From positions 24,020,501 through 24,084,500 of the forward strand of contig CM073595.1 of NCBI GenBank assembly GCA_037074705.1: a DNA stretch of 64,000 nucleotides, read 5' to 3'. Positions 1 through 64,000 of this stretch are shown here, piece after piece; positions within the stretch are counted from its first letter, which is position 1, and each line of letters opens with the position of its first letter. Position numbers and translations under genes: made by a program. A model generated the notes under the pieces. That model had not been told where the DNA came from and ran no database searches. It saw only the letters and a list, made by a program, of their open reading frames with translations. The DNA comes from Zhengitettix transpicula (lineage: Eukaryota > Arthropoda > Insecta > Orthoptera > Tetrigidae).

Positions 1-198
1 TCTTTCCTTCTTCTTCCATCCTTCTCTCTGCTTTGAACATATGCTTTTCTATGTGCATAATTCTTCGCCCAAGCATATGAATTACATAAAGCGTAATCCT
101 CGTATTTCTATCCTTCCTCACTATCCAAGTATATATATACACCAACTATTGATTTCAGGTAAGTCGGCATTACTGTCTCTCGTTCATATCCAAATGTG

Positions 199-242
<44 letters not shown>

Positions 243-1225
243 CAAGGTCAATGTAAATAACAGGATATTAGGTCTGAACTGCTTGCCAGCTGGCTCGACA
301 GCCGGACATACTGTCCTGGAGAAGGGGGATCAGGTCCTCGAAATTTTGAAATGCTGTGTCGTCCCAGACTGACTGGACTAACTATTGATTAAGGCTCCTT
401 ATTCCTCTAAATAATTAAAGCCATTTGTATGGAACGAGAGAAAAGGTGTTGGCTTATGTGAAATTGAAGCTACTCAGGACAGATGGAATTATTTGGAGGT
501 CTTACTTAGGCTCCTCCTTCAGGTGGAAGAAGTTGCATCCCTTGCACTGGCTGTCAAAGTAGTCAATAACAAACTCTGGTACAGATACTTTGACACAAAT
601 TAATTATGGGCAGAGATCAGGGAAGGTTATCCATAATCTCAAAGGTTGTCTGCCAATTAATTGTCAAATAATCTGATGTACCCTCACTAAAGAAACCTAT
701 TAAATTTTGTGTCAGGACGATGCACCTTTGTTTCTACATCACTTGATTTCTTGTATTTACTTATAATGATGTAAGTTACATGTTTTGACGTCATTTTGTA
801 CATTTAAGCATTCATGGCAACCAGATTGAATGAGATGATTTAAATGGCATTTAAAATGTATATGACATGGCAATTATTCATTGCAATGTTAATAGAGGCT
901 ATTTTTATAAACAATTTTTTATGTAAAAAGTTGTTTTGTTTTCCTTTGGTTTAATAATTATCTTCATAAATTATACCAGCAAATAGCAGACCACCAATTT
1001 TGTTGGAAGAATGCTCACTGAGACTGTCAGTGTAGATTATTCTGCTTTCATTTCACATGCTTACACATTCCTGTAAATCTGTATATGTTTGCAGTCATAA
1101 GTATATTAAATATGGCTGAATTTTGTAATATGAACATTATTAATCATTTATTTATTTTATAAACATTCTCAACATAAATTGTAGTGAAGTTTTTACACAA
1201 TTCATTAAATATTAATATTTTACAG
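1..1225. other. Intron or upstream sequence of XPO4
   Basis: I find no exon that extends exportin-4 upstream of the acceptor at 1225. The stretch holds a (TA)n microsatellite at about 201-241 and copies of a dispersed repeat (separate entry). The rest is AT-rich sequence without a convincing reading frame. The small frame that crosses the TA array is a low-complexity artefact. Confidence 0.6.
121..480 (+). repeat. Dispersed repeat family, copies 1 and 2
   Basis: A segment near 141-175 (accaactattgatttcaggt) and one near 300-480 (gaagggggatcaggtcct, then a gactgactggactaac segment, then a gagagaaaaggtgttggc segment) recur in diverged form at 5640-6240 in a later intron of the same gene. The shared order of motifs marks an interspersed repeat, not XPO4 coding sequence. 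I do not recognise the family. No tRNA-like boxes or inverted ends are visible. Confidence 0.5.
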
Positions 1226-4200
1226 ATAATGGGACCACTTTCTCAACATGCTATCTTAATTCTGAGCAAACAGCTGTCTACAATTCACAGTGAAACTGAT
1301 AAATTGAAGCTCATGAGCATTTTAAATTGTTATATCGGTAAGTAGAAATTTAGTTCCAAATTTTAATATTAATGCTCACGTATGGAAATTTGTTTTTTGT
1401 ATGAAATGTATTAGTGTCTTTATGTTTTAACCTTACTTTGACAAACTATGTTATTAATTGAATTAAAAATGGAAAAATGTGGTTTGGCTTTATGATATTG
1501 GATAAGGAATTTAATTTTATCAGTGATTATTTTCATCTCTGAGTCTACTTCTTCATAATATAGTACTTTAATTTCCCACATTAATTTTACTGATTTATTT
1601 CTAAGGAGATTTATACTTTATCTCTGCACTGGAAGCTACAATATTGAAAATTAATTACTAATTTAATTATGATTAAATATTTAGTAATAAGGTAATAATA
1701 AAGTAATAAATTAAATAGTATGACCATGAACAATTTATATTATTAATAACAAATAAATATGACCCTCCTGCTCTAATTAAAAATTGTAATTACTACCAGA
1801 TATGTACATCCATAAAAGAAATTGACATTTTTGAAAGCTCAAAATACTGGGGTCATAAATATTTGTAAAGCTGGAACTGTGGCTCTATTTCATCAACTTT
1901 GACAGGGAATATTGACTGAGTACTTTTCCACTTATTGAGAATCTGGAAATTAGGTTCCTCAAGTATCCCCAAATGCCACAATCTCTTGTCTGATGATTCA
2001 GCATTCCAGAAAGAGGGGCACACAGCTGGCCGGTCTTCTTGCAACCTCTTCTTGTGGACCAGAATCATGGGGATCATTCAATTCTATTCTATTACTGAAC
2101 TTCTACTTTACTGTCTCTCATACAATCACTAACTACTCTGCTCTTTCCACATTACTGTCCAGCTTCTTCTCTCCACTAATACACTACCAAAAGACTCTCC
2201 ATGACTTCACTGTATGACTTTTCCATTACTCCACCAACTTCTGAATGACTGCCACTACTCCCCACAAACAATAAATAAAATACCTTGCATCTTTAACATA
2301 CTCATTGGTTTATTAACAAATACCTGTTTTGTTGATCAATGTAGATTAATACATATTCATAAGCTGTTTCACATTCCCAGAAGAATAAGGTTTTTGTCCA
2401 CCACGCAAAGAGGTAATTAACACTTGAGCGATTATGGACTCCTTATCATAGTGGTTACACATTAGAGGCTTGTTAGTGTAGTGTATTCAGATGAGGTTGT
2501 TATTTAATGACAAGTAATTGTGGATGTACTTATCCTCTTCATTCAAGGATAAATATGTAAATATAAAGTTTTTAGTTAAAAGTCTTCTCTTTTATTAATA
2601 TGAATGTATTTTTATGAAGTAATTTTGAAGTTACTTTTATTTCCAGGAATTGCACAAGGCTCAAAAAAAGTGGCTACACAAATGTTTGGTAGTTTGAATA
2701 CCGTTTTGTTAAGTATCCCATCTCTAATGAGGATGTACAGTGACTATCAGCCAATTTCTGAACTATTATTCACATTTCTGGAAGTTTGTGCACGTAATTT
2801 TATATTAAACATGGACGTGGTTAGTAGTTAATCTAATGTATTCTAATTTTTATAAATGATGTTTACACTTATTCTTCAGTTTTAAACTACATTTTACTTG
2901 TTATTTGAAAGTTTTAATTGATATTGACAAATGTGTGATCAACAGGACAAACGGCACATATTATTTGTGAACTGTATAGATGCCTTGAATGTTTACGCTA
3001 AACTCAGAAGTGCAGCTTTTATACAGTCTTCGTTTGACGAGGAAAGGATTGAAGATATTATAAATATTTTGACACTGATGCAGTCTTTTATCAATAGTGA
3101 TCTTCTGTCTATTCAAGAAGAAGGTAAATATTTACTGTATGTTGTCACTTTTTCAGAAAATTTGTGTGCTACTGTTTAAGCAAAATTATCTTGGTTTTGT
3201 ATTTGTCACATTTTATTATTTGTTTTGCTTGATAGCCCCAAGCGTTCTCAAAACTTATCAATTCACATAGCATATTTGTACTGTGGACTTCTGAGGTCAC
3301 TCCAACTCTGGTCCCATATAGTGTTGTGTTCTTCCTGGAATTTCCTTGTTTACCAATCCAACTAAAGAAAAATCAAGTGTGATGTTGGTTCTGAACGAAA
3401 ATGGTCACAATAATGCAACTATTAAAAAGAAGAGCCCTCAAACTCTGCAGTGCTGAAAAAACTGACAAAAGAAGAGCGTTCTTTCCATATGTGAAACTTG
3501 TAACCAAGTGTTTCAGGTTTCACTTGTTATCTAAGACCTTGGCAAACAAGGAAATTCCAGAAGGACTCGACAATACACGTGCCAGTGTTAGTGCCCACAG
3601 CCTATATAAGCCATACAAATTGATAGGATGAGCCTGGAGAATTCTGAGTGTTATTGAGGAAAAAGTTGTAGAACACACCAGAATAAAATGTAACACAAAA
3701 TTGATGCATACATTTGATATTACAACAGCCATGAGACCATTAGCAGCTTTATACCAAATGATTTTGAATTTTTTTTTACGACTTAAAATATGTCCTCTAG
3801 CAATAAAGCATGTCATTCAATATCTTTATTGATAAATGAACAATATATTATGATAAGTTTATTTTAATTATTGGTTCATTACAGATTAATTTATTAGTTT
3901 GGTTCAAACTCTTAGCAAAAGTTCATAATTTGTCAACTACGTTGTGATTTACAAAATTTAATGAAAGTGGTTAATGTCAAATGAAGATGTGTTTTTAGAA
4001 AGTGATGTTACCCACTGTATATTTATGCATATATCTCAAACAAAAACAGTCCTCCATTATTTGGTGTATTTTTGCTTTGCTATTGATAAGTAAGCCAGGA
4101 TCACACATGCTATGCAGTTTGCACACAATGAATTCATGACTTAATATGCTCTTTAACTATTAAGAACTTCAATTATTAAAAACTTGTATCCAGAGTAAGC

Positions 4201-7200
4201 AATAAACTGTAAGTAGTAATATTATGTATATAGTAAATATATAATATTGTAATATAAAGGGCAAAACATTGTTTAATGAAAATATTGTTCAAGTCAATAC
4301 GCACCTTGCATTAAACATGAACAACCCAAATAATTTTACTGGTAATGAATTATATTTGAGCATTGACAATTTAATTTCAGAGGCAGCAGAAAATGAAGAT
4401 AAATCAGCGGCCTCTGTGTCACTTTGTGGTCTAAATATTTTGAGAATATTAATAAAGTCCGATGACCTTAAAGTGCCTACATTATGCAATAAATATTTCC
4501 AAACGATTTCTCTAATATGTGAAGCCTATCCAAATAAAATTTTGAAATTGGATGAATTGACCCTGCTATCAGTACTGATGACACTCGAATCAGGTTCAAC
4601 TAAATTTACACTGGATGCATCAATATTTGCTACAAGCAGCATCTATCACTTGGCTTCATACACCTACAAGTGCCTTCAGGGAGTTGGACAGTATTTTTAT
4701 ATGCAGCCTTTCTTAAAGGTACTTTAAATTACAGCCAATACCTTTTTTAATTCAAATTTGTATTTGTATATCATATACAAGGAGTTTTAGTAATAATTTT
4801 ATAAACAATAAACAAGAACAATGGTTTAAATTAGTTGTTAATCCGTCTTCAATATTTGTATTGTATAGATTATTTTGTACTTAGTAGTGTGGGTTACCTT
4901 CATGAGCAGCTACTGTATACATATCTTCTTCAACGTGGGTATTCTTTGCCTGTAGATTGCTCGCCACAGGAGAATATTTGCCTGTGGTTTGTTGCACAAA
5001 CTGCCACTCATTTGCTTGACTCTTTTAACTTGTTTACTGTTGAAACAACATTAACATGAGACGGAGCAAAATATTTTCACGAGTAATGTTTGTGGGCAGA
5101 TAGAAAAGCTTGTGCTACAATTATGGCTAGACACCAAAAGCAGTTTAAGATTGTGGGCTGGAATGGCAGGTGATTATCTTGAAGTTCCATATGTTCTTCC
5201 AGAGTCTTTAAAGGCATTATCTACAGAGGCCTTGTTCAGAACACTTCAATATCTACTACAATATGTTCCCATGCCAATGAAAAGTATTATGTGGTTTATG
5301 CACAAAGGGGATACCAGCACATTTTATCCACATTGATTGATATTAATTGGCTTTTTATGAGTGGGCCCATAAAAACACATTTTGTTTATGTAGCAAGCAT
5401 TCCTAATACACTTCTTTATTGTGTCTTGGACATTCAACACCTTATGAGAGTATTTGAAAGGATGCAACAGTCCATGATGTGGTAGCATGTGTAGAAGCAA
5501 GCAGAGATACTGTGTCAGAATGTTCTTTCTTTAATAACACATGAAGGACTAGACATGTTTATATGACCATTTTCTTGCTCTTATCTGAGAATCTTATCCC
5601 AAAGTTTGTATACGTGATGTAGAAATTAATTCAATTGGAATAGGAAAGAGGGATAGAAAGCGGCTGACTTACCTTAAATTCAAAGTTGGGATCACTAAGC
5701 TGGGAACATGTCAACTTTTTAACGGCCTCAGGACAGTAGGTCTGAATGTCATGTAGGCTGACATGATACAATCATTTGTAAACTCAATACTATCTGAGAA
5801 ACAAATAATAATTTTATATATATATAGATAATTGGTATGGAAAGGAAAGGGAGATAGTTGCTGGCTTACCTGAAATGGAAGCTCGGCTAAGCCACTCAAG
5901 ACAGAAGGATGTTTTTAAAATTTCCAGAGGCTCTCAACCCCCTTCTGGAAAGAGTGTCACACTGGTCGGCTGCGGACTGTGTAGTATTTTGAACACCTCA
6001 TCCCCCCCCCACCTACCTTCTCCAGGAAAGAAGGCCTGAACTTCCTTCTTTCCTGATGAAGGGGGCTCGGTCCTTAAAAATTAGAAATATTATTTTCTTC
6101 TCAGACCAACTGGATCAACTGTTGATTTCAGGTAACTAGACTATGTTGTTTCTCTTTCCTATCCATATATGGAACAGAAAGAGAGAAAGTGAGTGGCTAC
6201 CCTCAAATTCACTGTTGTATCTACAATCTATTTTTATATGCACTGAGTAAGTAAATTAAATGTGAATGTTTACCTGGATTATTTATGAAAGCTATTTCAG
6301 CAATGTGTACTTTTTTTGCATGATGTGTAAGAGAGAAATAAAACAAAGGAAACTAGTTTTATTTTTTTTATTTTTCAGGGCACCCTTACTGCTATTGTGA
6401 GTTTAGAAATAAACTCAGAGTTTCTATTGGAAAAATGTATGTCAGAAATGATTTATATTTTAATTTGTTGCTACAAGGTAAATATAAATGTTTGTAATAA
6501 ATTGAAATGGTATTTTATTGTGTATATTTACACTATGTTTTATAGTTAGTTTTAAGTCAAATAATGGCTGAGCTTTCTTGTTGGTTCTTCTGAATATTTA
6601 TTGGCACCTAGTTTTTTATTGAGTCGCAAGTGCCAGAAACTTTGTTGTAGTTCGTTACTCAGTTCTGTCACCTTTCCATGTGTTCTCTCATAACACACAG
6701 GAAATTGTTGTCAGCACCAACAAAGTTGCCAATGCTGCAAACAGAAGTGGGATAAGGTTAATACAGGGAAAATGTGATTAAAATAAGCAACACAAAATTT
6801 GATAATCCAGATAGATTCTTTACACTCTACGTAGACCTTCGTCCAATAGCACAATAATTTTCCCTCTTTAAAAACGTTGTTTCCCGATGCCTGATTGGTT
6901 GACATCCACATTCCTTAATTAAATTAAGTATGGCTTATACTAAGCTTTCTTTGATATATTTGAATATGAAGGAAGTATAATCAATGTACGTAAAAATTCG
7001 TCCTTCATAGATCCTGAAACAGGCCACGAAGGAGTTGGGATATGTACATTGTAGGAGAGCTGCATGAAGGTTTAGGATGGAGGAATGTAGCACCGTGTCG
7101 GGAGTTGATGAGGAATAGCTCAGTGGTCAGAGCAGCTGCTCAGTAAGCAGAAGGTCCTGGGTTCGATTCCCGGTCTGGTCGACATTTTTCCATCCACATT

Positions 7201-7838
7201 ACTTAATATTCCTATTCTTTCTTGAAGCTGTTACTCTATAACAATATTTTTAAATTATATTTTCACCTTTCAAGAATATAAATTAAATCTATGTTCTAAA
7301 CCAGTAGTTTAAATTTCTATTATGAAAATTGAACAAATATATATACATTTGAAATTTTCATACTTGTTTACCATAAGGATTTGTAGCATATATGTTAAAC
7401 ATGGCAATGATGCAGATGGTAATAATAATAATAATGAGAAATTGACTTAGAATCATAACAGTAACTAAATGAACCGGACTGGTGCAAAAAGACAGGAGTA
7501 GAGAAAAATATGAATAAATCATTGTGTTATTTTTTAAAACTGTTCTAGACATTTCAATATTTATGCCAGGTCTTATATGGATAGTGAATTGAAATAAGTA
7601 ATATATTTAATTTGAATATTATTAATGTCAATTTATTTTTCAGGAGCATTATTTTAATGCTGTGCAACTTATCCTCCTTAACGCAAAGAATCAAATGCAT
7701 GGTGAAAAATTGAAATTATGTTTTGTCAAGCTAGTGGAGGACATTTTATTTAACAACACACAGCTTGATATGAGAAAATTTTCAGCTTCTTTTCAAAAAT
7801 TTATTTGTGACATTTTATCATTTCTGTTATTAAAATGA
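1226..7838 (+). CDS. XPO4: Exportin-4, C-terminal 364 residues (six exons)
   Basis: Exportin-4 is an importin-beta/karyopherin family HEAT-repeat receptor that moves cargo through the nuclear pore with Ran-GTP. Coding exons are 1226-1337, 2647-2819, 2946-3123, 4381-4718, 6379-6477 and 7644-7838 (TGA at 7836-7838). All have AG acceptors and GT donors and their phases agree (1,0,1,0,0), giving 364 codons plus stop. Recognition rests on the pattern around SLCGLNILRILIKSD, VPTLCNKYFQTISLICEAYP and the ending EHYFNAVQLILLN, which follows the C-terminal part of metazoan exportin-4 in order and spacing. The usual protein is about 1,150 residues, so roughly two thirds lies upstream of the window. Exon 4 is started at 4381, not at the longer open frame from 4269, because only the strong aatttcag acceptor restores phase. 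Introns carry repeats, a tRNA-derived SINE and an unexplained coding-like stretch. Confidence 0.88.
4830..5490 (+). pseudogene. Unidentified coding-like stretch inside an XPO4 intron
   Basis: Between XPO4 exons 4 and 5 the sequence reads as protein-like in two frames. About 4880-5056 gives a segment containing GYLHEQLLYTYLLQRGYSLP. About 5100-5336 gives IEKLVLQLWLDTKSSLRLWA and then SLKALSTEALFRTLQYLLQ. Composition is leucine-rich and helical with few low-complexity runs. It does not fit between the flanking XPO4 exons, which join in phase without it. The frame change near 5060-5100 could be a small intron (AG at 5098-5099) or a frameshift. I do not recognise the protein. It could be a gene fragment, a retrocopy or an alternative exon. 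Confidence 0.35.
5640..6240 (+). repeat. Dispersed repeat family, further copies
   Basis: At least three diverged units (about 5640-5760, 5830-5920, 5990-6240) resemble the repeat at 121-480. Shared pieces are a purine-rich gaaagggagatagttgctgg type stretch, a gaagggggctcggtcct stretch and accaactggatcaactgttgatttcaggt. The same module occurs more than once in each place, so the unit is short and locally multiplied. It lies in the intron between XPO4 exons 4 and 5. Confidence 0.5.
6920..7190 (+). mobile_element. tRNA-derived SINE with probable target duplication
   Basis: Nucleotides about 7112-7181 read like a tRNA: an A box tagctcagtggtcagagc and a B box ggttcgattcc in the right order and spacing. 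The ends do not form a convincing acceptor stem and the sequence continues at both sides. The flanks catccacattccttaat (about 6903) and catccacattacttaat (about 7190) match at 16 of 17 positions, as expected of a target-site duplication around a ~270 bp insert. It lies in an XPO4 intron. A working tRNA gene is unlikely. The exact 5' end is uncertain. Confidence 0.65.
7112..7181 (+). repeat. tRNA-like head of the SINE (A and B boxes)
   Basis: This is the internal RNA polymerase III promoter part of the SINE. The A box is at about 7115-7132 and the B box at about 7160-7170. The cggtctggtcga tail does not pair with the start of the element, so this is a retroposed relic. Confidence 0.6.
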
Positions 7839-8181
7839 TGAAAAATTTGTACAAACCAAAAATTCACCTTATGGTAAATAGAAATATATTCAAATTGTAT
7901 AATTGACATTACTTATTATTATGTTAACTTGTAAAATTCCTGCAATATCATTCATCGACAAGCATGCAACTGATGGGGGGAAAAATGTTAAACATGATAA
8001 TGGTAGAAATATGCAATAGTAAATAACCACTTGAGTGGTAGCAAAAATAAGGAAAACATGAAAAAATTGTTGCATTAAGTATTTTTATTTTGTTAAAACT
8101 TGTAGGAGTTTCACTTCTGATAAGTCAGTTACAGGAAGACAGATAAATTTATAAAAAGTAATGTTTTAATTGAAGAATGTT

Positions 8182-8187
8182 AATAAA
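8182..8187 (+). terminator. Candidate poly(A) signal of XPO4
   Basis: An AATAAA hexamer lies 344 nt after the XPO4 stop codon in AT-rich sequence. It is the first canonical hexamer I noted downstream of the stop. In DNA this AT-rich such hexamers arise by chance. Confidence 0.35.
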
Positions 8188-8899
8188 AATTTATTTTTAC
8201 ACAGGCATTATTTTAGGATCCTGCTGCTGTTTATCATCTCTAATGAAAAGCTTGACATGAGTTTTACAGTCAAGTTTGAGGTATTTTCAGAATTGCGGAA
8301 AATTTAAGCATATACGGTTAAACAACATGTTTTATCAAAATAAAAAACTTTTTTATAAAAAACAAACTCAAAATGTTAACATAATAAATATTTTTTTATA
8401 AAAACATAAATGTTATTATTGTTTATCACGTTTCAAATTAGATTTAGCATGGGAATTTGAAATATTACAATAGAATTAAGCCCAGCACTAGGGAGGCATT
8501 TATTTCAACATATGCACATGCTGTAAGGTGAGCATCTACATCTACACACTATACTATTGACTAATAAAATATAATTTATAATTAAAGGTAGGCATATAAA
8601 ATTAGACCTTTATGTTTTGTCAATTAAGTTAATATCAAATTCAAATCGCGCGGGTATTATTCCTGGTAGTTCCGCCAGCCGCGTAATGGGAGCGGCGGCA
8701 TCCCCTCCGAGGGAGAACTTGCCAAACTAGAACATGTGTGTAACCAATTACAAGAAATAAATATGAATCTGAAGGCAATACACATTCACATAAATAAACG
8801 GACGTGTTTCAGTCTCACCGCGATAATGCTTCCACGGAGTTTTTTGTTTTCGAGAAAGCTAAAAAAATTGCGAAGAACTGGATGTTGAATTTAAGTGTC

Positions 8900-9420
8900 A
8901 TCTAGTCGTGTCAAGGCAGGCCTACAGATCAAATCAACCATCTGAAAATGTAGAAGAATTTTTCAGAATATTTATCTTCATTCCATCTCTGAGAAATCGA
9001 TATTCTTCAACATGCAAAAAAGCATTTTCGCTTATGCAGCTGTACCCTCAAAATATGACAAAATTAGACAAATATTTATTTTTAGCTAAATATAAGTTAA
9101 ACAGAAGCTATACGGAGGTTTTGTACACAATTTTTTTTTGCCGAGGATACCACGTGGTACGAGATTTTGAAGACATGAAGCGAGTGGTACGGCCTTAAAT
9201 GAATCCCTTGTTGGAAACGTAGATTTGATTGCTCAAGCCACACCATTTTACCCAGGGGTTTGCGAGGCAATCAAAATTGGTCTAACTATTCCAGCGACAA
9301 CATGAAGCATTAAACGTACATTTAGTACGTTACGACGTGGAATCGGTCAACGTTAGGAGACGCGAGGTTAAGTGGGTCTAGGACGTTTCGACGCGAGAAT
9401 TGGCAAAATTAAGGGCACTC
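8900..9420 (+). pseudogene. Decayed hAT (ZMYM1-like) transposase 3' part
   Basis: The frame at about 8908-9198 reads NVEEFFRIFIFIPSLRN and then KAFSLMQLYPQNM, like the region before the C-terminal dimerisation domain of hAT transposases related to ZMYM1/TTF proteins. After several stops and shifts, about 9270-9345 reads KIGLTIPATT-stop-SIKRTFSTLRR, matching the hAT C-terminal signature (ER)SFSTLRR. Frameshifts and in-frame stops show it is dead. I could not fix its terminal repeats. Confidence 0.6.
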
Positions 9421-9728
9421 TTGAAACAATTTTTTTTAACAAATACACAACTGATGTTGATATTAGAAAATGAACAAATACTTAAATTTAGAATACAAAC
9501 ACGTTTTAGTGGGATTGTAAATAATAGTAAATGAACACAATAGTCAATTAATTCTATACCATCTAATTATAAGTTATACCACGCAAGTAGTCTATAATAT
9601 CGAGGTCACCAAATTTCTCACTATTAATAAAATTCCGTTGTCTGCATTACGTTATATTTTTTAATTTATTAAAGGTCTGAGACCAGCAACAAGTTTTAAG
9701 TTTTGTCTCGTCCTTTCTGCACTCTGCG

Positions 9729-9766
<38 letters not shown>

Positions 9767-9769
<3 letters not shown>

Positions 9770-10957
9770 AATGCATTGTTTCGGATTAATGGTCTTGGCC
9801 GTCACAGGAAGTGGCAATGTGTACTTAGGATCAGTATGAAGGAGTCAGGGAAAGACATGCGCGGGTGGCCTGTCGCAAGATAAATCTGTTTAGGAAAGGC
9901 ATTGTGTCTGATTAATGGGCTGGACCATTGGCGTGTTGACTTAGGATGAGGGTGCAGTTGGGCGGTCTGAAGAATTTTAGATCAGCGCACGTGTGAATGC
10001 GGGGGGGATGAGGATACAAGTGCAAAGTAATTACGGGTCCTGTCTCGATGTGACAAGACAGAGCGGCTAGATATTTTGCTAGCTAAGGAACAGCATCTGC
10101 AGAATGTAAATCTCAGTAATGGAGAAACTGTCAACGAGCAGTTGCAACGTAGTTTTGGGGACAAAAGAAGAGAGAAGGGACGGTCATATATAAAGAGAAG
10201 ATAAGATTTTGGAAGTTAGTTGAGTGTGGAGCTAGGAGGTGAAAAGTTGAGTCTTGGAGTTGAGTGTTGGCTGTGGAGGCGTACGGCGAGCACCGAGTAT
10301 GGAGAGATTTTGCAGCCTGCGAGAGAAATAGCAAATTTATGTCAACGATAAACATTTTTGTATGCAGAAGTTCAATCTGTAGTAATATCAAAATTTGACC
10401 ACTGTCTTCGATGGTAGGAGACCAGGACACAGCATCCAGCGTCGAGTAGTTTTTCCCCACGAGCAACTGGGATGTCCTTCACCGAGTATGGAGAATCAGC
10501 TATCGTCGAACCAATAATGTGTGTTAGAGTCAGTGTGTAAACGTCCAGTCTATAAAGTGTGTGTGTAATGAACGAGCCAAATGTTCCTGAGTAATCGTAA
10601 GTTGAAATTTATGGTATTAATATGCGTAAACGGAATTAAAAGATACAGTCAGATATCGTTCTCTTCTTTTTGTTAATAAAATAAACTTTTTTAAATTTAG
10701 AATCAATCTGGTAATTCTAAGTTCGTTAATAAGTTTCGTCGATGTCTAGACGATTAAATATTTCTGTTTAATTTAAAGATAAATGTTGGGTTCTTTGATT
10801 ATTTAAGTGTTCTGTCCGTTATCAAACCCAGTAAAGACCCATGAGAGAAAGAGATATATGTTTTTATTAAATTGTATAATTGTAAATTCTGATAAATAAA
10901 ATTTGTTTGTTAAAATATAAATCTAATTTTTTTTATTTTGACGTCCGGTTGATTATT

Positions 10958-10960
<3 letters not shown>
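9767..10960 (+). mobile_element. Probable solo LTR inserted in a (TA)n array
   Basis: A 1.19 kb block begins TGTAATGC and ends TTATTACA, the TG..CA form of a long terminal repeat, and is bounded on both sides by (TA)n runs (9731-9766 and 10961-11000). A target duplication made of TA repeats would be invisible there. It holds a TATA-like catatataaag near 10185 and AATAAA signals near the end. A second block at 55575-56651, reversed, shares its 3' part, so this is a repeat family. No gag or pol is present. Two internal sub-repeats starting gcattgt occur near 9772 and 9900. Confidence 0.5.
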
Positions 10961-11000
<40 letters not shown>

Positions 11001-11008
<8 letters not shown>

Positions 11009-11142
11009 TAGCTTACATTCAATTGCTCATGTATGTATATATATATATGTATGTATATATATGTATATATATATATATATATACATACATACATATATAC
11101 ATATATACATACATGAGCAATTGAATGTAAGCTATATATTTT
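11001..11142. repeat. Long AT-rich perfect hairpin
   Basis: The left arm from 11001 (aaaatatatagcttacattc, then aattgctcatgtatgta) is matched exactly by its reverse complement ending at 11142. About 40 outer base pairs are perfect, and the inner part is alternating TA, GTAT and GTATAT repeat. A cruciform or a fold-back insertion is possible. It directly follows the (TA)n tract that abuts the LTR and lies 20 nt before a hammerhead-like motif. Confidence 0.8.
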
Positions 11143-11162
11143 AAAGGTCTACTAATTAATCA

Positions 11163-11202
11163 ATATCTGAAGAGGTGCTGATGTAAGCAAGAAACGTCGT
11201 GT
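11163..11202 (+). ncRNA. Hammerhead-ribozyme-like motif A
   Basis: CTGAAGA (11167-11173) is followed by a stem II hairpin whose TGCT and AGCA pair, then GAAAC (11191-11195) and the NUH site GTC (11196-11198). Flanking atat (11163-11166) and gtgt (11199-11202) can form a 4 bp stem I with two G-U pairs. Stem III would be only the self-complementary ACGT, as in hammerheads that work as dimers. A module ttattctgatttatttggcc follows about 45 nt downstream. All core residues of the CUGANGA/GAAA consensus are present. Activity is not shown. Confidence 0.55.
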
Positions 11203-11759
11203 ATGTCTAACAAATTTGTATGAAGAATTTCTTTATTATACATTTTATTCTGATTTATTTGGCCATTAAAATTTATATTATAACTTTCAAGATTGTAATA
11301 TATATATTTAAATTCTATATATGATTTACTTCGGTCTGATGACTATCACTATCTGTACTTGTGAGAATAAAAAAAATTGTTATTTATATTCTGCTAAAAT
11401 CACTGATTCAGTTTATTAGAGATGAGAAAAAATAATTAATATACTGATTAACATATCAACGCAGAGACGGAAATTCTGAAGCTACTAGATACGTGAAAAT
11501 TCACGCAACCCTGTATAAATTATCATTTTTCTCGGTGAGTTTTTTATTTGCCTCTTACTTTACAGGCAATAATAACTCTACTTTACAGGTTAAAATAACA
11601 TTAATTTTATGCATATTTTGTAAATAAAATATTTTTCTAATAATTATTTGTGATTTCATAATACAACGTAAACTATTTCCTTATCAGGGGACTAATGGAA
11701 TTAATAATAACTAAGTTTCAATCAAATGCTCACACCAAAATGATCAAATGTCGAAATGA

Positions 11760-11860
11760 CTCAGGCCGAAACGTCCCATTCCCAGGCTAAGCTGCCTGTG
11801 CGTGCTCGGTGTTCACAAAAAGAAAGTAGAGGAGGACACTTTGCACCTGCACGAAAGAAA
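11760..11860 (+). pseudogene. hAT transposase C-terminal fragment (+ copy)
   Basis: This reads RLSCLCVLGVHKKKVEED, the post-dimerisation-domain tail of a hAT transposase. The opposite-strand fragment just downstream has the equivalent RLRGLCMLGVHRKRVEND. The two copies face each other. Confidence 0.5.
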
Positions 11861-11879
11861 ATACACAGAAATTAATATA

Positions 11880-12095
11880 TTTTTTTAATTAAAACTTAAG
11901 GCGACTAGGTTGATGTCCCAATTTGTTCATCTCCTTGTCAATGTATTCAGTGTCGTTCTCTACTCTTTTCCTGTGAACACCGAGCATGCACAGACCTCTT
12001 AGCCTCGCGTCTCCCATCCACGTCTTGACACGTCGTAACGTACTCAATGTACGTTCAATGCTTCATGTTGTCGCTGAAATAGATCAATGGTAGAC
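11880..12095 (-). pseudogene. hAT transposase C-terminal fragment (- copy)
   Basis: On the minus strand this reads ISATT-stop-SIERTLSTLRRVKTW and then RLRGLCMLGVHRKRVEND, ending near SRLKF. This is the typical hAT C-terminal dimerisation region with one in-frame stop. It is nucleotide-similar to the remnant at 9270-9345, so the fragments belong to one family. No intact element is present. Confidence 0.6.
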
Positions 12096-12529
12096 GTGTC
12101 TTAACCCCCCACAGTGCTTGTTTCCTGGTCGCAAGAAACACGTGGTCTAAATTTGCTCCATGGGTGTATATTTGTATGTGGAACATACATACATACAAAC
12201 AAACAGTCTATTTTGTTTATTAGATTTTTAGTTAAGAAAAATTTAATTTAATAGAATCACAGAAGCACATTAGTGGGTTTGGGGTTGAGTTTCTTGAATC
12301 GTTTTATTAAATTTAAATAAACTTTTCTGATTTGGCCTAAAGGGTATGGTTATTTGGGCACTTCACCATGGGTCTTTTTTTCGTTTTAATCCTCTCTCCG
12401 TTTCTCACGGTTTTCGTTGATCCCATTTATTCCCTTAATACTAACGAATCTCAAAACGAATGAGAACTGTGTTCAAAGTGAGATTAAAGATTAGATTGTG
12501 TGCTGTTTATGTTGTCGACGCGAAGTAAA

Positions 12530-12613
12530 CTCTGGCGACTGCGGGCGCATGCGCGCCGGGAACGTCCCTTTTTAGAACATCAGAGTTCGGGCTGCGAGGA
12601 CGCCGCATCAAAG
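12530..12613 (+). promoter_or_regulatory. Candidate receptor first exon with NRF-1/Ewg-type site
   Basis: A GC- and CpG-rich island in AT-rich surroundings contains GCGCATGCGC (12545-12554), the palindromic core bound by NRF-1 and its insect orthologue Erect wing. It ends at a good donor, aaag/gtaaga (12613/12614). The first coding exon of the glutamate receptor begins with an acceptor (tattccag, exon from 14531) and 27 nt of 5'UTR, so an upstream non-coding exon must exist. This is the best candidate I see. The link is inferred; transcripts would decide. Confidence 0.45.
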
Positions 12614-14530
12614 GTAAGACGAAGGACGTATAAATTATTTATTCAATATTTTTGTTCACCTGATTTCGAGAAACTCTACCTTCAATCCACGAGCATTTAA
12701 GTACGAGTAGTAAATCGTACCAGTTTAATTGTTTGTGGATGTCCGCCGTCTATCTGATGAAACACGAACCCGTACGTCATTTTATTCGTTACAACGTTTT
12801 TTATGTCTTGTTATAGTTCTACGTAGCACGATACTCTGCGTCTGAAAGAAATCGGTTTTATTGCTCTACAGGGTTTGTCGTTATTCTCATCAATTTGTTC
12901 GTCCGTTGCTCAACTGGAAACTGCGAAATGACACGGTAGGTTTACGTAAACCAAAATTGCTCACTTTCGTCGGGAATCGAGTGAAATTATCGTGAATTAA
13001 ATTCGCTTTTACGCAGGTGAACTTCAATTGAGATTTATATTTCACAGTTCGCCATTTTTTAAATCATCTCAATATTGTTTATAGAGTCGCTTAAATATCA
13101 TTTCGTCATTTTGCGGAGCTGGGGAAAAAATATCTAAATAAATTTATTCACAACGCCGTTTATTTTAATTTAGAGTAAGAAAGAATCTACTATCGGAGGC
13201 CATGAAATGTTGACGTTCTTTAAATTCCTTTACGTTGAAATCATATTTCATTTCATTTTGCGTTAAAGCAATGTCCGTAGCAAGAAATACCCTCTTTTAG
13301 TTTAGGTTTTTCAAGGATATATTTCCAACAAGCTTAAATATTTGCATTAGTATTTTTAATGTCGGTTGTTTAACATTGGTTCGTTTCTCTTAACGACAAG
13401 AGAGACGACCTCATCTCTCAGAGCTACATCACAACTTGACGAGAAATTGCTGACAAAATTTCCGAATATAATAGACGGATTTTTGCTCTACCAGCTTTAT
13501 CAGAAATTAGACCGCTGTTATTAAAAATAGATGTGCTACAATGCGCGAGACAGATTTCCTCCAAGTAATGATGCTCTTGCGCAATATTTTTGTTTGCCTA
13601 TCATGAACAGAAAATACGAATTAGTAATTGCAGACGAGGAAAACTCTCTAAACGCAATTGTCTTTAAAGCGGATGAATCGTAGCGGAAATGAAATCCGAA
13701 ATAGTTATACAGCAAGGATCAATGCGGTTTTTCCGTCTTGGCTTCGGTTCGGTTTCCTAAAAATTGCCCACCCACGGGCTGAAAATGTTTTTAGAAAATA
13801 CGAGACGCTCGACACTTGGAATGTAGTTAACAAATGTCCCTGTGTGTTGTTACAGTCGAAATGTCGAAGCCGTCGGTCGGATCCGTGCAATATTTTGAGA
13901 CAAAACGGTCAAAAAAATGTCTCGTATGACGTTCACTGTCGTTTATTACATTTCTGTAACACGGAATTGTCATGAAGTGCTTCGTACCAGGTTGTAAATG
14001 TGAACTTATCTGAAGAAACATAATAAAATCCGCTCCTAACGATGACCTCATCCAAGCCTGGTCATCAATCGTCAATGATAAATGACATTACTGCAGCTAC
14101 GTGGACAATAATGTGTAACAACGTCACACGGATTTGATTCTACGGCACAAGGAAGAGCTTCAAGGTCGAATCGGCTCCCATTTGAAAACAGCTATAGTAA
14201 TTAACGTTGATAAAATGTATTTTAACCCTGCTCTGGTGCCACGATACGGTGGTTCGATTCCCCGCCTGAGATTTTACCAGCTTTCTCCTAATTGTTTTGA
14301 TGGAGTGTTAACGCAATTGTAACCTAGTCCTTATGAGAAAAACCCACATTCAACTACTGAGGCGCTAATGACCCCTAAAATGCCCTAATCACTAAAAGTA
14401 GCAAGTATCAAAACTTAACATTTAATGGCATTAGATATTATATAAGCATTTTCTTCTCAACTACTAAAATGATATAGTTCTTGTAAATACTAATGTAATG
14501 TATTTAATTGGGGTTGCTGATGTATTCCAG
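12614..14530. other. Non-coding stretch, probable first intron of the receptor
   Basis: I see no supported gene. Short overlapping frames on both strands at 13.66-14.08 kb look like chance. A B-box-like ggttcgattcc near 14250-14260 may mark a SINE remnant, but no A box is evident. Confidence 0.5.
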
Positions 14531-14557
14531 GAAAGCGGCGGACGCTACTAAGGAATA

Positions 14558-16233
14558 ATGTTAGGATTATTCCTAATCCTGTGTAGCGTAGCGACTGTAT
14601 TTCCTTTTCCAGAAGTTATAAATATTGGTAAGTGTAGGATATCACGAAATAATATTTGCACGATAGATTATCTATAAAATATTGTGTGACTTAAAATAGT
14701 GATAGTATTTTTCTGTTTGTAATTATACTAATATATATATATTGTAATATACACCCATGTTGGTAATAGTTTTAGTTTTCAAAATTTATGTAACTATAAA
14801 ATTTGTTTGGTTTGTGTGGTTTTAAAGACGCTTGAACAGCCGGCGTGTGTCGTGAGAAAGCTTGGATTTATAAAGTTCCAGGTCATGATTTGATATTTTT
14901 ATAGGATCTTAAGACGATATGTAGACGCGTATATCAGTCAAATGATGACGTTGGGCCGTGAGAAAATGAAAATTTGAACGTCTCATCACTGCGGGAAATC
15001 ATTTTGTCAGTTAAAGTTTTTAATTGACCAGCAGATTTTGGTCTAAGAGGATTTTAGCAGTTCAGCAGGAGAGTTGGGCCAAGGAGGATGTGGAATTTCG
15101 GCTGTGGAATTTTATTTGACCACCAGGACTAGACACAGGAGGGTGCTTTAGAGTTTAGCGAAAGATTTTGAAGAGGGAGGAAATATGTAAGATTTCGCGG
15201 TGACGTTGGGAGAGGGCAGAAAATAGTTAATATTGGTTACTGCATTTTGAACATTTTATAATAGCTGGTGTCGACAGTAGAATCATATTGTGGTCCGCTA
15301 ATACTTGTGATCACAACAACTAGTGTGTACGGTCGAAATATCTTGGCCTCTGGCGATAGTATTAGATTGCTATAACATTGACTGGTGTCCATGGGCGAAA
15401 CATATCGGGGTCCGTAGGCTGGATCCTCAATTGTCTGGAGCTTGTAACGGATTTAATTTGGAGTTGTTTGTTGAAGTGGGTGAATTTATGCAACAATTTT
15501 ATGCCCTGTTGAAATAATAAAAAGTTATCTGATTGGTGGTAATTGTTTGGTGTGCTAAAATTATGGAGTAATCAAGAATTGGTATTTTGAGTGATTATTT
15601 TGCAGTAGTAATAATTTATTGTAAATATTGTATAGTTTTTGTGTCGTGAAATTTTATATTGTATAATATTTAATTGGGGAATATTTTATAAGTTTTAATA
15701 TTTTCGTAAATTCAATTTTAAATATTTTCTTAATTTTAATTTTATTGTGATAAATTGAAAATAATTTAATAAAGAAAAGTATATTTCATTCCACGCTATG
15801 AGATATTTCATTTGTAAAAACAGCCACGGAAAATTTATATCATAAAATTGATATCAATGTATTAAATCTTGTATTAACTAAATTTCTGTTTTATCATTTT
15901 CAAACCTGTCAATAAAATTAGGCATCCGTATATCTTAAATTTTAAACATTTTGATGAAAACGAGTATTCAATTTAAGTTATATAAATTATTCAAATTGAA
16001 TATTACAGTACGTAACATTTAACATAACACGGCCATTTGTATTAATACTTAACACAAAATTTCGATTCTTACGAAGACATCCGAAAATGGCTTTATGCCT
16101 TGAAAGAGAAGGATTTTTTTTTCCGGTTTGGTATCGACAAACTGCCCGAGAAATGGAAAAAAGTTAGCGAGGGCCGGTACTTTGAATAAGAGTTTTTCTG
16201 AATAAAAAACAGCGGGTTTAAGCTTATACATAT

Positions 16234-16285
<52 letters not shown>

Positions 16286-19200
16286 GACTGTTTTATTACT
16301 AAAAGGGAAGCACCCTTAGGGATGGGGGTGGAGGTCCGTTACTTAAAAATAACGCAAAACCAACCGATATTGGAGTCAAATCCGGGGTTATGGATATCGC
16401 TGATTTCAATTAAGATATCCCGGGAAACGCCGAACACCCAGCTATTTTGTATAGAAGAATGTACCGGTGTTGTAATATTAATTGTGCCTTAATACTGCGT
16501 ATAATTTTCCGACATTACAACTGTAATGTTAGTATCTTCACCTACATTACGTAACATTTACTTTTTTTTAAAGGGGCATTGTTTCACGAAGAAGACAGCC
16601 AGCAAGAGCAAGTGTTTCTCTATGCTGTGGAGAGATTCAATTTGAAGGAAGCTAAGCAATATGGTCATCGCCTTCAGGCATTCGTTCAGCACGTGGAGGA
16701 ACATCATATAATTCAAGTAGATCAGACTGGTGTGTAATTTTTACCTTGTGTAATGAGTATCGCGCACTTGAGATCTAGGCATCTCATAGTCTGATCTTTA
16801 GACTATTGTTACATTCATTTTATTACCATTTTTTAGTTTAGAAACTATACTTATGGCTGCCAATAGTCTCAAGACACACTTCTTTTGTGTTCCAAATAAT
16901 TTTTTTTGTTATAATTTTTTTGCAGTTTGTGGGTTGTTGACAGAAAATGTATTGTCAATTTTCGGACCCAAGCCTAGTTCAACGGCTGAACAAGTGCAAT
17001 CTATTTGTGACACAGTTGAAATTCCTCACATAGAGGCACGCTGGAATACAAAACAACGCCGACAAGATATCGCTCTTAATCTTTACCCCCATCCAAAAGC
17101 ACTGTCAAGGGTAAATATTCAATTATTCAAGTTTGATTTATTGTATATATATATATATAAATATAAATATATCTATATCTATATATATATATATATATAT
17201 ATAGGAGGACGTTCCTAAATCATTCGGTACCCAATGATCCGGAATGTACGCCTCTGTCGCGCACAAAAATAGTGCAATGAGCATTGCCCACAATTAATTA
17301 GACACATTTCCGCCGTGCAGATAAAAAAAATTGCACAAAATATTACACATAGGCAGAGTATATCATGAATTTTAATTAATAATTTCAAAGTGTAATTCTA
17401 ATGGCTTATATTATACATATAATACTGTAGTAAACAATACGAAAAGTTTCTTAAATAATATAAATTAATAAATAATAGAAGTAACCGGTATAAAATTGCA
17501 TGTAATAATAATAAAAATGATAAAGTTTTATCAATTATAATTATAAATACTAAATAACGAGGCAAGTAAAAATATAAATTATTACAGAAAATATGTTGAT
17601 ACATGGACAGGAAATTTTATTTATTTTTCGCTTTAGATTTCGTTATATGGCGTGTATAAGCCGCACCTGAATATTTTGGGATTTCTTTTCTTCTGAATTC
17701 CGCCGTAGACTCAAAGTAGCTTCGTTCTGTTATACATCCTAAAGCCGCGTCTACACCGGAGTTGTCAACAACGTTGCCGACAAATTTTGACATCTCTTAG
17801 AAAAATTCTAGAGCATTTTCTAGCAATAATGTTTTAGTTTCGTCAACATTCCCTTAGGCTGTCGGAAAAGAACCAAGAATGTTGCCAACAGTGTTGGCGG
17901 GTCTTGTTGTCAACTTTAGTTCCTCAACATTGTTGTTGACATTTGGTGTAAACGCGACGATGAATAGATACCTTAAACTATTTTGATCACATTTGAATGC
18001 TATAAGGTTACTAATGTTTTATACTGGTTAATTGCCCTAAACTAAAGGGTGTTTACCGCATTTAATTTTAAAAATTCCGAGTGCAAGCCGCACCCGATTT
18101 TCCCTACCTATTCTTTGCAATAAAAGTGTCGTCTATACACACGTAATTACGGTATATTTTTGACATCTCAAGTGTAGAATAAATAATGTTTCGTTCCATG
18201 TTTGAGTTTTATTTCTATAATAATTTGTATCTTTACTTGTCTATTTATTTTGTACTTACACTCTTAATAATTATAAATCACAAAATCTTTATATTACTTT
18301 ATACTGTTATTATTATTTACTAACAATAACACTCAAAATTATTCATTTATATTAATTAAAAAGACTTTCCAATTGTTTACTACAATATTATTTAAGAAAT
18401 TACCATTTTCTTTGGAGAATGTATGGGCATATATTTTTTTTTTTAAAAAAACTGGGTATCATATATATATATATATGTATATATTTTATATAAAACCCTC
18501 TTTCAATATATTGAATCAAATGAGATTAGTATGGCGGATCGAATTTATTCGCCTGGTGTTCAAAATATGTCGAACCTCACGCCGAAAGTCTCCACTGGGT
18601 TTGCTGAAAAGTAATGCCTCCATTTTTTTTTTCATTTCAATATCAGTTGTGGTATTACATGTCATGCACATTACTCGGTAAACTTTCCCGCTTCGACAAG
18701 TTGCAACCCTCTGCCTTGAGAGGGCTCCGAATTGTAGCGCGTAACATGACCTTGTGTAACGTAACTATGTCGGTGCGTATTCGAGTTTTTTTTTGTACAC
18801 TTGTGTGTAAAATCGATACGATCATGCATTAATTGAACGGCTGTATTCTAATAATTTCTTTCTTTTTTTACGCACAGGATCCAAATATATTAATTACATT
18901 TCATATCCATCATCTTATTTGAAATAATATCTTACCTTAAATAACAATGTATCTCACTGAAATACTTAATATGCAAAATGACCAGATGTATGCTAAATAT
19001 AAATTTTTATACTTGTATCATGGTACATGCACTAAAAACACGCATAAATATTTTATTGCACAGGTTTATGCCGACACTGTCATGGCATGGAAATGGAAAA
19101 GTTTTACAATACTTTTCCAAAATGATGAAAGTCTGATCAGACTCAATCATGTTTTAAAAATGTATGGGCCAAAAGGATACACAGTTACAGTTCGTCATCT

Positions 19201-22200
19201 CGATGACATTACAAATTTCAGGTAAACAATACGCAGTAAAAAATACTACGCATTTTTTTTTCACATGTACCGAATGTGGTAGTCTTGAAAGTTTGTCATA
19301 ACCAATGGGAATCACAGTTTAAATGCATGTAAATAATTTATCTTTAAAAAATAATATAATTTTCTTTGAAATAGAATGCTCAGTTTTCTTCCAGGCCAGT
19401 TTTACGAAGAGTCAAACATTCTGGCGAAACTAATTTCGTACTGGATTGTGATATTGAGCACTTAGCTGAAGTGCTAAAACAGGCGCAACAAGTCGGCTTA
19501 ATGACCGACGAATATAGCTTCATCATTACGTCAATGGTCAGAAACAATTTTTTAAGAATAGAATTTCATAATTATTATTATTATGTTTTAATTACTAAGC
19601 TTACTTACAGGATATACATACAATTGATTTGGAACCATTTCAACATGGCGGCATAAACATTACTGGCTTTCGATTAGTCAATGCGTCAAGTGAATATGTT
19701 CAGAATACGGTTAATTCTTGGAAAGTCATCGAGCTCAATAAAACGTATGCTGGCCCAATTGAACCTGATAAACTTATGGTGAGATTTATATTATGAATAT
19801 ATATATATGAATTTTGCCGTTTTTAAAATGCTAGATTTATGAGGGACGCCTGAAACTATAGATATATTTTAGTAATTCCATTAGTACTCGCTTGAAGATA
19901 TACGATAGATCATAAGTGAAATTACAGATAGTTACCTCATCTTATGGTACGTGAAAAACAAACAAAAACATTTTTTTCTGTAAAATATACCTAAGAATCG
20001 AATATAATAATTACAGCCTAAAATACAATTAAATAACACTGAACACACGTAAAACGGAGTACTGTTTGATATTTGCAGAGTATGTTTACAATTCATCATA
20101 ACAAATAATTATTTAAACACCAAAAAGACGATCACTGAACAAAATAAATGTGAAACTACACACAGAGAGAAAAAGAATTTTATACTGAGTAACACAAAGC
20201 GCTAAGAAGCACACACACATACACAAGGGACGGACAAGTCACTTCTAGGAGCTGAACGATGAGAAATAGAGAAATTCCGTGGTCACTCCAGCCCTTGTAA
20301 GAAGGAAAGAAAAGAGAAGGCAAAACGGAAGAAAATATATGCAAGTCATGAAATAGAATATTTTACAAAGCAACACTTGCAAACTTTTACTGAAAAAATA
20401 ATTTCAACTAATAAGGGAACGCTCAAGAAACTACTGTACTGAGTAAAACCCCAGCGCCTTTCAATAAAATATTCTTACACTGATTCCCTAACTCTTGTAT
20501 TTATTATTGTTCTTCACCTCTGGAGGAAGACTATTGTATAAAATTACTGTTTGGTGAATACAGGCAATGCGATCACAATCAAATTTTACAATATGAGGGA
20601 GGGGGGGGCTGCATCCGCACTTTCTGCTGACTATACAAACCTCGGTAATGTTTATAACTCAATTACCTCAATAACATAGGCATTTGTTAAATAATGACAA
20701 ATAACTGGCAAAAAATGTTTATTTCATTCCTTACTAATGTGAAAAAATATTTAACTTTCTGTACTGTAATGACGCTTAATATTAATTGCCTGGTTTGCTA
20801 GAAATTTGCACAGTTGGAACCTAACTAGGGTCATGACGCAGTGAATGAAAGTGACTACCCCACCCGCCATGGTTATGGCTTTTAAACGCGCGGGGAAGTT
20901 GAGGTCTGCGACATAAAATGTTAACTGTCGTCTGCGGGCTGGTTTACGCTGAGCTAACTTGAAGTATTATAGGGCTGCATTGTTGAAGTTAGGTGACAGA
21001 GATGGAGAAGATTCATAATGGCCTTGTAGAGTAGAATGAGAAGGCTTTGTTTAATCTAGTTACTAGCAGTTCATATGATGATATGATATGATTATTACGA
21101 GCAGAATTTATGGAAGTTTAAAAATAATGGGAAGGGTATCTGGTTGCCACTTGAGTCAAGAGTTTAATCGAAAGTCGCTCCGCAGTCTTTCCAAGTTTCT
21201 GACTTCAATACAAGTTTTTTCCGATAATTTTAATCACAACGGTCGTAACACTGATTTAGGAACAATTTAATTCCCAATAAAATTGTGTGTGGCCCTCTCT
21301 GACGTTTCTTTAAGGAACAGCGGCTGCTATGATAAATGTATATGAGATTAAAGTGCCTCCATTCATGTAATATTTTCGATTTCTTCTTCAGAACAAATTG
21401 GTGCACAAGCAGTTAATGTGACTTATCCGTCAGCCATTTTCCTTTTAAGTATTAACGATAAAAATTGTGCTTCTAAGTATCCTACGATTTTGCAATTAAA
21501 GGATTTGTTTATATATATTTTTTAGGTTGAATCTGCTTTAATTTATGATGCTGTTCAGTTGCTTGGAGCTAATGTCAGAGATTTAATAGGTCTGAAAATT
21601 AAAGACAGCCCGCTAAACTGTAATACATCTTGGGGCCACGGCTACTCATTCATCAACTTAATGAGGGATGTAAGTTATTATAAACCTATTATTAAAATAC
21701 CTAATTGAATAATCATGAGAAACACCAGCCTATTGGTCAGAAAAAATATCAAATTTAAAACATAATTGACATACACGTTTCACCCCTAATTGAGACCTCT
21801 TCAGGTGTACAATTTCAATTAAATTCTGTTATATTTATTACATAAAAGTTTAGATAAATTTCCAATTTTCGGTCGCAACGTGTATACAAACTGCACGTTA
21901 GAAACTTATGTTACTCTAAATTTTTATATAACAAATATAATGTGATTTAATTTAAATTCTACATAAGAAGAGGTCTTAATCAGGCTGAAACGTTGAAATA
22001 TATAATGTTTTACATTTGATAATAATTTTTTCTGTTTAATAGGCAGGTGTTTTAAACATTTATTTAAAAAGAAGTTAGATAATTAAATTAATAATTACAA
22101 TTATGTACCTTAACAATTTTACGGAATTAAATTTATTTTCGCGTAATTTTTTGCCGATAATCCGCTAATCTAAAGATAGATATCCTGGCCTGTTTTCAAG

Positions 22201-25200
22201 GGGATTTTGTCTTTGCCCACAATACATTATTTCTGTAATGCTACATGTGTTTCAACTATTTGAAACAATATTTTCACGAGAATTTTGAATATTTAAAATG
22301 ATAGATTTATGAGCGACATATGCCAAATATATATATATATATATATATTAAAAATACAATACAATTTGTTCCATTTGGAGATTTTTCACTAAAATTATCT
22401 GAGACAATTAGAGAAAATAATCATAATTGCTTTTTTTAACTAACTCGTGGTCTTGTTTTGTTTGTTCTACGTTTCAGAGAAATACAATCATTCATGGTTT
22501 GACTGGTATTATAAATTTTGACTACGAGGGATTTCGAACTGACTTTGAACTGGAAATTGTAGAAGTGAAAGAAGATGGCCTGAAGTCAGTAGGTGTTTGG
22601 AATTCATCAACTGGACTCAGGCTTAAGCGAGAACAAAAGCAACCGGAGGTTAAACTAGAGGAAAGCCTTCAAAACAGAACCTTGATTGTTCTAACAGCTA
22701 TTGTGAGTATCTAAAATGGTTCTTATATTGACATTATGGTTTATTTTTGGTAATGATGTTAATTGACAAGTGGTGGATGGTGCATATGTGATCATGTGTT
22801 TCATCACATAAATAAATTTAGGAAGAATTAATTTTTCTTAATTATTTAATGTTTGGCTAAGTTTCACTTAAAGCACATCTCAAGTCATATTCCACATTGA
22901 GATTTCTGGTCTTTGTTTTTACTTTTTCTAAAGTTGAGAAACCACTCTCAAATCTGTAAGCGGTAGCAAATGATATTAACATTCTTAGAGCTCTGCCAGG
23001 TAATACGGGATATTCAGTACCTACATTTTGCCAATATCAGGGCTTAAAGAGTGTGTGAAGCGTCCTTGGAATAGAATGTTGATGATTCAATGAATGTCAT
23101 TCTTACGTGCTCCTCCCCCTCAACTTAACCACCCCTGGGTGAGTTTGTTCATGATTAATATCGATGCTTTCTTTTGTACATCTTGGCCACGTTTTTTGCT
23201 ACACCCTGGGAAATATTTTGAATTAAAATGGTACAAACAGTGCACCTAGTAACCATTTGTGTGGTGTGTGAAAATCCCATACCATTTGTTGTTCCTTATT
23301 AATTATAGTCTGATGCAATTCTGAAGGCTGCTGGCACAGAGCAGAGTGTAATAATGAGATATAATTGAAAATGATTGGGTTTTTATAAAATTATGCTTAA
23401 GGGACCAGATGAAGGTCAAGATGCATTAACAACAGGGTCTTCCCCATCTACCCTGTATATTTTTGTAATTTGATGTGCAGGGAAGGATCATTTAGTTTCA
23501 TTTTCCTTACTTTTATACTCAACTTTGATTTTTTGGTTTATTCTGTCTTTCTTGGTAATTTTCTTTCTGCTTTTCCACTTCTGTATTCCTTACTGATTTG
23601 TGATTTTCATTTATTTTTTTTACTCATACAAGGAATTATCCAATTAACATTTACAATAATATTCTACTTGTCAGTACAGTCCGTAATCAATCACTGCACT
23701 CTTCAGCTGCCTTTTCTTGAGTCAATGTCATAGCTCAAAGTCAACATGTTATGTTGCCAGCTGGTTCTCATTCTTAAATTATTCATCTATTTTCTCTTGC
23801 ATTATTACTCAACCATTTCCTCTGTATGGATTGCATCTATATTTTCTGCACTGACTAAGCTGATCTTCAGAAACTTAACAAACCTCTATAATTCAAACCA
23901 TAATTGGATGCTTTAAACATGAATATCATCACTGGACTGCTCAAGTGAGGAAGGGATGGCTTCCTAATGAGCAATCCGCCAAGCAAATTTCATCTGGCTA
24001 TACGGACAATAAAAGACTGGTATTTTTATTGTTCGCATTGCTTGAAAATTGCATATTGATTACAGAATTATTCTACACTATTATGCACTTGAATTAAACT
24101 GTTTTTGAAAATAAATACTATTTTACTTTAATGGAACAAGTCTTTTACCTGACTTTCTTACAATTTAAAATAATAAAATATTCCATATCTGCAAATAGAA
24201 GCTGATTTTATAATCTAATGATTCATTTTCTTGCAGAGTAAGCCTTATGGAATGAGAAAAGATTCGAGTAAAACTCTGAAAGGGAATGATAGATTTGAAG
24301 GATTTGGAATAGATCTCATCCATGAAATATCTGTTATGTTGGGATTCAATTATACATTTGAACTACAACTGAATAGCAAGTATGGTTCTCTTGACAATTT
24401 AACAGGAAAATGGGATGGAATGATCGCTGAACTTCTTGAATGGGTAAGTTCTTCTTCTGAGTCTCAAAAATACTTTTGCAGTAATTCTAGTATTTTTTTA
24501 TAATAGCAACTTTCTTAACTTAAATAATGTAAATATCAGTACTGATATAATACATAGAAGATACAAATCTTTTCATATATACGATAACCTTTACATACTT
24601 TATGTTACTTGATCTTATATATCATATGTGAGCTGGTTGCCCCGCTTTGCTAAAACAAAGAATTGGATGACTGAACTAAAGGTTTATCTGGCGGAAAACT
24701 TTTTTACTCCATTAAAAATACCTAGAATCTATAAGACTTAAAATATTGTGATTACTTGAATTAAGTTATAATATTGGTTTTAATTTATGTACAACCTACT
24801 TCTTGTAACAAGAATATCAGGATGAATACAAATCAATCAACCAGTAGAATAAAGTAGTAATAATCCAATTATTGTAGGGTTAATTGGATTAAGGTTTGAA
24901 ACTCACTCATTTAAGTGTTCTGTTTCTTTCTTATCAGAGGGCAGATTTAGCTATTACAGATCTTACGATTTCTGCAGAAAGAGAAAGAGCAGTGGATTTT
25001 ACTATGCCGTTTATGAATCTTGGTAAGTACTATCACTAGTTGATGATGATAACTCAAATATTGATTAGTATAATAAATCCTAAACATTTGCAGTAATTGT
25101 TATTTTATTGATAAAACCAACCAAAGCTTCTCTGAAAATTTTTCATTCATGGACCATTTTCTCTGGATGTATGGCTGGTGCTGTTTGTTGTAATGAATCT

Positions 25201-27111
25201 TAAATGTTTGCAGGAATTGCTATTTTATTTAGGAAACCAACAAAAGCCGCTCCAAAGCTGTTTTCATTCATGGACCCATTTTCTATGGATGTATGGCTAG
25301 TGATGTTTGTTGCTTACATAGGAGTTTCCCTTCTGTTGTTTGTGATGGGAAGGTTAGAATTTTTTTCATTTATGACATAAATATATAATTTTTATTGATT
25401 GGTTACTTGCATTTTATAAATACATAAAATGCCATAAATATTTTACTGACATACTTCAGTTATAATCACTCAGGTTCTCCCTTCAGACCATTTTAATCTG
25501 GTTTGATACAGTCTTACAACAACTATGAGAGATTATTTCATAGACATAGACAATAAATATGCATAATATGATTAGATGCTATCATAAAATTAATAATACT
25601 TTTCTGAGATACTGATTTAATCTGTTGCTGTAGTTTTTATGCATTGATATTACCTTTTGATATGTTAAATCTAAATTTCTCACGACTTTTTTTTGTCATT
25701 TAGGTTGAGTCCATATGAATGGACTAATCCATACCCATGCATTGAAGAGCCAGATGCTCTAGAAAATCAATTTAGCTTAAGTAATAGTCTCTGGTTCACT
25801 ATTGGAAGCTTAATGCAACAAGGTTCCGAAATTGCACCAATGTGAGTTGTGGTAAACATTTAATACTGTTTTTTCTTTACTTTTTGGAATATAACCTTTA
25901 CAATATATACCCAAATATTTTAAAAATTATATATATATATAAAACCATTTTTTCCCATTATTCTAATATTCTTTTGTGGTTCTTGATGCCATTTTGATTC
26001 TATATTGAAATATTTAATTGATAAATTCACAGTGCAGTTTCTACAAGAATGGTTGCTGGGATTTGGTGGTTCTTTACTCTCATCATGGTTTCATCATACA
26101 CAGCTAACTTGGCTGCTTTTCTAACAGTTGAGAGCATGTATCAGCCAATCAAAAATGTTAAAGATTTAGCAAGTCAGACAGCTATTAAATATGGTGCAAA
26201 GGATGGAGGATCTACAATAAACTTCTTTAGAGTAAGTTCTTAGTCTGTTTTGAATATGTTATGTGATCCCTATAGTGAAATATAATTTGGTACAACTTCA
26301 TTTTAATGGATGATATTTAACTTCTATTGACAAATTACATTTTTGTCTTTTACAACTTATGTATACTTGATGATCCTTCATGTATGAAAATAATATTCAG
26401 AATATGCAATATATTATTCAGAAATATTTTTATATGAATGCCACTGGGATTGAAACTGGAAATATTGAAATTTAATAACTTACTTTCATTTATATGTACT
26501 GAAGTTGTTCAACACTGTGATATGATTTTCATATAAGGGAAACGGTTTCTTTGGTTTTGCATGATGGTTTATTCCTTTTTAATATATATTTTTTCATTTT
26601 ATGTGCTTATAATGCCTATTTGCCTATAATTTTTAGGATTCAGATGACCCTGTGTATAAGCAGATGTTTCACACAATGAAAAACACACCTGGTGTTCTAA
26701 CAAAAGACAATGATGAAGGACTGGATAAAGTAAAGAATGGTGGCTATGCTTTTTTAATGGAATCAACTTCAATTGAGTATATTGTTGAACGTAACTGTGA
26801 TCTGACACAAATTGGAGATAAACTTGATAACAAAGGCTATGGTATTGCTATGAGAAAAGGTAAATCAAATAATTGATAAAAGCAAAATAATCTTTTCAAA
26901 AACTAATTATTGATATCTTTTCAAAATTTTAATAGATAGTCCATATCGTAATTCCTTAAGTAAGGCAGTTCTGAGGCTGCAGGAGAGTGGGAGACTTCAA
27001 TCATTAAAAAACAAGTGGTGGAAAGAGGAACGTGGAGGAGGACAATGTTTGGTAAATTTTAATTACACTTTTTTAATCAAAGCAGAACTTACTGATTATA
27101 AATTCAATATC

Positions 27112-27172
<61 letters not shown>

Positions 27173-28256
27173 CTGATTTATTCTTTGAGGACATAAAATT
27201 TTGATTGGAAAGATTGTTAAAGATTTTATTTATTCCCATTCAGAAACTGTTTAACTAAGGAAAGAATAAACTGTTCCTCTGTATTATCACAGTTTTCTTT
27301 ATTTCCTACTACACAGAAATATTTATAAGTATATATTTAGCTACATTTAATCTTTATATTCATTTTGCCAAATTTCCTATTTTTTCATATATATATATAT
27401 GCTCTCATTATCTATTATTAATATATCAATTGTGTGGTTATTGACAATTATAAAATTCAATGAAAATATTATTAATTTTTCCTCAGTTTTTCCAGAATAA
27501 CTACTTTTGTAGATGTGAATAATGTTTATTTTATTTATCATGATACAACTATTAATAGTGTTTTTACTACTTTCATTTGATAATTCATTTTTATTCTTTG
27601 CTTTTAATACAATTATGCAACATCTACCTAGAGTTTAGATAAAGCATATAATTATTTTGCCTATTTTTCTCATTACCTATTCTAACTTCCTTTCATCATT
27701 ACTATTTACTTTGAATATTGTAGATGCCAATTTTTCTTCTCATATAAATATCAAAGATGATTTCAGATGAATGGTAATTATAAAATGAAACTATGCTTTT
27801 ACCATGAGTGCAAACTTAATTTTCCAGAATGCAGAAGAGAGTACTGATGTATCAGGTTTAAAGCTAGAAAATGTTGGTGGTGTTTTTGTTGTGCTTGTTG
27901 GAGGAGTTTGTTTGGCAATTTTTGTAACAGTATTTGAGCTCCTTTTGCATGTAATGCACACTGCCACAAAAGAAAAGGTAAGTAATATTCTAAATATTGA
28001 AGTATGCATTTTGCATAACTTAAGTTTAACATTGTTAATCATGAATATTTTAAACTCTAGCATGTTATTGTTATTCTAGGTACCTTTCAAGACTGTACTG
28101 ATGGAGGAATTACGCTTTGTAGCTAAATTACGTGGCTCAACAAAACCGGTGAAAAAGTACAATGAAACTGAAGATGAAGGAAATAATTTTATCCCTATGG
28201 ATTCTTATCAAGATTCTTACAGATTTGTAACTGATACAAAAGAACCTCTTTCTTGA
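14558..28256 (+). CDS. Kainate-type ionotropic glutamate receptor (893 aa, 17 exons)
   Basis: This is a ligand-gated cation channel subunit of neuronal or muscle membranes, closest in pattern to insect kainate-class receptors (KaiR1D/Grik group). Coding exons: 14558-14627, 16574-16729, 16926-17110, 19064-19221, 19395-19536, 19611-19778, 21526-21669, 22478-22702, 24237-24443, 24938-25022, 25214-25352, 25704-25841, 26033-26231, 26637-26859, 26936-27051, 27828-27977, 28080-28256. All have AG/GT borders, all phases agree and total length is 2682 nt with TGA at 28254-28256. Domain order is signal peptide, amino-terminal domain, S1, M1, pore loop, M3 (SYTANLAAF, 627-635), S2, M4 and a short tail. 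The N-terminus [18 protein letters not shown] supports the start. The exact orthologue among insect kainate paralogues cannot be fixed here, so no symbol is given. Introns contain mariner, MITE, hAT and hammerhead-like repeats. Confidence 0.95.
14743..15830 (+). mobile_element. Possible LTR-like block in receptor intron 1
   Basis: The block starts TGTAATATACACCC right after a (TA)n run, as the 9767 block does, and has a similar purine-rich middle and AT-rich end with AATAAA-like hexamers near 15770. I could not find a clean CA end or a target duplication. It may instead be unrelated intron sequence. Confidence 0.25.
16061..16189 (+). pseudogene. mariner transposase C-terminal fragment
   Basis: One open frame reads [20 protein letters not shown] and then [23 protein letters not shown] (TAA at 16187-16189), the typical end of a mariner transposase. 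Nothing upstream continues it. It is a 5'-lost relic in receptor intron 1, followed 43 bp later by a (TA)n array at about 16233-16281. Confidence 0.6.
16300..16490 (+). repeat. Dispersed repeat X, copy 1
   Basis: A block containing attggagtcaaatccggggt and atggatatcgctgatttcaat is also found in diverged form at about 58740-58900 and 59940-60165, with the same order of motifs and intervening lengths. The family is unknown. This copy lies in receptor intron 1. Confidence 0.55.
17744..17959. mobile_element. MITE with ~35 bp imperfect terminal inverted repeats
   Basis: The left end gccgcgtctacaccggagtt-gtcaacaacgttg matches the reverse complement of the right end, cgtcgcgtttacaccaaat-gtcaacaacaatg. 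Length is about 216 bp with no coding frame. Target duplication is not clear (2 bp or none). It lies in receptor intron 3. The superfamily is undetermined. Confidence 0.65.
18589..18640 (+). mobile_element. mariner-like terminal sequence fragment
   Basis: gctgaaaagtaatgcctcca followed by a T run resembles the terminus and leader of a mariner lineage common in insects. No matching opposite end or transposase is seen nearby, so this is a fragment at best. Confidence 0.3.
19779..21525. other. Receptor intron 6, no recognised element
   Basis: About 1.75 kb between coding exons 6 and 7. I see only AT-rich sequence, a G run near 20600 and no supported gene or element. Confidence 0.5.
21719..22060. 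mobile_element. Foldback repeat with hammerhead-like motifs in both arms (B)
   Basis: Two arms of about 95-100 nt (21719-21815 and 21955-22060) are inverted, diverged copies. Read inward to outward each has CTGAAGA-like, a stem II, GAAACG, then after about 30 nt a ttttttctg..ggc.ggtg module. The minus-strand motif (21769-21810) is the better one: CTGAAGA at 21804-21798, GAAAC at 21781-21777, and a stem I of GTACAC with GTATGT. Its cleavage site reads GUG or has lost a base. The plus-strand copy has lost the CTGA. It lies in receptor intron 7. Confidence 0.5.
22850..23015 (-). pseudogene. hAT (ZBED/GTF2IRD2-like) transposase C-terminal fragment
   Basis: Minus-strand reading gives [20 protein letters not shown], then [19 protein letters not shown] and CALSET-stop. 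This follows the C-terminal hAT dimerisation pattern of ZBED5-like proteins (Y.CE.GFS.L..IK.K.RN.L.VE.DLR.ALS). It is only a fragment, in receptor intron 8. Confidence 0.6.
23016..24236. other. Receptor intron 8 remainder
   Basis: No supported gene. The frame at 23470-23733 is T-rich low complexity. Sequence near 23100-23400 may belong to the hAT relic or another repeat, but nothing is recognisable. Confidence 0.4.
24237..25022 (+). other. Receptor exons 9-10: ligand-binding half S1
   Basis: Residues 417-514. [16 protein letters not shown] and [19 protein letters not shown] are hallmark S1 blocks. Arg500 is the alpha-carboxylate-binding arginine and Thr495 is kept. The residue equivalent to the vertebrate kainate proline is Asp493 (TDLT in place of APLT), which from memory is common in insect receptors of this class and may alter agonist preference. 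Confidence 0.85.
25071..25190 (+). repeat. Tandem, decayed duplicate of receptor exon 11 (with its acceptor)
   Basis: The ~120 bp unit directly before exon 11 repeats its 3' intron end and first ~97 coding bases. Both have aat..atcttaaa/cctaaac..tttgcag, then taattgttattttattgata versus gaattgctattttatttagg, and cattcatggacc...tggatgtatggct. The upstream copy has lost one base before the FMDPF segment, so it frameshifts, and it has no donor at the equivalent place. It is a pseudo-exon of the pre-M1/M1 region, perhaps a dead alternative exon. Confidence 0.8.
25214..26231 (+). other. Receptor exons 11-13: M1, pore loop, M3, start of S2
   Basis: M1 spans about residues 540-559. The pore loop [11 protein letters not shown] has Gln598 at the Q/R site, so the genomic form predicts a calcium-permeable, polyamine-sensitive pore unless the RNA is edited. 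M3 carries [12 protein letters not shown] (627-638), the gating motif. Exon 13 ends in S2 at GGSTINFFR, whose Ser666/Thr667 bind the ligand gamma-carboxylate. Confidence 0.85.
26637..28256 (+). other. Receptor exons 14-17: rest of S2, M4, cytoplasmic tail
   Basis: Glu714 in [11 protein letters not shown] is the amino-group-binding acid. [17 protein letters not shown] and [12 protein letters not shown] complete S2. M4 is about residues 802-825. The tail is about 60 residues and acidic and polar near its end. I see no PDZ ligand motif; it ends KEPLS. Confidence 0.85.
27114..27171. repeat. (TA)n microsatellite
   Basis: An alternating AT array of about 55 bp in receptor intron 15. Similar arrays lie at 201-241, 9731-9766, 10961-11000, 16233-16281, 17143-17205 and 36056-36080. 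Confidence 0.9.
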
Positions 28257-28975
28257 CCACTGAATGGAATGTTTTACACTTTATTGTGTATGTAACTAAT
28301 ATCAATGAGATTTATTGTGAACCATTTTCTACAATATATAGTTAATTGAAGAGTGTAACACAAATTGATAAAACTAATTGAAGTCCTTAATTACTATATA
28401 TAAATAATTTTACTCTTTACAATAGAATAAGTATGAATTCTATGAATTTAAAAAACTGAAATAACAAAAAATGTATAAATATTTATTAACAGGATAAAAA
28501 GTAGATTAATATGTTCGACTCCTTAAACCTCAGGTTAACTAGTGAGTTCAGAATCAGAACACAAGACCAAAACAAAGCAGTTGTGGGTATTATATAAAAC
28601 ACACTATAATAGTGACCTTGGGTATGTGAGGTTATAATATTTATCAAACTCGCAGACATAAGTCAGTGTGGTGGATCACGGCTGCCACAGCTGGATACAC
28701 AGAACTGCTGATAGGAGTGTGGTGTTTATTCTGAGAACTCTAGGCCATATGTTCCTTCAGGAAATTTGAATTTGGCTGCATGTACTGCCCAGACGGACTT
28801 TCAAATTTCTGTTACATCTCATAATTTAATAAATTTGGCTTTAACTATTTCTCTCCACCTAGCAATACTTCTCACATCTCTCTCTTCGCCCACCCCTTTT
28901 CTCACTCATCTTTCAATTTTTCTCTTCTCTCTTTTTCTCTCCTATTTCTCCTCCCTCCAATATTTATGATATTAT
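28257..28975. other. Receptor 3'UTR and intergenic sequence
   Basis: AT-rich sequence directly after the receptor stop, likely its 3'UTR at first. No AATAAA close to the stop is obvious. A pyrimidine-rich block follows at 28850-28970. No gene is supported. Confidence 0.4.
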
Positions 28976-28979
28976 TTGA

Positions 28980-29960
28980 ACATTTTTATTATGTTGCAAA
29001 TATGCAACATCATGCACATGTAGGTTCTAAATATGAACGGACAAACTCATAATCAATTCTAAACATACATTTGATGGGCAAAATGCTAAGATTTTAGACA
29101 TTGACACCAGGAACAATTCAGACTCATTTCAGAGATGCTTCACATTAAATTAAACATCACAGCTGTTGATGTACAAACAGACACTATGAAACTCAATAAT
29201 TGTTATGATCCCTTATTATTACGCTAAACCTTCTGTTTTCCCAGAGTCAGTGTTCCCTTATTGTTACAGTAACCCTTCAGCACTCCCATTGTCTTCGTGT
29301 GTTTGTCGCTTTTGTGTTCTGTCAACTGACAAGTGCAGTTGTGTCGCTTTAGGCTTTTCTTCACACCTGACGTAAGGAACAAGGATCCTAGAAACGTTAT
29401 GTGGTATTTATATTATCACTTTTTTGTCTGAATTGGCTATCTTTCTTATACTTCATGAATGGTCATTAATCTATAACGTCAAGTTTTTAATTTTTTTTTG
29501 TATCTGTAAATAAAATTTGGCTACAGTAAAATTGAATAGAATTTAAAATATAAGAAATCAAAAGTTTCTTTATTTAAAGTTAGTCAAAAATAAAAAGTCT
29601 TACTGAAATTAATCAAAATTTTGATCTGTAATAAAATTTTATTAAAATAATTACAGCTCTATTTATATATGAAAACAATTTTTATGCAACAATTATAATT
29701 AGGTCAATAACTCACACAATAATTGGGTAATTATGGTTTAGTGTCATTAGAATACCTTGAGAATGACGCTTAAATTTTCCTTCTTGATACAACATAAAAA
29801 AAAACCAGTAAATAAATTTTCTGACCGGCGAGCAGAAAAATCTTAACTGCATGCTTCATATCTACATCACAATTTAGGTCTCTTAGAAACCAACAGACGC
29901 CTCTGGGGTGATACTAAAAGTTATGTTGCATATATGCTACACTATGCACTAAAGCGTTAC
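28980..29960 (+). mobile_element. piggyBac-like nonautonomous repeat, copy A (interrupted)
   Basis: The 3' part (about 29700-29955) matches copy B at 41534-41998 and copy C (reverse) at 61037-61670: gaccggcg.gtagaaaaatct, catcacaattta, caacagacgcctctgggg and gttgcatatatgctacacta. The 5' part (28985-29030), with ttgcaaatatgcaa, matches the far end of copy C. The middle holds a hammerhead-like motif (29362-29404). The 3' terminus is decayed (gcactaaagcgttacg in place of gcactaaagggttaa). Confidence 0.55.
29362..29404 (+). ncRNA. Hammerhead-ribozyme-like motif C
   Basis: CTGACGT (29367-29373, one base off CTGANGA) is followed by a perfect 4 bp stem II (AGGA...TCCT), GAAAC (29391-29395) and site GTT (29396-29398). 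Stem I forms between tcaca (29361-29365) and tgtgg (29400-29404) after one mismatch. A ttttttgtctgaattggct module follows at about 29420. The A-to-T change in the core would probably kill activity. Confidence 0.45.
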
Positions 29961-30355
29961 GTTATTTACTTATTCTACGAATTTGTTCGGATACTTTTGC
30001 AATATATGACTTGCGGGTTGTTTGGAGTATTTGAACTGTGGGCTTTGTTCCTAGTTACGGGTGGAAGTTTGTGCATAGAATGAATTAAGGAGCAATAACG
30101 GAACATCGCAGAACACCATACGTCATGAATAATTACTTGAATTTTGTCGTGTGAGGAAAGAAACGGTCCTCCGAAAAGGTCACGCGTGGTCGTGGGTGTC
30201 ACGTTCGTGATTTCTCATCGAGTCATGTGAGGAATCTGTGGCGATCCCTTTGATGCTGATAAGTGTGCGCAAAAGTTACACGGTCTCGCGAATGTGTGAG
30301 CTTATTGGGCACTGATGCAGGGTGGGGACTTTGTTTTCCCTCGCTTTCTCGTGGT

Positions 30356-30390
30356 GTAAAAGGCGGAGGAACACAAGGTCGGCCTCAGTC
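30356..30390 (+). promoter_or_regulatory. Core promoter of the obstructor gene (TATA-like plus Inr)
   Basis: TAAAAGGC at 30356-30363 lies about 30 bp upstream of TCAGTC at 30385-30390, the arthropod initiator. Transcription from there would give a short 5'UTR of about 20 nt before the ATG at 30408. Spacing and match are as expected for a tissue-specific cuticle gene. Confidence 0.55.
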
Positions 30391-30407
30391 TGCAGCAGAG
30401 CCTCGCC

Positions 30408-33400
30408 ATGAAAGCTTCTCTTCTCCTGTGCCTCTGCGTCGCCCTGGGTATGTACAGTACCTCTGACCTTGTTCCGCCAACGAGCACGAGAAACCGTTAT
30501 TATCGAGTAGCGACCTTTTGGTCGGGAAAATGAAAGTTGCCAACGGGCTTGCATTCGCTGACTCCACACTTTCCGAGTCTCTGATCGACTGAAATTAAAT
30601 TTACACTTCATACAATTTTTTATTTCTAAACCACAAACTGCGACAGGAATATTAATTTAAGGGGCCGTAAAGAGTTGAAAGTTGCGGAAGGATGGAAAGC
30701 GCCGAAACACGTCATTAAGTTCAGTCCCATACAGATTGTCCGTCGGAGAGATTCTGGAATGGTGGGTTATGTGATGCGTTTACGCTTCCATCCGATACGG
30801 AAGTTGCTACGTAAGAACTCTAGAAGGAAAGTCGCTGTTAGGTGACAGTCGGAAATGACAATTGTACAAATCTTACGTTGGTTTTCTACTAGGCTTATAA
30901 TTCCGAGCGGAGGGGACAAATAACAGAAGTGGAAAAGTAGTAGTGAGGGAATGGAAGACCTTGCCTGCAAAATAAATGTTTAAGAATTTACCAAATGTAA
31001 TGTGCTTCTGTTTTGGATCCAGAATAGTAACTAATAAGTTCTTTTATATTACTCCAAAATTAATTTCTAATTTGTCTTACTAATGATCTGTTTAAATCAC
31101 GATTTATGAAATGGAAAGATTGTGAAAATGACAGCCCCAGTTTAGCAACGGTTTCTCGTGACCTTAGCTGTAACGTAGGTAAAAATCATTTCTAAAATAC
31201 GTACGGTACTGTGAACAATTCAGTCAGAACAATCTTGATCAAATTCCGCAAAGCTAAAGAGCGGAAATTCTCCAGTAAATGCCAAGTTCCGTCTTTTTTT
31301 TTTCAATTTGCCTACTATCTGATTACAGCTTCCAAACATTTACTATCATTTCTCATCCTTTTATTTTTTGGAAGGCAGTAGAAAGTGAAACAGCGGTCAC
31401 TGTCACTTTTCTACAGACGACCGCAATTTTAGAACGGTGTCCTTTACTACATTTGACATTTAACTGTTACACTGCACATTTTCTACGATTGTCCGGATAC
31501 AATTTTTTTTATTCGTTTTAATAGACTAGAGAAACGAGCTATTAACCGATTTGTAGAATAGAATCTTTCCCCAGTTCCTACAAAAACCTTATTTAACGAA
31601 TGCCTTTTTTATTGGGACGTATTGTTCCTAATTATATAAGAGCTTTCCTTTCTCAACGATTCAAATTATTGGCGATTTTTGCAATCTATTTTGCAGGTTT
31701 GGTTCTACGAACACTTTATCAGCGATATATAAACCTCACGGCATCTTCAAGTTCTTGAATAATCGTATCGTCGACGCCATTAAAAATTACCTAGTTACCT
31801 GTGGAGACTGCTCCGGTGTTTGATTTTTAATTTTAGATATCGGAAACACTTCTCAATCTCGTTACATGTGATTACTCGCCGATACTTGTGGGAACGGTTA
31901 AGAAAGTTTCCTGCTCACTCGCGTAAATACATTGTTTGGAAACTGCGCTTTCTCCTCGAGGCTATAATTCTATTCAATTCCGTGAATACTTCCAGCAGAT
32001 ATTGCTGCAGTACTTTTTTTTTTATAATCACGCACCAACGATATATAGGAACAATGCCGCTTTTATTAATAATAATTAATAATTGAAACGTTTTCAGAAA
32101 TAATATTATCATAAATTGCTACAACTTTATTTGTACTTTTATTTTTCTGAAATCAATTTCTCAGGGTCATTTGTATGCTAATATGCGATTTTTTTAAGGG
32201 GAGGGTGGAAAGTGTTGTTTGAGAAGAGGAAATCATAAAAATTAAATAATTATTGTTAGATTTCCCGGTTAATTCGTTCACTTGCAGTACAACAATTTAA
32301 GTAATTGCAATCGTTGTATTTTGTATGTTCAATGTCCTGGCCTGTGAATTGGCGCACAGACAAAGTCTCAGGTGACTGAGCGCCTCTCACTGCTGCCACA
32401 GCAGACAGTAAATTCCAGAAAATTGCACTCTGCTGATCAGCTTCATCATTCGCTCACGATTGTCCTGCTACAAATGTTTAAGCTCTTTCCCCCCCCCCCC
32501 AAACATCATAACCGGAGGACGGATTATCTAAGCAATGATAATAGAGTAGTACGAGGCTTATCACGTTCTATCAGAGAACTCGAGTCAGAAAAGTAATTAT
32601 CATGTTTAATTTCACGACGTTTCGTCCACTTTAGGGATCTCACAGGCGATAAATCACACTTCCTGCAATTGAGAATAAATTATATTTGTAACCTATATTT
32701 AACTAATTTTTTCGAAAAAATTTAACCTGATTTTGATGTATCTATGGTATAAAGTCTCATATTTATTATTCATGAAATTTAAAAATTCAATAAAAAAAAG
32801 AATACTAAACAAAAAAAATAGATGGTCAATTATCTGTGTAAGACGAAAATATAATGGATGCAATATTTCAGACCAAGCATCAAATCGTAATAATAATGAT
32901 AAACAACTGACTATAAAAATATAAATAAATTAATTAAAAATTATATTTACTTCCAGACTCAAGACCGTCTATTTATTTATATTATTACAAATAGTCAGAT
33001 ATTTTTTCATCATTATTATGATTTGATACTTGGCCTGAAATATCGCATCCATTACATTTTCAGATAATTGACCTTCAACTATTTTTGTGATTTTGTCATA
33101 TTTTTAAGTGCTTTTATTTTCCAAAGATTGCATAATACAATACGTCATGATTAATAATTAGTACATCTGTAGGTATACAGAAATACAAGTAACAAAAATA
33201 AATTATGTGGACTGTGCAAATAACGTCAGTTTGACGTATTTATATATAAAAAATTAATATTCACTTCGTTTATATATAGCTTTGTCAACCAAGTACTTTT
33301 TTTAAGTCAAATAATTTTTTTCCTTATATTTGTTTTATTCCTTCAGTTAATTTATTGAAAAACAACATGCCTGTTATCAGAAGGTCATTATCAGTTTTTT

Positions 33401-36400
33401 TTTAAAAAATGGTACTGACTCTGAAATCGTTATTGTTTTTCCTTGTGGTGTGTTTTGTACGGGGAAGTTTTTATAAATTTTTACAACGTGTATATACTTT
33501 TAGATATATAGGGAGTACACCATAATAATATTATATTTCTTGCAAGAATCACACTGCTTCATTCCAAAAATTGACCTTACTGACTTTTTTTTCTTCTGTT
33601 TGAGTAATAATCTGTTCATATACTTGGCAGCAGCACAACCCCATGTCTCAATACAATAATTTAAATGAAAATATATAACACCATAATATATGTTTCATAA
33701 GAACCGTTCACAGCCTCTTTAAGGTATAAATTTTGCTGTTTATTCTGTTACAAACAGCATCTATATGATCATCCCAGGACACGTGAATTCCAAGGAATTT
33801 AGTGGATCTGACAACGTTGGTATTATCATGGGCAATAGGTGGAACGACAAAGCATTTTGAGCTATTTTTTGAAGTATTTACCTTTTTCATGTAAATAATT
33901 AGTAACAGTACTAATGTTTACTGTGTTCTCAACTAGCGATGACTCGACTTCTTTATTCCAGTTAATTAGTGTAGTGTCATCAGCATTTAATTGTTAACTA
34001 CCTTTGATAATCGCAGGCATATCATCTCTATGTAATATAAAAACTGGAGGCCCCAAAATGGAGCCTTGTGGGACTTCACGAGGCACTTTGCCTATTTTGG
34101 ATTTAATTCTGTTCAATATTAAATTGTCATTAAAAATAATTTCCGTATATTGCTGCCGATTAGATTAGATATAATTTAAGGAGATTTTACACAACCCCAC
34201 GGATGCAATTTGTAATAATGGCATTTTTAAATTCCAAAAAATCCAACTATGGGGATTTATTACATAGATACATGAAAATCTGGTTAAATCTAGGTTGCAA
34301 TTAGAATTTCTTCTCAATTCCAGGAAGTGTGATTTATTGCCATTGAGGTCCCGATAAAATCATTATTACTGTACCATGTAATGACTTTGGTGTAACCTTC
34401 GGTAAAGGTAATTTGCAAATCGATATATTAGATTTGAGGTTAAGCTGAGAAGTCGAAGGATTTTCACTTGAAGAAAACACGCTTTCATTAAACTTTTTCT
34501 TCATAACAATTTATATTAGTCGTAGGAAAAATAAATATTGAAGTGTTTTGGTGAATCACGGAAAGAGCATTGCAAATTTCACAAAAGTTGGAGTATCTCG
34601 AATCTTCTCCCGGACAGTTGCAAGAATTTCCTGAAATATTGGCATGTTAATTATATAGAACCTGCTGTTGCATCGAAGGATGTGTTATAAGACAACGGAC
34701 TGGTTCACCTATAAGTGAAAACACGCCAAAGAATCTTTTTTTTCGACACGAATTTACATAAGAACCTTGGGAAATTCTCATCCGCAAATAGATTATATTT
34801 GGGGTCAGTTTGTGATTTCAATATATATGAAACAGATATAAACTTATTGAGTTTCAACTTCTGAATTTGAATTAAATCTACGAAGCTCGGAGCCACGCCC
34901 GTGTGAGTCCTTGCCCTATAAAGAACCCGACCTTCTAGTGACCTATTCGGCAGACACCGGTTTTCCGAATCAATTATTCCCTTACGTACTGTCTTCTGGA
35001 CGCCATGGTCTCGTCAAGAACACCTCACCAGCAAGGTCAAAACGACGCTGGCGATTAATGTCACGCTAACATTGAATCTGTGCTCCAAGGATTAATTCAT
35101 CAAGGAGTGAGGTTAGACCTCGTGCAGTTTTCGAGGAAACTATTAAGATGTCGACCATTACAACTCTGTAATGTCTCTTTCACACTGGGTTTTGATATTT
35201 TTTCCGGAGATTAAACATTGATCATTTCCCTTCGAGTTTCCACCTGGCTACTCCTCCCCCTTTGAGTTCCAATTAGCAACTGACTGCTATCCGCGTTTGC
35301 GCCAAAACCGTGACGCAGACACAACATGTAAAGGGTGCGTATAATTATTTAATTTAATTTATATAACAAAAATAAATAATGACAATTTTATTTAAACTCA
35401 GGATTTAAGGCCTTATAGCGGAGACATTTTTATTATACATACGAACTGACTTTCTTGGAACCACAATGCTTACATTTCTTTCACTGACGTCCACCTATTC
35501 CTGCGTCGGTCAATGACAGGGGCGGTTCCTGCTCAGCAGCGGCGTCCGATGTTCCTCTGGCCGCTCCGTCGTATCCCCACGTTCACTATCTCCACTTCTC
35601 ACTTCAACCAAGTCCTTCCAAAGTTAATCACCAACTCTCTTTCCAAGAATTTAAATCAAATCCTTCTTTCCAAGGTTCATCACCAACCCCGTTTCTCTCG
35701 AGACTCACTATCCACCTCCTCCGTTTATAAGTCCAAAACTTACTGCCCGCTGCGTCCGGACACCTGATCAACCTCCGTGGTTCACCTCACTACCCCCAGG
35801 GCTCCGACCCGACACGTCGTCTCTATCTGCAGCGGCCAACGCCTTTGTCCGCAAAATACCACCCGGGCCATTTACCTCACCCTTGCCTTCTTGGGGTGTT
35901 CAAAACAAAAAAGGGCTCTCGGTTTGTCAGAGGCATCAGCCAAAATGTACGGGCTTCAAATAATACCGACGCGGCACTGCACCAAACACAAAGGATGCTG
36001 ACAAACCAAACGTAACATAACAAGGGACCTGTCGATAAAAGATTGGCATGTTACAATATATATATATATATATATATATAAAATTGTAGTACACGCTTAC
36101 CGTGTAACATTGGACTGTCTAGTTGCCTATTTTTATTTTCGAACAAACGAAATAAATCTTTCGTTTTGTATTCAATAAATCTCAAATGCTTTCTAAATCA
36201 AAATACTACACAACATACGCTGTAGAAGTAAGTGAATCAAGGAGTTTTGATGTGTAAATGTTTTCCCAGGGCTCGCGTCGGCCGCCACACGCAAGTCGTC
36301 GACGCCGACGTCTTCGAGGAAGACGACGCCACCACCAGCGAGGGACGAAGACCTTGCGGACGAATGTCCCGAGCCCAACGGATACTTCGCCGACGCCTTC

Positions 36401-39400
36401 CAGTGTGACAAATACTACGACTGCCGCGAGGGCGCCATCACCGAGAAGCTGTGCCCCGACGGCATGGTCTTCAACGACTTCAGCCCTGACCAGGAGAAGT
36501 GCGACTTGCCCTTCAACATCGACTGCTCGAAGCGATCGGAGCTCCGTAAGTACCCGGGTTCCTGGATACCCTTCTCTCTCCCATAGAATGGTTATCGCTT
36601 ATCGCTGATGCTGTTTCAGAGACGCCGCAGCCAAGCCTGCATTGCCCGAGGAAGCACGGTTACTTCGGCCACGAGGAGGCCAACGTTTGTGACAAGTTCT
36701 ACTACTGCGTTGATGGCAAGTTCAACATGATCACCTGTCCCGACGGACTTGTGTACAACGAGAGGACTGGCATCTGCACCTGGCCCGACGAAGCCAAGAA
36801 GAAGGGTTGCTCTTCACAAGGTACAACTAAAACTGAAAGAGATGGATAAAACGCGAGTAAACTCATCGCTCCTTTGGACGTAGATTTAGCTCAGATCCGG
36901 AGCTCGGCCGTTTTATTGTCATCTTACGATACCTCACCGCCAAGTAATTGCCCCAAGAAAATAAATTTACCAACACTCACCCAACATTTTGTTAACCAAT
37001 TTTCCATTTATGGATATTCACAGTTAAATTAGTTATGTAATCCATGTTATGTGACAGAACACACAAACCATTCGGGTCACGACTAATATTTGAAATTAGT
37101 AAGAATAACTAGTGATATTTATGACATTTTATTCTGAACTTAAACAATATAGTGAATCCAAAATTAGTAAAGGTGATAGAAATGCTACAGTGAATGATTT
37201 AAACGGCGAAAAAGAATAGAGAGTTGGTTTAGTGGCAACTATCGTACGAGAATCCTTCTCTTTGGAACTCAGCCGAATAATTAGTCTACAATCAGACGTT
37301 TCCATTCACAGCTCTCATCACTTTTATCATGAAGATATTCAGAATCGATGTCTAATCATTACACACATAAATTTTCCAACTTTTATTGGATTAGACATTT
37401 TTTCTGGATTGCGTTTCCAACTTAATTGCCTCGCTTTAGTCCTTCATTTACAAATTTATAACCAATTTCGAGGAACAAAATTTTTTAAAATTTCACACAT
37501 GTGCAACTCTACAGCCATTGAAAAATAGATATATGATTTTAGTTTTGTATATTACGTCAAATTGCACATACCTCCTAAAATAGATCTTATTTGTCATGAA
37601 ACACCCATTAAAACAGTAAATGTAAGTAGTTAAGTAACGTCATTTTACAGGCGTAAGGACGCTTTAAGTACTGGACTATCGTTATCAGTCATACACGTAT
37701 CAGTGAATCTGAATTTGGGTTTCTGGATGACAAAATATCACATTTGGTACTATGAAGATTCGTCCAGCACTGATTCGGTTTGGAATGGAACAAATCAGGA
37801 TCTATGATATCGTCACTATGTAATAATGCTTCCATGTATGCGGACAATTCAGCTGTGGTAATAAGTGGTTTCCTACTCACTTAGTTTTGTGTCGTAATTG
37901 ATCTCAGACTTCGTCATCAATGATTCTACTTCGAACTGTAGATGGTCGTGCTGAGATATCATTGATTGAATTCCTGTTTATTGCCGTTATTGGTCTATTT
38001 CTTCACTTGTGTTCCGGGTTAGATGTATACTGCTGTCTGTAAAAGGTGTTCAGTAAAGCAGGATTGTGCTTCTGAGCTCTTAATGACGGTAGATTAGACT
38101 TTTATATGTCTAAGAAACTGGTTTCAGATGAATATCGTGCACTCGTCCGCTTTTTTCCAGAGGTGTTCCAGTTCTCGTGCCCCAAGGTGAGCATGAGCGA
38201 GGCACAGCAACACCCTCGTTACGCAGATCCTGAGGACTGTCAGTTCTTCTATGTGTGCATCAATGGAGAGATTCCACGCCGCAACGGCTGCAAGATGGGG
38301 CAAGTCTTCAACGATGCCACCAACAGCTGTGATTGGCCCAGAAACGTACCAGAGTGGTAAGAATAAACCTATACACAACTCAAAACGGTAACACAAATAC
38401 ATAAAGTCTATATCAGCTCGTGAACATTCTTATTCAGAAGCTGCATTCTACCAATGGAAAACATTGAATCAATTACTAGACGCTTCTCCTGGTGAAAATA
38501 AAACTAGACGTAATCAGTTAAATTCATTTTTACCAATTCAGAATTGACTCTTTTTGACCCAATCCTTTTTTCGATTGTCTTGCAATCCTCATTCAGAGAA
38601 AATTTTAATTCCTCTTCATTAATCGTCCAGTTAATTTTAGCCACACCTTCCTTAGCAGGCTAGTTACAATTCGTCGCATTCCGAACTTATTTGATCTATA
38701 TCTCAGCAATCCTCAAACATCTGTATGAGCATCCAGACGCACATTACCAAACTCGATCCTCTCTCTCCGACCGTCCAGTCCGTTTTTTTTTACAAACAGC
38801 TTTCTTGTTGTACCCATGCAAACGGCCCCACCTGCATTGGCCCTTTTCAACTCGTCTCTGACCACCCGCTGCGTGGTCAAGACAAAAAAAAGTCACTCCT
38901 CAGAATCCGCCGCGCTTTGTTTACGAAAGAAAATCTTGTTCCCTTGGTGCGCATTTTGCATCTAGTGTTAATGCCAATAAGGAAAATTTTATCCCCCAAA
39001 ATTATAAATGAGGGATACAGTACATATTCACAATCTTCCACAACTTATAATATATAATATTAACCATAATATATATAATATTAATAATATAATATATATA
39101 ATATTAACCATAAAACAGGACTTTTTTCTTAGTTTCCATCCTTGTATTCTACACGAATAATATTCGAAAAAAATTATCATTCCATATGATAAAATTTATA
39201 CCACATGAAATTCGTATCTTAATGTTTTTCACTTGTCCTAACAATACTTATCTGATTTGTTTTGTTTTGTGAGAAAAACTAATAATTATTAAGCAGCGGC
39301 TGGTATATTATTTATATGTGGTAGCACTTAATGTATCACACTGTAGTTATGCATGCCAATGAAAATTACCAAAATAGTTCACATCACTCCTTTTATCGTA

Positions 39401-42400
39401 ATTAACTACAAGAAAAATATTCTTTAAATGTTTCAGAAATTAATTTTTTAGAAACTTTTTTTTTGCTACAAAAATTAACGAAACACACTGCTACATAACA
39501 TTCCAAACGATATAAATCAAGAAATATGTTTTAATAATTAACCCAGTCGTTCGTTAAATTAAGCAAAGATATAAAATGAACATATCTAACAAAGAATATA
39601 AACATTGAACGGTTTTCACCTTCGGTCGTGCTCATAAAATCAGAAAACAAAGCACCCGTAAAAATTAACGTAGCAAGATCATTTGTTATGTAAATTGTGT
39701 TATAATAGTTATCGGTACGCGTAGAAGCATAATCATATTCGAGGCCATGTTAACTATGAAGTTGATGTTCTGTTGTAAACTTACTGGAGAAACCTGAAGA
39801 ATGCGACATGATTATTAATACAAATCGAAGGCCCAAACAGAAACTAGAACTTGTTTGTGCTGAAATTTGTATTTCCCCCCCATTTTTTATATTGTTTGAT
39901 TAACTGTAATATTAATAGAGATTTTACCGTCGTATTCATTTTTATTAACTTATTGTATTGTATTTAGCTAGTTTTTCTATTGATAGTATAAAAGCTGTAT
40001 TGATAATAGCTGGCTGGAATACGAGATTGATGAACTAGACGACTGAAAACCGAAGAATAGACATTGTAGTTTTCTCTTGAAAAGCATATGTTTGCTGATA
40101 TTTCCCTTAAAAATTCAAAAAAGCTATATTTTTATTTACATGAAAATGATGAACATAACCTCTTCTGTTGTGATAATAATAATAAAATATAAATATATTT
40201 TTTCCCAAATATTTTAAGTTTTCTTTGTTACCAACAGAAGAGGTTTTTTAATCATTTTCATGAAAGTAAAAATATAGATTATTTAAATTTTTTGATATAA
40301 ATATATGTTTTCTTAGTTAATATAGTAAATAATAATAAAATATAAATATATTTTTCACAAATTTTTTAAGTTTTCTTAGTTAGGTAGAGATTTGTGGGAC
40401 ACTTGAATTATCCGTTAATACATGTTACAATGGATAAGTGTTAGAACGTTCTATTTCATAAATTGTCGACTATGAGACTCGAAAATCGCTTGTTTTCACA
40501 GGTGTATTATTGAAGTTAGTAATTTTTGGGTATTTATTATACACATGTTTAAATGCCAGGGTGGTGTGTGAATATTCGTGTGAAGAAACTGTGTGAAATG
40601 TATAATTAATTATTAGACGCCTTATTATGTGAAGATTCATTTCATATCCAATCAGGGTGAAATAAACACCAAAGATGTATTGCGTGTTGCATTCATTGAG
40701 GGACGCTCAGAATTTGTGACGAGGAGTCTATGCAATGGATGAAGCGCGTAAGCTGTATTGTGAGTTGTATATTGAAGTAATAGAATATTCTTGTGTACTG
40801 CATAATAAAACTTTGATTATTACATTTTAATATACGTTATTTTACCAGATTAAATTCGACTAAATACAAAAAAATTGATTGTGTCATCTCTCGAACGTAA
40901 TATAACTGATTCACATGAAGTTTGTGATTTTTAAAATAGAACTTAATTATTACAGACAGAATAAAATATCCATCGCACAATGGGGGTCCTGCCACGGGTA
41001 TAATATAAGCATCGTCTATTTCCTTGGAACTGTAGAATCGATATATTCAATTGTATCTACATCGCTTTGCTGTTATACAATACTCATGATTGAACTGAAA
41101 CGTTCTGTGACGAATTTCCAGGAAAATAAATAATAAGTTTCTTCTTATTGAAGAAACATTCAATATTTTTTACAAAGGTTAAGATGTGGCAGTTAACTAT
41201 CCTTTGTGTGGATTCGGAAATATATAAATAACTTGTCAAATAAAATACACACTTCAGTTTGCCTTCATGTACTCTTCGTCTCGATGACCGCAGAAATCTT
41301 GTGAAATGTATTTCGTAACAATATTTAATTTTCAAATTAGTACTTCTAAATTTTATAATATTGATATTTATATGTCTACCAAAAAAACAAGAAATAAGTA
41401 AATATAACGACCAAAGTGTCCGAAAATATTTATTAATCAACAATATAATTAATAAAATTAGAACAATATATCACTATGTTCCGCCCCTAATTAGGGAATT
41501 CATCAGATGAACAATAAAAAGATGAGACCTTAACCCTTTAGTGCATGATTTTTGTAATTTTTAAACCAAATTTTTTAGATGTATAATAGAAATAAACGAA
41601 AAAAAATCAAATGTGACCGAAGTGAATTTAGCTCATTATGTTGGACATATTCAACATAAATATATTTAACATTAATTGGATAAGTATTATTTTAGTGCAA
41701 TTCGAATAACCTGAGAATGATGTTTAAATTTTATTTATTAAAAAAACCACAGAAAATAAATATTCTGAAATTGACCGGCGGGTAGAAAAATCTGGCTTAA
41801 GGGGTTGACTCACATAAATCTGGGACAGGCATGTTATATAACCTGTCCACACATTACAAAAATTTCACATTCCCTTAAGTGCATGTTTGTTTCATATCTT
41901 CATCACAATTTAGCTCTCTTAGAAGCCAACAGACGCCTCTGGGGGGATACTAAACGTTATGTTGCATATATGCTACACTATGCACTTGCACTAAAGGGTT
42001 AAGCCTTCATTAATATTATAATCTAAAACTTCGTCAAAGATATTGAGTATTATGAGGAATTTTATTGGATACTCTTCATGCAATTATTTGTGTTCCAAAA
42101 ATTACTTAATATGTAAAAAAAAAATTGAATAAATTTTAAAAAGCCGAAATTTTCGTTTAGAATAGACACGGAAAAAGTACCATGCTTTTAAAATTTATTT
42201 AAAATTATGTTATATAATATAAAATAATGTTATGTTATTATTAAATAATATTTGGAACCTAATCATTCATCATCTTGGAAGTGGATACAATTAAAATATA
42301 ACAATCAAGTTATTTGATTTTTTTTATATAATATTAATCAATTTGTAAGGTCTCAAATTCTTTTAATTGTTCACCTGATGAATTCCCAAATTTTCGACGA

Positions 42401-45400
42401 TACGTAGTGATGAATTGTTCTAATTGCGTTAATTATATTGTTGATTAATAAACCTTTTCGGACTGTTTGGCCTTTATATTTATTAACTATTATATTTTGG
42501 ACAATTGTTTAATTTTCAATAAAATATTATCGCGCCGGTGTAATATATTTATCCTTAATCCGGCATGAGTTGTTTTATTTGTCGTAGAAAATAATCGACA
42601 TATGCAGAATAGGAAGTTAAAATTAACATCCTATAAAATCGGGTAATAGCTACGCAGCTTGTTGATAACGAGTAACCGAGAAAGAGTAAAATATTGAGTC
42701 CGAAACGATAAGGCTTGTTGAGGAGAGGCTCTTCAGGACTACCAGGCGACCACATAACATAACTTTCTAATTTATTCCGAATCGGTTTCTGAATAAGCAA
42801 CACTTTCGGCTGAGCCTCTTACAAAGAAGCCAATCTCATATTACGGTAACGAAGTGTGAACCTATATCAAAAATACTTTTCTCCAAGAGAAAATGAATAG
42901 CTGTTCACAATACTATTTCTTCAACTTTTGTTGATCCCCTGCGTTTACAACAGACTTTCAGTAGCGTTACTCCAAATATATATGACGCGTTTGGGCTTGT
43001 TACTTTTATTTATTGTTTTTATTATAAAGATGTATCTCTGAACCTTTATTTAACGTCCTGCTTTTATTCCAGCGCCAAAATATTACTCTTCATACCGCGG
43101 CAAATATCTCGACGGTTTTTATTTGCATAAGATTAATTTAGTTTAAAACTTTTCAATTACACTCCCTATGATATGTATTTATTTATGACGTTTTTACATT
43201 TCATCCCATTAATATATTTTCCAACTTGCAATATACGCGAAATTAAAATAAAACGTCATCTGCCCGAGCACATACGTTCTTAAGCCTGACTTTGTCATCA
43301 AGTCCTGTCTGTTACGATATATGATACGGCTCGTTTCAGATGCTATTGTTTAAAAATTAATTTTTATTTAAATAATTTAGGAAACGTAAATAAATATTTT
43401 TTTAAAAAATTCAGGGTTTAATTATTATTTATAGATATAATTCACAATTTTCTTTAATATTTGCAGATAATATAATTTATCTTTCAATCTGAGGGTCACC
43501 TTGTAGGTATTCGGAAACGTCTGTTTATAACATTAGCTTTTCTTATAAATGGCAGTTTGAAGAAAAGAGAGTGTTTACAATTTGCATTTATCTCCGACCC
43601 TTTTCTCGGAATTCCCAAATTCTTCATTTCTGCCTGTCTTCCCCTGTCGAGTACGGGTTTAGCTCGTCTCGTCAAGATAGGTCAGAGTATAACTAGAGAT
43701 ACAACCTTAACAACCTCAACAACCAACTCTCAGCAATTTCACCACGAAGCTCCACATATCCAAAAAAATTCTTTCATTCTGTTCAGGGGGTTTCATCAAT
43801 TGTTTTCTATCCCCGCTTTCAAGAAATTATCTCCAACTTTCCGAAATTACCCCAATCATATCCCTAAGGGAGCTAACTTAAGCGTCATATCCAGACTTAA
43901 AGTAAATATCTGTGACATAGTTTCACTAGTTCAATTTTTCCAATATCTATTCGCAAACTTACGCCATTAAAATAAACCGCCATCTGTCCGAGCACTTACG
44001 TTCTTAAGCCTGGCTGTGACGGCTTGTGTTAGTCCAGGGTCCACTCAAGCCTTCACAGAATTTGTTTCGGAATGTGCTTAAGTAAGATATTCCTAAAACT
44101 GGCGAACTGGAGCCGACAGCTCGGATCACGTTTTTCCAATCTTCCTAAAAATTTTTAAAACTTTTCGTTCACAGTTTTCCCTCCATTTCAAATTCAAAAC
44201 TGAATTATTTTCGGTCGAAACTACAGTGGATCTGTCCATATTACACATTTACAAATAGGTGTAATATTTAAATACACGATGAACTTGGACGGGTGCCAGT
44301 GATTTTTCCACGTATAATCATCCTGATTTGTGGTGGATAGAAGTTATAATGCGATTGTTGCAAATTAATGACATTTATTTACACAGGAAAATATTATAGA
44401 TCTGCATATAAATCAGGCCAGTATTGAGGAAATCTCAATATAACGTTTTCAAATTGCGTGTAATCTTTGCATTTTGCTTATTTTTACTACTGTTTAAGAG
44501 TTTCTAACTTTTCTTTATTAAAATGACGTTCGCTTTCATCGAAACGTCGCGCATACAATTTTTCACTCTGTTAGAAGCCCGAGGAGATTTTATTCATTCT
44601 TTACACCGAGAAAGACCGCATTCTTTATTACCTTAAAAATTGTTTAATATTATAATATAAAATTTCTTCAAATAACTTGAATGTTATATTTTATTAGGTT
44701 TCTTTAAATATTTGTTATTAATTTAAATAACTTAGAAATTTATTACAATGTGCATTTAAATTTGTTCGCTATCATTCTGTATATAGACACACTCGTAATC
44801 TACAGCTAACGTACCACTGTGATCAAAAAGTAAGGTGAAATTGTTATTGAAAACTCCCGGGTATTAGGAAGGCAGGTATTTTTCTTTCCTAAGTTGGTAG
44901 GACTGTCTATAATATTTACCAAGCGTCTGTTTCTTAAAAGGTTTAATTATCTCCGAGTTACACGTGTTTCTGTAAACAACCAAAGGTGAATTTTTCGATT
45001 TTTGCGATGGGTGATTTTGTTGAGCAAAGAACTTGCATCAAATTTTGTTTGCGGGACGAATATTCTTGTGCGGACACGTTGAAAATGTTGCGGAAGGTCT
45101 TTGGTGATCAAACTATGGCACAAAAAAACGTTTATGAGTGGTACAACGAGTTCAAAGAGGGCCGAGAACGCATTGAAGACGAACCGCTCTCTGGACGACC
45201 ATCAACGTCTACCGACGAGGGCCACGTCCAAAAAATCAAAGATTTGGTGCTTGAAAATCGTCGATGGACAATTAGAGATCTCGCTGATAGTGTTGGAATA
45301 TCGTTTGGCTCAGCACAAACCATTTTGAAGAATGTTTTGTGTCTCAAACGCGTCAAGTCTCGATTGGTGCCAAAATCGCTCAATTTTTTGGAAGAAAAGC

Positions 45401-46328
45401 GTCGCGTTGATGTGTGTGAAACTTTGCTGTCTGACTATCAGGACCAATTGAAATGCATCATTACTGGAGACGAGACTTGGATTTACGCATACGACCCTGA
45501 AACCACCGACCAATCCAGCGAATATCGTGCAATATAAAGCAAGACCGAAAAGACCACGGCAAAGTCGATCGAAAATCAAGGTCATGTTGACAGTTCTCTT
45601 TGATTATCGTGGTGTGGTGCACTATGAATTCCTTCCGACGGGCCAAACAGTCAACAAAGAATATTATTTTAGCGTTATGCGCCGTTTTCGTGAAGCTATT
45701 CGTCTGAAACGGCCGGAATCTTGGTTCCTTCATCACGATAATGCACCATGTCACACTGCATTGGTTCTTCGCGACTTTTTTTTGCCAAAAAATCGACTCA
45801 TATCGTTTCGCAACCACCGTATTCGCCTGATTTGGCTCCGTGCGACTTCTGGCTATTCAGCAAACTAAAAGGCCAATGCGGGGACGCCGTTTTGACACGA
45901 TTGAGGATATAAAAACCGAATCGAAGAAAGTCTTGAAGGCTATACCGGAAAAAGACTATTCCGACTGTTTCGAGTATTGGAAAAAGCGTTTGAAAAAGTG
46001 CGTTTTATCGGACGGGGATTACTTTGAAGGGGATGAAATTTATTTGGAAGAATAAATAAAGAATTTATATTTTATAAATAAATTCACCTTACTTTTTGTT
46101 CACAGTGGTATATGTAAATTTAGTTATGATTATCGTTGTATTTTCAGCTGTTTAAAGTGTCGACGAATTTGTTACAGCAAGGACTGGTACAAGGGTGTTC
46201 TGACTGACGAGGAACTGCACAACCTGGAACACCCGAAGCCCAAGGTGAAGTCCGGATCCGCGTACAAAACCAGGAACGGAGGCCGAAGTCGTTCTGCTCC
46301 GACAGAGAGCGACGCGGATGCCGAGTAA
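30408..46328 (+). CDS. obst-B: Obstructor-B-like chitin-binding protein (CPAP3 type, 287 aa)
   Basis: A secreted cuticle protein that binds chitin during extracellular matrix assembly. Coding exons are 30408-30447, 36270-36545, 36620-36820, 38161-38356 and 46178-46328, with matched phases (1,1,1,2) and TAA at 46326-46328. MKASLLLCLCVALGLASA is the signal peptide. Three CBM14/peritrophin-A domains, each with six cysteines, cover residues 46-99, 114-169 and 179-238. The spacing, the linker KRSELQTPQPSLHCPRK and the CKDWYKGVLTDEELHNLE tail fit the obstructor/CPAP3 family, and from memory obstructor-B best. The short Ser/Thr/Pro-rich segment at 20-40 precedes domain 1. Introns of 5.8 and 7.8 kb hold much mobile DNA, including a mariner in the last one. 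Gasp or obstructor-A are alternatives, judged less likely. Confidence 0.88.
32612..32649 (-). ncRNA. Hammerhead-ribozyme-like motif D
   Basis: On the minus strand it reads CTGTGAGA (the consensus CTGATGA lacking one A), TCC...GGA as stem II, GAAAC (32623-32619) and GTC (32618-32616). Stem I is tcgc (32649-32646) with gtga (32615-32612), 4 bp. The cttttctgactcgagttctc module follows on the same strand near 32597-32578. The homologous aggaagtgtgattta lead sequence recurs at about 34325 on the + strand. Confidence 0.45.
32813..33090. repeat. Inverted repeat, ~105-120 bp arms
   Basis: The left arm (about 32825-32930: ggtcaattatctg, taatggatgcaatatttcag, caagcatcaaatcgtaataa) is the diverged reverse complement of the right arm (about 32980-33085). 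Arms are about 85% alike around a ~45 nt centre. No coding frame. It may be a foldback/MITE or a source of hairpin RNA. It lies in obstructor intron 1. Confidence 0.7.
33530..34140 (-). pseudogene. Dead non-LTR retrotransposon reverse transcriptase fragment
   Basis: Minus-strand pieces read VPREVPQGSILGPPVFILH, a NADDTTLIN box (from YADD), and STKFLGIHVSWDDHIDAVC, in the order of the Jockey/CR1-type RT core and the post-RT segment. A further piece reads NYCIETWGCAAAKY. Several stops and frameshifts are present. It is different from, but similar in clade to, the element at 50.3-53.4 kb. Confidence 0.65.
35327..36055 (-). mobile_element. Possible LTR in reverse orientation
   Basis: The block is bounded by TGTAAAGG at one end and CATGTTACA at the other, next to a (TA)n run at 36056. 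AT-rich sequence with TTTATT lies at the low-coordinate end, as a reversed LTR 3' end would show. A C-rich middle (35510-35870) stands out in composition. No target duplication is visible, so this is tentative. Confidence 0.25.
36821..38160. other. Obstructor intron 3
   Basis: No supported element. Short open frames here lack family features. Confidence 0.5.
40122..40384. repeat. Palindrome plus direct repeat in obstructor intron 4
   Basis: tatttttatttacatgaaaa-tgat..cctcttctgttg (40122-40173) is the near-perfect inverse of caacagaagaggttttttaa-tcattttcatgaaagtaaaaata (40231-40278). In addition, the ~58 nt taataataataaaatataaa-tatattttttc...ttaagttttctt unit occurs directly at 40175-40232 and 40324-40384. 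Together they suggest an insertion with inverted arms and a local duplication. Confidence 0.65.
41471..41510 (-). ncRNA. Hammerhead-ribozyme-like motif E1
   Basis: Minus strand: stem I tcat (41510-41507), CTGATGA (41506-41500), stem II with CCC/GGG pairing, GGAAC (41482-41478; consensus GAAAC, one change), ATA site and stem I gtga (41474-41471). The core mutation makes activity doubtful. Confidence 0.45.
41534..41998 (+). mobile_element. piggyBac-like MITE, copy B, with TTAA duplication
   Basis: A 465 bp element starts CCCTTTAGTGCA and ends TGCACTAAAGGG, a perfect 12 bp inverted terminus, flanked on both sides by TTAA (41530-41533 and 41999-42002). TTAA targets and CCC..GGG ends are hallmarks of piggyBac. 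No transposase is encoded. The frame at 41805-42002 is the repeat itself. It is nested between the arms of foldback E. Confidence 0.8.
42371..42410 (+). ncRNA. Hammerhead-ribozyme-like motif E2
   Basis: Stem I tcac (42371-42374), CTGATGA (42375-42381), a decayed stem II, GATAC (42399-42403; consensus GAAAC), GTA site and stem I gtga (42407-42410). The stem I pair differs from motif E1 by a compensable base, supporting selection or common origin of the fold. Confidence 0.4.
44814..46108 (+). mobile_element. Full-length mariner element, TA target duplication
   Basis: Both termini are present: ccactgtgatcaaaaagtaa at the start and the reverse complement of ccactgtgaacaaaaagtaa at the end (one mismatch over ~26 bp), flanked by TA. 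Length is 1295 bp, standard for mariner. It sits in the last intron of the obstructor gene, 69 bp before the final exon's acceptor. Nearly matched termini suggest a fairly recent insertion despite the damaged gene. Confidence 0.9.
45007..46055 (+). pseudogene. mariner transposase (DD34D), frameshifted
   Basis: Cut-and-paste transposase of the mariner family, about 345 aa if restored. The ATG at 45007 opens MGDFVEQRTCIKFCLRDEYS. The paired helix-turn-helix includes WTIRDLADSVGISFGSAQTI. The first catalytic Asp is in ITGDETWIYAYDPET, the second in LHHDNAPCHTA and the third in YSPDLAPCDFWLF. The reading passes through three frames with breaks near 45530, 45790-45800 and 45870, ending at TAA 46053-46055. 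It cannot make active enzyme. Confidence 0.88.
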
Positions 46329-48040
46329 ATAATTACGCAAAAGAAACAACAACGCGAAGTTACCGACATTTATCAACAGAAGAAATGAAAAAAAATACAA
46401 AATCTCCGCTTTGTGTCAGCTACGAAAAACGCTGTCGACCTCATGTGACGTTTCCGCGATTTCGAGTCCAGATGTTATAACTTCCTGATAAATTGGGAGA
46501 AGCCACGGGCAACGAGAGTGAGATCATGTCGCACACTGCGACGTTGACACTAGATCTCATTCCCCTCTAACCATAATTTAACACCATCTGCCTAGGCAGT
46601 GCAGATAAAATTACCCCATCCGCTGTTGATGTACGCGACTTTGAATAGGAAAATAGATGTCGTTTCTATTGTTGGCCACACTTAAGAACAAGTTCATTTG
46701 TAGACGTTGTCAAAAGTACAACACACGATTGTAAAGTGATGCATTTATTTTTATCTGACTTTTGAACCATATTTTTCTCTCGTATTTTTTTTTCTTGCGG
46801 CTGCTCACAATTTATCGGGAATAGTTGCACTCGTCTTTGAAATGATTTTCCCCAACTCGGCTGTGTTTGTAACCAGCGATAATTTTTTCCTTCCCAGTGA
46901 CTAATATTTAAATCCTGTATTCAATATGAAACAATTACTACGTTTAAGAAACACCGCTAAAATATAATTTACATTACCTATGGCCTAAAATTAAAACATA
47001 TGTTTACGAGGCGGCGACCAGTGCATTATTTCTGCTGCAATGGATACTTTTTTTTTCTACGATTTTGGAGGGCGTCGTATAAACGAGCTTGCAATGTTTT
47101 GTCGGGTAGAAAGCAAGTGATTTTTTTTTCATGAAATTGTGGACTGAATGGTAGTAGAAATTTTATTGGAATGCTTGTAAGATATTTAACGTGGCCTGTC
47201 ATTATTGTCTTAATTTTAATAAATAAATTGTTTGAATTTTGTTCATTATTATCTATAACAATTGTTTTGAAACAGCGTTCCTTTAATAACAACACATCTA
47301 AATCCCAAACAAATACTTCTTGCCATTATAAATTGAATATAAATAAAAATTTGGTTTCAATAACGCCCTATTTCTTGCATTAATAAAAAAAAGCGACCGT
47401 AACTGCAGACCATAAACAATTAAATTATATGTGACGTTTCGTATCCACTTAGTTATTAATCAAACTATTAAACATTTAATACTAAAACTGAAATTCAAAG
47501 CAATAAATACAAAGAAGAAACATGTCAAAGATTATACAAAAGTAAGTCATAGATGCTATTTGGACATTGTTGATGGTATCAAGACTGTTTTTAAGTTGAA
47601 GCATTTCAGAAATCATTCTATTCTTTTTCTTAAAATTTTTTCTTCAGTTTTTGTATTTAATGTTCAATTGTCTGTCAAAGACCTTCATGGAGGTCGAAAT
47701 GTTAGAAGTATATTCCAAATTTTTTATTTGTTTCTGGTCTGCAATTATGGACATTGCTCATCCTCAGATGGAAACTTTAATTAAAATTTCCGAAGGAAAT
47801 TAAACGCACTGATAACAAATCATCCACAAATTACTTTACATCACGTCTTTGACAAATTATTCGTTGTTATCAATTTGTTATATTGTTACTTTAAAAAGTA
47901 TCGTCATCATCATCTTCATCTAAATATCCTGACGATGGAGAGAGAAAGCATGGAAGTGAAATTTCAAGGCTCCTTACTTCCTGATTCACGCGGTAAGTGA
48001 CGATCAATCACCCGTGTCATATGTCAGTGTCGTCCTGGAC
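46329..48040. other. Obstructor 3'UTR and intergenic AT-rich DNA
   Basis: No further gene is supported. On the minus strand near 47425-47460 the sequence ctaagtggatacgaaacgtc resembles the 3' half of hammerhead-like motif D but lacks the CTGANGA half. Confidence 0.45.
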
Positions 48041-48044
48041 TGAC

Positions 48045-48296
48045 GGAGAGGGCAATCTTCTTCTCTCTCTCTCTGGTTTTGAACTAAGGATCCCACAAGC
48101 CAGGACACCTCGGTCAGTTTCGAGAGGTGTATGTTTCAGGGTCGCAGACCTTGGGCGTGCGGTAAGAGTTGTCCGCTAGTTGGCCACCTGCCTCCTAAAC
48201 TTATCAAGGCATGGAGAAGGTAATGCTGCGTCACCACATCCACTCCCACCAGCGGAAGGGTGTGGGACAAGTACCAAGAGCCTGACCTACCATTTT
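48045..48296 (+). repeat. Diverged single copy of the ~580 bp repeat
   Basis: The stretch from tttgaactaaggatcccaca through ggtcgcagaccttgggcgtg to gtgtgggacaagtacc matches the middle of the tandem units at 49.07-50.23 kb. It lacks their ends. Confidence 0.75.
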
Positions 48297-48489
48297 AATG
48301 TTAAACTGACAATTTGGAATATTATATTGATGACAGGTTAATGAAAGGTTTTTAACTAACGTGAATATTTTAATAATCAACGCATCTCTAAAATGACCTT
48401 AGAATTTACGTTGACAGCTGTGATCCTGATTTATGTATCGGTGCACATGTAAAGTAAACCACCATCACTTACGGCTAAATTTTCAAGTC

Positions 48490-48755
48490 GGAAAATTGAT
48501 AGGTCATCATTCTATGCTGACTGTAGTGGCCGAAATTAAACGTTTAATTTTACAATCATAATTTTTTTGGACTAAAAATTGTCTGTTTATTTATTTATTT
48601 CGGCCACGGCAGTCAGCATAGAATGACCTAACAATTTTTTTAAAACTTGAACCTTATGAAGTCGCAAAATAAGCGATGAAACGTTTTTTAATTTTACAAC
48701 AATAAATTATTTTTTCTGACTAAAATTGGATGATGTTTATTTATTTATTAGTTTT
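48490..48755. mobile_element. Foldback element F with degenerate hammerhead-like motif
   Basis: The segments ataggtcatcattctatgctg and cagcatagaatgacct flank a centre that also carries two taatttttt..ggacta/ctgactaaaattgg-type segments. The right part (48640-48755) matches the family at 61.3-61.6 kb: ttgaaccttatgaagtcgc, aagcgatgaaacg, ttttttctgactaaaattgg. The motif has CTTATGA for CTGATGA, an intact stem II (gtcgc/gcgat) and GAAAC at 48678-48682. Confidence 0.5.
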
Positions 48756-49070
48756 CTAGAGAATTTTTTGGCAACGTTTGTTATTTGTGACATGAAATGT
48801 TTACAACATTTTACACAATTTACAGTTTTATTCACCCTTAATTAATTTTAGAACCTGAATAATCCACTAATTCATCATGAATTAAGTTACTAGCTGTAAT
48901 ACTGATGATATCTTCCATTAATTTAACGTACATTCGACATCCAAAGTTATTCTTTTTATCATTCCTACAAACAATTCCCGCTATATCACAAATTTATTCT
49001 CGTTTTAAATTTTTGTGTCTTTTGCAGGCGAGAAAGGTAACCTAAGTTTATAATATGCAGCAACTGTCCG

Positions 49071-50300
49071 CATTCCCCCCCCCCCCCCCGAAGTAAGCCT
49101 GCGAGAGGATTTCTCGCAGGTGAACCTTCCCAGAGAGCTCTGGCGGGGGCTACCTTTGGGGATGCTCTCACATCTCTCTGGTTTTTTTTTTTTTTGAACT
49201 AAGGTTCCCACATGCCGAGGCACCTTGGTCTGTTTTGAGAGGTGTATGTTCCGGGGTCGCAGACCTTGGGCATACGGCAAGAGTTGTCCGCTATTCCTAT
49301 TGGAATAGTCGGCCAGCTGCCTCCTAAACAGGCCAAGGCATGGCGAGGGGTAAGCTGCGTCCCCACAGCAAACTCCTCTCCCGTCATCGGAAGGGCGTGG
49401 GACAAGTACCAAATGCCCGACCTACCCGATGCAGGTTATTTATAGGGTTTGTCCTGCATTACTTTTAGGCGAATGCCGGGTAGGATCCTTAAAATATAGC
49501 CCGGGGGCCCTAGTAACCCTTGGCTACCTTCCTCTACCCTTCCGCATCCCCCCTTTCAAATCCCTTTCCTATGCTATAAGAGGGGAGTTGCCACTATGTG
49601 GATTACCCTATACATAGCCTATCTACACCCAAACAACAACAACAACGCATTCCCCCTTTATTCCCGCTCCTAACAGAGCCTGCGAGAGGATTCTCTCGCA
49701 GGCAACCTGCGAGGGATGTTCTCTCGCAGGCAGAACCTTTTAGGAGAGATACGAAGGGGCTACCTTTGGGTATGCCTTTTCCTCTCCGTATTTGAACTAA
49801 GGTTCCCACAAGCCGAGACACCTCGGCCTGTTTTGAGAGGTGTATGTTCCGGGGTCACAGACCTTGGGCATTCGGTAAGAGTTGTCCGCTATTCCCATTG
49901 GAATAGTCGGCCAGCTGCCTCCTAAACTGGTCGAGGCACGGAGAAGGGAATGCTGCGTCCCCACAGCAAACTCCTCTCCCGCTATCGGAAGGGCGTGGGA
50001 CAAGTACCCAATGCCTGACCTACCCGATGCAGGTTTTTCTAAGGTTTTCCCTGCATTTCTTTAGGTGAATGCCGGGTAGGATCCTTAAAATATAGCCCGG
50101 GGGCCTTAGTAACCCTTGGCTACCTTCCTCTACCCTTCCGCATCCCCCCTTTCAAATCCCTTCCTATGCTATTAAAGGGGAGTTGCCCAAAGTGGATCAC
50201 CCTCATTTAGCCTGCTGCCCTAAAAAAAAGCATTCCCTCTTTCAAATACCTTCCTATGCTATTAAAGGGGAGTTGACCAACGTGGATTACCCTCATGTAG
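49071..50300 (+). repeat. Tandem ~580 bp repeat (two full, one partial unit)
   Basis: Units begin near 49071, 49648 and 50231, each at a cattccc segment. They share gttcccacatgccgaggcac, ggtcgcagaccttgggcat, gaatagtcggccagctgcct, gggcgtgggacaagtacc and gccgggtaggatccttaaaa. The third is cut after ~70 bp by the non-LTR element. Unit ends carry palindromes (separate entry). GC content is far above the surroundings. The open frames in them are not conserved between units, so I treat them as non-coding. The family is unknown. Confidence 0.85.
49678..49730. repeat. Twin short palindromes (gcctgcgaga / tctcgcaggc)
   Basis: Two adjacent hairpins, 49678-49703 and 49706-49730, each have a 10-11 bp stem and a short loop. 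A third of the same kind is at 49098-49120 in unit 1. They recur at the same place in each unit, where unit 2 has gained a second copy. Confidence 0.8.
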
Positions 50301-50301
50301 C

Positions 50302-53300
50302 TAGATAGATAGATAGATAGATTTATTCACCATTAGCCCTCTAAAGAGGAAATAGGATTCGTCACAAATGTACAGTAGATAAAATGCATATAAACTTATA
50401 ATACACAAAAACACACACAAAAATTCATATCTGTTTATATTAGTCTAGTCACTACAATCATACACACTATTTTTAGGAAACACGCACACGACACAAATCA
50501 CTTCCTGGTATTAATCTCCTGTCGCTAGGTACGGAGGGATGTCGTCATAGATATTTACTAAAACAGAAAGCAGAGGCAGGAAAACAGAACCAAAAGGGGA
50601 AAACTGGACAAACTATTTACATATTTATAGCATATTCGGCAATTTTGTAGGCAAGGCAGTTCAACGAATGTCAGACCGATTCAAAAATTCGTGTACGGAG
50701 TAATAAGTTCCATTGACAAGGTAAGTTTTACACTCCTTTACGAATAAGTTGTAGTTGTTGATGTTCTTTACATGATCAGGAAGGCTGTTAAATAGTGCGA
50801 TACCGGAATAATGAACGCTAGACTCATAGAGACTGAGGCTGTGCTTGTCAGACCTAAGAACTGAACGGTTTCTTGTGTCATAGCCATGATTGTCCCCGTT
50901 ACTTGCAAAAAGGTTCATGTTGCGTTTAACAAATTTTAGTATTTCTAATATGTAAGCGCTAGGTAGAGTCAGAATATGGAGTCTTTTGAACAGCGGCCTG
51001 CAGCTTTCTCTAGCATCTGAATCTGATATAATTCTAATGGCTCGTTTTTGCAGTTTGAAGACATCCACACTACGAGAACAATTGCCCCAGTTGGCAATAC
51101 CGTAACACATATGTGAATGAAAGTAGGCAAAGTAGACTAGTGAAGCAGTTTTGGTATCAACTTGTTGCGTCAATAGTCTCAATGAGTAACAAACAGAACT
51201 AAGTTTGCGCACGAGGCGATCAATGTGCAAGTTCCATTTTAATTTCATGTCGACTTGCAAGCCGAGGAAAGTCGCATGATCAGAGAACTTATCCGTTACG
51301 ATGTTGTTGGTTTCTGTTGTAAAACGAACTAACTTAGTTTTCTGTACATTGAGTGTTAATTAATTGGCGGCGAACCAAGTATTTAGGTCTCTAGATGCAG
51401 TCTCAATCTTCGCATTGAGATTATTTAAATCAATGTCCGTAATTAACAAATTAGTGTCATCTGCGTATAAGACAGATTTTATAGGGTCCATATATTCTGG
51501 AAGATCGTTAATATACAAAAGAAAAAGCAGGGGACCTAATATTGAGCCCTGAGGCACGCCACAAGAAATGCCCTCCCATTCTGACAAGTGCACCTCACCA
51601 GCTTTGTTTTTTAAGGCTACCTTCTGTTTCCGATTGTTGAGATAAGATTCAAAGAGTGCCAAAGCGTTGCCTCTGATCCCATAATATTCTAATTTTTGGA
51701 GGAGTATGCTGTGGTCTACAAGATCAAATGCCTTCGAGAGATCAGCAAAAATTCCGGCTACCTTCAGTTTTTCATCAAGGGAATTTTGTATACTCTGAAT
51801 AAACTCGTACATAGCGGTGCTCGTGGATTTTTGTTTGAGGAAGCCGTGTTGAGCAGGAGTAATTACTTTATACTTCGTCAAGAATTCAAGTAACTTTTTG
51901 TGTAAAATTTTTTCTAGTATTTTAGAAAATATCGGAAGTAGAGAAATTGGTCTGTAATTTGATGCGTCGGTGGGCGAACCCTTTTTGAAGATCGGAATAA
52001 CTTTAGCGGCTTTAAGAGAGTCGGGAAAAATGCCGGTAGAAAGACACGCGTTGAATATGATTTGAAGGGGAGTAGCTATGACTTCGGCACAGTAGTTCAC
52101 GACTTTGCTTGAGATGCCATATATATCCGCAGATTGGGTACATTTTAGCTTTCTTATTACGTTTATTATTTCGATACTGGTAACCGGTTGAAGAAAAATG
52201 GAATTCTGAACACTCGGTACGGCGTTTTGTAACAGTTTATAAAAAGCACGAGCTTCTGATGGCTTATTATTAGAAAATTGATCCGACACATGAACAAAAT
52301 ATGAATTAAATATACCCGCAGCGTCTCTGTTGGTGAAAGTGTTTCCGTTGTCGACAAGCTTTATATCTGCCACGTTATAATTGACTTTACCTGAGATATT
52401 TTTAATCACCTCCCAAGTTGCTTTTATTTTGTTATTTGAGTTTGCTATATACTCCGATGTATGTAATTTTTTAGCAGCTACAAGCACTTTCCTGTAGATA
52501 CGTCTATAAGATCGGAAGAAAGTCAAGAATTGTGGCGATGAATTAATATTTTTAAATTTATTCATTTGGCAGAGCCTTTCGCGAGAAACTAGTATGCCTT
52601 TAGTTATCCAATTTTTTACTTTGATATTGGGTCTATTCTTTAATTTAAGTGGAGCTGTCTCGTTGATGACTAATAAGAAATAATTTAGAAAAGTTTCGAA
52701 CATGTCATCAGCATTCTTAGTTTTATTAACATCTAAAATAAAATCCCATTGTACGGTCTCTAGTCTATTTGCGATAATTCTGAGTTTTGCAGAGTTAAGG
52801 TTTCTAGTAAGTAGTACTGAGTCTTTAGGGCTAGGTTTGCAGATTATTTCACTCTTTATGTTCATTAACATACCCTTGTGATCGGATAAACCTGTTTCTA
52901 TTATATTAACATTGTAAGAATCTATGTGAAGGTTACACAACAAATAGTCAATGCAAGTTTCTGAAAAGGCAACTCTAGTGGGATCTAAGTTAGTGACGGA
53001 AATGCCGTAGGATTTAAGCATGGTCCCAAGGTCGCGTTTATTACTGGACTCGCGCAGGTAGTCAACGTTGAAGTCGCCTGATACAATAACAGTCTTATTT
53101 TCCGCGTTGATTTTCCTTAATACACGGTCTAAAAGCGAAATAAAACTTGCACAATCGCTACCCGGTTGGCGATAAATTGATAAAAATATGACATTTTTAG
53201 AATTATTAACGGTTGTTAGTTCAACTGCACTGCACTCGAAAACACATTCACGACTGAGATTACGAATGTCTGGCCTATCTTTGCTCTTTTCTAATAGCTC

Positions 53301-53405
53301 GTTTTTAATGAAAATGCACGACCCCCCATTTTTCATTATTGTTCGACTGAAATTTGATACCCTAGCATAACCCTCTAGGACAAAACAATTAGCTTCGTCA
53401 AACAA
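50302..53405 (-). mobile_element. 5'-truncated non-LTR retrotransposon (Jockey-like)
   Basis: A 3.1 kb element runs right to left. Its 3' end is a (TCTA)n tail (50302-50322). It begins inside the endonuclease domain at about 53405. It sits in the third ~580 bp repeat unit: left flank cctcatgtagc, right flank ttagcccgtttccctaaaaa, which resembles the unit's ttagcctgctgccctaaaaa. The shared TAGC at each side may be the target duplication. ORF1 and the endonuclease N-terminus are absent. Confidence 0.8.
50661..53405 (-). pseudogene. Endonuclease/reverse transcriptase ORF with one in-frame stop
   Basis: One continuous frame of about 914 codons broken only by a TAA at 51362-51360. The APE-type endonuclease part has VIVSGDFNVDY and TGLSDHKGM. 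RT motifs follow in order: LPIFSKILEKILHKK, AGIFADLSKAFDLVDH, GVPQGSILGPLLFLLYINDLP-like and VLYADDTNLL (catalytic YADD). After the stop come LNVQKTKLVRF and a post-RT segment with YGIANWGNCS and FKLQKRAIRII, ending at 50661. The single nonsense change suggests a young copy. Clade by motif is Jockey/CR1-like. Confidence 0.88.
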
Positions 53406-53412
53406 TTAGCCC

Positions 53413-54220
53413 GTTTCCCTAAAAAAATAAGAAAAAATGAATAGACAACACTGATGGCGCACGGAGTTCGTAAAGTTGCCACGAGAGTGAAAAGCTTTTC
53501 AATACGAGTCTGCACAAGTACACTTAACAATTTTTTTTTCAGCTTGCGACGGTTACAGATTGTCTAATCACAACGTCAATTTTATGAGATCCGTGGTGTT
53601 GTTATTTTTAATATGATGAATGTTGAAGCACCGGTTCAAAGAATGGCAAACAATCAAGAAAACGTAGAACGGGAAAAGATTTAGTGACTGCATTACTGCT
53701 AACTTCATTATAATATCATAATAATTGTTTTTAAAAGGATGCATTACGTTATTTGGATTAAATAAACTTGATTCAATGGTCGTACCTTTGTAAGTAGAGC
53801 TAGAGAGAAATAGGTAGTCGTGACTGAATACGATGCGCAGTGGTCAATTGCCACGTAATTTTAATGGACGTTGCCCGAAGCGCAGTTTAACATGTAAATT
53901 TGTTATGGCAACTTCGTAGACTAAAAACTGTTCTGAAAACACTGCCGCGAGGAAATATGTAGGGATCAGTATTGAGGATATGTTGTACGTTAAGTAACTA
54001 ATCCGAAAAAGTTATAAGTACAAGGTGTGGTAAAAAGTCGTTGCACCTGTGTGTATACTCCTTTCGTAAGAATGTAAATAAATTTTGCATAGTTCATACT
54101 TCCGTCTAGCCGTAGCCGTCCCAAGAAAGTTTCCGAAACTCCAGAGATTTCCTCGTAATAATCAGGTGTTCCGTCGTTCCGGGAGAATTTATATTCACAA
54201 ACAATCATTTCTAATGAATA
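53413..54220. other. Unassigned sequence between non-LTR element and Helitron
   Basis: No supported gene. The minus-strand frame at 53990-54208 has no recognisable features. Confidence 0.4.
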
Positions 54221-54819
54221 TCTTTATAATAAAAATGGATGTATATTTGTATGTATGTATGTATGTATTTACGTTGTTCTTTATACAAATTTTATCGCGT
54301 GGACAGAATGCAACAAAAATTGGTATACGTATTCTGCCAAAATTGAGAACCGGTACTGTGAGGGTGAGAAACGCCTAGCATACATGTGGAAAGAATTATA
54401 ATTAAAAACCGTGATCATTAAATATTAAATTACTGCGCGCCAAGAGACAATGACGTCACGCGAGAGAAAGACGTTACTACGCAACGAACAAAGGAAATAT
54501 CTCCTTTATTAGGAATGAACTAAAGCAGAAATATTTTATTTAAATAAAAAGTATAATTTTATACAGCAATATTCCATCGAATGATAATAAAGAAGAATAC
54601 GAATTACTTTACCATCCTTGGGGAAAATGTAAGTTAATTTTCGCGTTGTATTAGTTGTGAGTATAGCTAACAATTTCATCAATGTAATATTTCGTAATGT
54701 ATGAAGACTGAGTGACGATTATATCCTGAAATACTCAAGGAATATATTTAAGTATTCAATTAAATACTTTTTCGAGTTTATATAAATAAGTACACGAGCA
54801 ATGCCAGGCACCTAGCTAG
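54221..54819 (+). mobile_element. Nonautonomous Helitron-like element
   Basis: It begins TCTTTATAATAAAAATGG with a (GTAT)n leader common to insect Helitrons and ends in cacgagcaatgccaggca-cctagCTAG. The terminal CTAG is the Helitron CTRR end, preceded by a weak hairpin. It lies between A (54220) and T (54820), the expected AT target, without duplication. It is 599 bp and has no Rep/helicase. The stem has mismatches, so it looks old. Confidence 0.65.
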
Positions 54820-55574
54820 TAAGTAATAAAAATGGCCGTTGTAGCCGAATTCGGCTGTATAAGAAGTTACTGTTTCATTGATGACTTAATTGTTTATTTC
54901 GTGTTTAGTAAAAAAGTGTTACACATTATTTCGATATTATTTTTAATAAAATTTCCCCTAGAAATGAGCCAGTTCTACCGACATACAATATTTCACGTCA
55001 TCATTTAAAATATTCGTCTTATTTTCGATCGTTACATCATCTCAAATATTCGTTTTTTTAATCTTAGATTTAGAATATAAGATCTCTTCTCTGTATTTAT
55101 GTCGTACGTGCAAATTCTCATGGTATTTTGGTCTGTCTCTTTAACTGCCATTAATTTAATATTTTGAAGGACTTTTTTTGAAAAAAAATTATTAATTACT
55201 ATCAAAAAAAATTTTATTCTCCAGTATACCATTTTTCTTTCTGATTAAAGTGTCTACATGTTGATAAAAATATCGAGACTGATGTAACTTTGCATATTCA
55301 CTTGATACGCACGATGACTGGTGACTGTCATCAAAGTAGGACCATATTTTCTCCTCCCGTTCCATTTCTTCTCAGATCGTTTCCGTCAGGTTGCGAAATC
55401 TTTACTTTAGTAGTTCTGTTGATAACTATTGATAAATGGGTTCCTTTTAGAGTATACTTCATTTTAGGGAAGAGTAAGAATTAGGTTTAGTGTAATGTAT
55501 TGTAATAAACAAATAAATAGGTCGTTTAATTTATATTTTAATTAAATGAAATTACCTCACGTTAAGCGTCAAAA

Positions 55575-56651
55575 TGTAATAATTAAATGGAAGGTTTTTT
55601 TATTAAATGAAAAGATCGAAATTAACAAACAAAATATTTATTTATTTTGTGGCAATAACTCAAAAACAATTACAATTTAAAATATTAATTTCTCAGGGTC
55701 TTCACTTGGTTTGATAATGGACACAACAAATTGATTTAAAAATCTTATTAACAAACAAATCACATTTACCTAAACAATACGTCGATAGAAATAAACTAAA
55801 AAGAAAAGAAATTAACTTGACATTTAAAATAGAACGAAATCTGACTTCTATCCTTTAACTACGTTTACATAAATCATTAATTTTGTATTTCGTTACTCAC
55901 ATCTGTCCAGCTAGTTCCAGCATTCCTTTTTGTTTTCGGGAGTACACTGTTGCAAAAAAATTTACACTGATTGTAATATTGGCTCACAGATTTTACACTC
56001 TTTACGTCAACCTTGATAGGCTCCCAGGAACTCGGATTATCCTCCTTTTTGTCAGCTATCTGATGACCGCTTGCCTTGTATGAATCCTGTGATTCATAGA
56101 TTTGCTAGTCTTTTTACTGCTTGGGACTTAAACTGTAATTTTACTATTCCTGGCTGGCTACAGACATAAAATCTGCACTCCTTTCCTGGCTGCTGATAGA
56201 CGTAAAAACTGCTAACTTAGCGATATTTACGATTTAAATGCTTCCGTGAATGTTTTTACTTTGTCTTCAACTCACAACTTTGTTTAATAATACTTTAAAC
56301 AACGGCTAGTGTCTGCTCTCTAAAATCATTTGTTCCGCCCTCCGAAATGTCCCGTCACCAACTGAACTATCGTCGTGCTCTCGAGTTTTAGCGCGCATAC
56401 CCATTTTAGACTTTCCGACAAAGCAACAGAGCTCGGCTCCATTGCTGTTTTGGAAGCTCCTGCCGCTATAATTGATTTCTCAAACAATTTAAATTTTATG
56501 TCCAAACAATTAATGCCAGAATTAATTGGCATTACAGTATATATTTTAAATACATTAAATTGATTAAAACTATAGGGAATCATAAATTCTCTTTATATTA
56601 TTAGTATCATTTGTTTACGTTAATGGCCCAATCATTGGAACGAACATTACA
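55575..56651 (-). mobile_element. Second LTR-like copy of the 9.77 kb family, reversed
   Basis: Starts TGTAATAATTAA and ends GAACATTACA. The stretch tctcagggtcttcacttgg-tttgataatggacacaaca matches the reverse complement of the 9.77 kb block (acccatgag...gttatcaaaccc). This makes the family an LTR with reasonable support, though no target duplication is seen and the middle has diverged. Confidence 0.5.
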
Positions 56652-58740
56652 TTTCATGTAATTAATTGTAAGTAATGTTCAATAAATTTTTAATTAATTA
56701 TATTATTAAGTATCATGTTTGTAAAATCTTGCTTTGTTGTAATTATTAGAAACACGAATTTTGAAATTAGGTCATTTAATTGACTTTACAACACCTGAAG
56801 AAGTACTAATATATTAGGGATGAAGCTTTGATCATGTTTTTATATTATAATGTTTAAAAATTTAAAATAGTAATAAATTTATATCTAAATAGGTTGATGT
56901 TTTCATTTATTTAAGAACGTCAGACAAATATAACTGTTAAAAAATTTGTATCTTAATTGATCATTTCTAAGCATATTTATTAAATGAATCACTACCAATT
57001 GGAATAGTTTCCATATTATAGATAGAGATAGAAATTATAAATCCGGATAAGTATCAGAAATGTTATACATTAAACTTGTATTAAATTCTCTTTATGTTAA
57101 AACCAAGACTGAGTCTTTAAGCAATAAAGTTGATCTTCCGAAACTGTATACCTTCTCGCTCAGCGGTCAGGATTTAGAAATGGGCCGGGAGGAGGAGGAT
57201 GTCCGCTCATGCCACGGCCGCTCAAAATACGGCGCCAAGAATTATCATGGTGCTAAATCAGGGGAATAGCGAGGATTCTCAAGGACTCTGGTCCAAAACT
57301 GCGTTGTCTGTTGCAACATCAACCCATTCTTCCACAATTATGGAAGCTTCATTTCGCAGAATTGGCTCAAACTTTCTTTAGATAACTGTTAATCCACTTA
57401 TTCCATCATAACGCTCTGTGGATATCGACAAAAATGAGAAGCATTGCCTTGAACTTCAAGAATGCGTGCTGTTTTCCTCTTGAAGAATATTATGTTTACG
57501 GAGTTCTTTTCTAATAATCTGACTACTATGTTTCGACTCGTTTCACGAGAAACCTGATCTTAAAACGCTGATCAATTGGTAGTGGTAGACTGATAACCCA
57601 CTGATACTGAGTCTCCCATTGGATTGTAACACAGTTCAAGGCCGAACATAACAACCGCGTAATAGAATACGGAAAATAATAAGTTTTAGAATTAGTCTCA
57701 TTACGTTTGTTTCGCGGAATGGCTTATGTTTGGCGATACATAGTGCCGCGTTATAGAAGGTGACGAATTATTTTGTATAATTTTCCCGTCTTGTGACTTT
57801 TAAAAGGTTCAACGTTAATTGAATTGAAAGCAATTTTACAAGTTTTTTGTCGAGTGTACCGTGACTGATATACTTGTTACAAAGTAAAAGGAAGTAGCAA
57901 CGTCATTGACACTAGGCGCACTGCAGAATACAACTAAACTGCATTACTTGTACCTTAAAGACATGGCATATGTTCGACTGGCGAAGTAGACTTCCGGCTT
58001 TCACCTGTGGAAGGTCGTCCGCTTAGATAACTGTACACTGCAATCCTGAGGTTATGACGAAACTCTTCACATCCTCTCCGCGATGTGACCTATCACCTTA
58101 TAAAACCACGTCAACTTACCCGTGCTGCCGTGTCTTCAGTAACTATATTCTTCAAATTGATCTGAACGAAAAATTAAATAAACTTTGGTCGGCTTAGTTA
58201 ATTCGTAAATCGAAATAATCGTAATTTTCCATAATGTGATGAAAGAAAAATAATATTCTGCTTCGGAACCCCAGAGAATCGTTTATCGATTCGTCGCACT
58301 TCGCTCATCGAACCTCTTTTCCAGACTCTCGAGAAGTGAGTTTTGGGGAGGTCCAGAATATTGGCGTTGGTATCAGTAATAAATTATCTCCTCGTCCAAG
58401 GTAATTTTTTTATACGATGAACCATATTTACAAGTTGGGAAATGGAGAAACGTCACATATGGCCAAATCTGGTACAGACGCTTCAATGCGCCAACAATTG
58501 CTACTTAAATTTGACAATTTTCACCATCGAAACAGCACCTATGCATCTATGATGTAAGAACACATTATTCAGGGCCAAATATGGACGTTTTTTTCTTTAT
58601 TTATTGGCTGAACGTTTCCAACAACAATGCATTTATTATTCGTCCTTTTTCAAAATAGTCGATGCGGTTAATTCGTAGTCCATCAGAAAAAAATCGTGGC
58701 AATCACCCTCGCTGATTAATTAACCAAGCCAGTTATGTGT
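56652..58740. other. Unassigned AT-rich sequence
   Basis: No supported gene. Near 56788-56825 a ctgaagaagtactaatatat-tagggatgaagc stretch resembles the hammerhead-like family but its GAAAC box is GAAGC and stem I is poor. A GC-richer patch at 57140-57300 is unexplained. Confidence 0.35.
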
Positions 58741-58900
58741 AGGGGTGGAGCGGCGTTACAAGAAAATAACGTGAATACAATCGAGATTGGAGTCAAATCT
58801 GGAGTTATGGATGTCGGTGAGGTTCATTGTAACAACTCGGGAATCACCGGCCACCCAGATATTATTACAGATAAAGTAAAATATTAAAATCAACAACTTA
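58740..58900 (+). repeat. Dispersed repeat X, copy 2
   Basis: aggggtggagcggcgttac, attggagtcaaatctggagt, atggatgtcggtgaggttc and then attacagataaagtaaaa. Same motif order as copy 1 (16.3 kb) and copy 3 (60.0 kb). Confidence 0.6.
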
Positions 58901-59330
58901 ATAATTCACTCTATTACCATTCTTTTTTTTATTCACTTCCACTAATTTTTGTTTGGACTGTGGTTTCTTCCCGGTTGTGTATTGGTGGATCCACCATGCA
59001 CCAACAGTTCCGTATCGATGTAGAAACTGCTCAGGATCACGACGAAAAACCGCCAAACACGTCACTGAATTGAACCACACAGCTGTGTAATTTTCTATGA
59101 GTAAACGCGGCATCAATCTTGCGAATATTTTTGCAGACATAATTTATCATGAAAATTCGAAATTACCGAGCTGTGGGACATAGCTGTAGCTTCGTCGACT
59201 TCACGCATAATTCATCGATAAATCAATACCACCTTATTGTGGGTTTCGGCAATCATGTATGACATAGTAACCTGGAGTAGACGTCGTGAACGATGTTCGG
59301 TACTTGTGGGTTTACTAACCTAATCATCTA
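58895..59330 (-). pseudogene. mariner transposase middle fragment
   Basis: Minus-strand frames read REVDEATAMSHSSVISNFHD and then AKIFARLMPRLLIENY, FRRDPEQFLHRYGTV and WWIHQYTTGKKPQSKQ. This follows the helix-turn-helix, VPRLL and first catalytic segment of Mos1/irritans-type mariners. The catalytic V(D)ET box is changed to VGAWW. Frame breaks occur and the termini are missing. Confidence 0.65.
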
Positions 59331-59799
59331 ACTATAACCGATTTCAAACGCTGAGTCAGAAGTGCCATGAACTTCATCATAAACATCTTTGATTTGCATA
59401 GGGTATTTTGAATTTCAAACCGAAGTGTTTAATTACGTCAAGAAGCTCGCTTTTGTTTCATTATTTGCTAATAAAACACACTAAATGCATTGACTAATAG
59501 TAAAAATGGGACGTAGATATAACTAAAATTTTAACAGCAGTGTATTACAATATGATGCTTTTTAGAATCTTTTCGATACCATCTCTTGGATTTAGTCAGA
59601 CTTACTGTAGGACTTATCATTTTTGAAACTGAAATGGGGAAATCATTGTAATTTACTTGATTTAATTTTAACTTATAAAACCTGACGTTGGAACATAAAA
59701 ATAAAACAATTATTATATACTAAACAGACCAGAGTGTTTATTTGTGTGTATGTATGTGCGCATGTCACCAAATTACGTACACGAGTTCCTTGCGGCACT

Positions 59800-60165
59800 G
59801 TAGGGGTAAGACTCATTCATCTTCCACCCCCCGAGGTGAGGGTCAAAATTTTCAAACATGTTCAAACGGCCGATATTTGTGTCGGATAAACATTTTTCGA
59901 GGTCAAAGCGATTTATAGCATTTCTACGGATGTTTTCTGTGTAGAATTTCAACCCCTTTCACCACGTTAAGGGGTAGCGGTATTAAAAGGAAAATAATGC
60001 GAATACAACCTAGATTGGAGTCTAATCCGGGATTATGGATGTCGCTAAGTTTAATTATGACAACCCGGCAACGACAGCCATGCAGATAGTATTACAGATA
60101 AAGTAAAAAAAATTAAATCAACAACTAAATAATTTACTCAATTACCATTCAATTTTAATTCACAT
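59800..60165 (+). repeat. Dispersed repeat X, copy 3 (longest)
   Basis: Contains attggagtctaatccgggat, atggatgtcgctaagtttaa, attacagataaagtaaaa and ttactcaattaccattca, as in copy 2. An extra 5' part (59800-59960) holds ccgatatttgtgtcggataa and a short inverted segment. Confidence 0.6.
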
Positions 60166-61344
60166 CCACAAAGAATATCTTTCAGAATTTTCAGTTTCAG
60201 GAACAATGTTCACTTTTTCAGCAGAAAAACCTCTGATATTGTTATTTATATATATATATGTATATATATATTTGACTCCATAATTGCATATATATTTTTC
60301 AAGATATATCTATGGTTGGATGAGTATAACTTTGAAGATTTTTCGATCTCTCAAACAACTGTTTTAGCGTCCGGACATATTCACAAAATACTTCAATTTA
60401 ATCTAGGAAACCTTATTATTAATAAGGTATTAATGAGTATTATGTTTATGTATTAACATCGGCGAAGAGAACGTTGCCATATATTCTTTGCCACAGTACA
60501 TTCGGAAGTGGGAATTCCAATAGAATCAGTATTCTTCTGACACACTTCTTTGAATATATTTGCGCAACTAATTAGAACGTTTTGCAAAATTGGTCCCTAT
60601 TTTTAAATGTAGACTTAAATTGGCTGTGATTAACCTGTCCCAATCCCTTCACCGCTCGAGGCTGAAACAGTCACGCAGAATCATTCTCCATAGCCCAGTT
60701 ATGCCTGCCACGGAAAAGTAACTATGAATGACATTTGCTTAGTGGAAAACAAGGACATTTACTGTAGAAAGAGATCTTGGGTTTCCACTCGGGTAGACGT
60801 TTCTGTCGTCACCTTCAAGGTGCTTAATAAACTGGGTGCAATTCACCCGAAAGATCACGAGCTTTAATAGATCTATTTAATAAAGGATATTACAATCGTT
60901 ACTTAAGTAATCCAAAGATAGTGGAAATATCTCAGTGTTGTCAGAGCAATTAAAAACCCTTAGAAATATCATAAAAAATAATTGAGTAAAAAATTCTTGA
61001 AGTAAGATAATGGCGCATTAACAAGCGTGGGCACTTTAAGATTTAGTACATAGTGTAGCATATACGGAACATAACTTTTAGTATCACTCCAGAGGCATCT
61101 GTTGGTTTCTAAGGGAGCTAATTTGTGATGCAGATATGAAACAACAGGCACTTAAGGAAATGTGAAACTTTAGACATCCATATACTTTAAATAATATTTA
61201 ATTTCACTGTAGAAAAAATTTATTTAGAAATACAAAAAAGTTATAATGATATATATAATTATATATTCTGACTATTGATAAAATTAATAAATAAATACAA
61301 ATCAGCCAATTTTTAGTCGGCAAAAAAAGAATGTATTAACTAAA

Positions 61345-61387
61345 TTAACAACGTTTCATCGCTTAATTTACGACGTCATCAGGTTAA
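61345..61387 (-). ncRNA. Hammerhead-ribozyme-like motif G1 (best preserved)
   Basis: Minus strand: stem I ttaac (61387-61383) pairs perfectly (5 bp) with gttaa (61349-61345). CTGATGA is 61382-61376, stem II is gtcgt/gcgat, GAAAC is 61357-61353 and the site GTT is 61352-61350. Every core position fits CUGANGA...GAAA...NUH. Stem III is only the palindromic ACGT, so if active it would act as a dimer. Confidence 0.6.
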
Positions 61388-61494
61388 AGGTTTTAAAAAA
61401 ATTTAATGGACAGGTCTTTATATGCTGGCTGCCGTTGACGAAATTTATTTCAGCTTAGGAAGACCTGTCCATCAAATTATTCTTAAAAAAACTT

Positions 61495-61535
61495 GAACCT
61501 GATGAGGTCGCAAATTAAGCGATGAAACGTTGTTA
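61495..61535 (+). ncRNA. Hammerhead-ribozyme-like motif G2
   Basis: CTGATGA (61499-61505), stem II gtcgc/gcgat (5 bp), GAAAC (61524-61528), site GTT (61529-61531). Stem I is weaker: aac with gtt, 3 bp. The same T-rich ttttttctgac..ttggctg module follows at about 61554-61580. Confidence 0.55.
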
Positions 61536-61670
61536 ATTTAATATTAAATTCTTTTTTTTCTGACTTAAAATTGGCTGATGTGTACTTATTTATTAAAAAA
61601 ATTATAGATTCATGACCATTCATGATTAAAATCTACATGTACATGATGTTGCATATTTGCAACATAATAA

Positions 61671-63260
61671 AAATTTACAAATAATATTATAAAAATTTCG
61701 ACCATATTTTATTTTGGTTATTTTTACCGTATAGTATTAAAAAAAATACATCTTTAAAAATTATTTATTTAAAAACATAAGGTTTAACTATGTATACTCT
61801 GCTTCCTGTTCGTTATGGCGTTTTGATGAAAACGGGAATAATGATTTTTAAGCTAAGTGATAATTTATTACCATGGAATATTTATATTTTTAATTGAATG
61901 CTTTAATTTTTACCTGTAATTACATATGTTTATTCATTTTAGTGTCGGTGAGGCATAGGCGAATGTTGCGGTGAATCGATTTCAAGGAAGTAATGGTTTT
62001 GTGTTAAAAAGTTAAGCAAGTATTGGTTTTATAGTTCATTGACTTGAAAGCAAACGTTTAGGCATGCGACGTCGTGAGCCTCGGAGGGCGCGGTTCGAGT
62101 CCCACGCAGCGCTTCCTGCCAAAACAAAGAGAACAACCCTCCACTTCCCGGAAAAAACATCACGCTCTGTAAACCTGCTCATGCCCATTTCAAAACTTGT
62201 ATCTTTGATGAGAAATACTCAGGATTGTTCTTCTGGATTTGAAATTCGTTGAGAATGGTGAGGTAACATTATTATTTAGATTATTTGGGTATTAAATTGT
62301 CTTGGAGTAGATAGATGTAATGAAGTACATAAAAAATTCTTCAAACAGAAGTATATTTTGACGACTGTGTTTTTTTATTGATATTCAAACTGTATAAAAG
62401 TCGGACTAGATTCTTCAAAGAAAGTAGATTTGTTTTAATTTCTGTTGATGGGTAATTTGTCAGGGATGGTGAGTGTTGGAAGTGCAAGGGAAAGAACGTC
62501 CTGATAGAATTTCCTTGAGGAATGGAGAGAAAAAAAAATTACCGACATGCTGAATTATCGAAAGGAGAATAGAACGTTTAATCAGATTTAAGTAATTGGC
62601 AGAATATTAAACTATTGTATGCTAGCCATATTTGGCGAGTGTACCATGGAAAAAAGCTCATCCAGGTCATAGAATTTATAACTGAATAGATCGATTCCAA
62701 GCTAGCAAAAAAAAAGTTTTTCTTGCTAAGATTGGAGAAAGTTGGAGCGCTAGAACGTCCTACGCGCGTAGAATGCGCTTTTTTCTGCAATTTCAGCTTT
62801 TAGTTTAGACAATAATTAAAATAACAAAATGCAGGTGAAGAATGGATCTCAGATATGGTAAGTCATTCCACACTATTGACACTTCCTCCAATATGTCAGA
62901 AATGTTGAGATGAAATATTTCGAATCTTATTACCTGCACTTTTCCGTGTGTTATCTTTTCGGAAATACGTTTGCTGCATCCTTCACATCTTTTTTCTAGT
63001 AATTTCCGTCTGATGATCAGATTCTGATACTGTACTCGATACCGTTGCACGATTCATTCTTACTTCTGCATGGCCCAGTTTGCATTTATATTGTATTTAC
63101 TGTAATTCCACCGAAATCGAACCAAATACATGCACATGATTTGTTACTTAAAGAATAAAAAGGAGTAAGCCAGATAAGAGGGTAGTTGAAGAAGTGCTTG
63201 ACCTGACTTATGGTGTTGTTTTTTTAAAAAAAACATAACGCAGCCTATATCTTAGGGTTA
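61671..63260. other. Unassigned sequence; one isolated B-box-like site
   Basis: No gene supported. A B box, ggttcgagtcc, at about 62092-62102 in a GC-rich patch may be a tRNA-derived relic, but no A box is clear. Confidence 0.35.
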
Positions 63261-63317
63261 AAGACGCTAATGCTTAGTGTTGGTTTGACAGTGAAGGCTC
63301 TCAGTGAATTTGTAAAC

Positions 63318-64000
63318 ATGGAAAAAATTGGTCATCGTTATGTGATACAGCACCGTCATTTAAAAGGTCTCAGTCCAACCAATATCTGGGATTCTACTCT
63401 GGGGGAATCTGTTCCTTCGTTTACAGCAATAAAATATTGGGTGGCAGAGTTTAAACGAGACCGGACGAGCATCGCAGTGGTGGACCAAATGAATTGACCA
63501 CTCCAGAAATTGTCACGAAAATCTTAAAAATGCTGTTGGACGACCGTTGACTGATAGTGCACGAGATATCCGACAAGGTAGACATTTAAAAAGTGCTGTA
63601 CAACGCTTATTGACGGATAATTTTGACGTGAGAAAGCTGTGCGCAAGAAGAGTGCCGCGTTTACTTACAATGGAACAAAAACAGCGTCGTAAAGATGTTT
63701 CAATCATAGTGTTTGGCGACGTTTCACAGCAATATCGCCGAGTTTCATAACCCAGGATGAAACATGTGCCCTTCACTTCACATCTGAGTGGAAGGAACAT
63801 GTAAATCAGTGGACTGAAAGGGGAGAATCGGCTTTAAAGAAGACGAAGACAGTTCCATTTGCTGGAAAGGTCATGGCGCTAGTTTTTTGGGATGCACATG
63901 GAATAATTTTTCATGGATTTACTTTTTATTTATGTTCAATGGTATCCTGGTTTCATGTACCTTTTAAGCTACTTTCTTGATGCCGAGTTAACTTAAAAAA
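63318..64000 (+). pseudogene. mariner transposase relic, cut by window end
   Basis: The ATG at 63318 opens MEKIGHRYVIQHRHLKGLSP, then AIKYWVAEFKRDRTS; another frame gives REKLCARRVPRLLT-like (VRKLCARRVPRLLTMEQKQ) and then TQDETCALHFTSEWKEH and VPFAGKVMALVFWDAHGIIF. This is the N-terminal half and first catalytic Asp (QDET) of an irritans/Mos1-type mariner. Several frame breaks occur. It differs in sequence from the copies at 16.1, 45.0 and 58.9 kb. Confidence 0.75.

Follow-up and report, generated by a model that had tools for sequence, protein, structure and literature searches.

The window, i.e., the whole 64-kb stretch of Zhengitettix transpicula DNA that was analysed, contains ten dispersed hammerhead-like motifs. 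Two of these, at 61342..61390 on the minus strand (51.7 bits) and 61491..61539 on the plus strand (53.2 bits), have an intact core and lie in a self-inverted element (61301..61595) composed of two half-units arranged head to head and belonging to a large repeat family. A second self-inverted element (21720..22052, 72.9% self-complementary) encloses, also head to head, the motifs at 21766..21812 (minus strand, 40.9 bits), which has a G at the H17 place and is therefore probably not cleavable, and at 21957..22002 (plus strand, 37.7 bits), where the core has decayed. A third pair is found in two arms of opposite facing (41395..41532, minus strand, 82% to 42346..42485, plus strand), which hold the motifs at 41467..41514 (minus strand, 51.2 bits), with GGAAC replacing GAAAC, and 42367..42414 (plus strand, 47.4 bits), with GATAC at this position. 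The remaining copies are located at 11159..11206 (plus strand, 45.5 bits), 32608..32653 (minus strand, 39.3 bits, one core base lost), 48645..48693 (plus strand, 48.9 bits, a member of the 61-kb family with the core CTTATGA) and 29359..29406 (plus strand, 44 bits). The last of these belongs to a family linked to GIY-YIG frames and comes after a remnant of the C-terminal end of a Penelope GIY-YIG frame (29040..29224, plus strand, in two frames with 81% and 77% identity, E 2e-19), within a pseudo-LTR-like stretch (29230..29480, plus strand) that matches the post-GIY-YIG DNA of other loci, at best at 81-87%. Three motif copies have a repeat of ~110 bp in their neighbourhood (29842-29953, 41874-41986 and 61042-61143), which was considered as an element body and rejected, having no convincing frame or fixed place.

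With a covariance model, the ten sites score 37.7-53.2 bits and the next match in the window 14.1 bits. The model was made from these ten sites, i.e., their own match is by construction; it also picks up families outside its building set. All ten places listed in the initial annotation hold the motif; for the one given at 32.63 kb, which is a minus-strand copy with a core base missing, the start is at 32653. The exact pattern CTGANGA-N5..35-GAAAC occurs six times in the window (four of these sites are in the earlier list) compared to 0.78 times in shuffled sequence, where none of 100 shuffles reached six. A descriptor of core plus stems returned 2, 4 and 8 window sites at no more than 0, 1 and 2 core mismatches, respectively, against 0.03, 0.1 and 0.8 sites in 30 shuffles; three of the eight (48306, 52663 and 9425) had not been listed previously and look like chance matches. 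Loose patterns do yield random sites, but the probability that the motif itself is a chance resemblance, aided by simple repeat copying, is negligible given the shuffle controls, the drop in score from 37.7 to 14.1 bits and the covariation seen even between families whose sequences do not align.

Three alignments, each compared with shuffled and slid controls, show covariation of stems I and II. For the ten window copies, stem covariation was 0.473, a value reached in none of 500 shuffles (0.256±0.059), compared to 0.236 in the best slid register. These values are somewhat favoured by the sampling, where the window copies were chosen for pairing and the other two alignments (A3 and A4) were gathered by a model that assumes the stems. 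A3 omits two window copies near the one at 61.5 kb, those copies in the loci that belong to the 61-kb family, and matches that were partial or weak (L014:652, L011:1295, L033:5519, L014:1179 and 912, L018:1931 and further members of the family). From the GIY-YIG-linked family, whose numerous copies resemble each other, A4 takes just two. Model matches in L002, L004 and L008 appear twice, as these loci are contained in L031, L033 and L032. The earlier proposal that pairing is kept while sequence varies, in dissimilar dispersed repeats, and that stems I and II should covary if so, was borne out.

In most families, the best pairing of stem II leaves a single nucleotide unpaired between A9 and the stem. 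In this register 78.3% of stem II cells are paired in one alignment and 81.7% in another, as compared to 45.2% and 53.3%, respectively, in the canonical register (directly beside A9 and G12), which was rejected as the poorer fit. Among 26 exact cores collected without a stem condition, 18 form four of four pairs in the register with the unpaired nucleotide and none does so in the canonical one; the shuffled mean for the former register is likewise high (10.8/26, maximum 15) because one family dominates these cores. The plus hammerhead of chrysanthemum chlorotic mottle viroid is a full three-stem fold, found in a viroid, in which an extra nucleotide sits after A9. An extra catalytic-core nucleotide, as described in the cited papers, is common to the viroid hammerhead and the motif discussed here (PMC6155905, PMC3705267). 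The GIY-YIG-linked family has a weak stem II that fits either register poorly. Free-energy folding of the 61-kb family motif alone gave another fold, and stem II formed in the remaining three of four strings.

Stem III is, as first noted, reduced to ACGT; this is a palindrome without a loop, and no stem III within one molecule was found. Because this stem comprises just ACGU, cleavage would need dimers, and the palindrome fits such a dimeric action. Two features by which hammerhead ribozymes are recognized, the core (CUGANGA plus GAAA, with the cleavage triplet GUH) and compensatory changes in stems I and II, are present in the motif. The Rfam hammerhead models gave no match on the window or on 16 loci, a result of relevance to repeat annotation; a genome search with RF00163 also gave none, nor did it in control genomes.

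A motif is found 178-419 nt downstream, on the same strand, in 22 of 30 GIY-YIG loci, where ~1.6 would be expected from the density in a sample of spaced stretches (see below). This tally uses a limit of 450 nt downstream and includes L051 and L052, copies of L050 that were dropped from the orientation and core tallies. The GIY-YIG identity of two loci was supported by Pfam (E 1.1e-6 and 9.1e-7). No Pfam match to a reverse transcriptase was obtained in the pieces tried, and a homologue found by search (P0003) gave an RVT_1 match below the cut-off (E 0.0029); pieces upstream of GIY-YIG may, by a motif of that enzyme, represent a Penelope-type reverse transcriptase. The connection to Penelope elements drawn in the initial annotation holds. 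The GIY-YIG frame adjoins the motif in one main family and at one further locus, L038, and for the remaining families a link is suggested by the common motif and architecture. Overall, the elements that host the motif resemble retroelements of the Penelope-like kind, and the small repeats resemble pseudo-LTR units, with one family located after the GIY-YIG frame.

The arrangement of the motifs is consistent with this assignment. In the window, the spaced sample and the GIY-YIG loci, all eight pairs less than 300 nt apart are head to head (one, at L066, depends on a 20.2-bit match), and with the limit raised to 1200 nt the tally is 12 head-to-head pairs, three direct and one tail to tail. In one family of 17 copies a tail is present on one side in 14, on neither in three and on both in none; these are 17 distinct elements from 30 loci, the rest being the same places read on the opposite strand or, in the case of L015, duplicating L014. 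At L042, a 182-bp motif-bearing element is inserted in a Penelope frame; it is accompanied by a target duplication of 14 bp and has a tail of 31 nt on one side, and the empty site is found at six distinct loci (L044, L046, L056, L057, L062 and L063). Endonuclease-bearing Penelope elements are marked by head-to-head pseudo-LTRs together with a tail on one side and a duplicated target, all of which are present here. Inverted arms, short size and a target duplication could also indicate MITE-like DNA transposons that carry the motif in their terminal inverted repeats by happenstance, but the one-sided tails, at L042 as well as in the 14 copies, and the position of the motif after GIY-YIG frames make this very improbable. 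We regard as equally improbable that the elements are retrozymes, i.e., non-coding tandem repeats spreading as small circular RNAs. Type I hammerhead repeats have been reported in many invertebrates, including insects (PMC7229834), but here neither the window nor the spaced sample nor the GIY-YIG loci contained a direct pair at a spacing below 300 nt, direct pairs are few also at greater spacing and stem III has no loop; the retrozyme option raised earlier has no support in these sets. The initial annotation mentioned neither the nucleotide left unpaired after A9 nor the head-to-head pairing, the pseudo-LTR-like character of the units or the GIY-YIG frame that precedes one family of them.

In ten 6-kb stretches spaced at regular coordinates, 14 matches of at least 24 bits were obtained, ~1 per 4 kb, clustered in six of the ten stretches; together with the window, the density is about one motif per 4-6 kb. 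A downstream module shared by the copies, proposed earlier, was found in most window copies, where CTGA occurs 15-85 nt downstream in 7/10 and upstream in 2/10, and TTGGC (at most one mismatch) downstream in 9/10 and upstream in 5/10. In contrast, when 12 copies from elsewhere in the genome, belonging to other families, were examined, CTGA was found downstream in 2/12 and upstream in 1/12 (TTGGC in 10/12 and 6/12, respectively). These copies seldom have CTGA, and the module is therefore not general.

From the above observations, a model may be outlined in which a lone copy, unable to form stem III, would pair with a second one through ACGU, either on one read-through RNA or between two RNAs. 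The paired copies would cleave 3' of GUH and thereby trim the element RNA. Reverse transcription would start in the stretch downstream of the motif, where two alternative starts would yield tailed and tailless forms, and the short palindromes would be moved in trans by the Penelope enzyme. Each transcript of a palindrome would also contain the motif in antisense, and this would compete against folding of the ribozyme. We assign a probability of roughly 80% to this reading as a whole, i.e., a motif residing in Penelope-like elements with the architecture described above, together with dimer cleavage, the proposed reverse-transcription starts and mobilisation in trans.

In the same elements, the fold may have been retained for a different role, e.g., to bind the Penelope protein or to position the reverse-transcription start, with no cleavage in the animal. 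We give this alternative somewhat less than even odds. As described for PAc, a Penelope element of Anolis carolinensis, hammerhead-dead mutants still insert in vitro and public reads lack RNA ends at the site (PMC11167929). Here, the length of stem III does not suffice for a monomer and the strict core CTGANGA..GAAACGTH is broken in 7/10 window copies; it is intact in the other three and in 7/15 copies of the spaced sample, and many copies look dead from their sequence. On the other hand, the core is intact in 21/34 copies of the GIY-YIG loci, and in 33 half-units the catalytic core is the best-kept part (conservation 0.957 and 0.947 compared to 0.718 in the 60 nt upstream and 0.871 in the 45 nt downstream).

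Hammerheads that lack stem III have already been published in Penelope elements, i.e., the association is known. With the minimal type I hammerheads of these elements (Cervera and de la Pena 2014; Lunse, Weinberg and Breaker 2017), as described in papers citing them (PMC7761336, PMC6155905, PMC7229834), the motif shares the core, the absence of stem III, the pseudo-LTR location, dispersed copies and a proposed dimeric cleavage. It differs from these descriptions in the unpaired A9/stem II nucleotide of most families and in a density of about one per 4-6 kb. What appears particular here is a very frequent motif, often in outward-facing mirror-image pairs, with one extra unpaired base in most families. 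A further, tentative proposal, which we consider rather doubtful as a whole, is that this lineage has its own variant of the Penelope hammerhead, restricted to dimers by the palindromic ACGU of stem III and with a constant unpaired A9/stem II nucleotide, which would have diversified into many pseudo-LTR families with co-evolving stems and reached a density of about one copy per 4-6 kb, largely as short self-complementary head-to-head units that present an outward ribozyme on both strands.

The role of hammerheads in Penelope elements has been termed a mystery (PMC7761336). A genome with very many copies in many families, where cores are intact or decayed, one insertion is clean and tails are present or absent, offers comparative material, and the comparison opens the question of whether a working core accompanies recent transposition. 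The endonuclease-bearing Penelope elements of Adineta vaga are described as having inverted head-to-head pseudo-LTRs, of which one bears a 31-bp tail, together with short target duplications and solo pseudo-LTR structures, all of which have counterparts here, where in contrast many copies are short frameless palindromes; the word hammerhead is absent from that paper (PMC3846280). PAc is likewise a GIY-YIG element bearing a hammerhead, and two adjacent reverse-transcription starts have been proposed as the source of its tail, as suggested here; its frame is described as starting at stem II, whereas the copies in Z. transpicula lie downstream of the frame (PMC11167929).

The hammerhead-like motifs of the window are, judged by their sequence, best read as predicted dimer-type hammerheads of Penelope pseudo-LTRs, i.e., the end repeats of these elements, and of their short head-to-head derivatives. 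The ten places listed in the initial annotation proved to be real motif sites: a simple core pattern is commoner in the window than in shuffled sequence, as is a descriptor that includes the stems, and a covariance model (R1) built from the ten sites (alignment A2) and run on the window with filters off returned these sites at 37.7-53.2 bits and everything else at ≤14.1 bits. When applied to 19 other loci (75 kb, partly overlapping), R1 gave 59 matches at E ≤1, and it also detects families absent from its own build set, for example at L018:2056 (37.1 bits), L011:1398 (28.2 bits) and L012:2895 (31.9 bits).

The further proposal that pairing in stems I and II is kept despite sequence change was borne out by covariation scores of 0.473 in A2 (shuffled, 0.256±0.059), 0.569 in A3 (23 copies, 8 from the window; shuffled, 0.243±0.032) and 0.644 in A4 (12 copies, none in A2 or A3; shuffled, 0.255±0.051), where slid registers remained at ≤0.206 in A3 and ≤0.168 in A4, and where collection of the A3 and A4 copies with R1 implies a selection somewhat towards pairing. 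Stem III is, as initially described, the palindrome ACGT, without a loop. Stem II is better fitted with one nucleotide after A9 left unpaired; the fraction of paired stem II cells is then 78.3% in A3 and 81.7% in A4, compared to 45.2% and 53.3%, respectively, in the canonical register, where the stem lies directly beside A9. Among 26 exact cores from the window and 16 loci, collected with no stem condition, the favoured register yielded 4/4 pairs in 18 and the canonical register in none, but shuffling also leaves a high average in this favoured register (10.8, maximum 15) because one family makes up most of these cores. The stem II of the GIY-YIG-linked family is weak and favours neither register. 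Free-energy folding gives the isolated motif of the 61-kb family another shape, while three further copies do fold with stem II.

A search with the GIY-YIG (Penelope endonuclease) frame gave at least 61 matches (best 150 of 1787 candidates scored). In 22 of 30 retrieved loci a motif (≥23 bits) is found on the same strand within 450 nt downstream of the frame, at 178-419 nt (median 285), a count that includes all three of the mutually similar loci L050-L052. No such motif was found within this distance at L034, L036, L040, L043, L053, L055, L057 and L061; L036 has one at 672 nt and L053 a weak one. In the window, the 29.36-kb motif is preceded by a remnant of the frame (29040-29224), and its surroundings match the stretch that follows the frame elsewhere (81-87% in the best cases shown). 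The groups at 11.2, 21.8/22.0, 32.6, 41.5/42.4 and 61.4/61.5 kb displayed no mutual match at E 1e-4. The coding link is established for one main family and is met once more at L038; for the remaining families we infer a link to Penelope. At L038 a divergent GIY-YIG frame (1438-1701) is flanked on both sides by distinct hammerhead-like motifs of its own, one at 580 (-) and one at 1879 (+), both pointing outward. Loci L050, L051 and L052 (G000:C7:12680905, 12687258 and 12693609) are GIY-YIG matches of equal score spaced 6353 bp and 6351 bp apart, i.e., a tandem array of a unit containing Penelope. A weak match to the frame at 56991-57134 (+; 40% identity, E 5e-4) is perhaps an old remnant.

Mobility is illustrated by a motif-bearing element of 182 bp (L042:1944-2125) that resides within a Penelope frame, which lacks this element in six other loci (L044, L046, L056, L057, L062 and L063). 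Its borders carry a 14-bp duplication, its arms match head to head with 2 mismatches in the first 30, 31 nt extend it on one side only, and the inverted arm harbors the motif only in part. This arrangement is that described for Adineta vaga Penelope in PMC3846280. For Anolis, PMC11167929 links the tail of PAc to two adjacent reverse-transcription starts and describes the hammerhead as dispensable for insertion in vitro. The 61-kb pair is a single element (~295 bp) of two inverted half-units. A search with this family gave at least 84 listed matches (best 40 of 2402 candidates scored), with most places entered in duplicate owing to the self-complementarity of the query. Of 17 distinct copies, 14 carry an extra stretch of some 40 nt on a single side and 3 lack it; none has it on both sides. 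Across the window, a spaced sample of the genome and the GIY-YIG loci, all eight motif pairs <300 nt apart are head-to-head; at ≤1200 nt, 12 are head-to-head, 3 direct and 1 tail-to-tail. At L011, a 61-kb-family locus outside this tally, neighbouring copies of different elements are also tail to tail.

The spaced sample (ten 6-kb stretches at regular coordinates) contained 14 matches at ≥24 bits, located in 6 of the stretches; the window (G000:C6:24020501-24084500) holds 10 motifs in its 64 kb. Extrapolation from the sample to the 994-Mb assembly gives about 230,000 motifs, with a large error because the matches are clustered. The axolotl genome is some thirty times larger than this one. For axolotl, 126,247 motifs are reported in PMC7229834.

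A ~110-bp repeat lies near three motif copies (29842-29953, 41874-41986 and 61042-61143; copies 87-94% alike), and a 144-bp TA-rich stretch with 95% self-complementarity (11000-11143) is found a short way upstream of the 11.16-kb motif. Within 48069-50301, blocks of ~100-260 bp recur with periods of 1115-1135 bp and 596-598 bp. Three further features of the window suggest an insect or other arthropod as its source: a Peritrophin-A domain of the chitin-binding kind (36550-36846), fragments of a Mariner-like transposase whose helix-turn-helix is of Mos1 type (44947-45868, +), and a LINE whose long frames encode an endonuclease and a reverse transcriptase (50661-53405, -; RVT_1 E 2e-26). The window also harbors, at 7115-7174 (+), an Rfam tRNA-like match of 40.9 bits at a position without an ARAGORN call.
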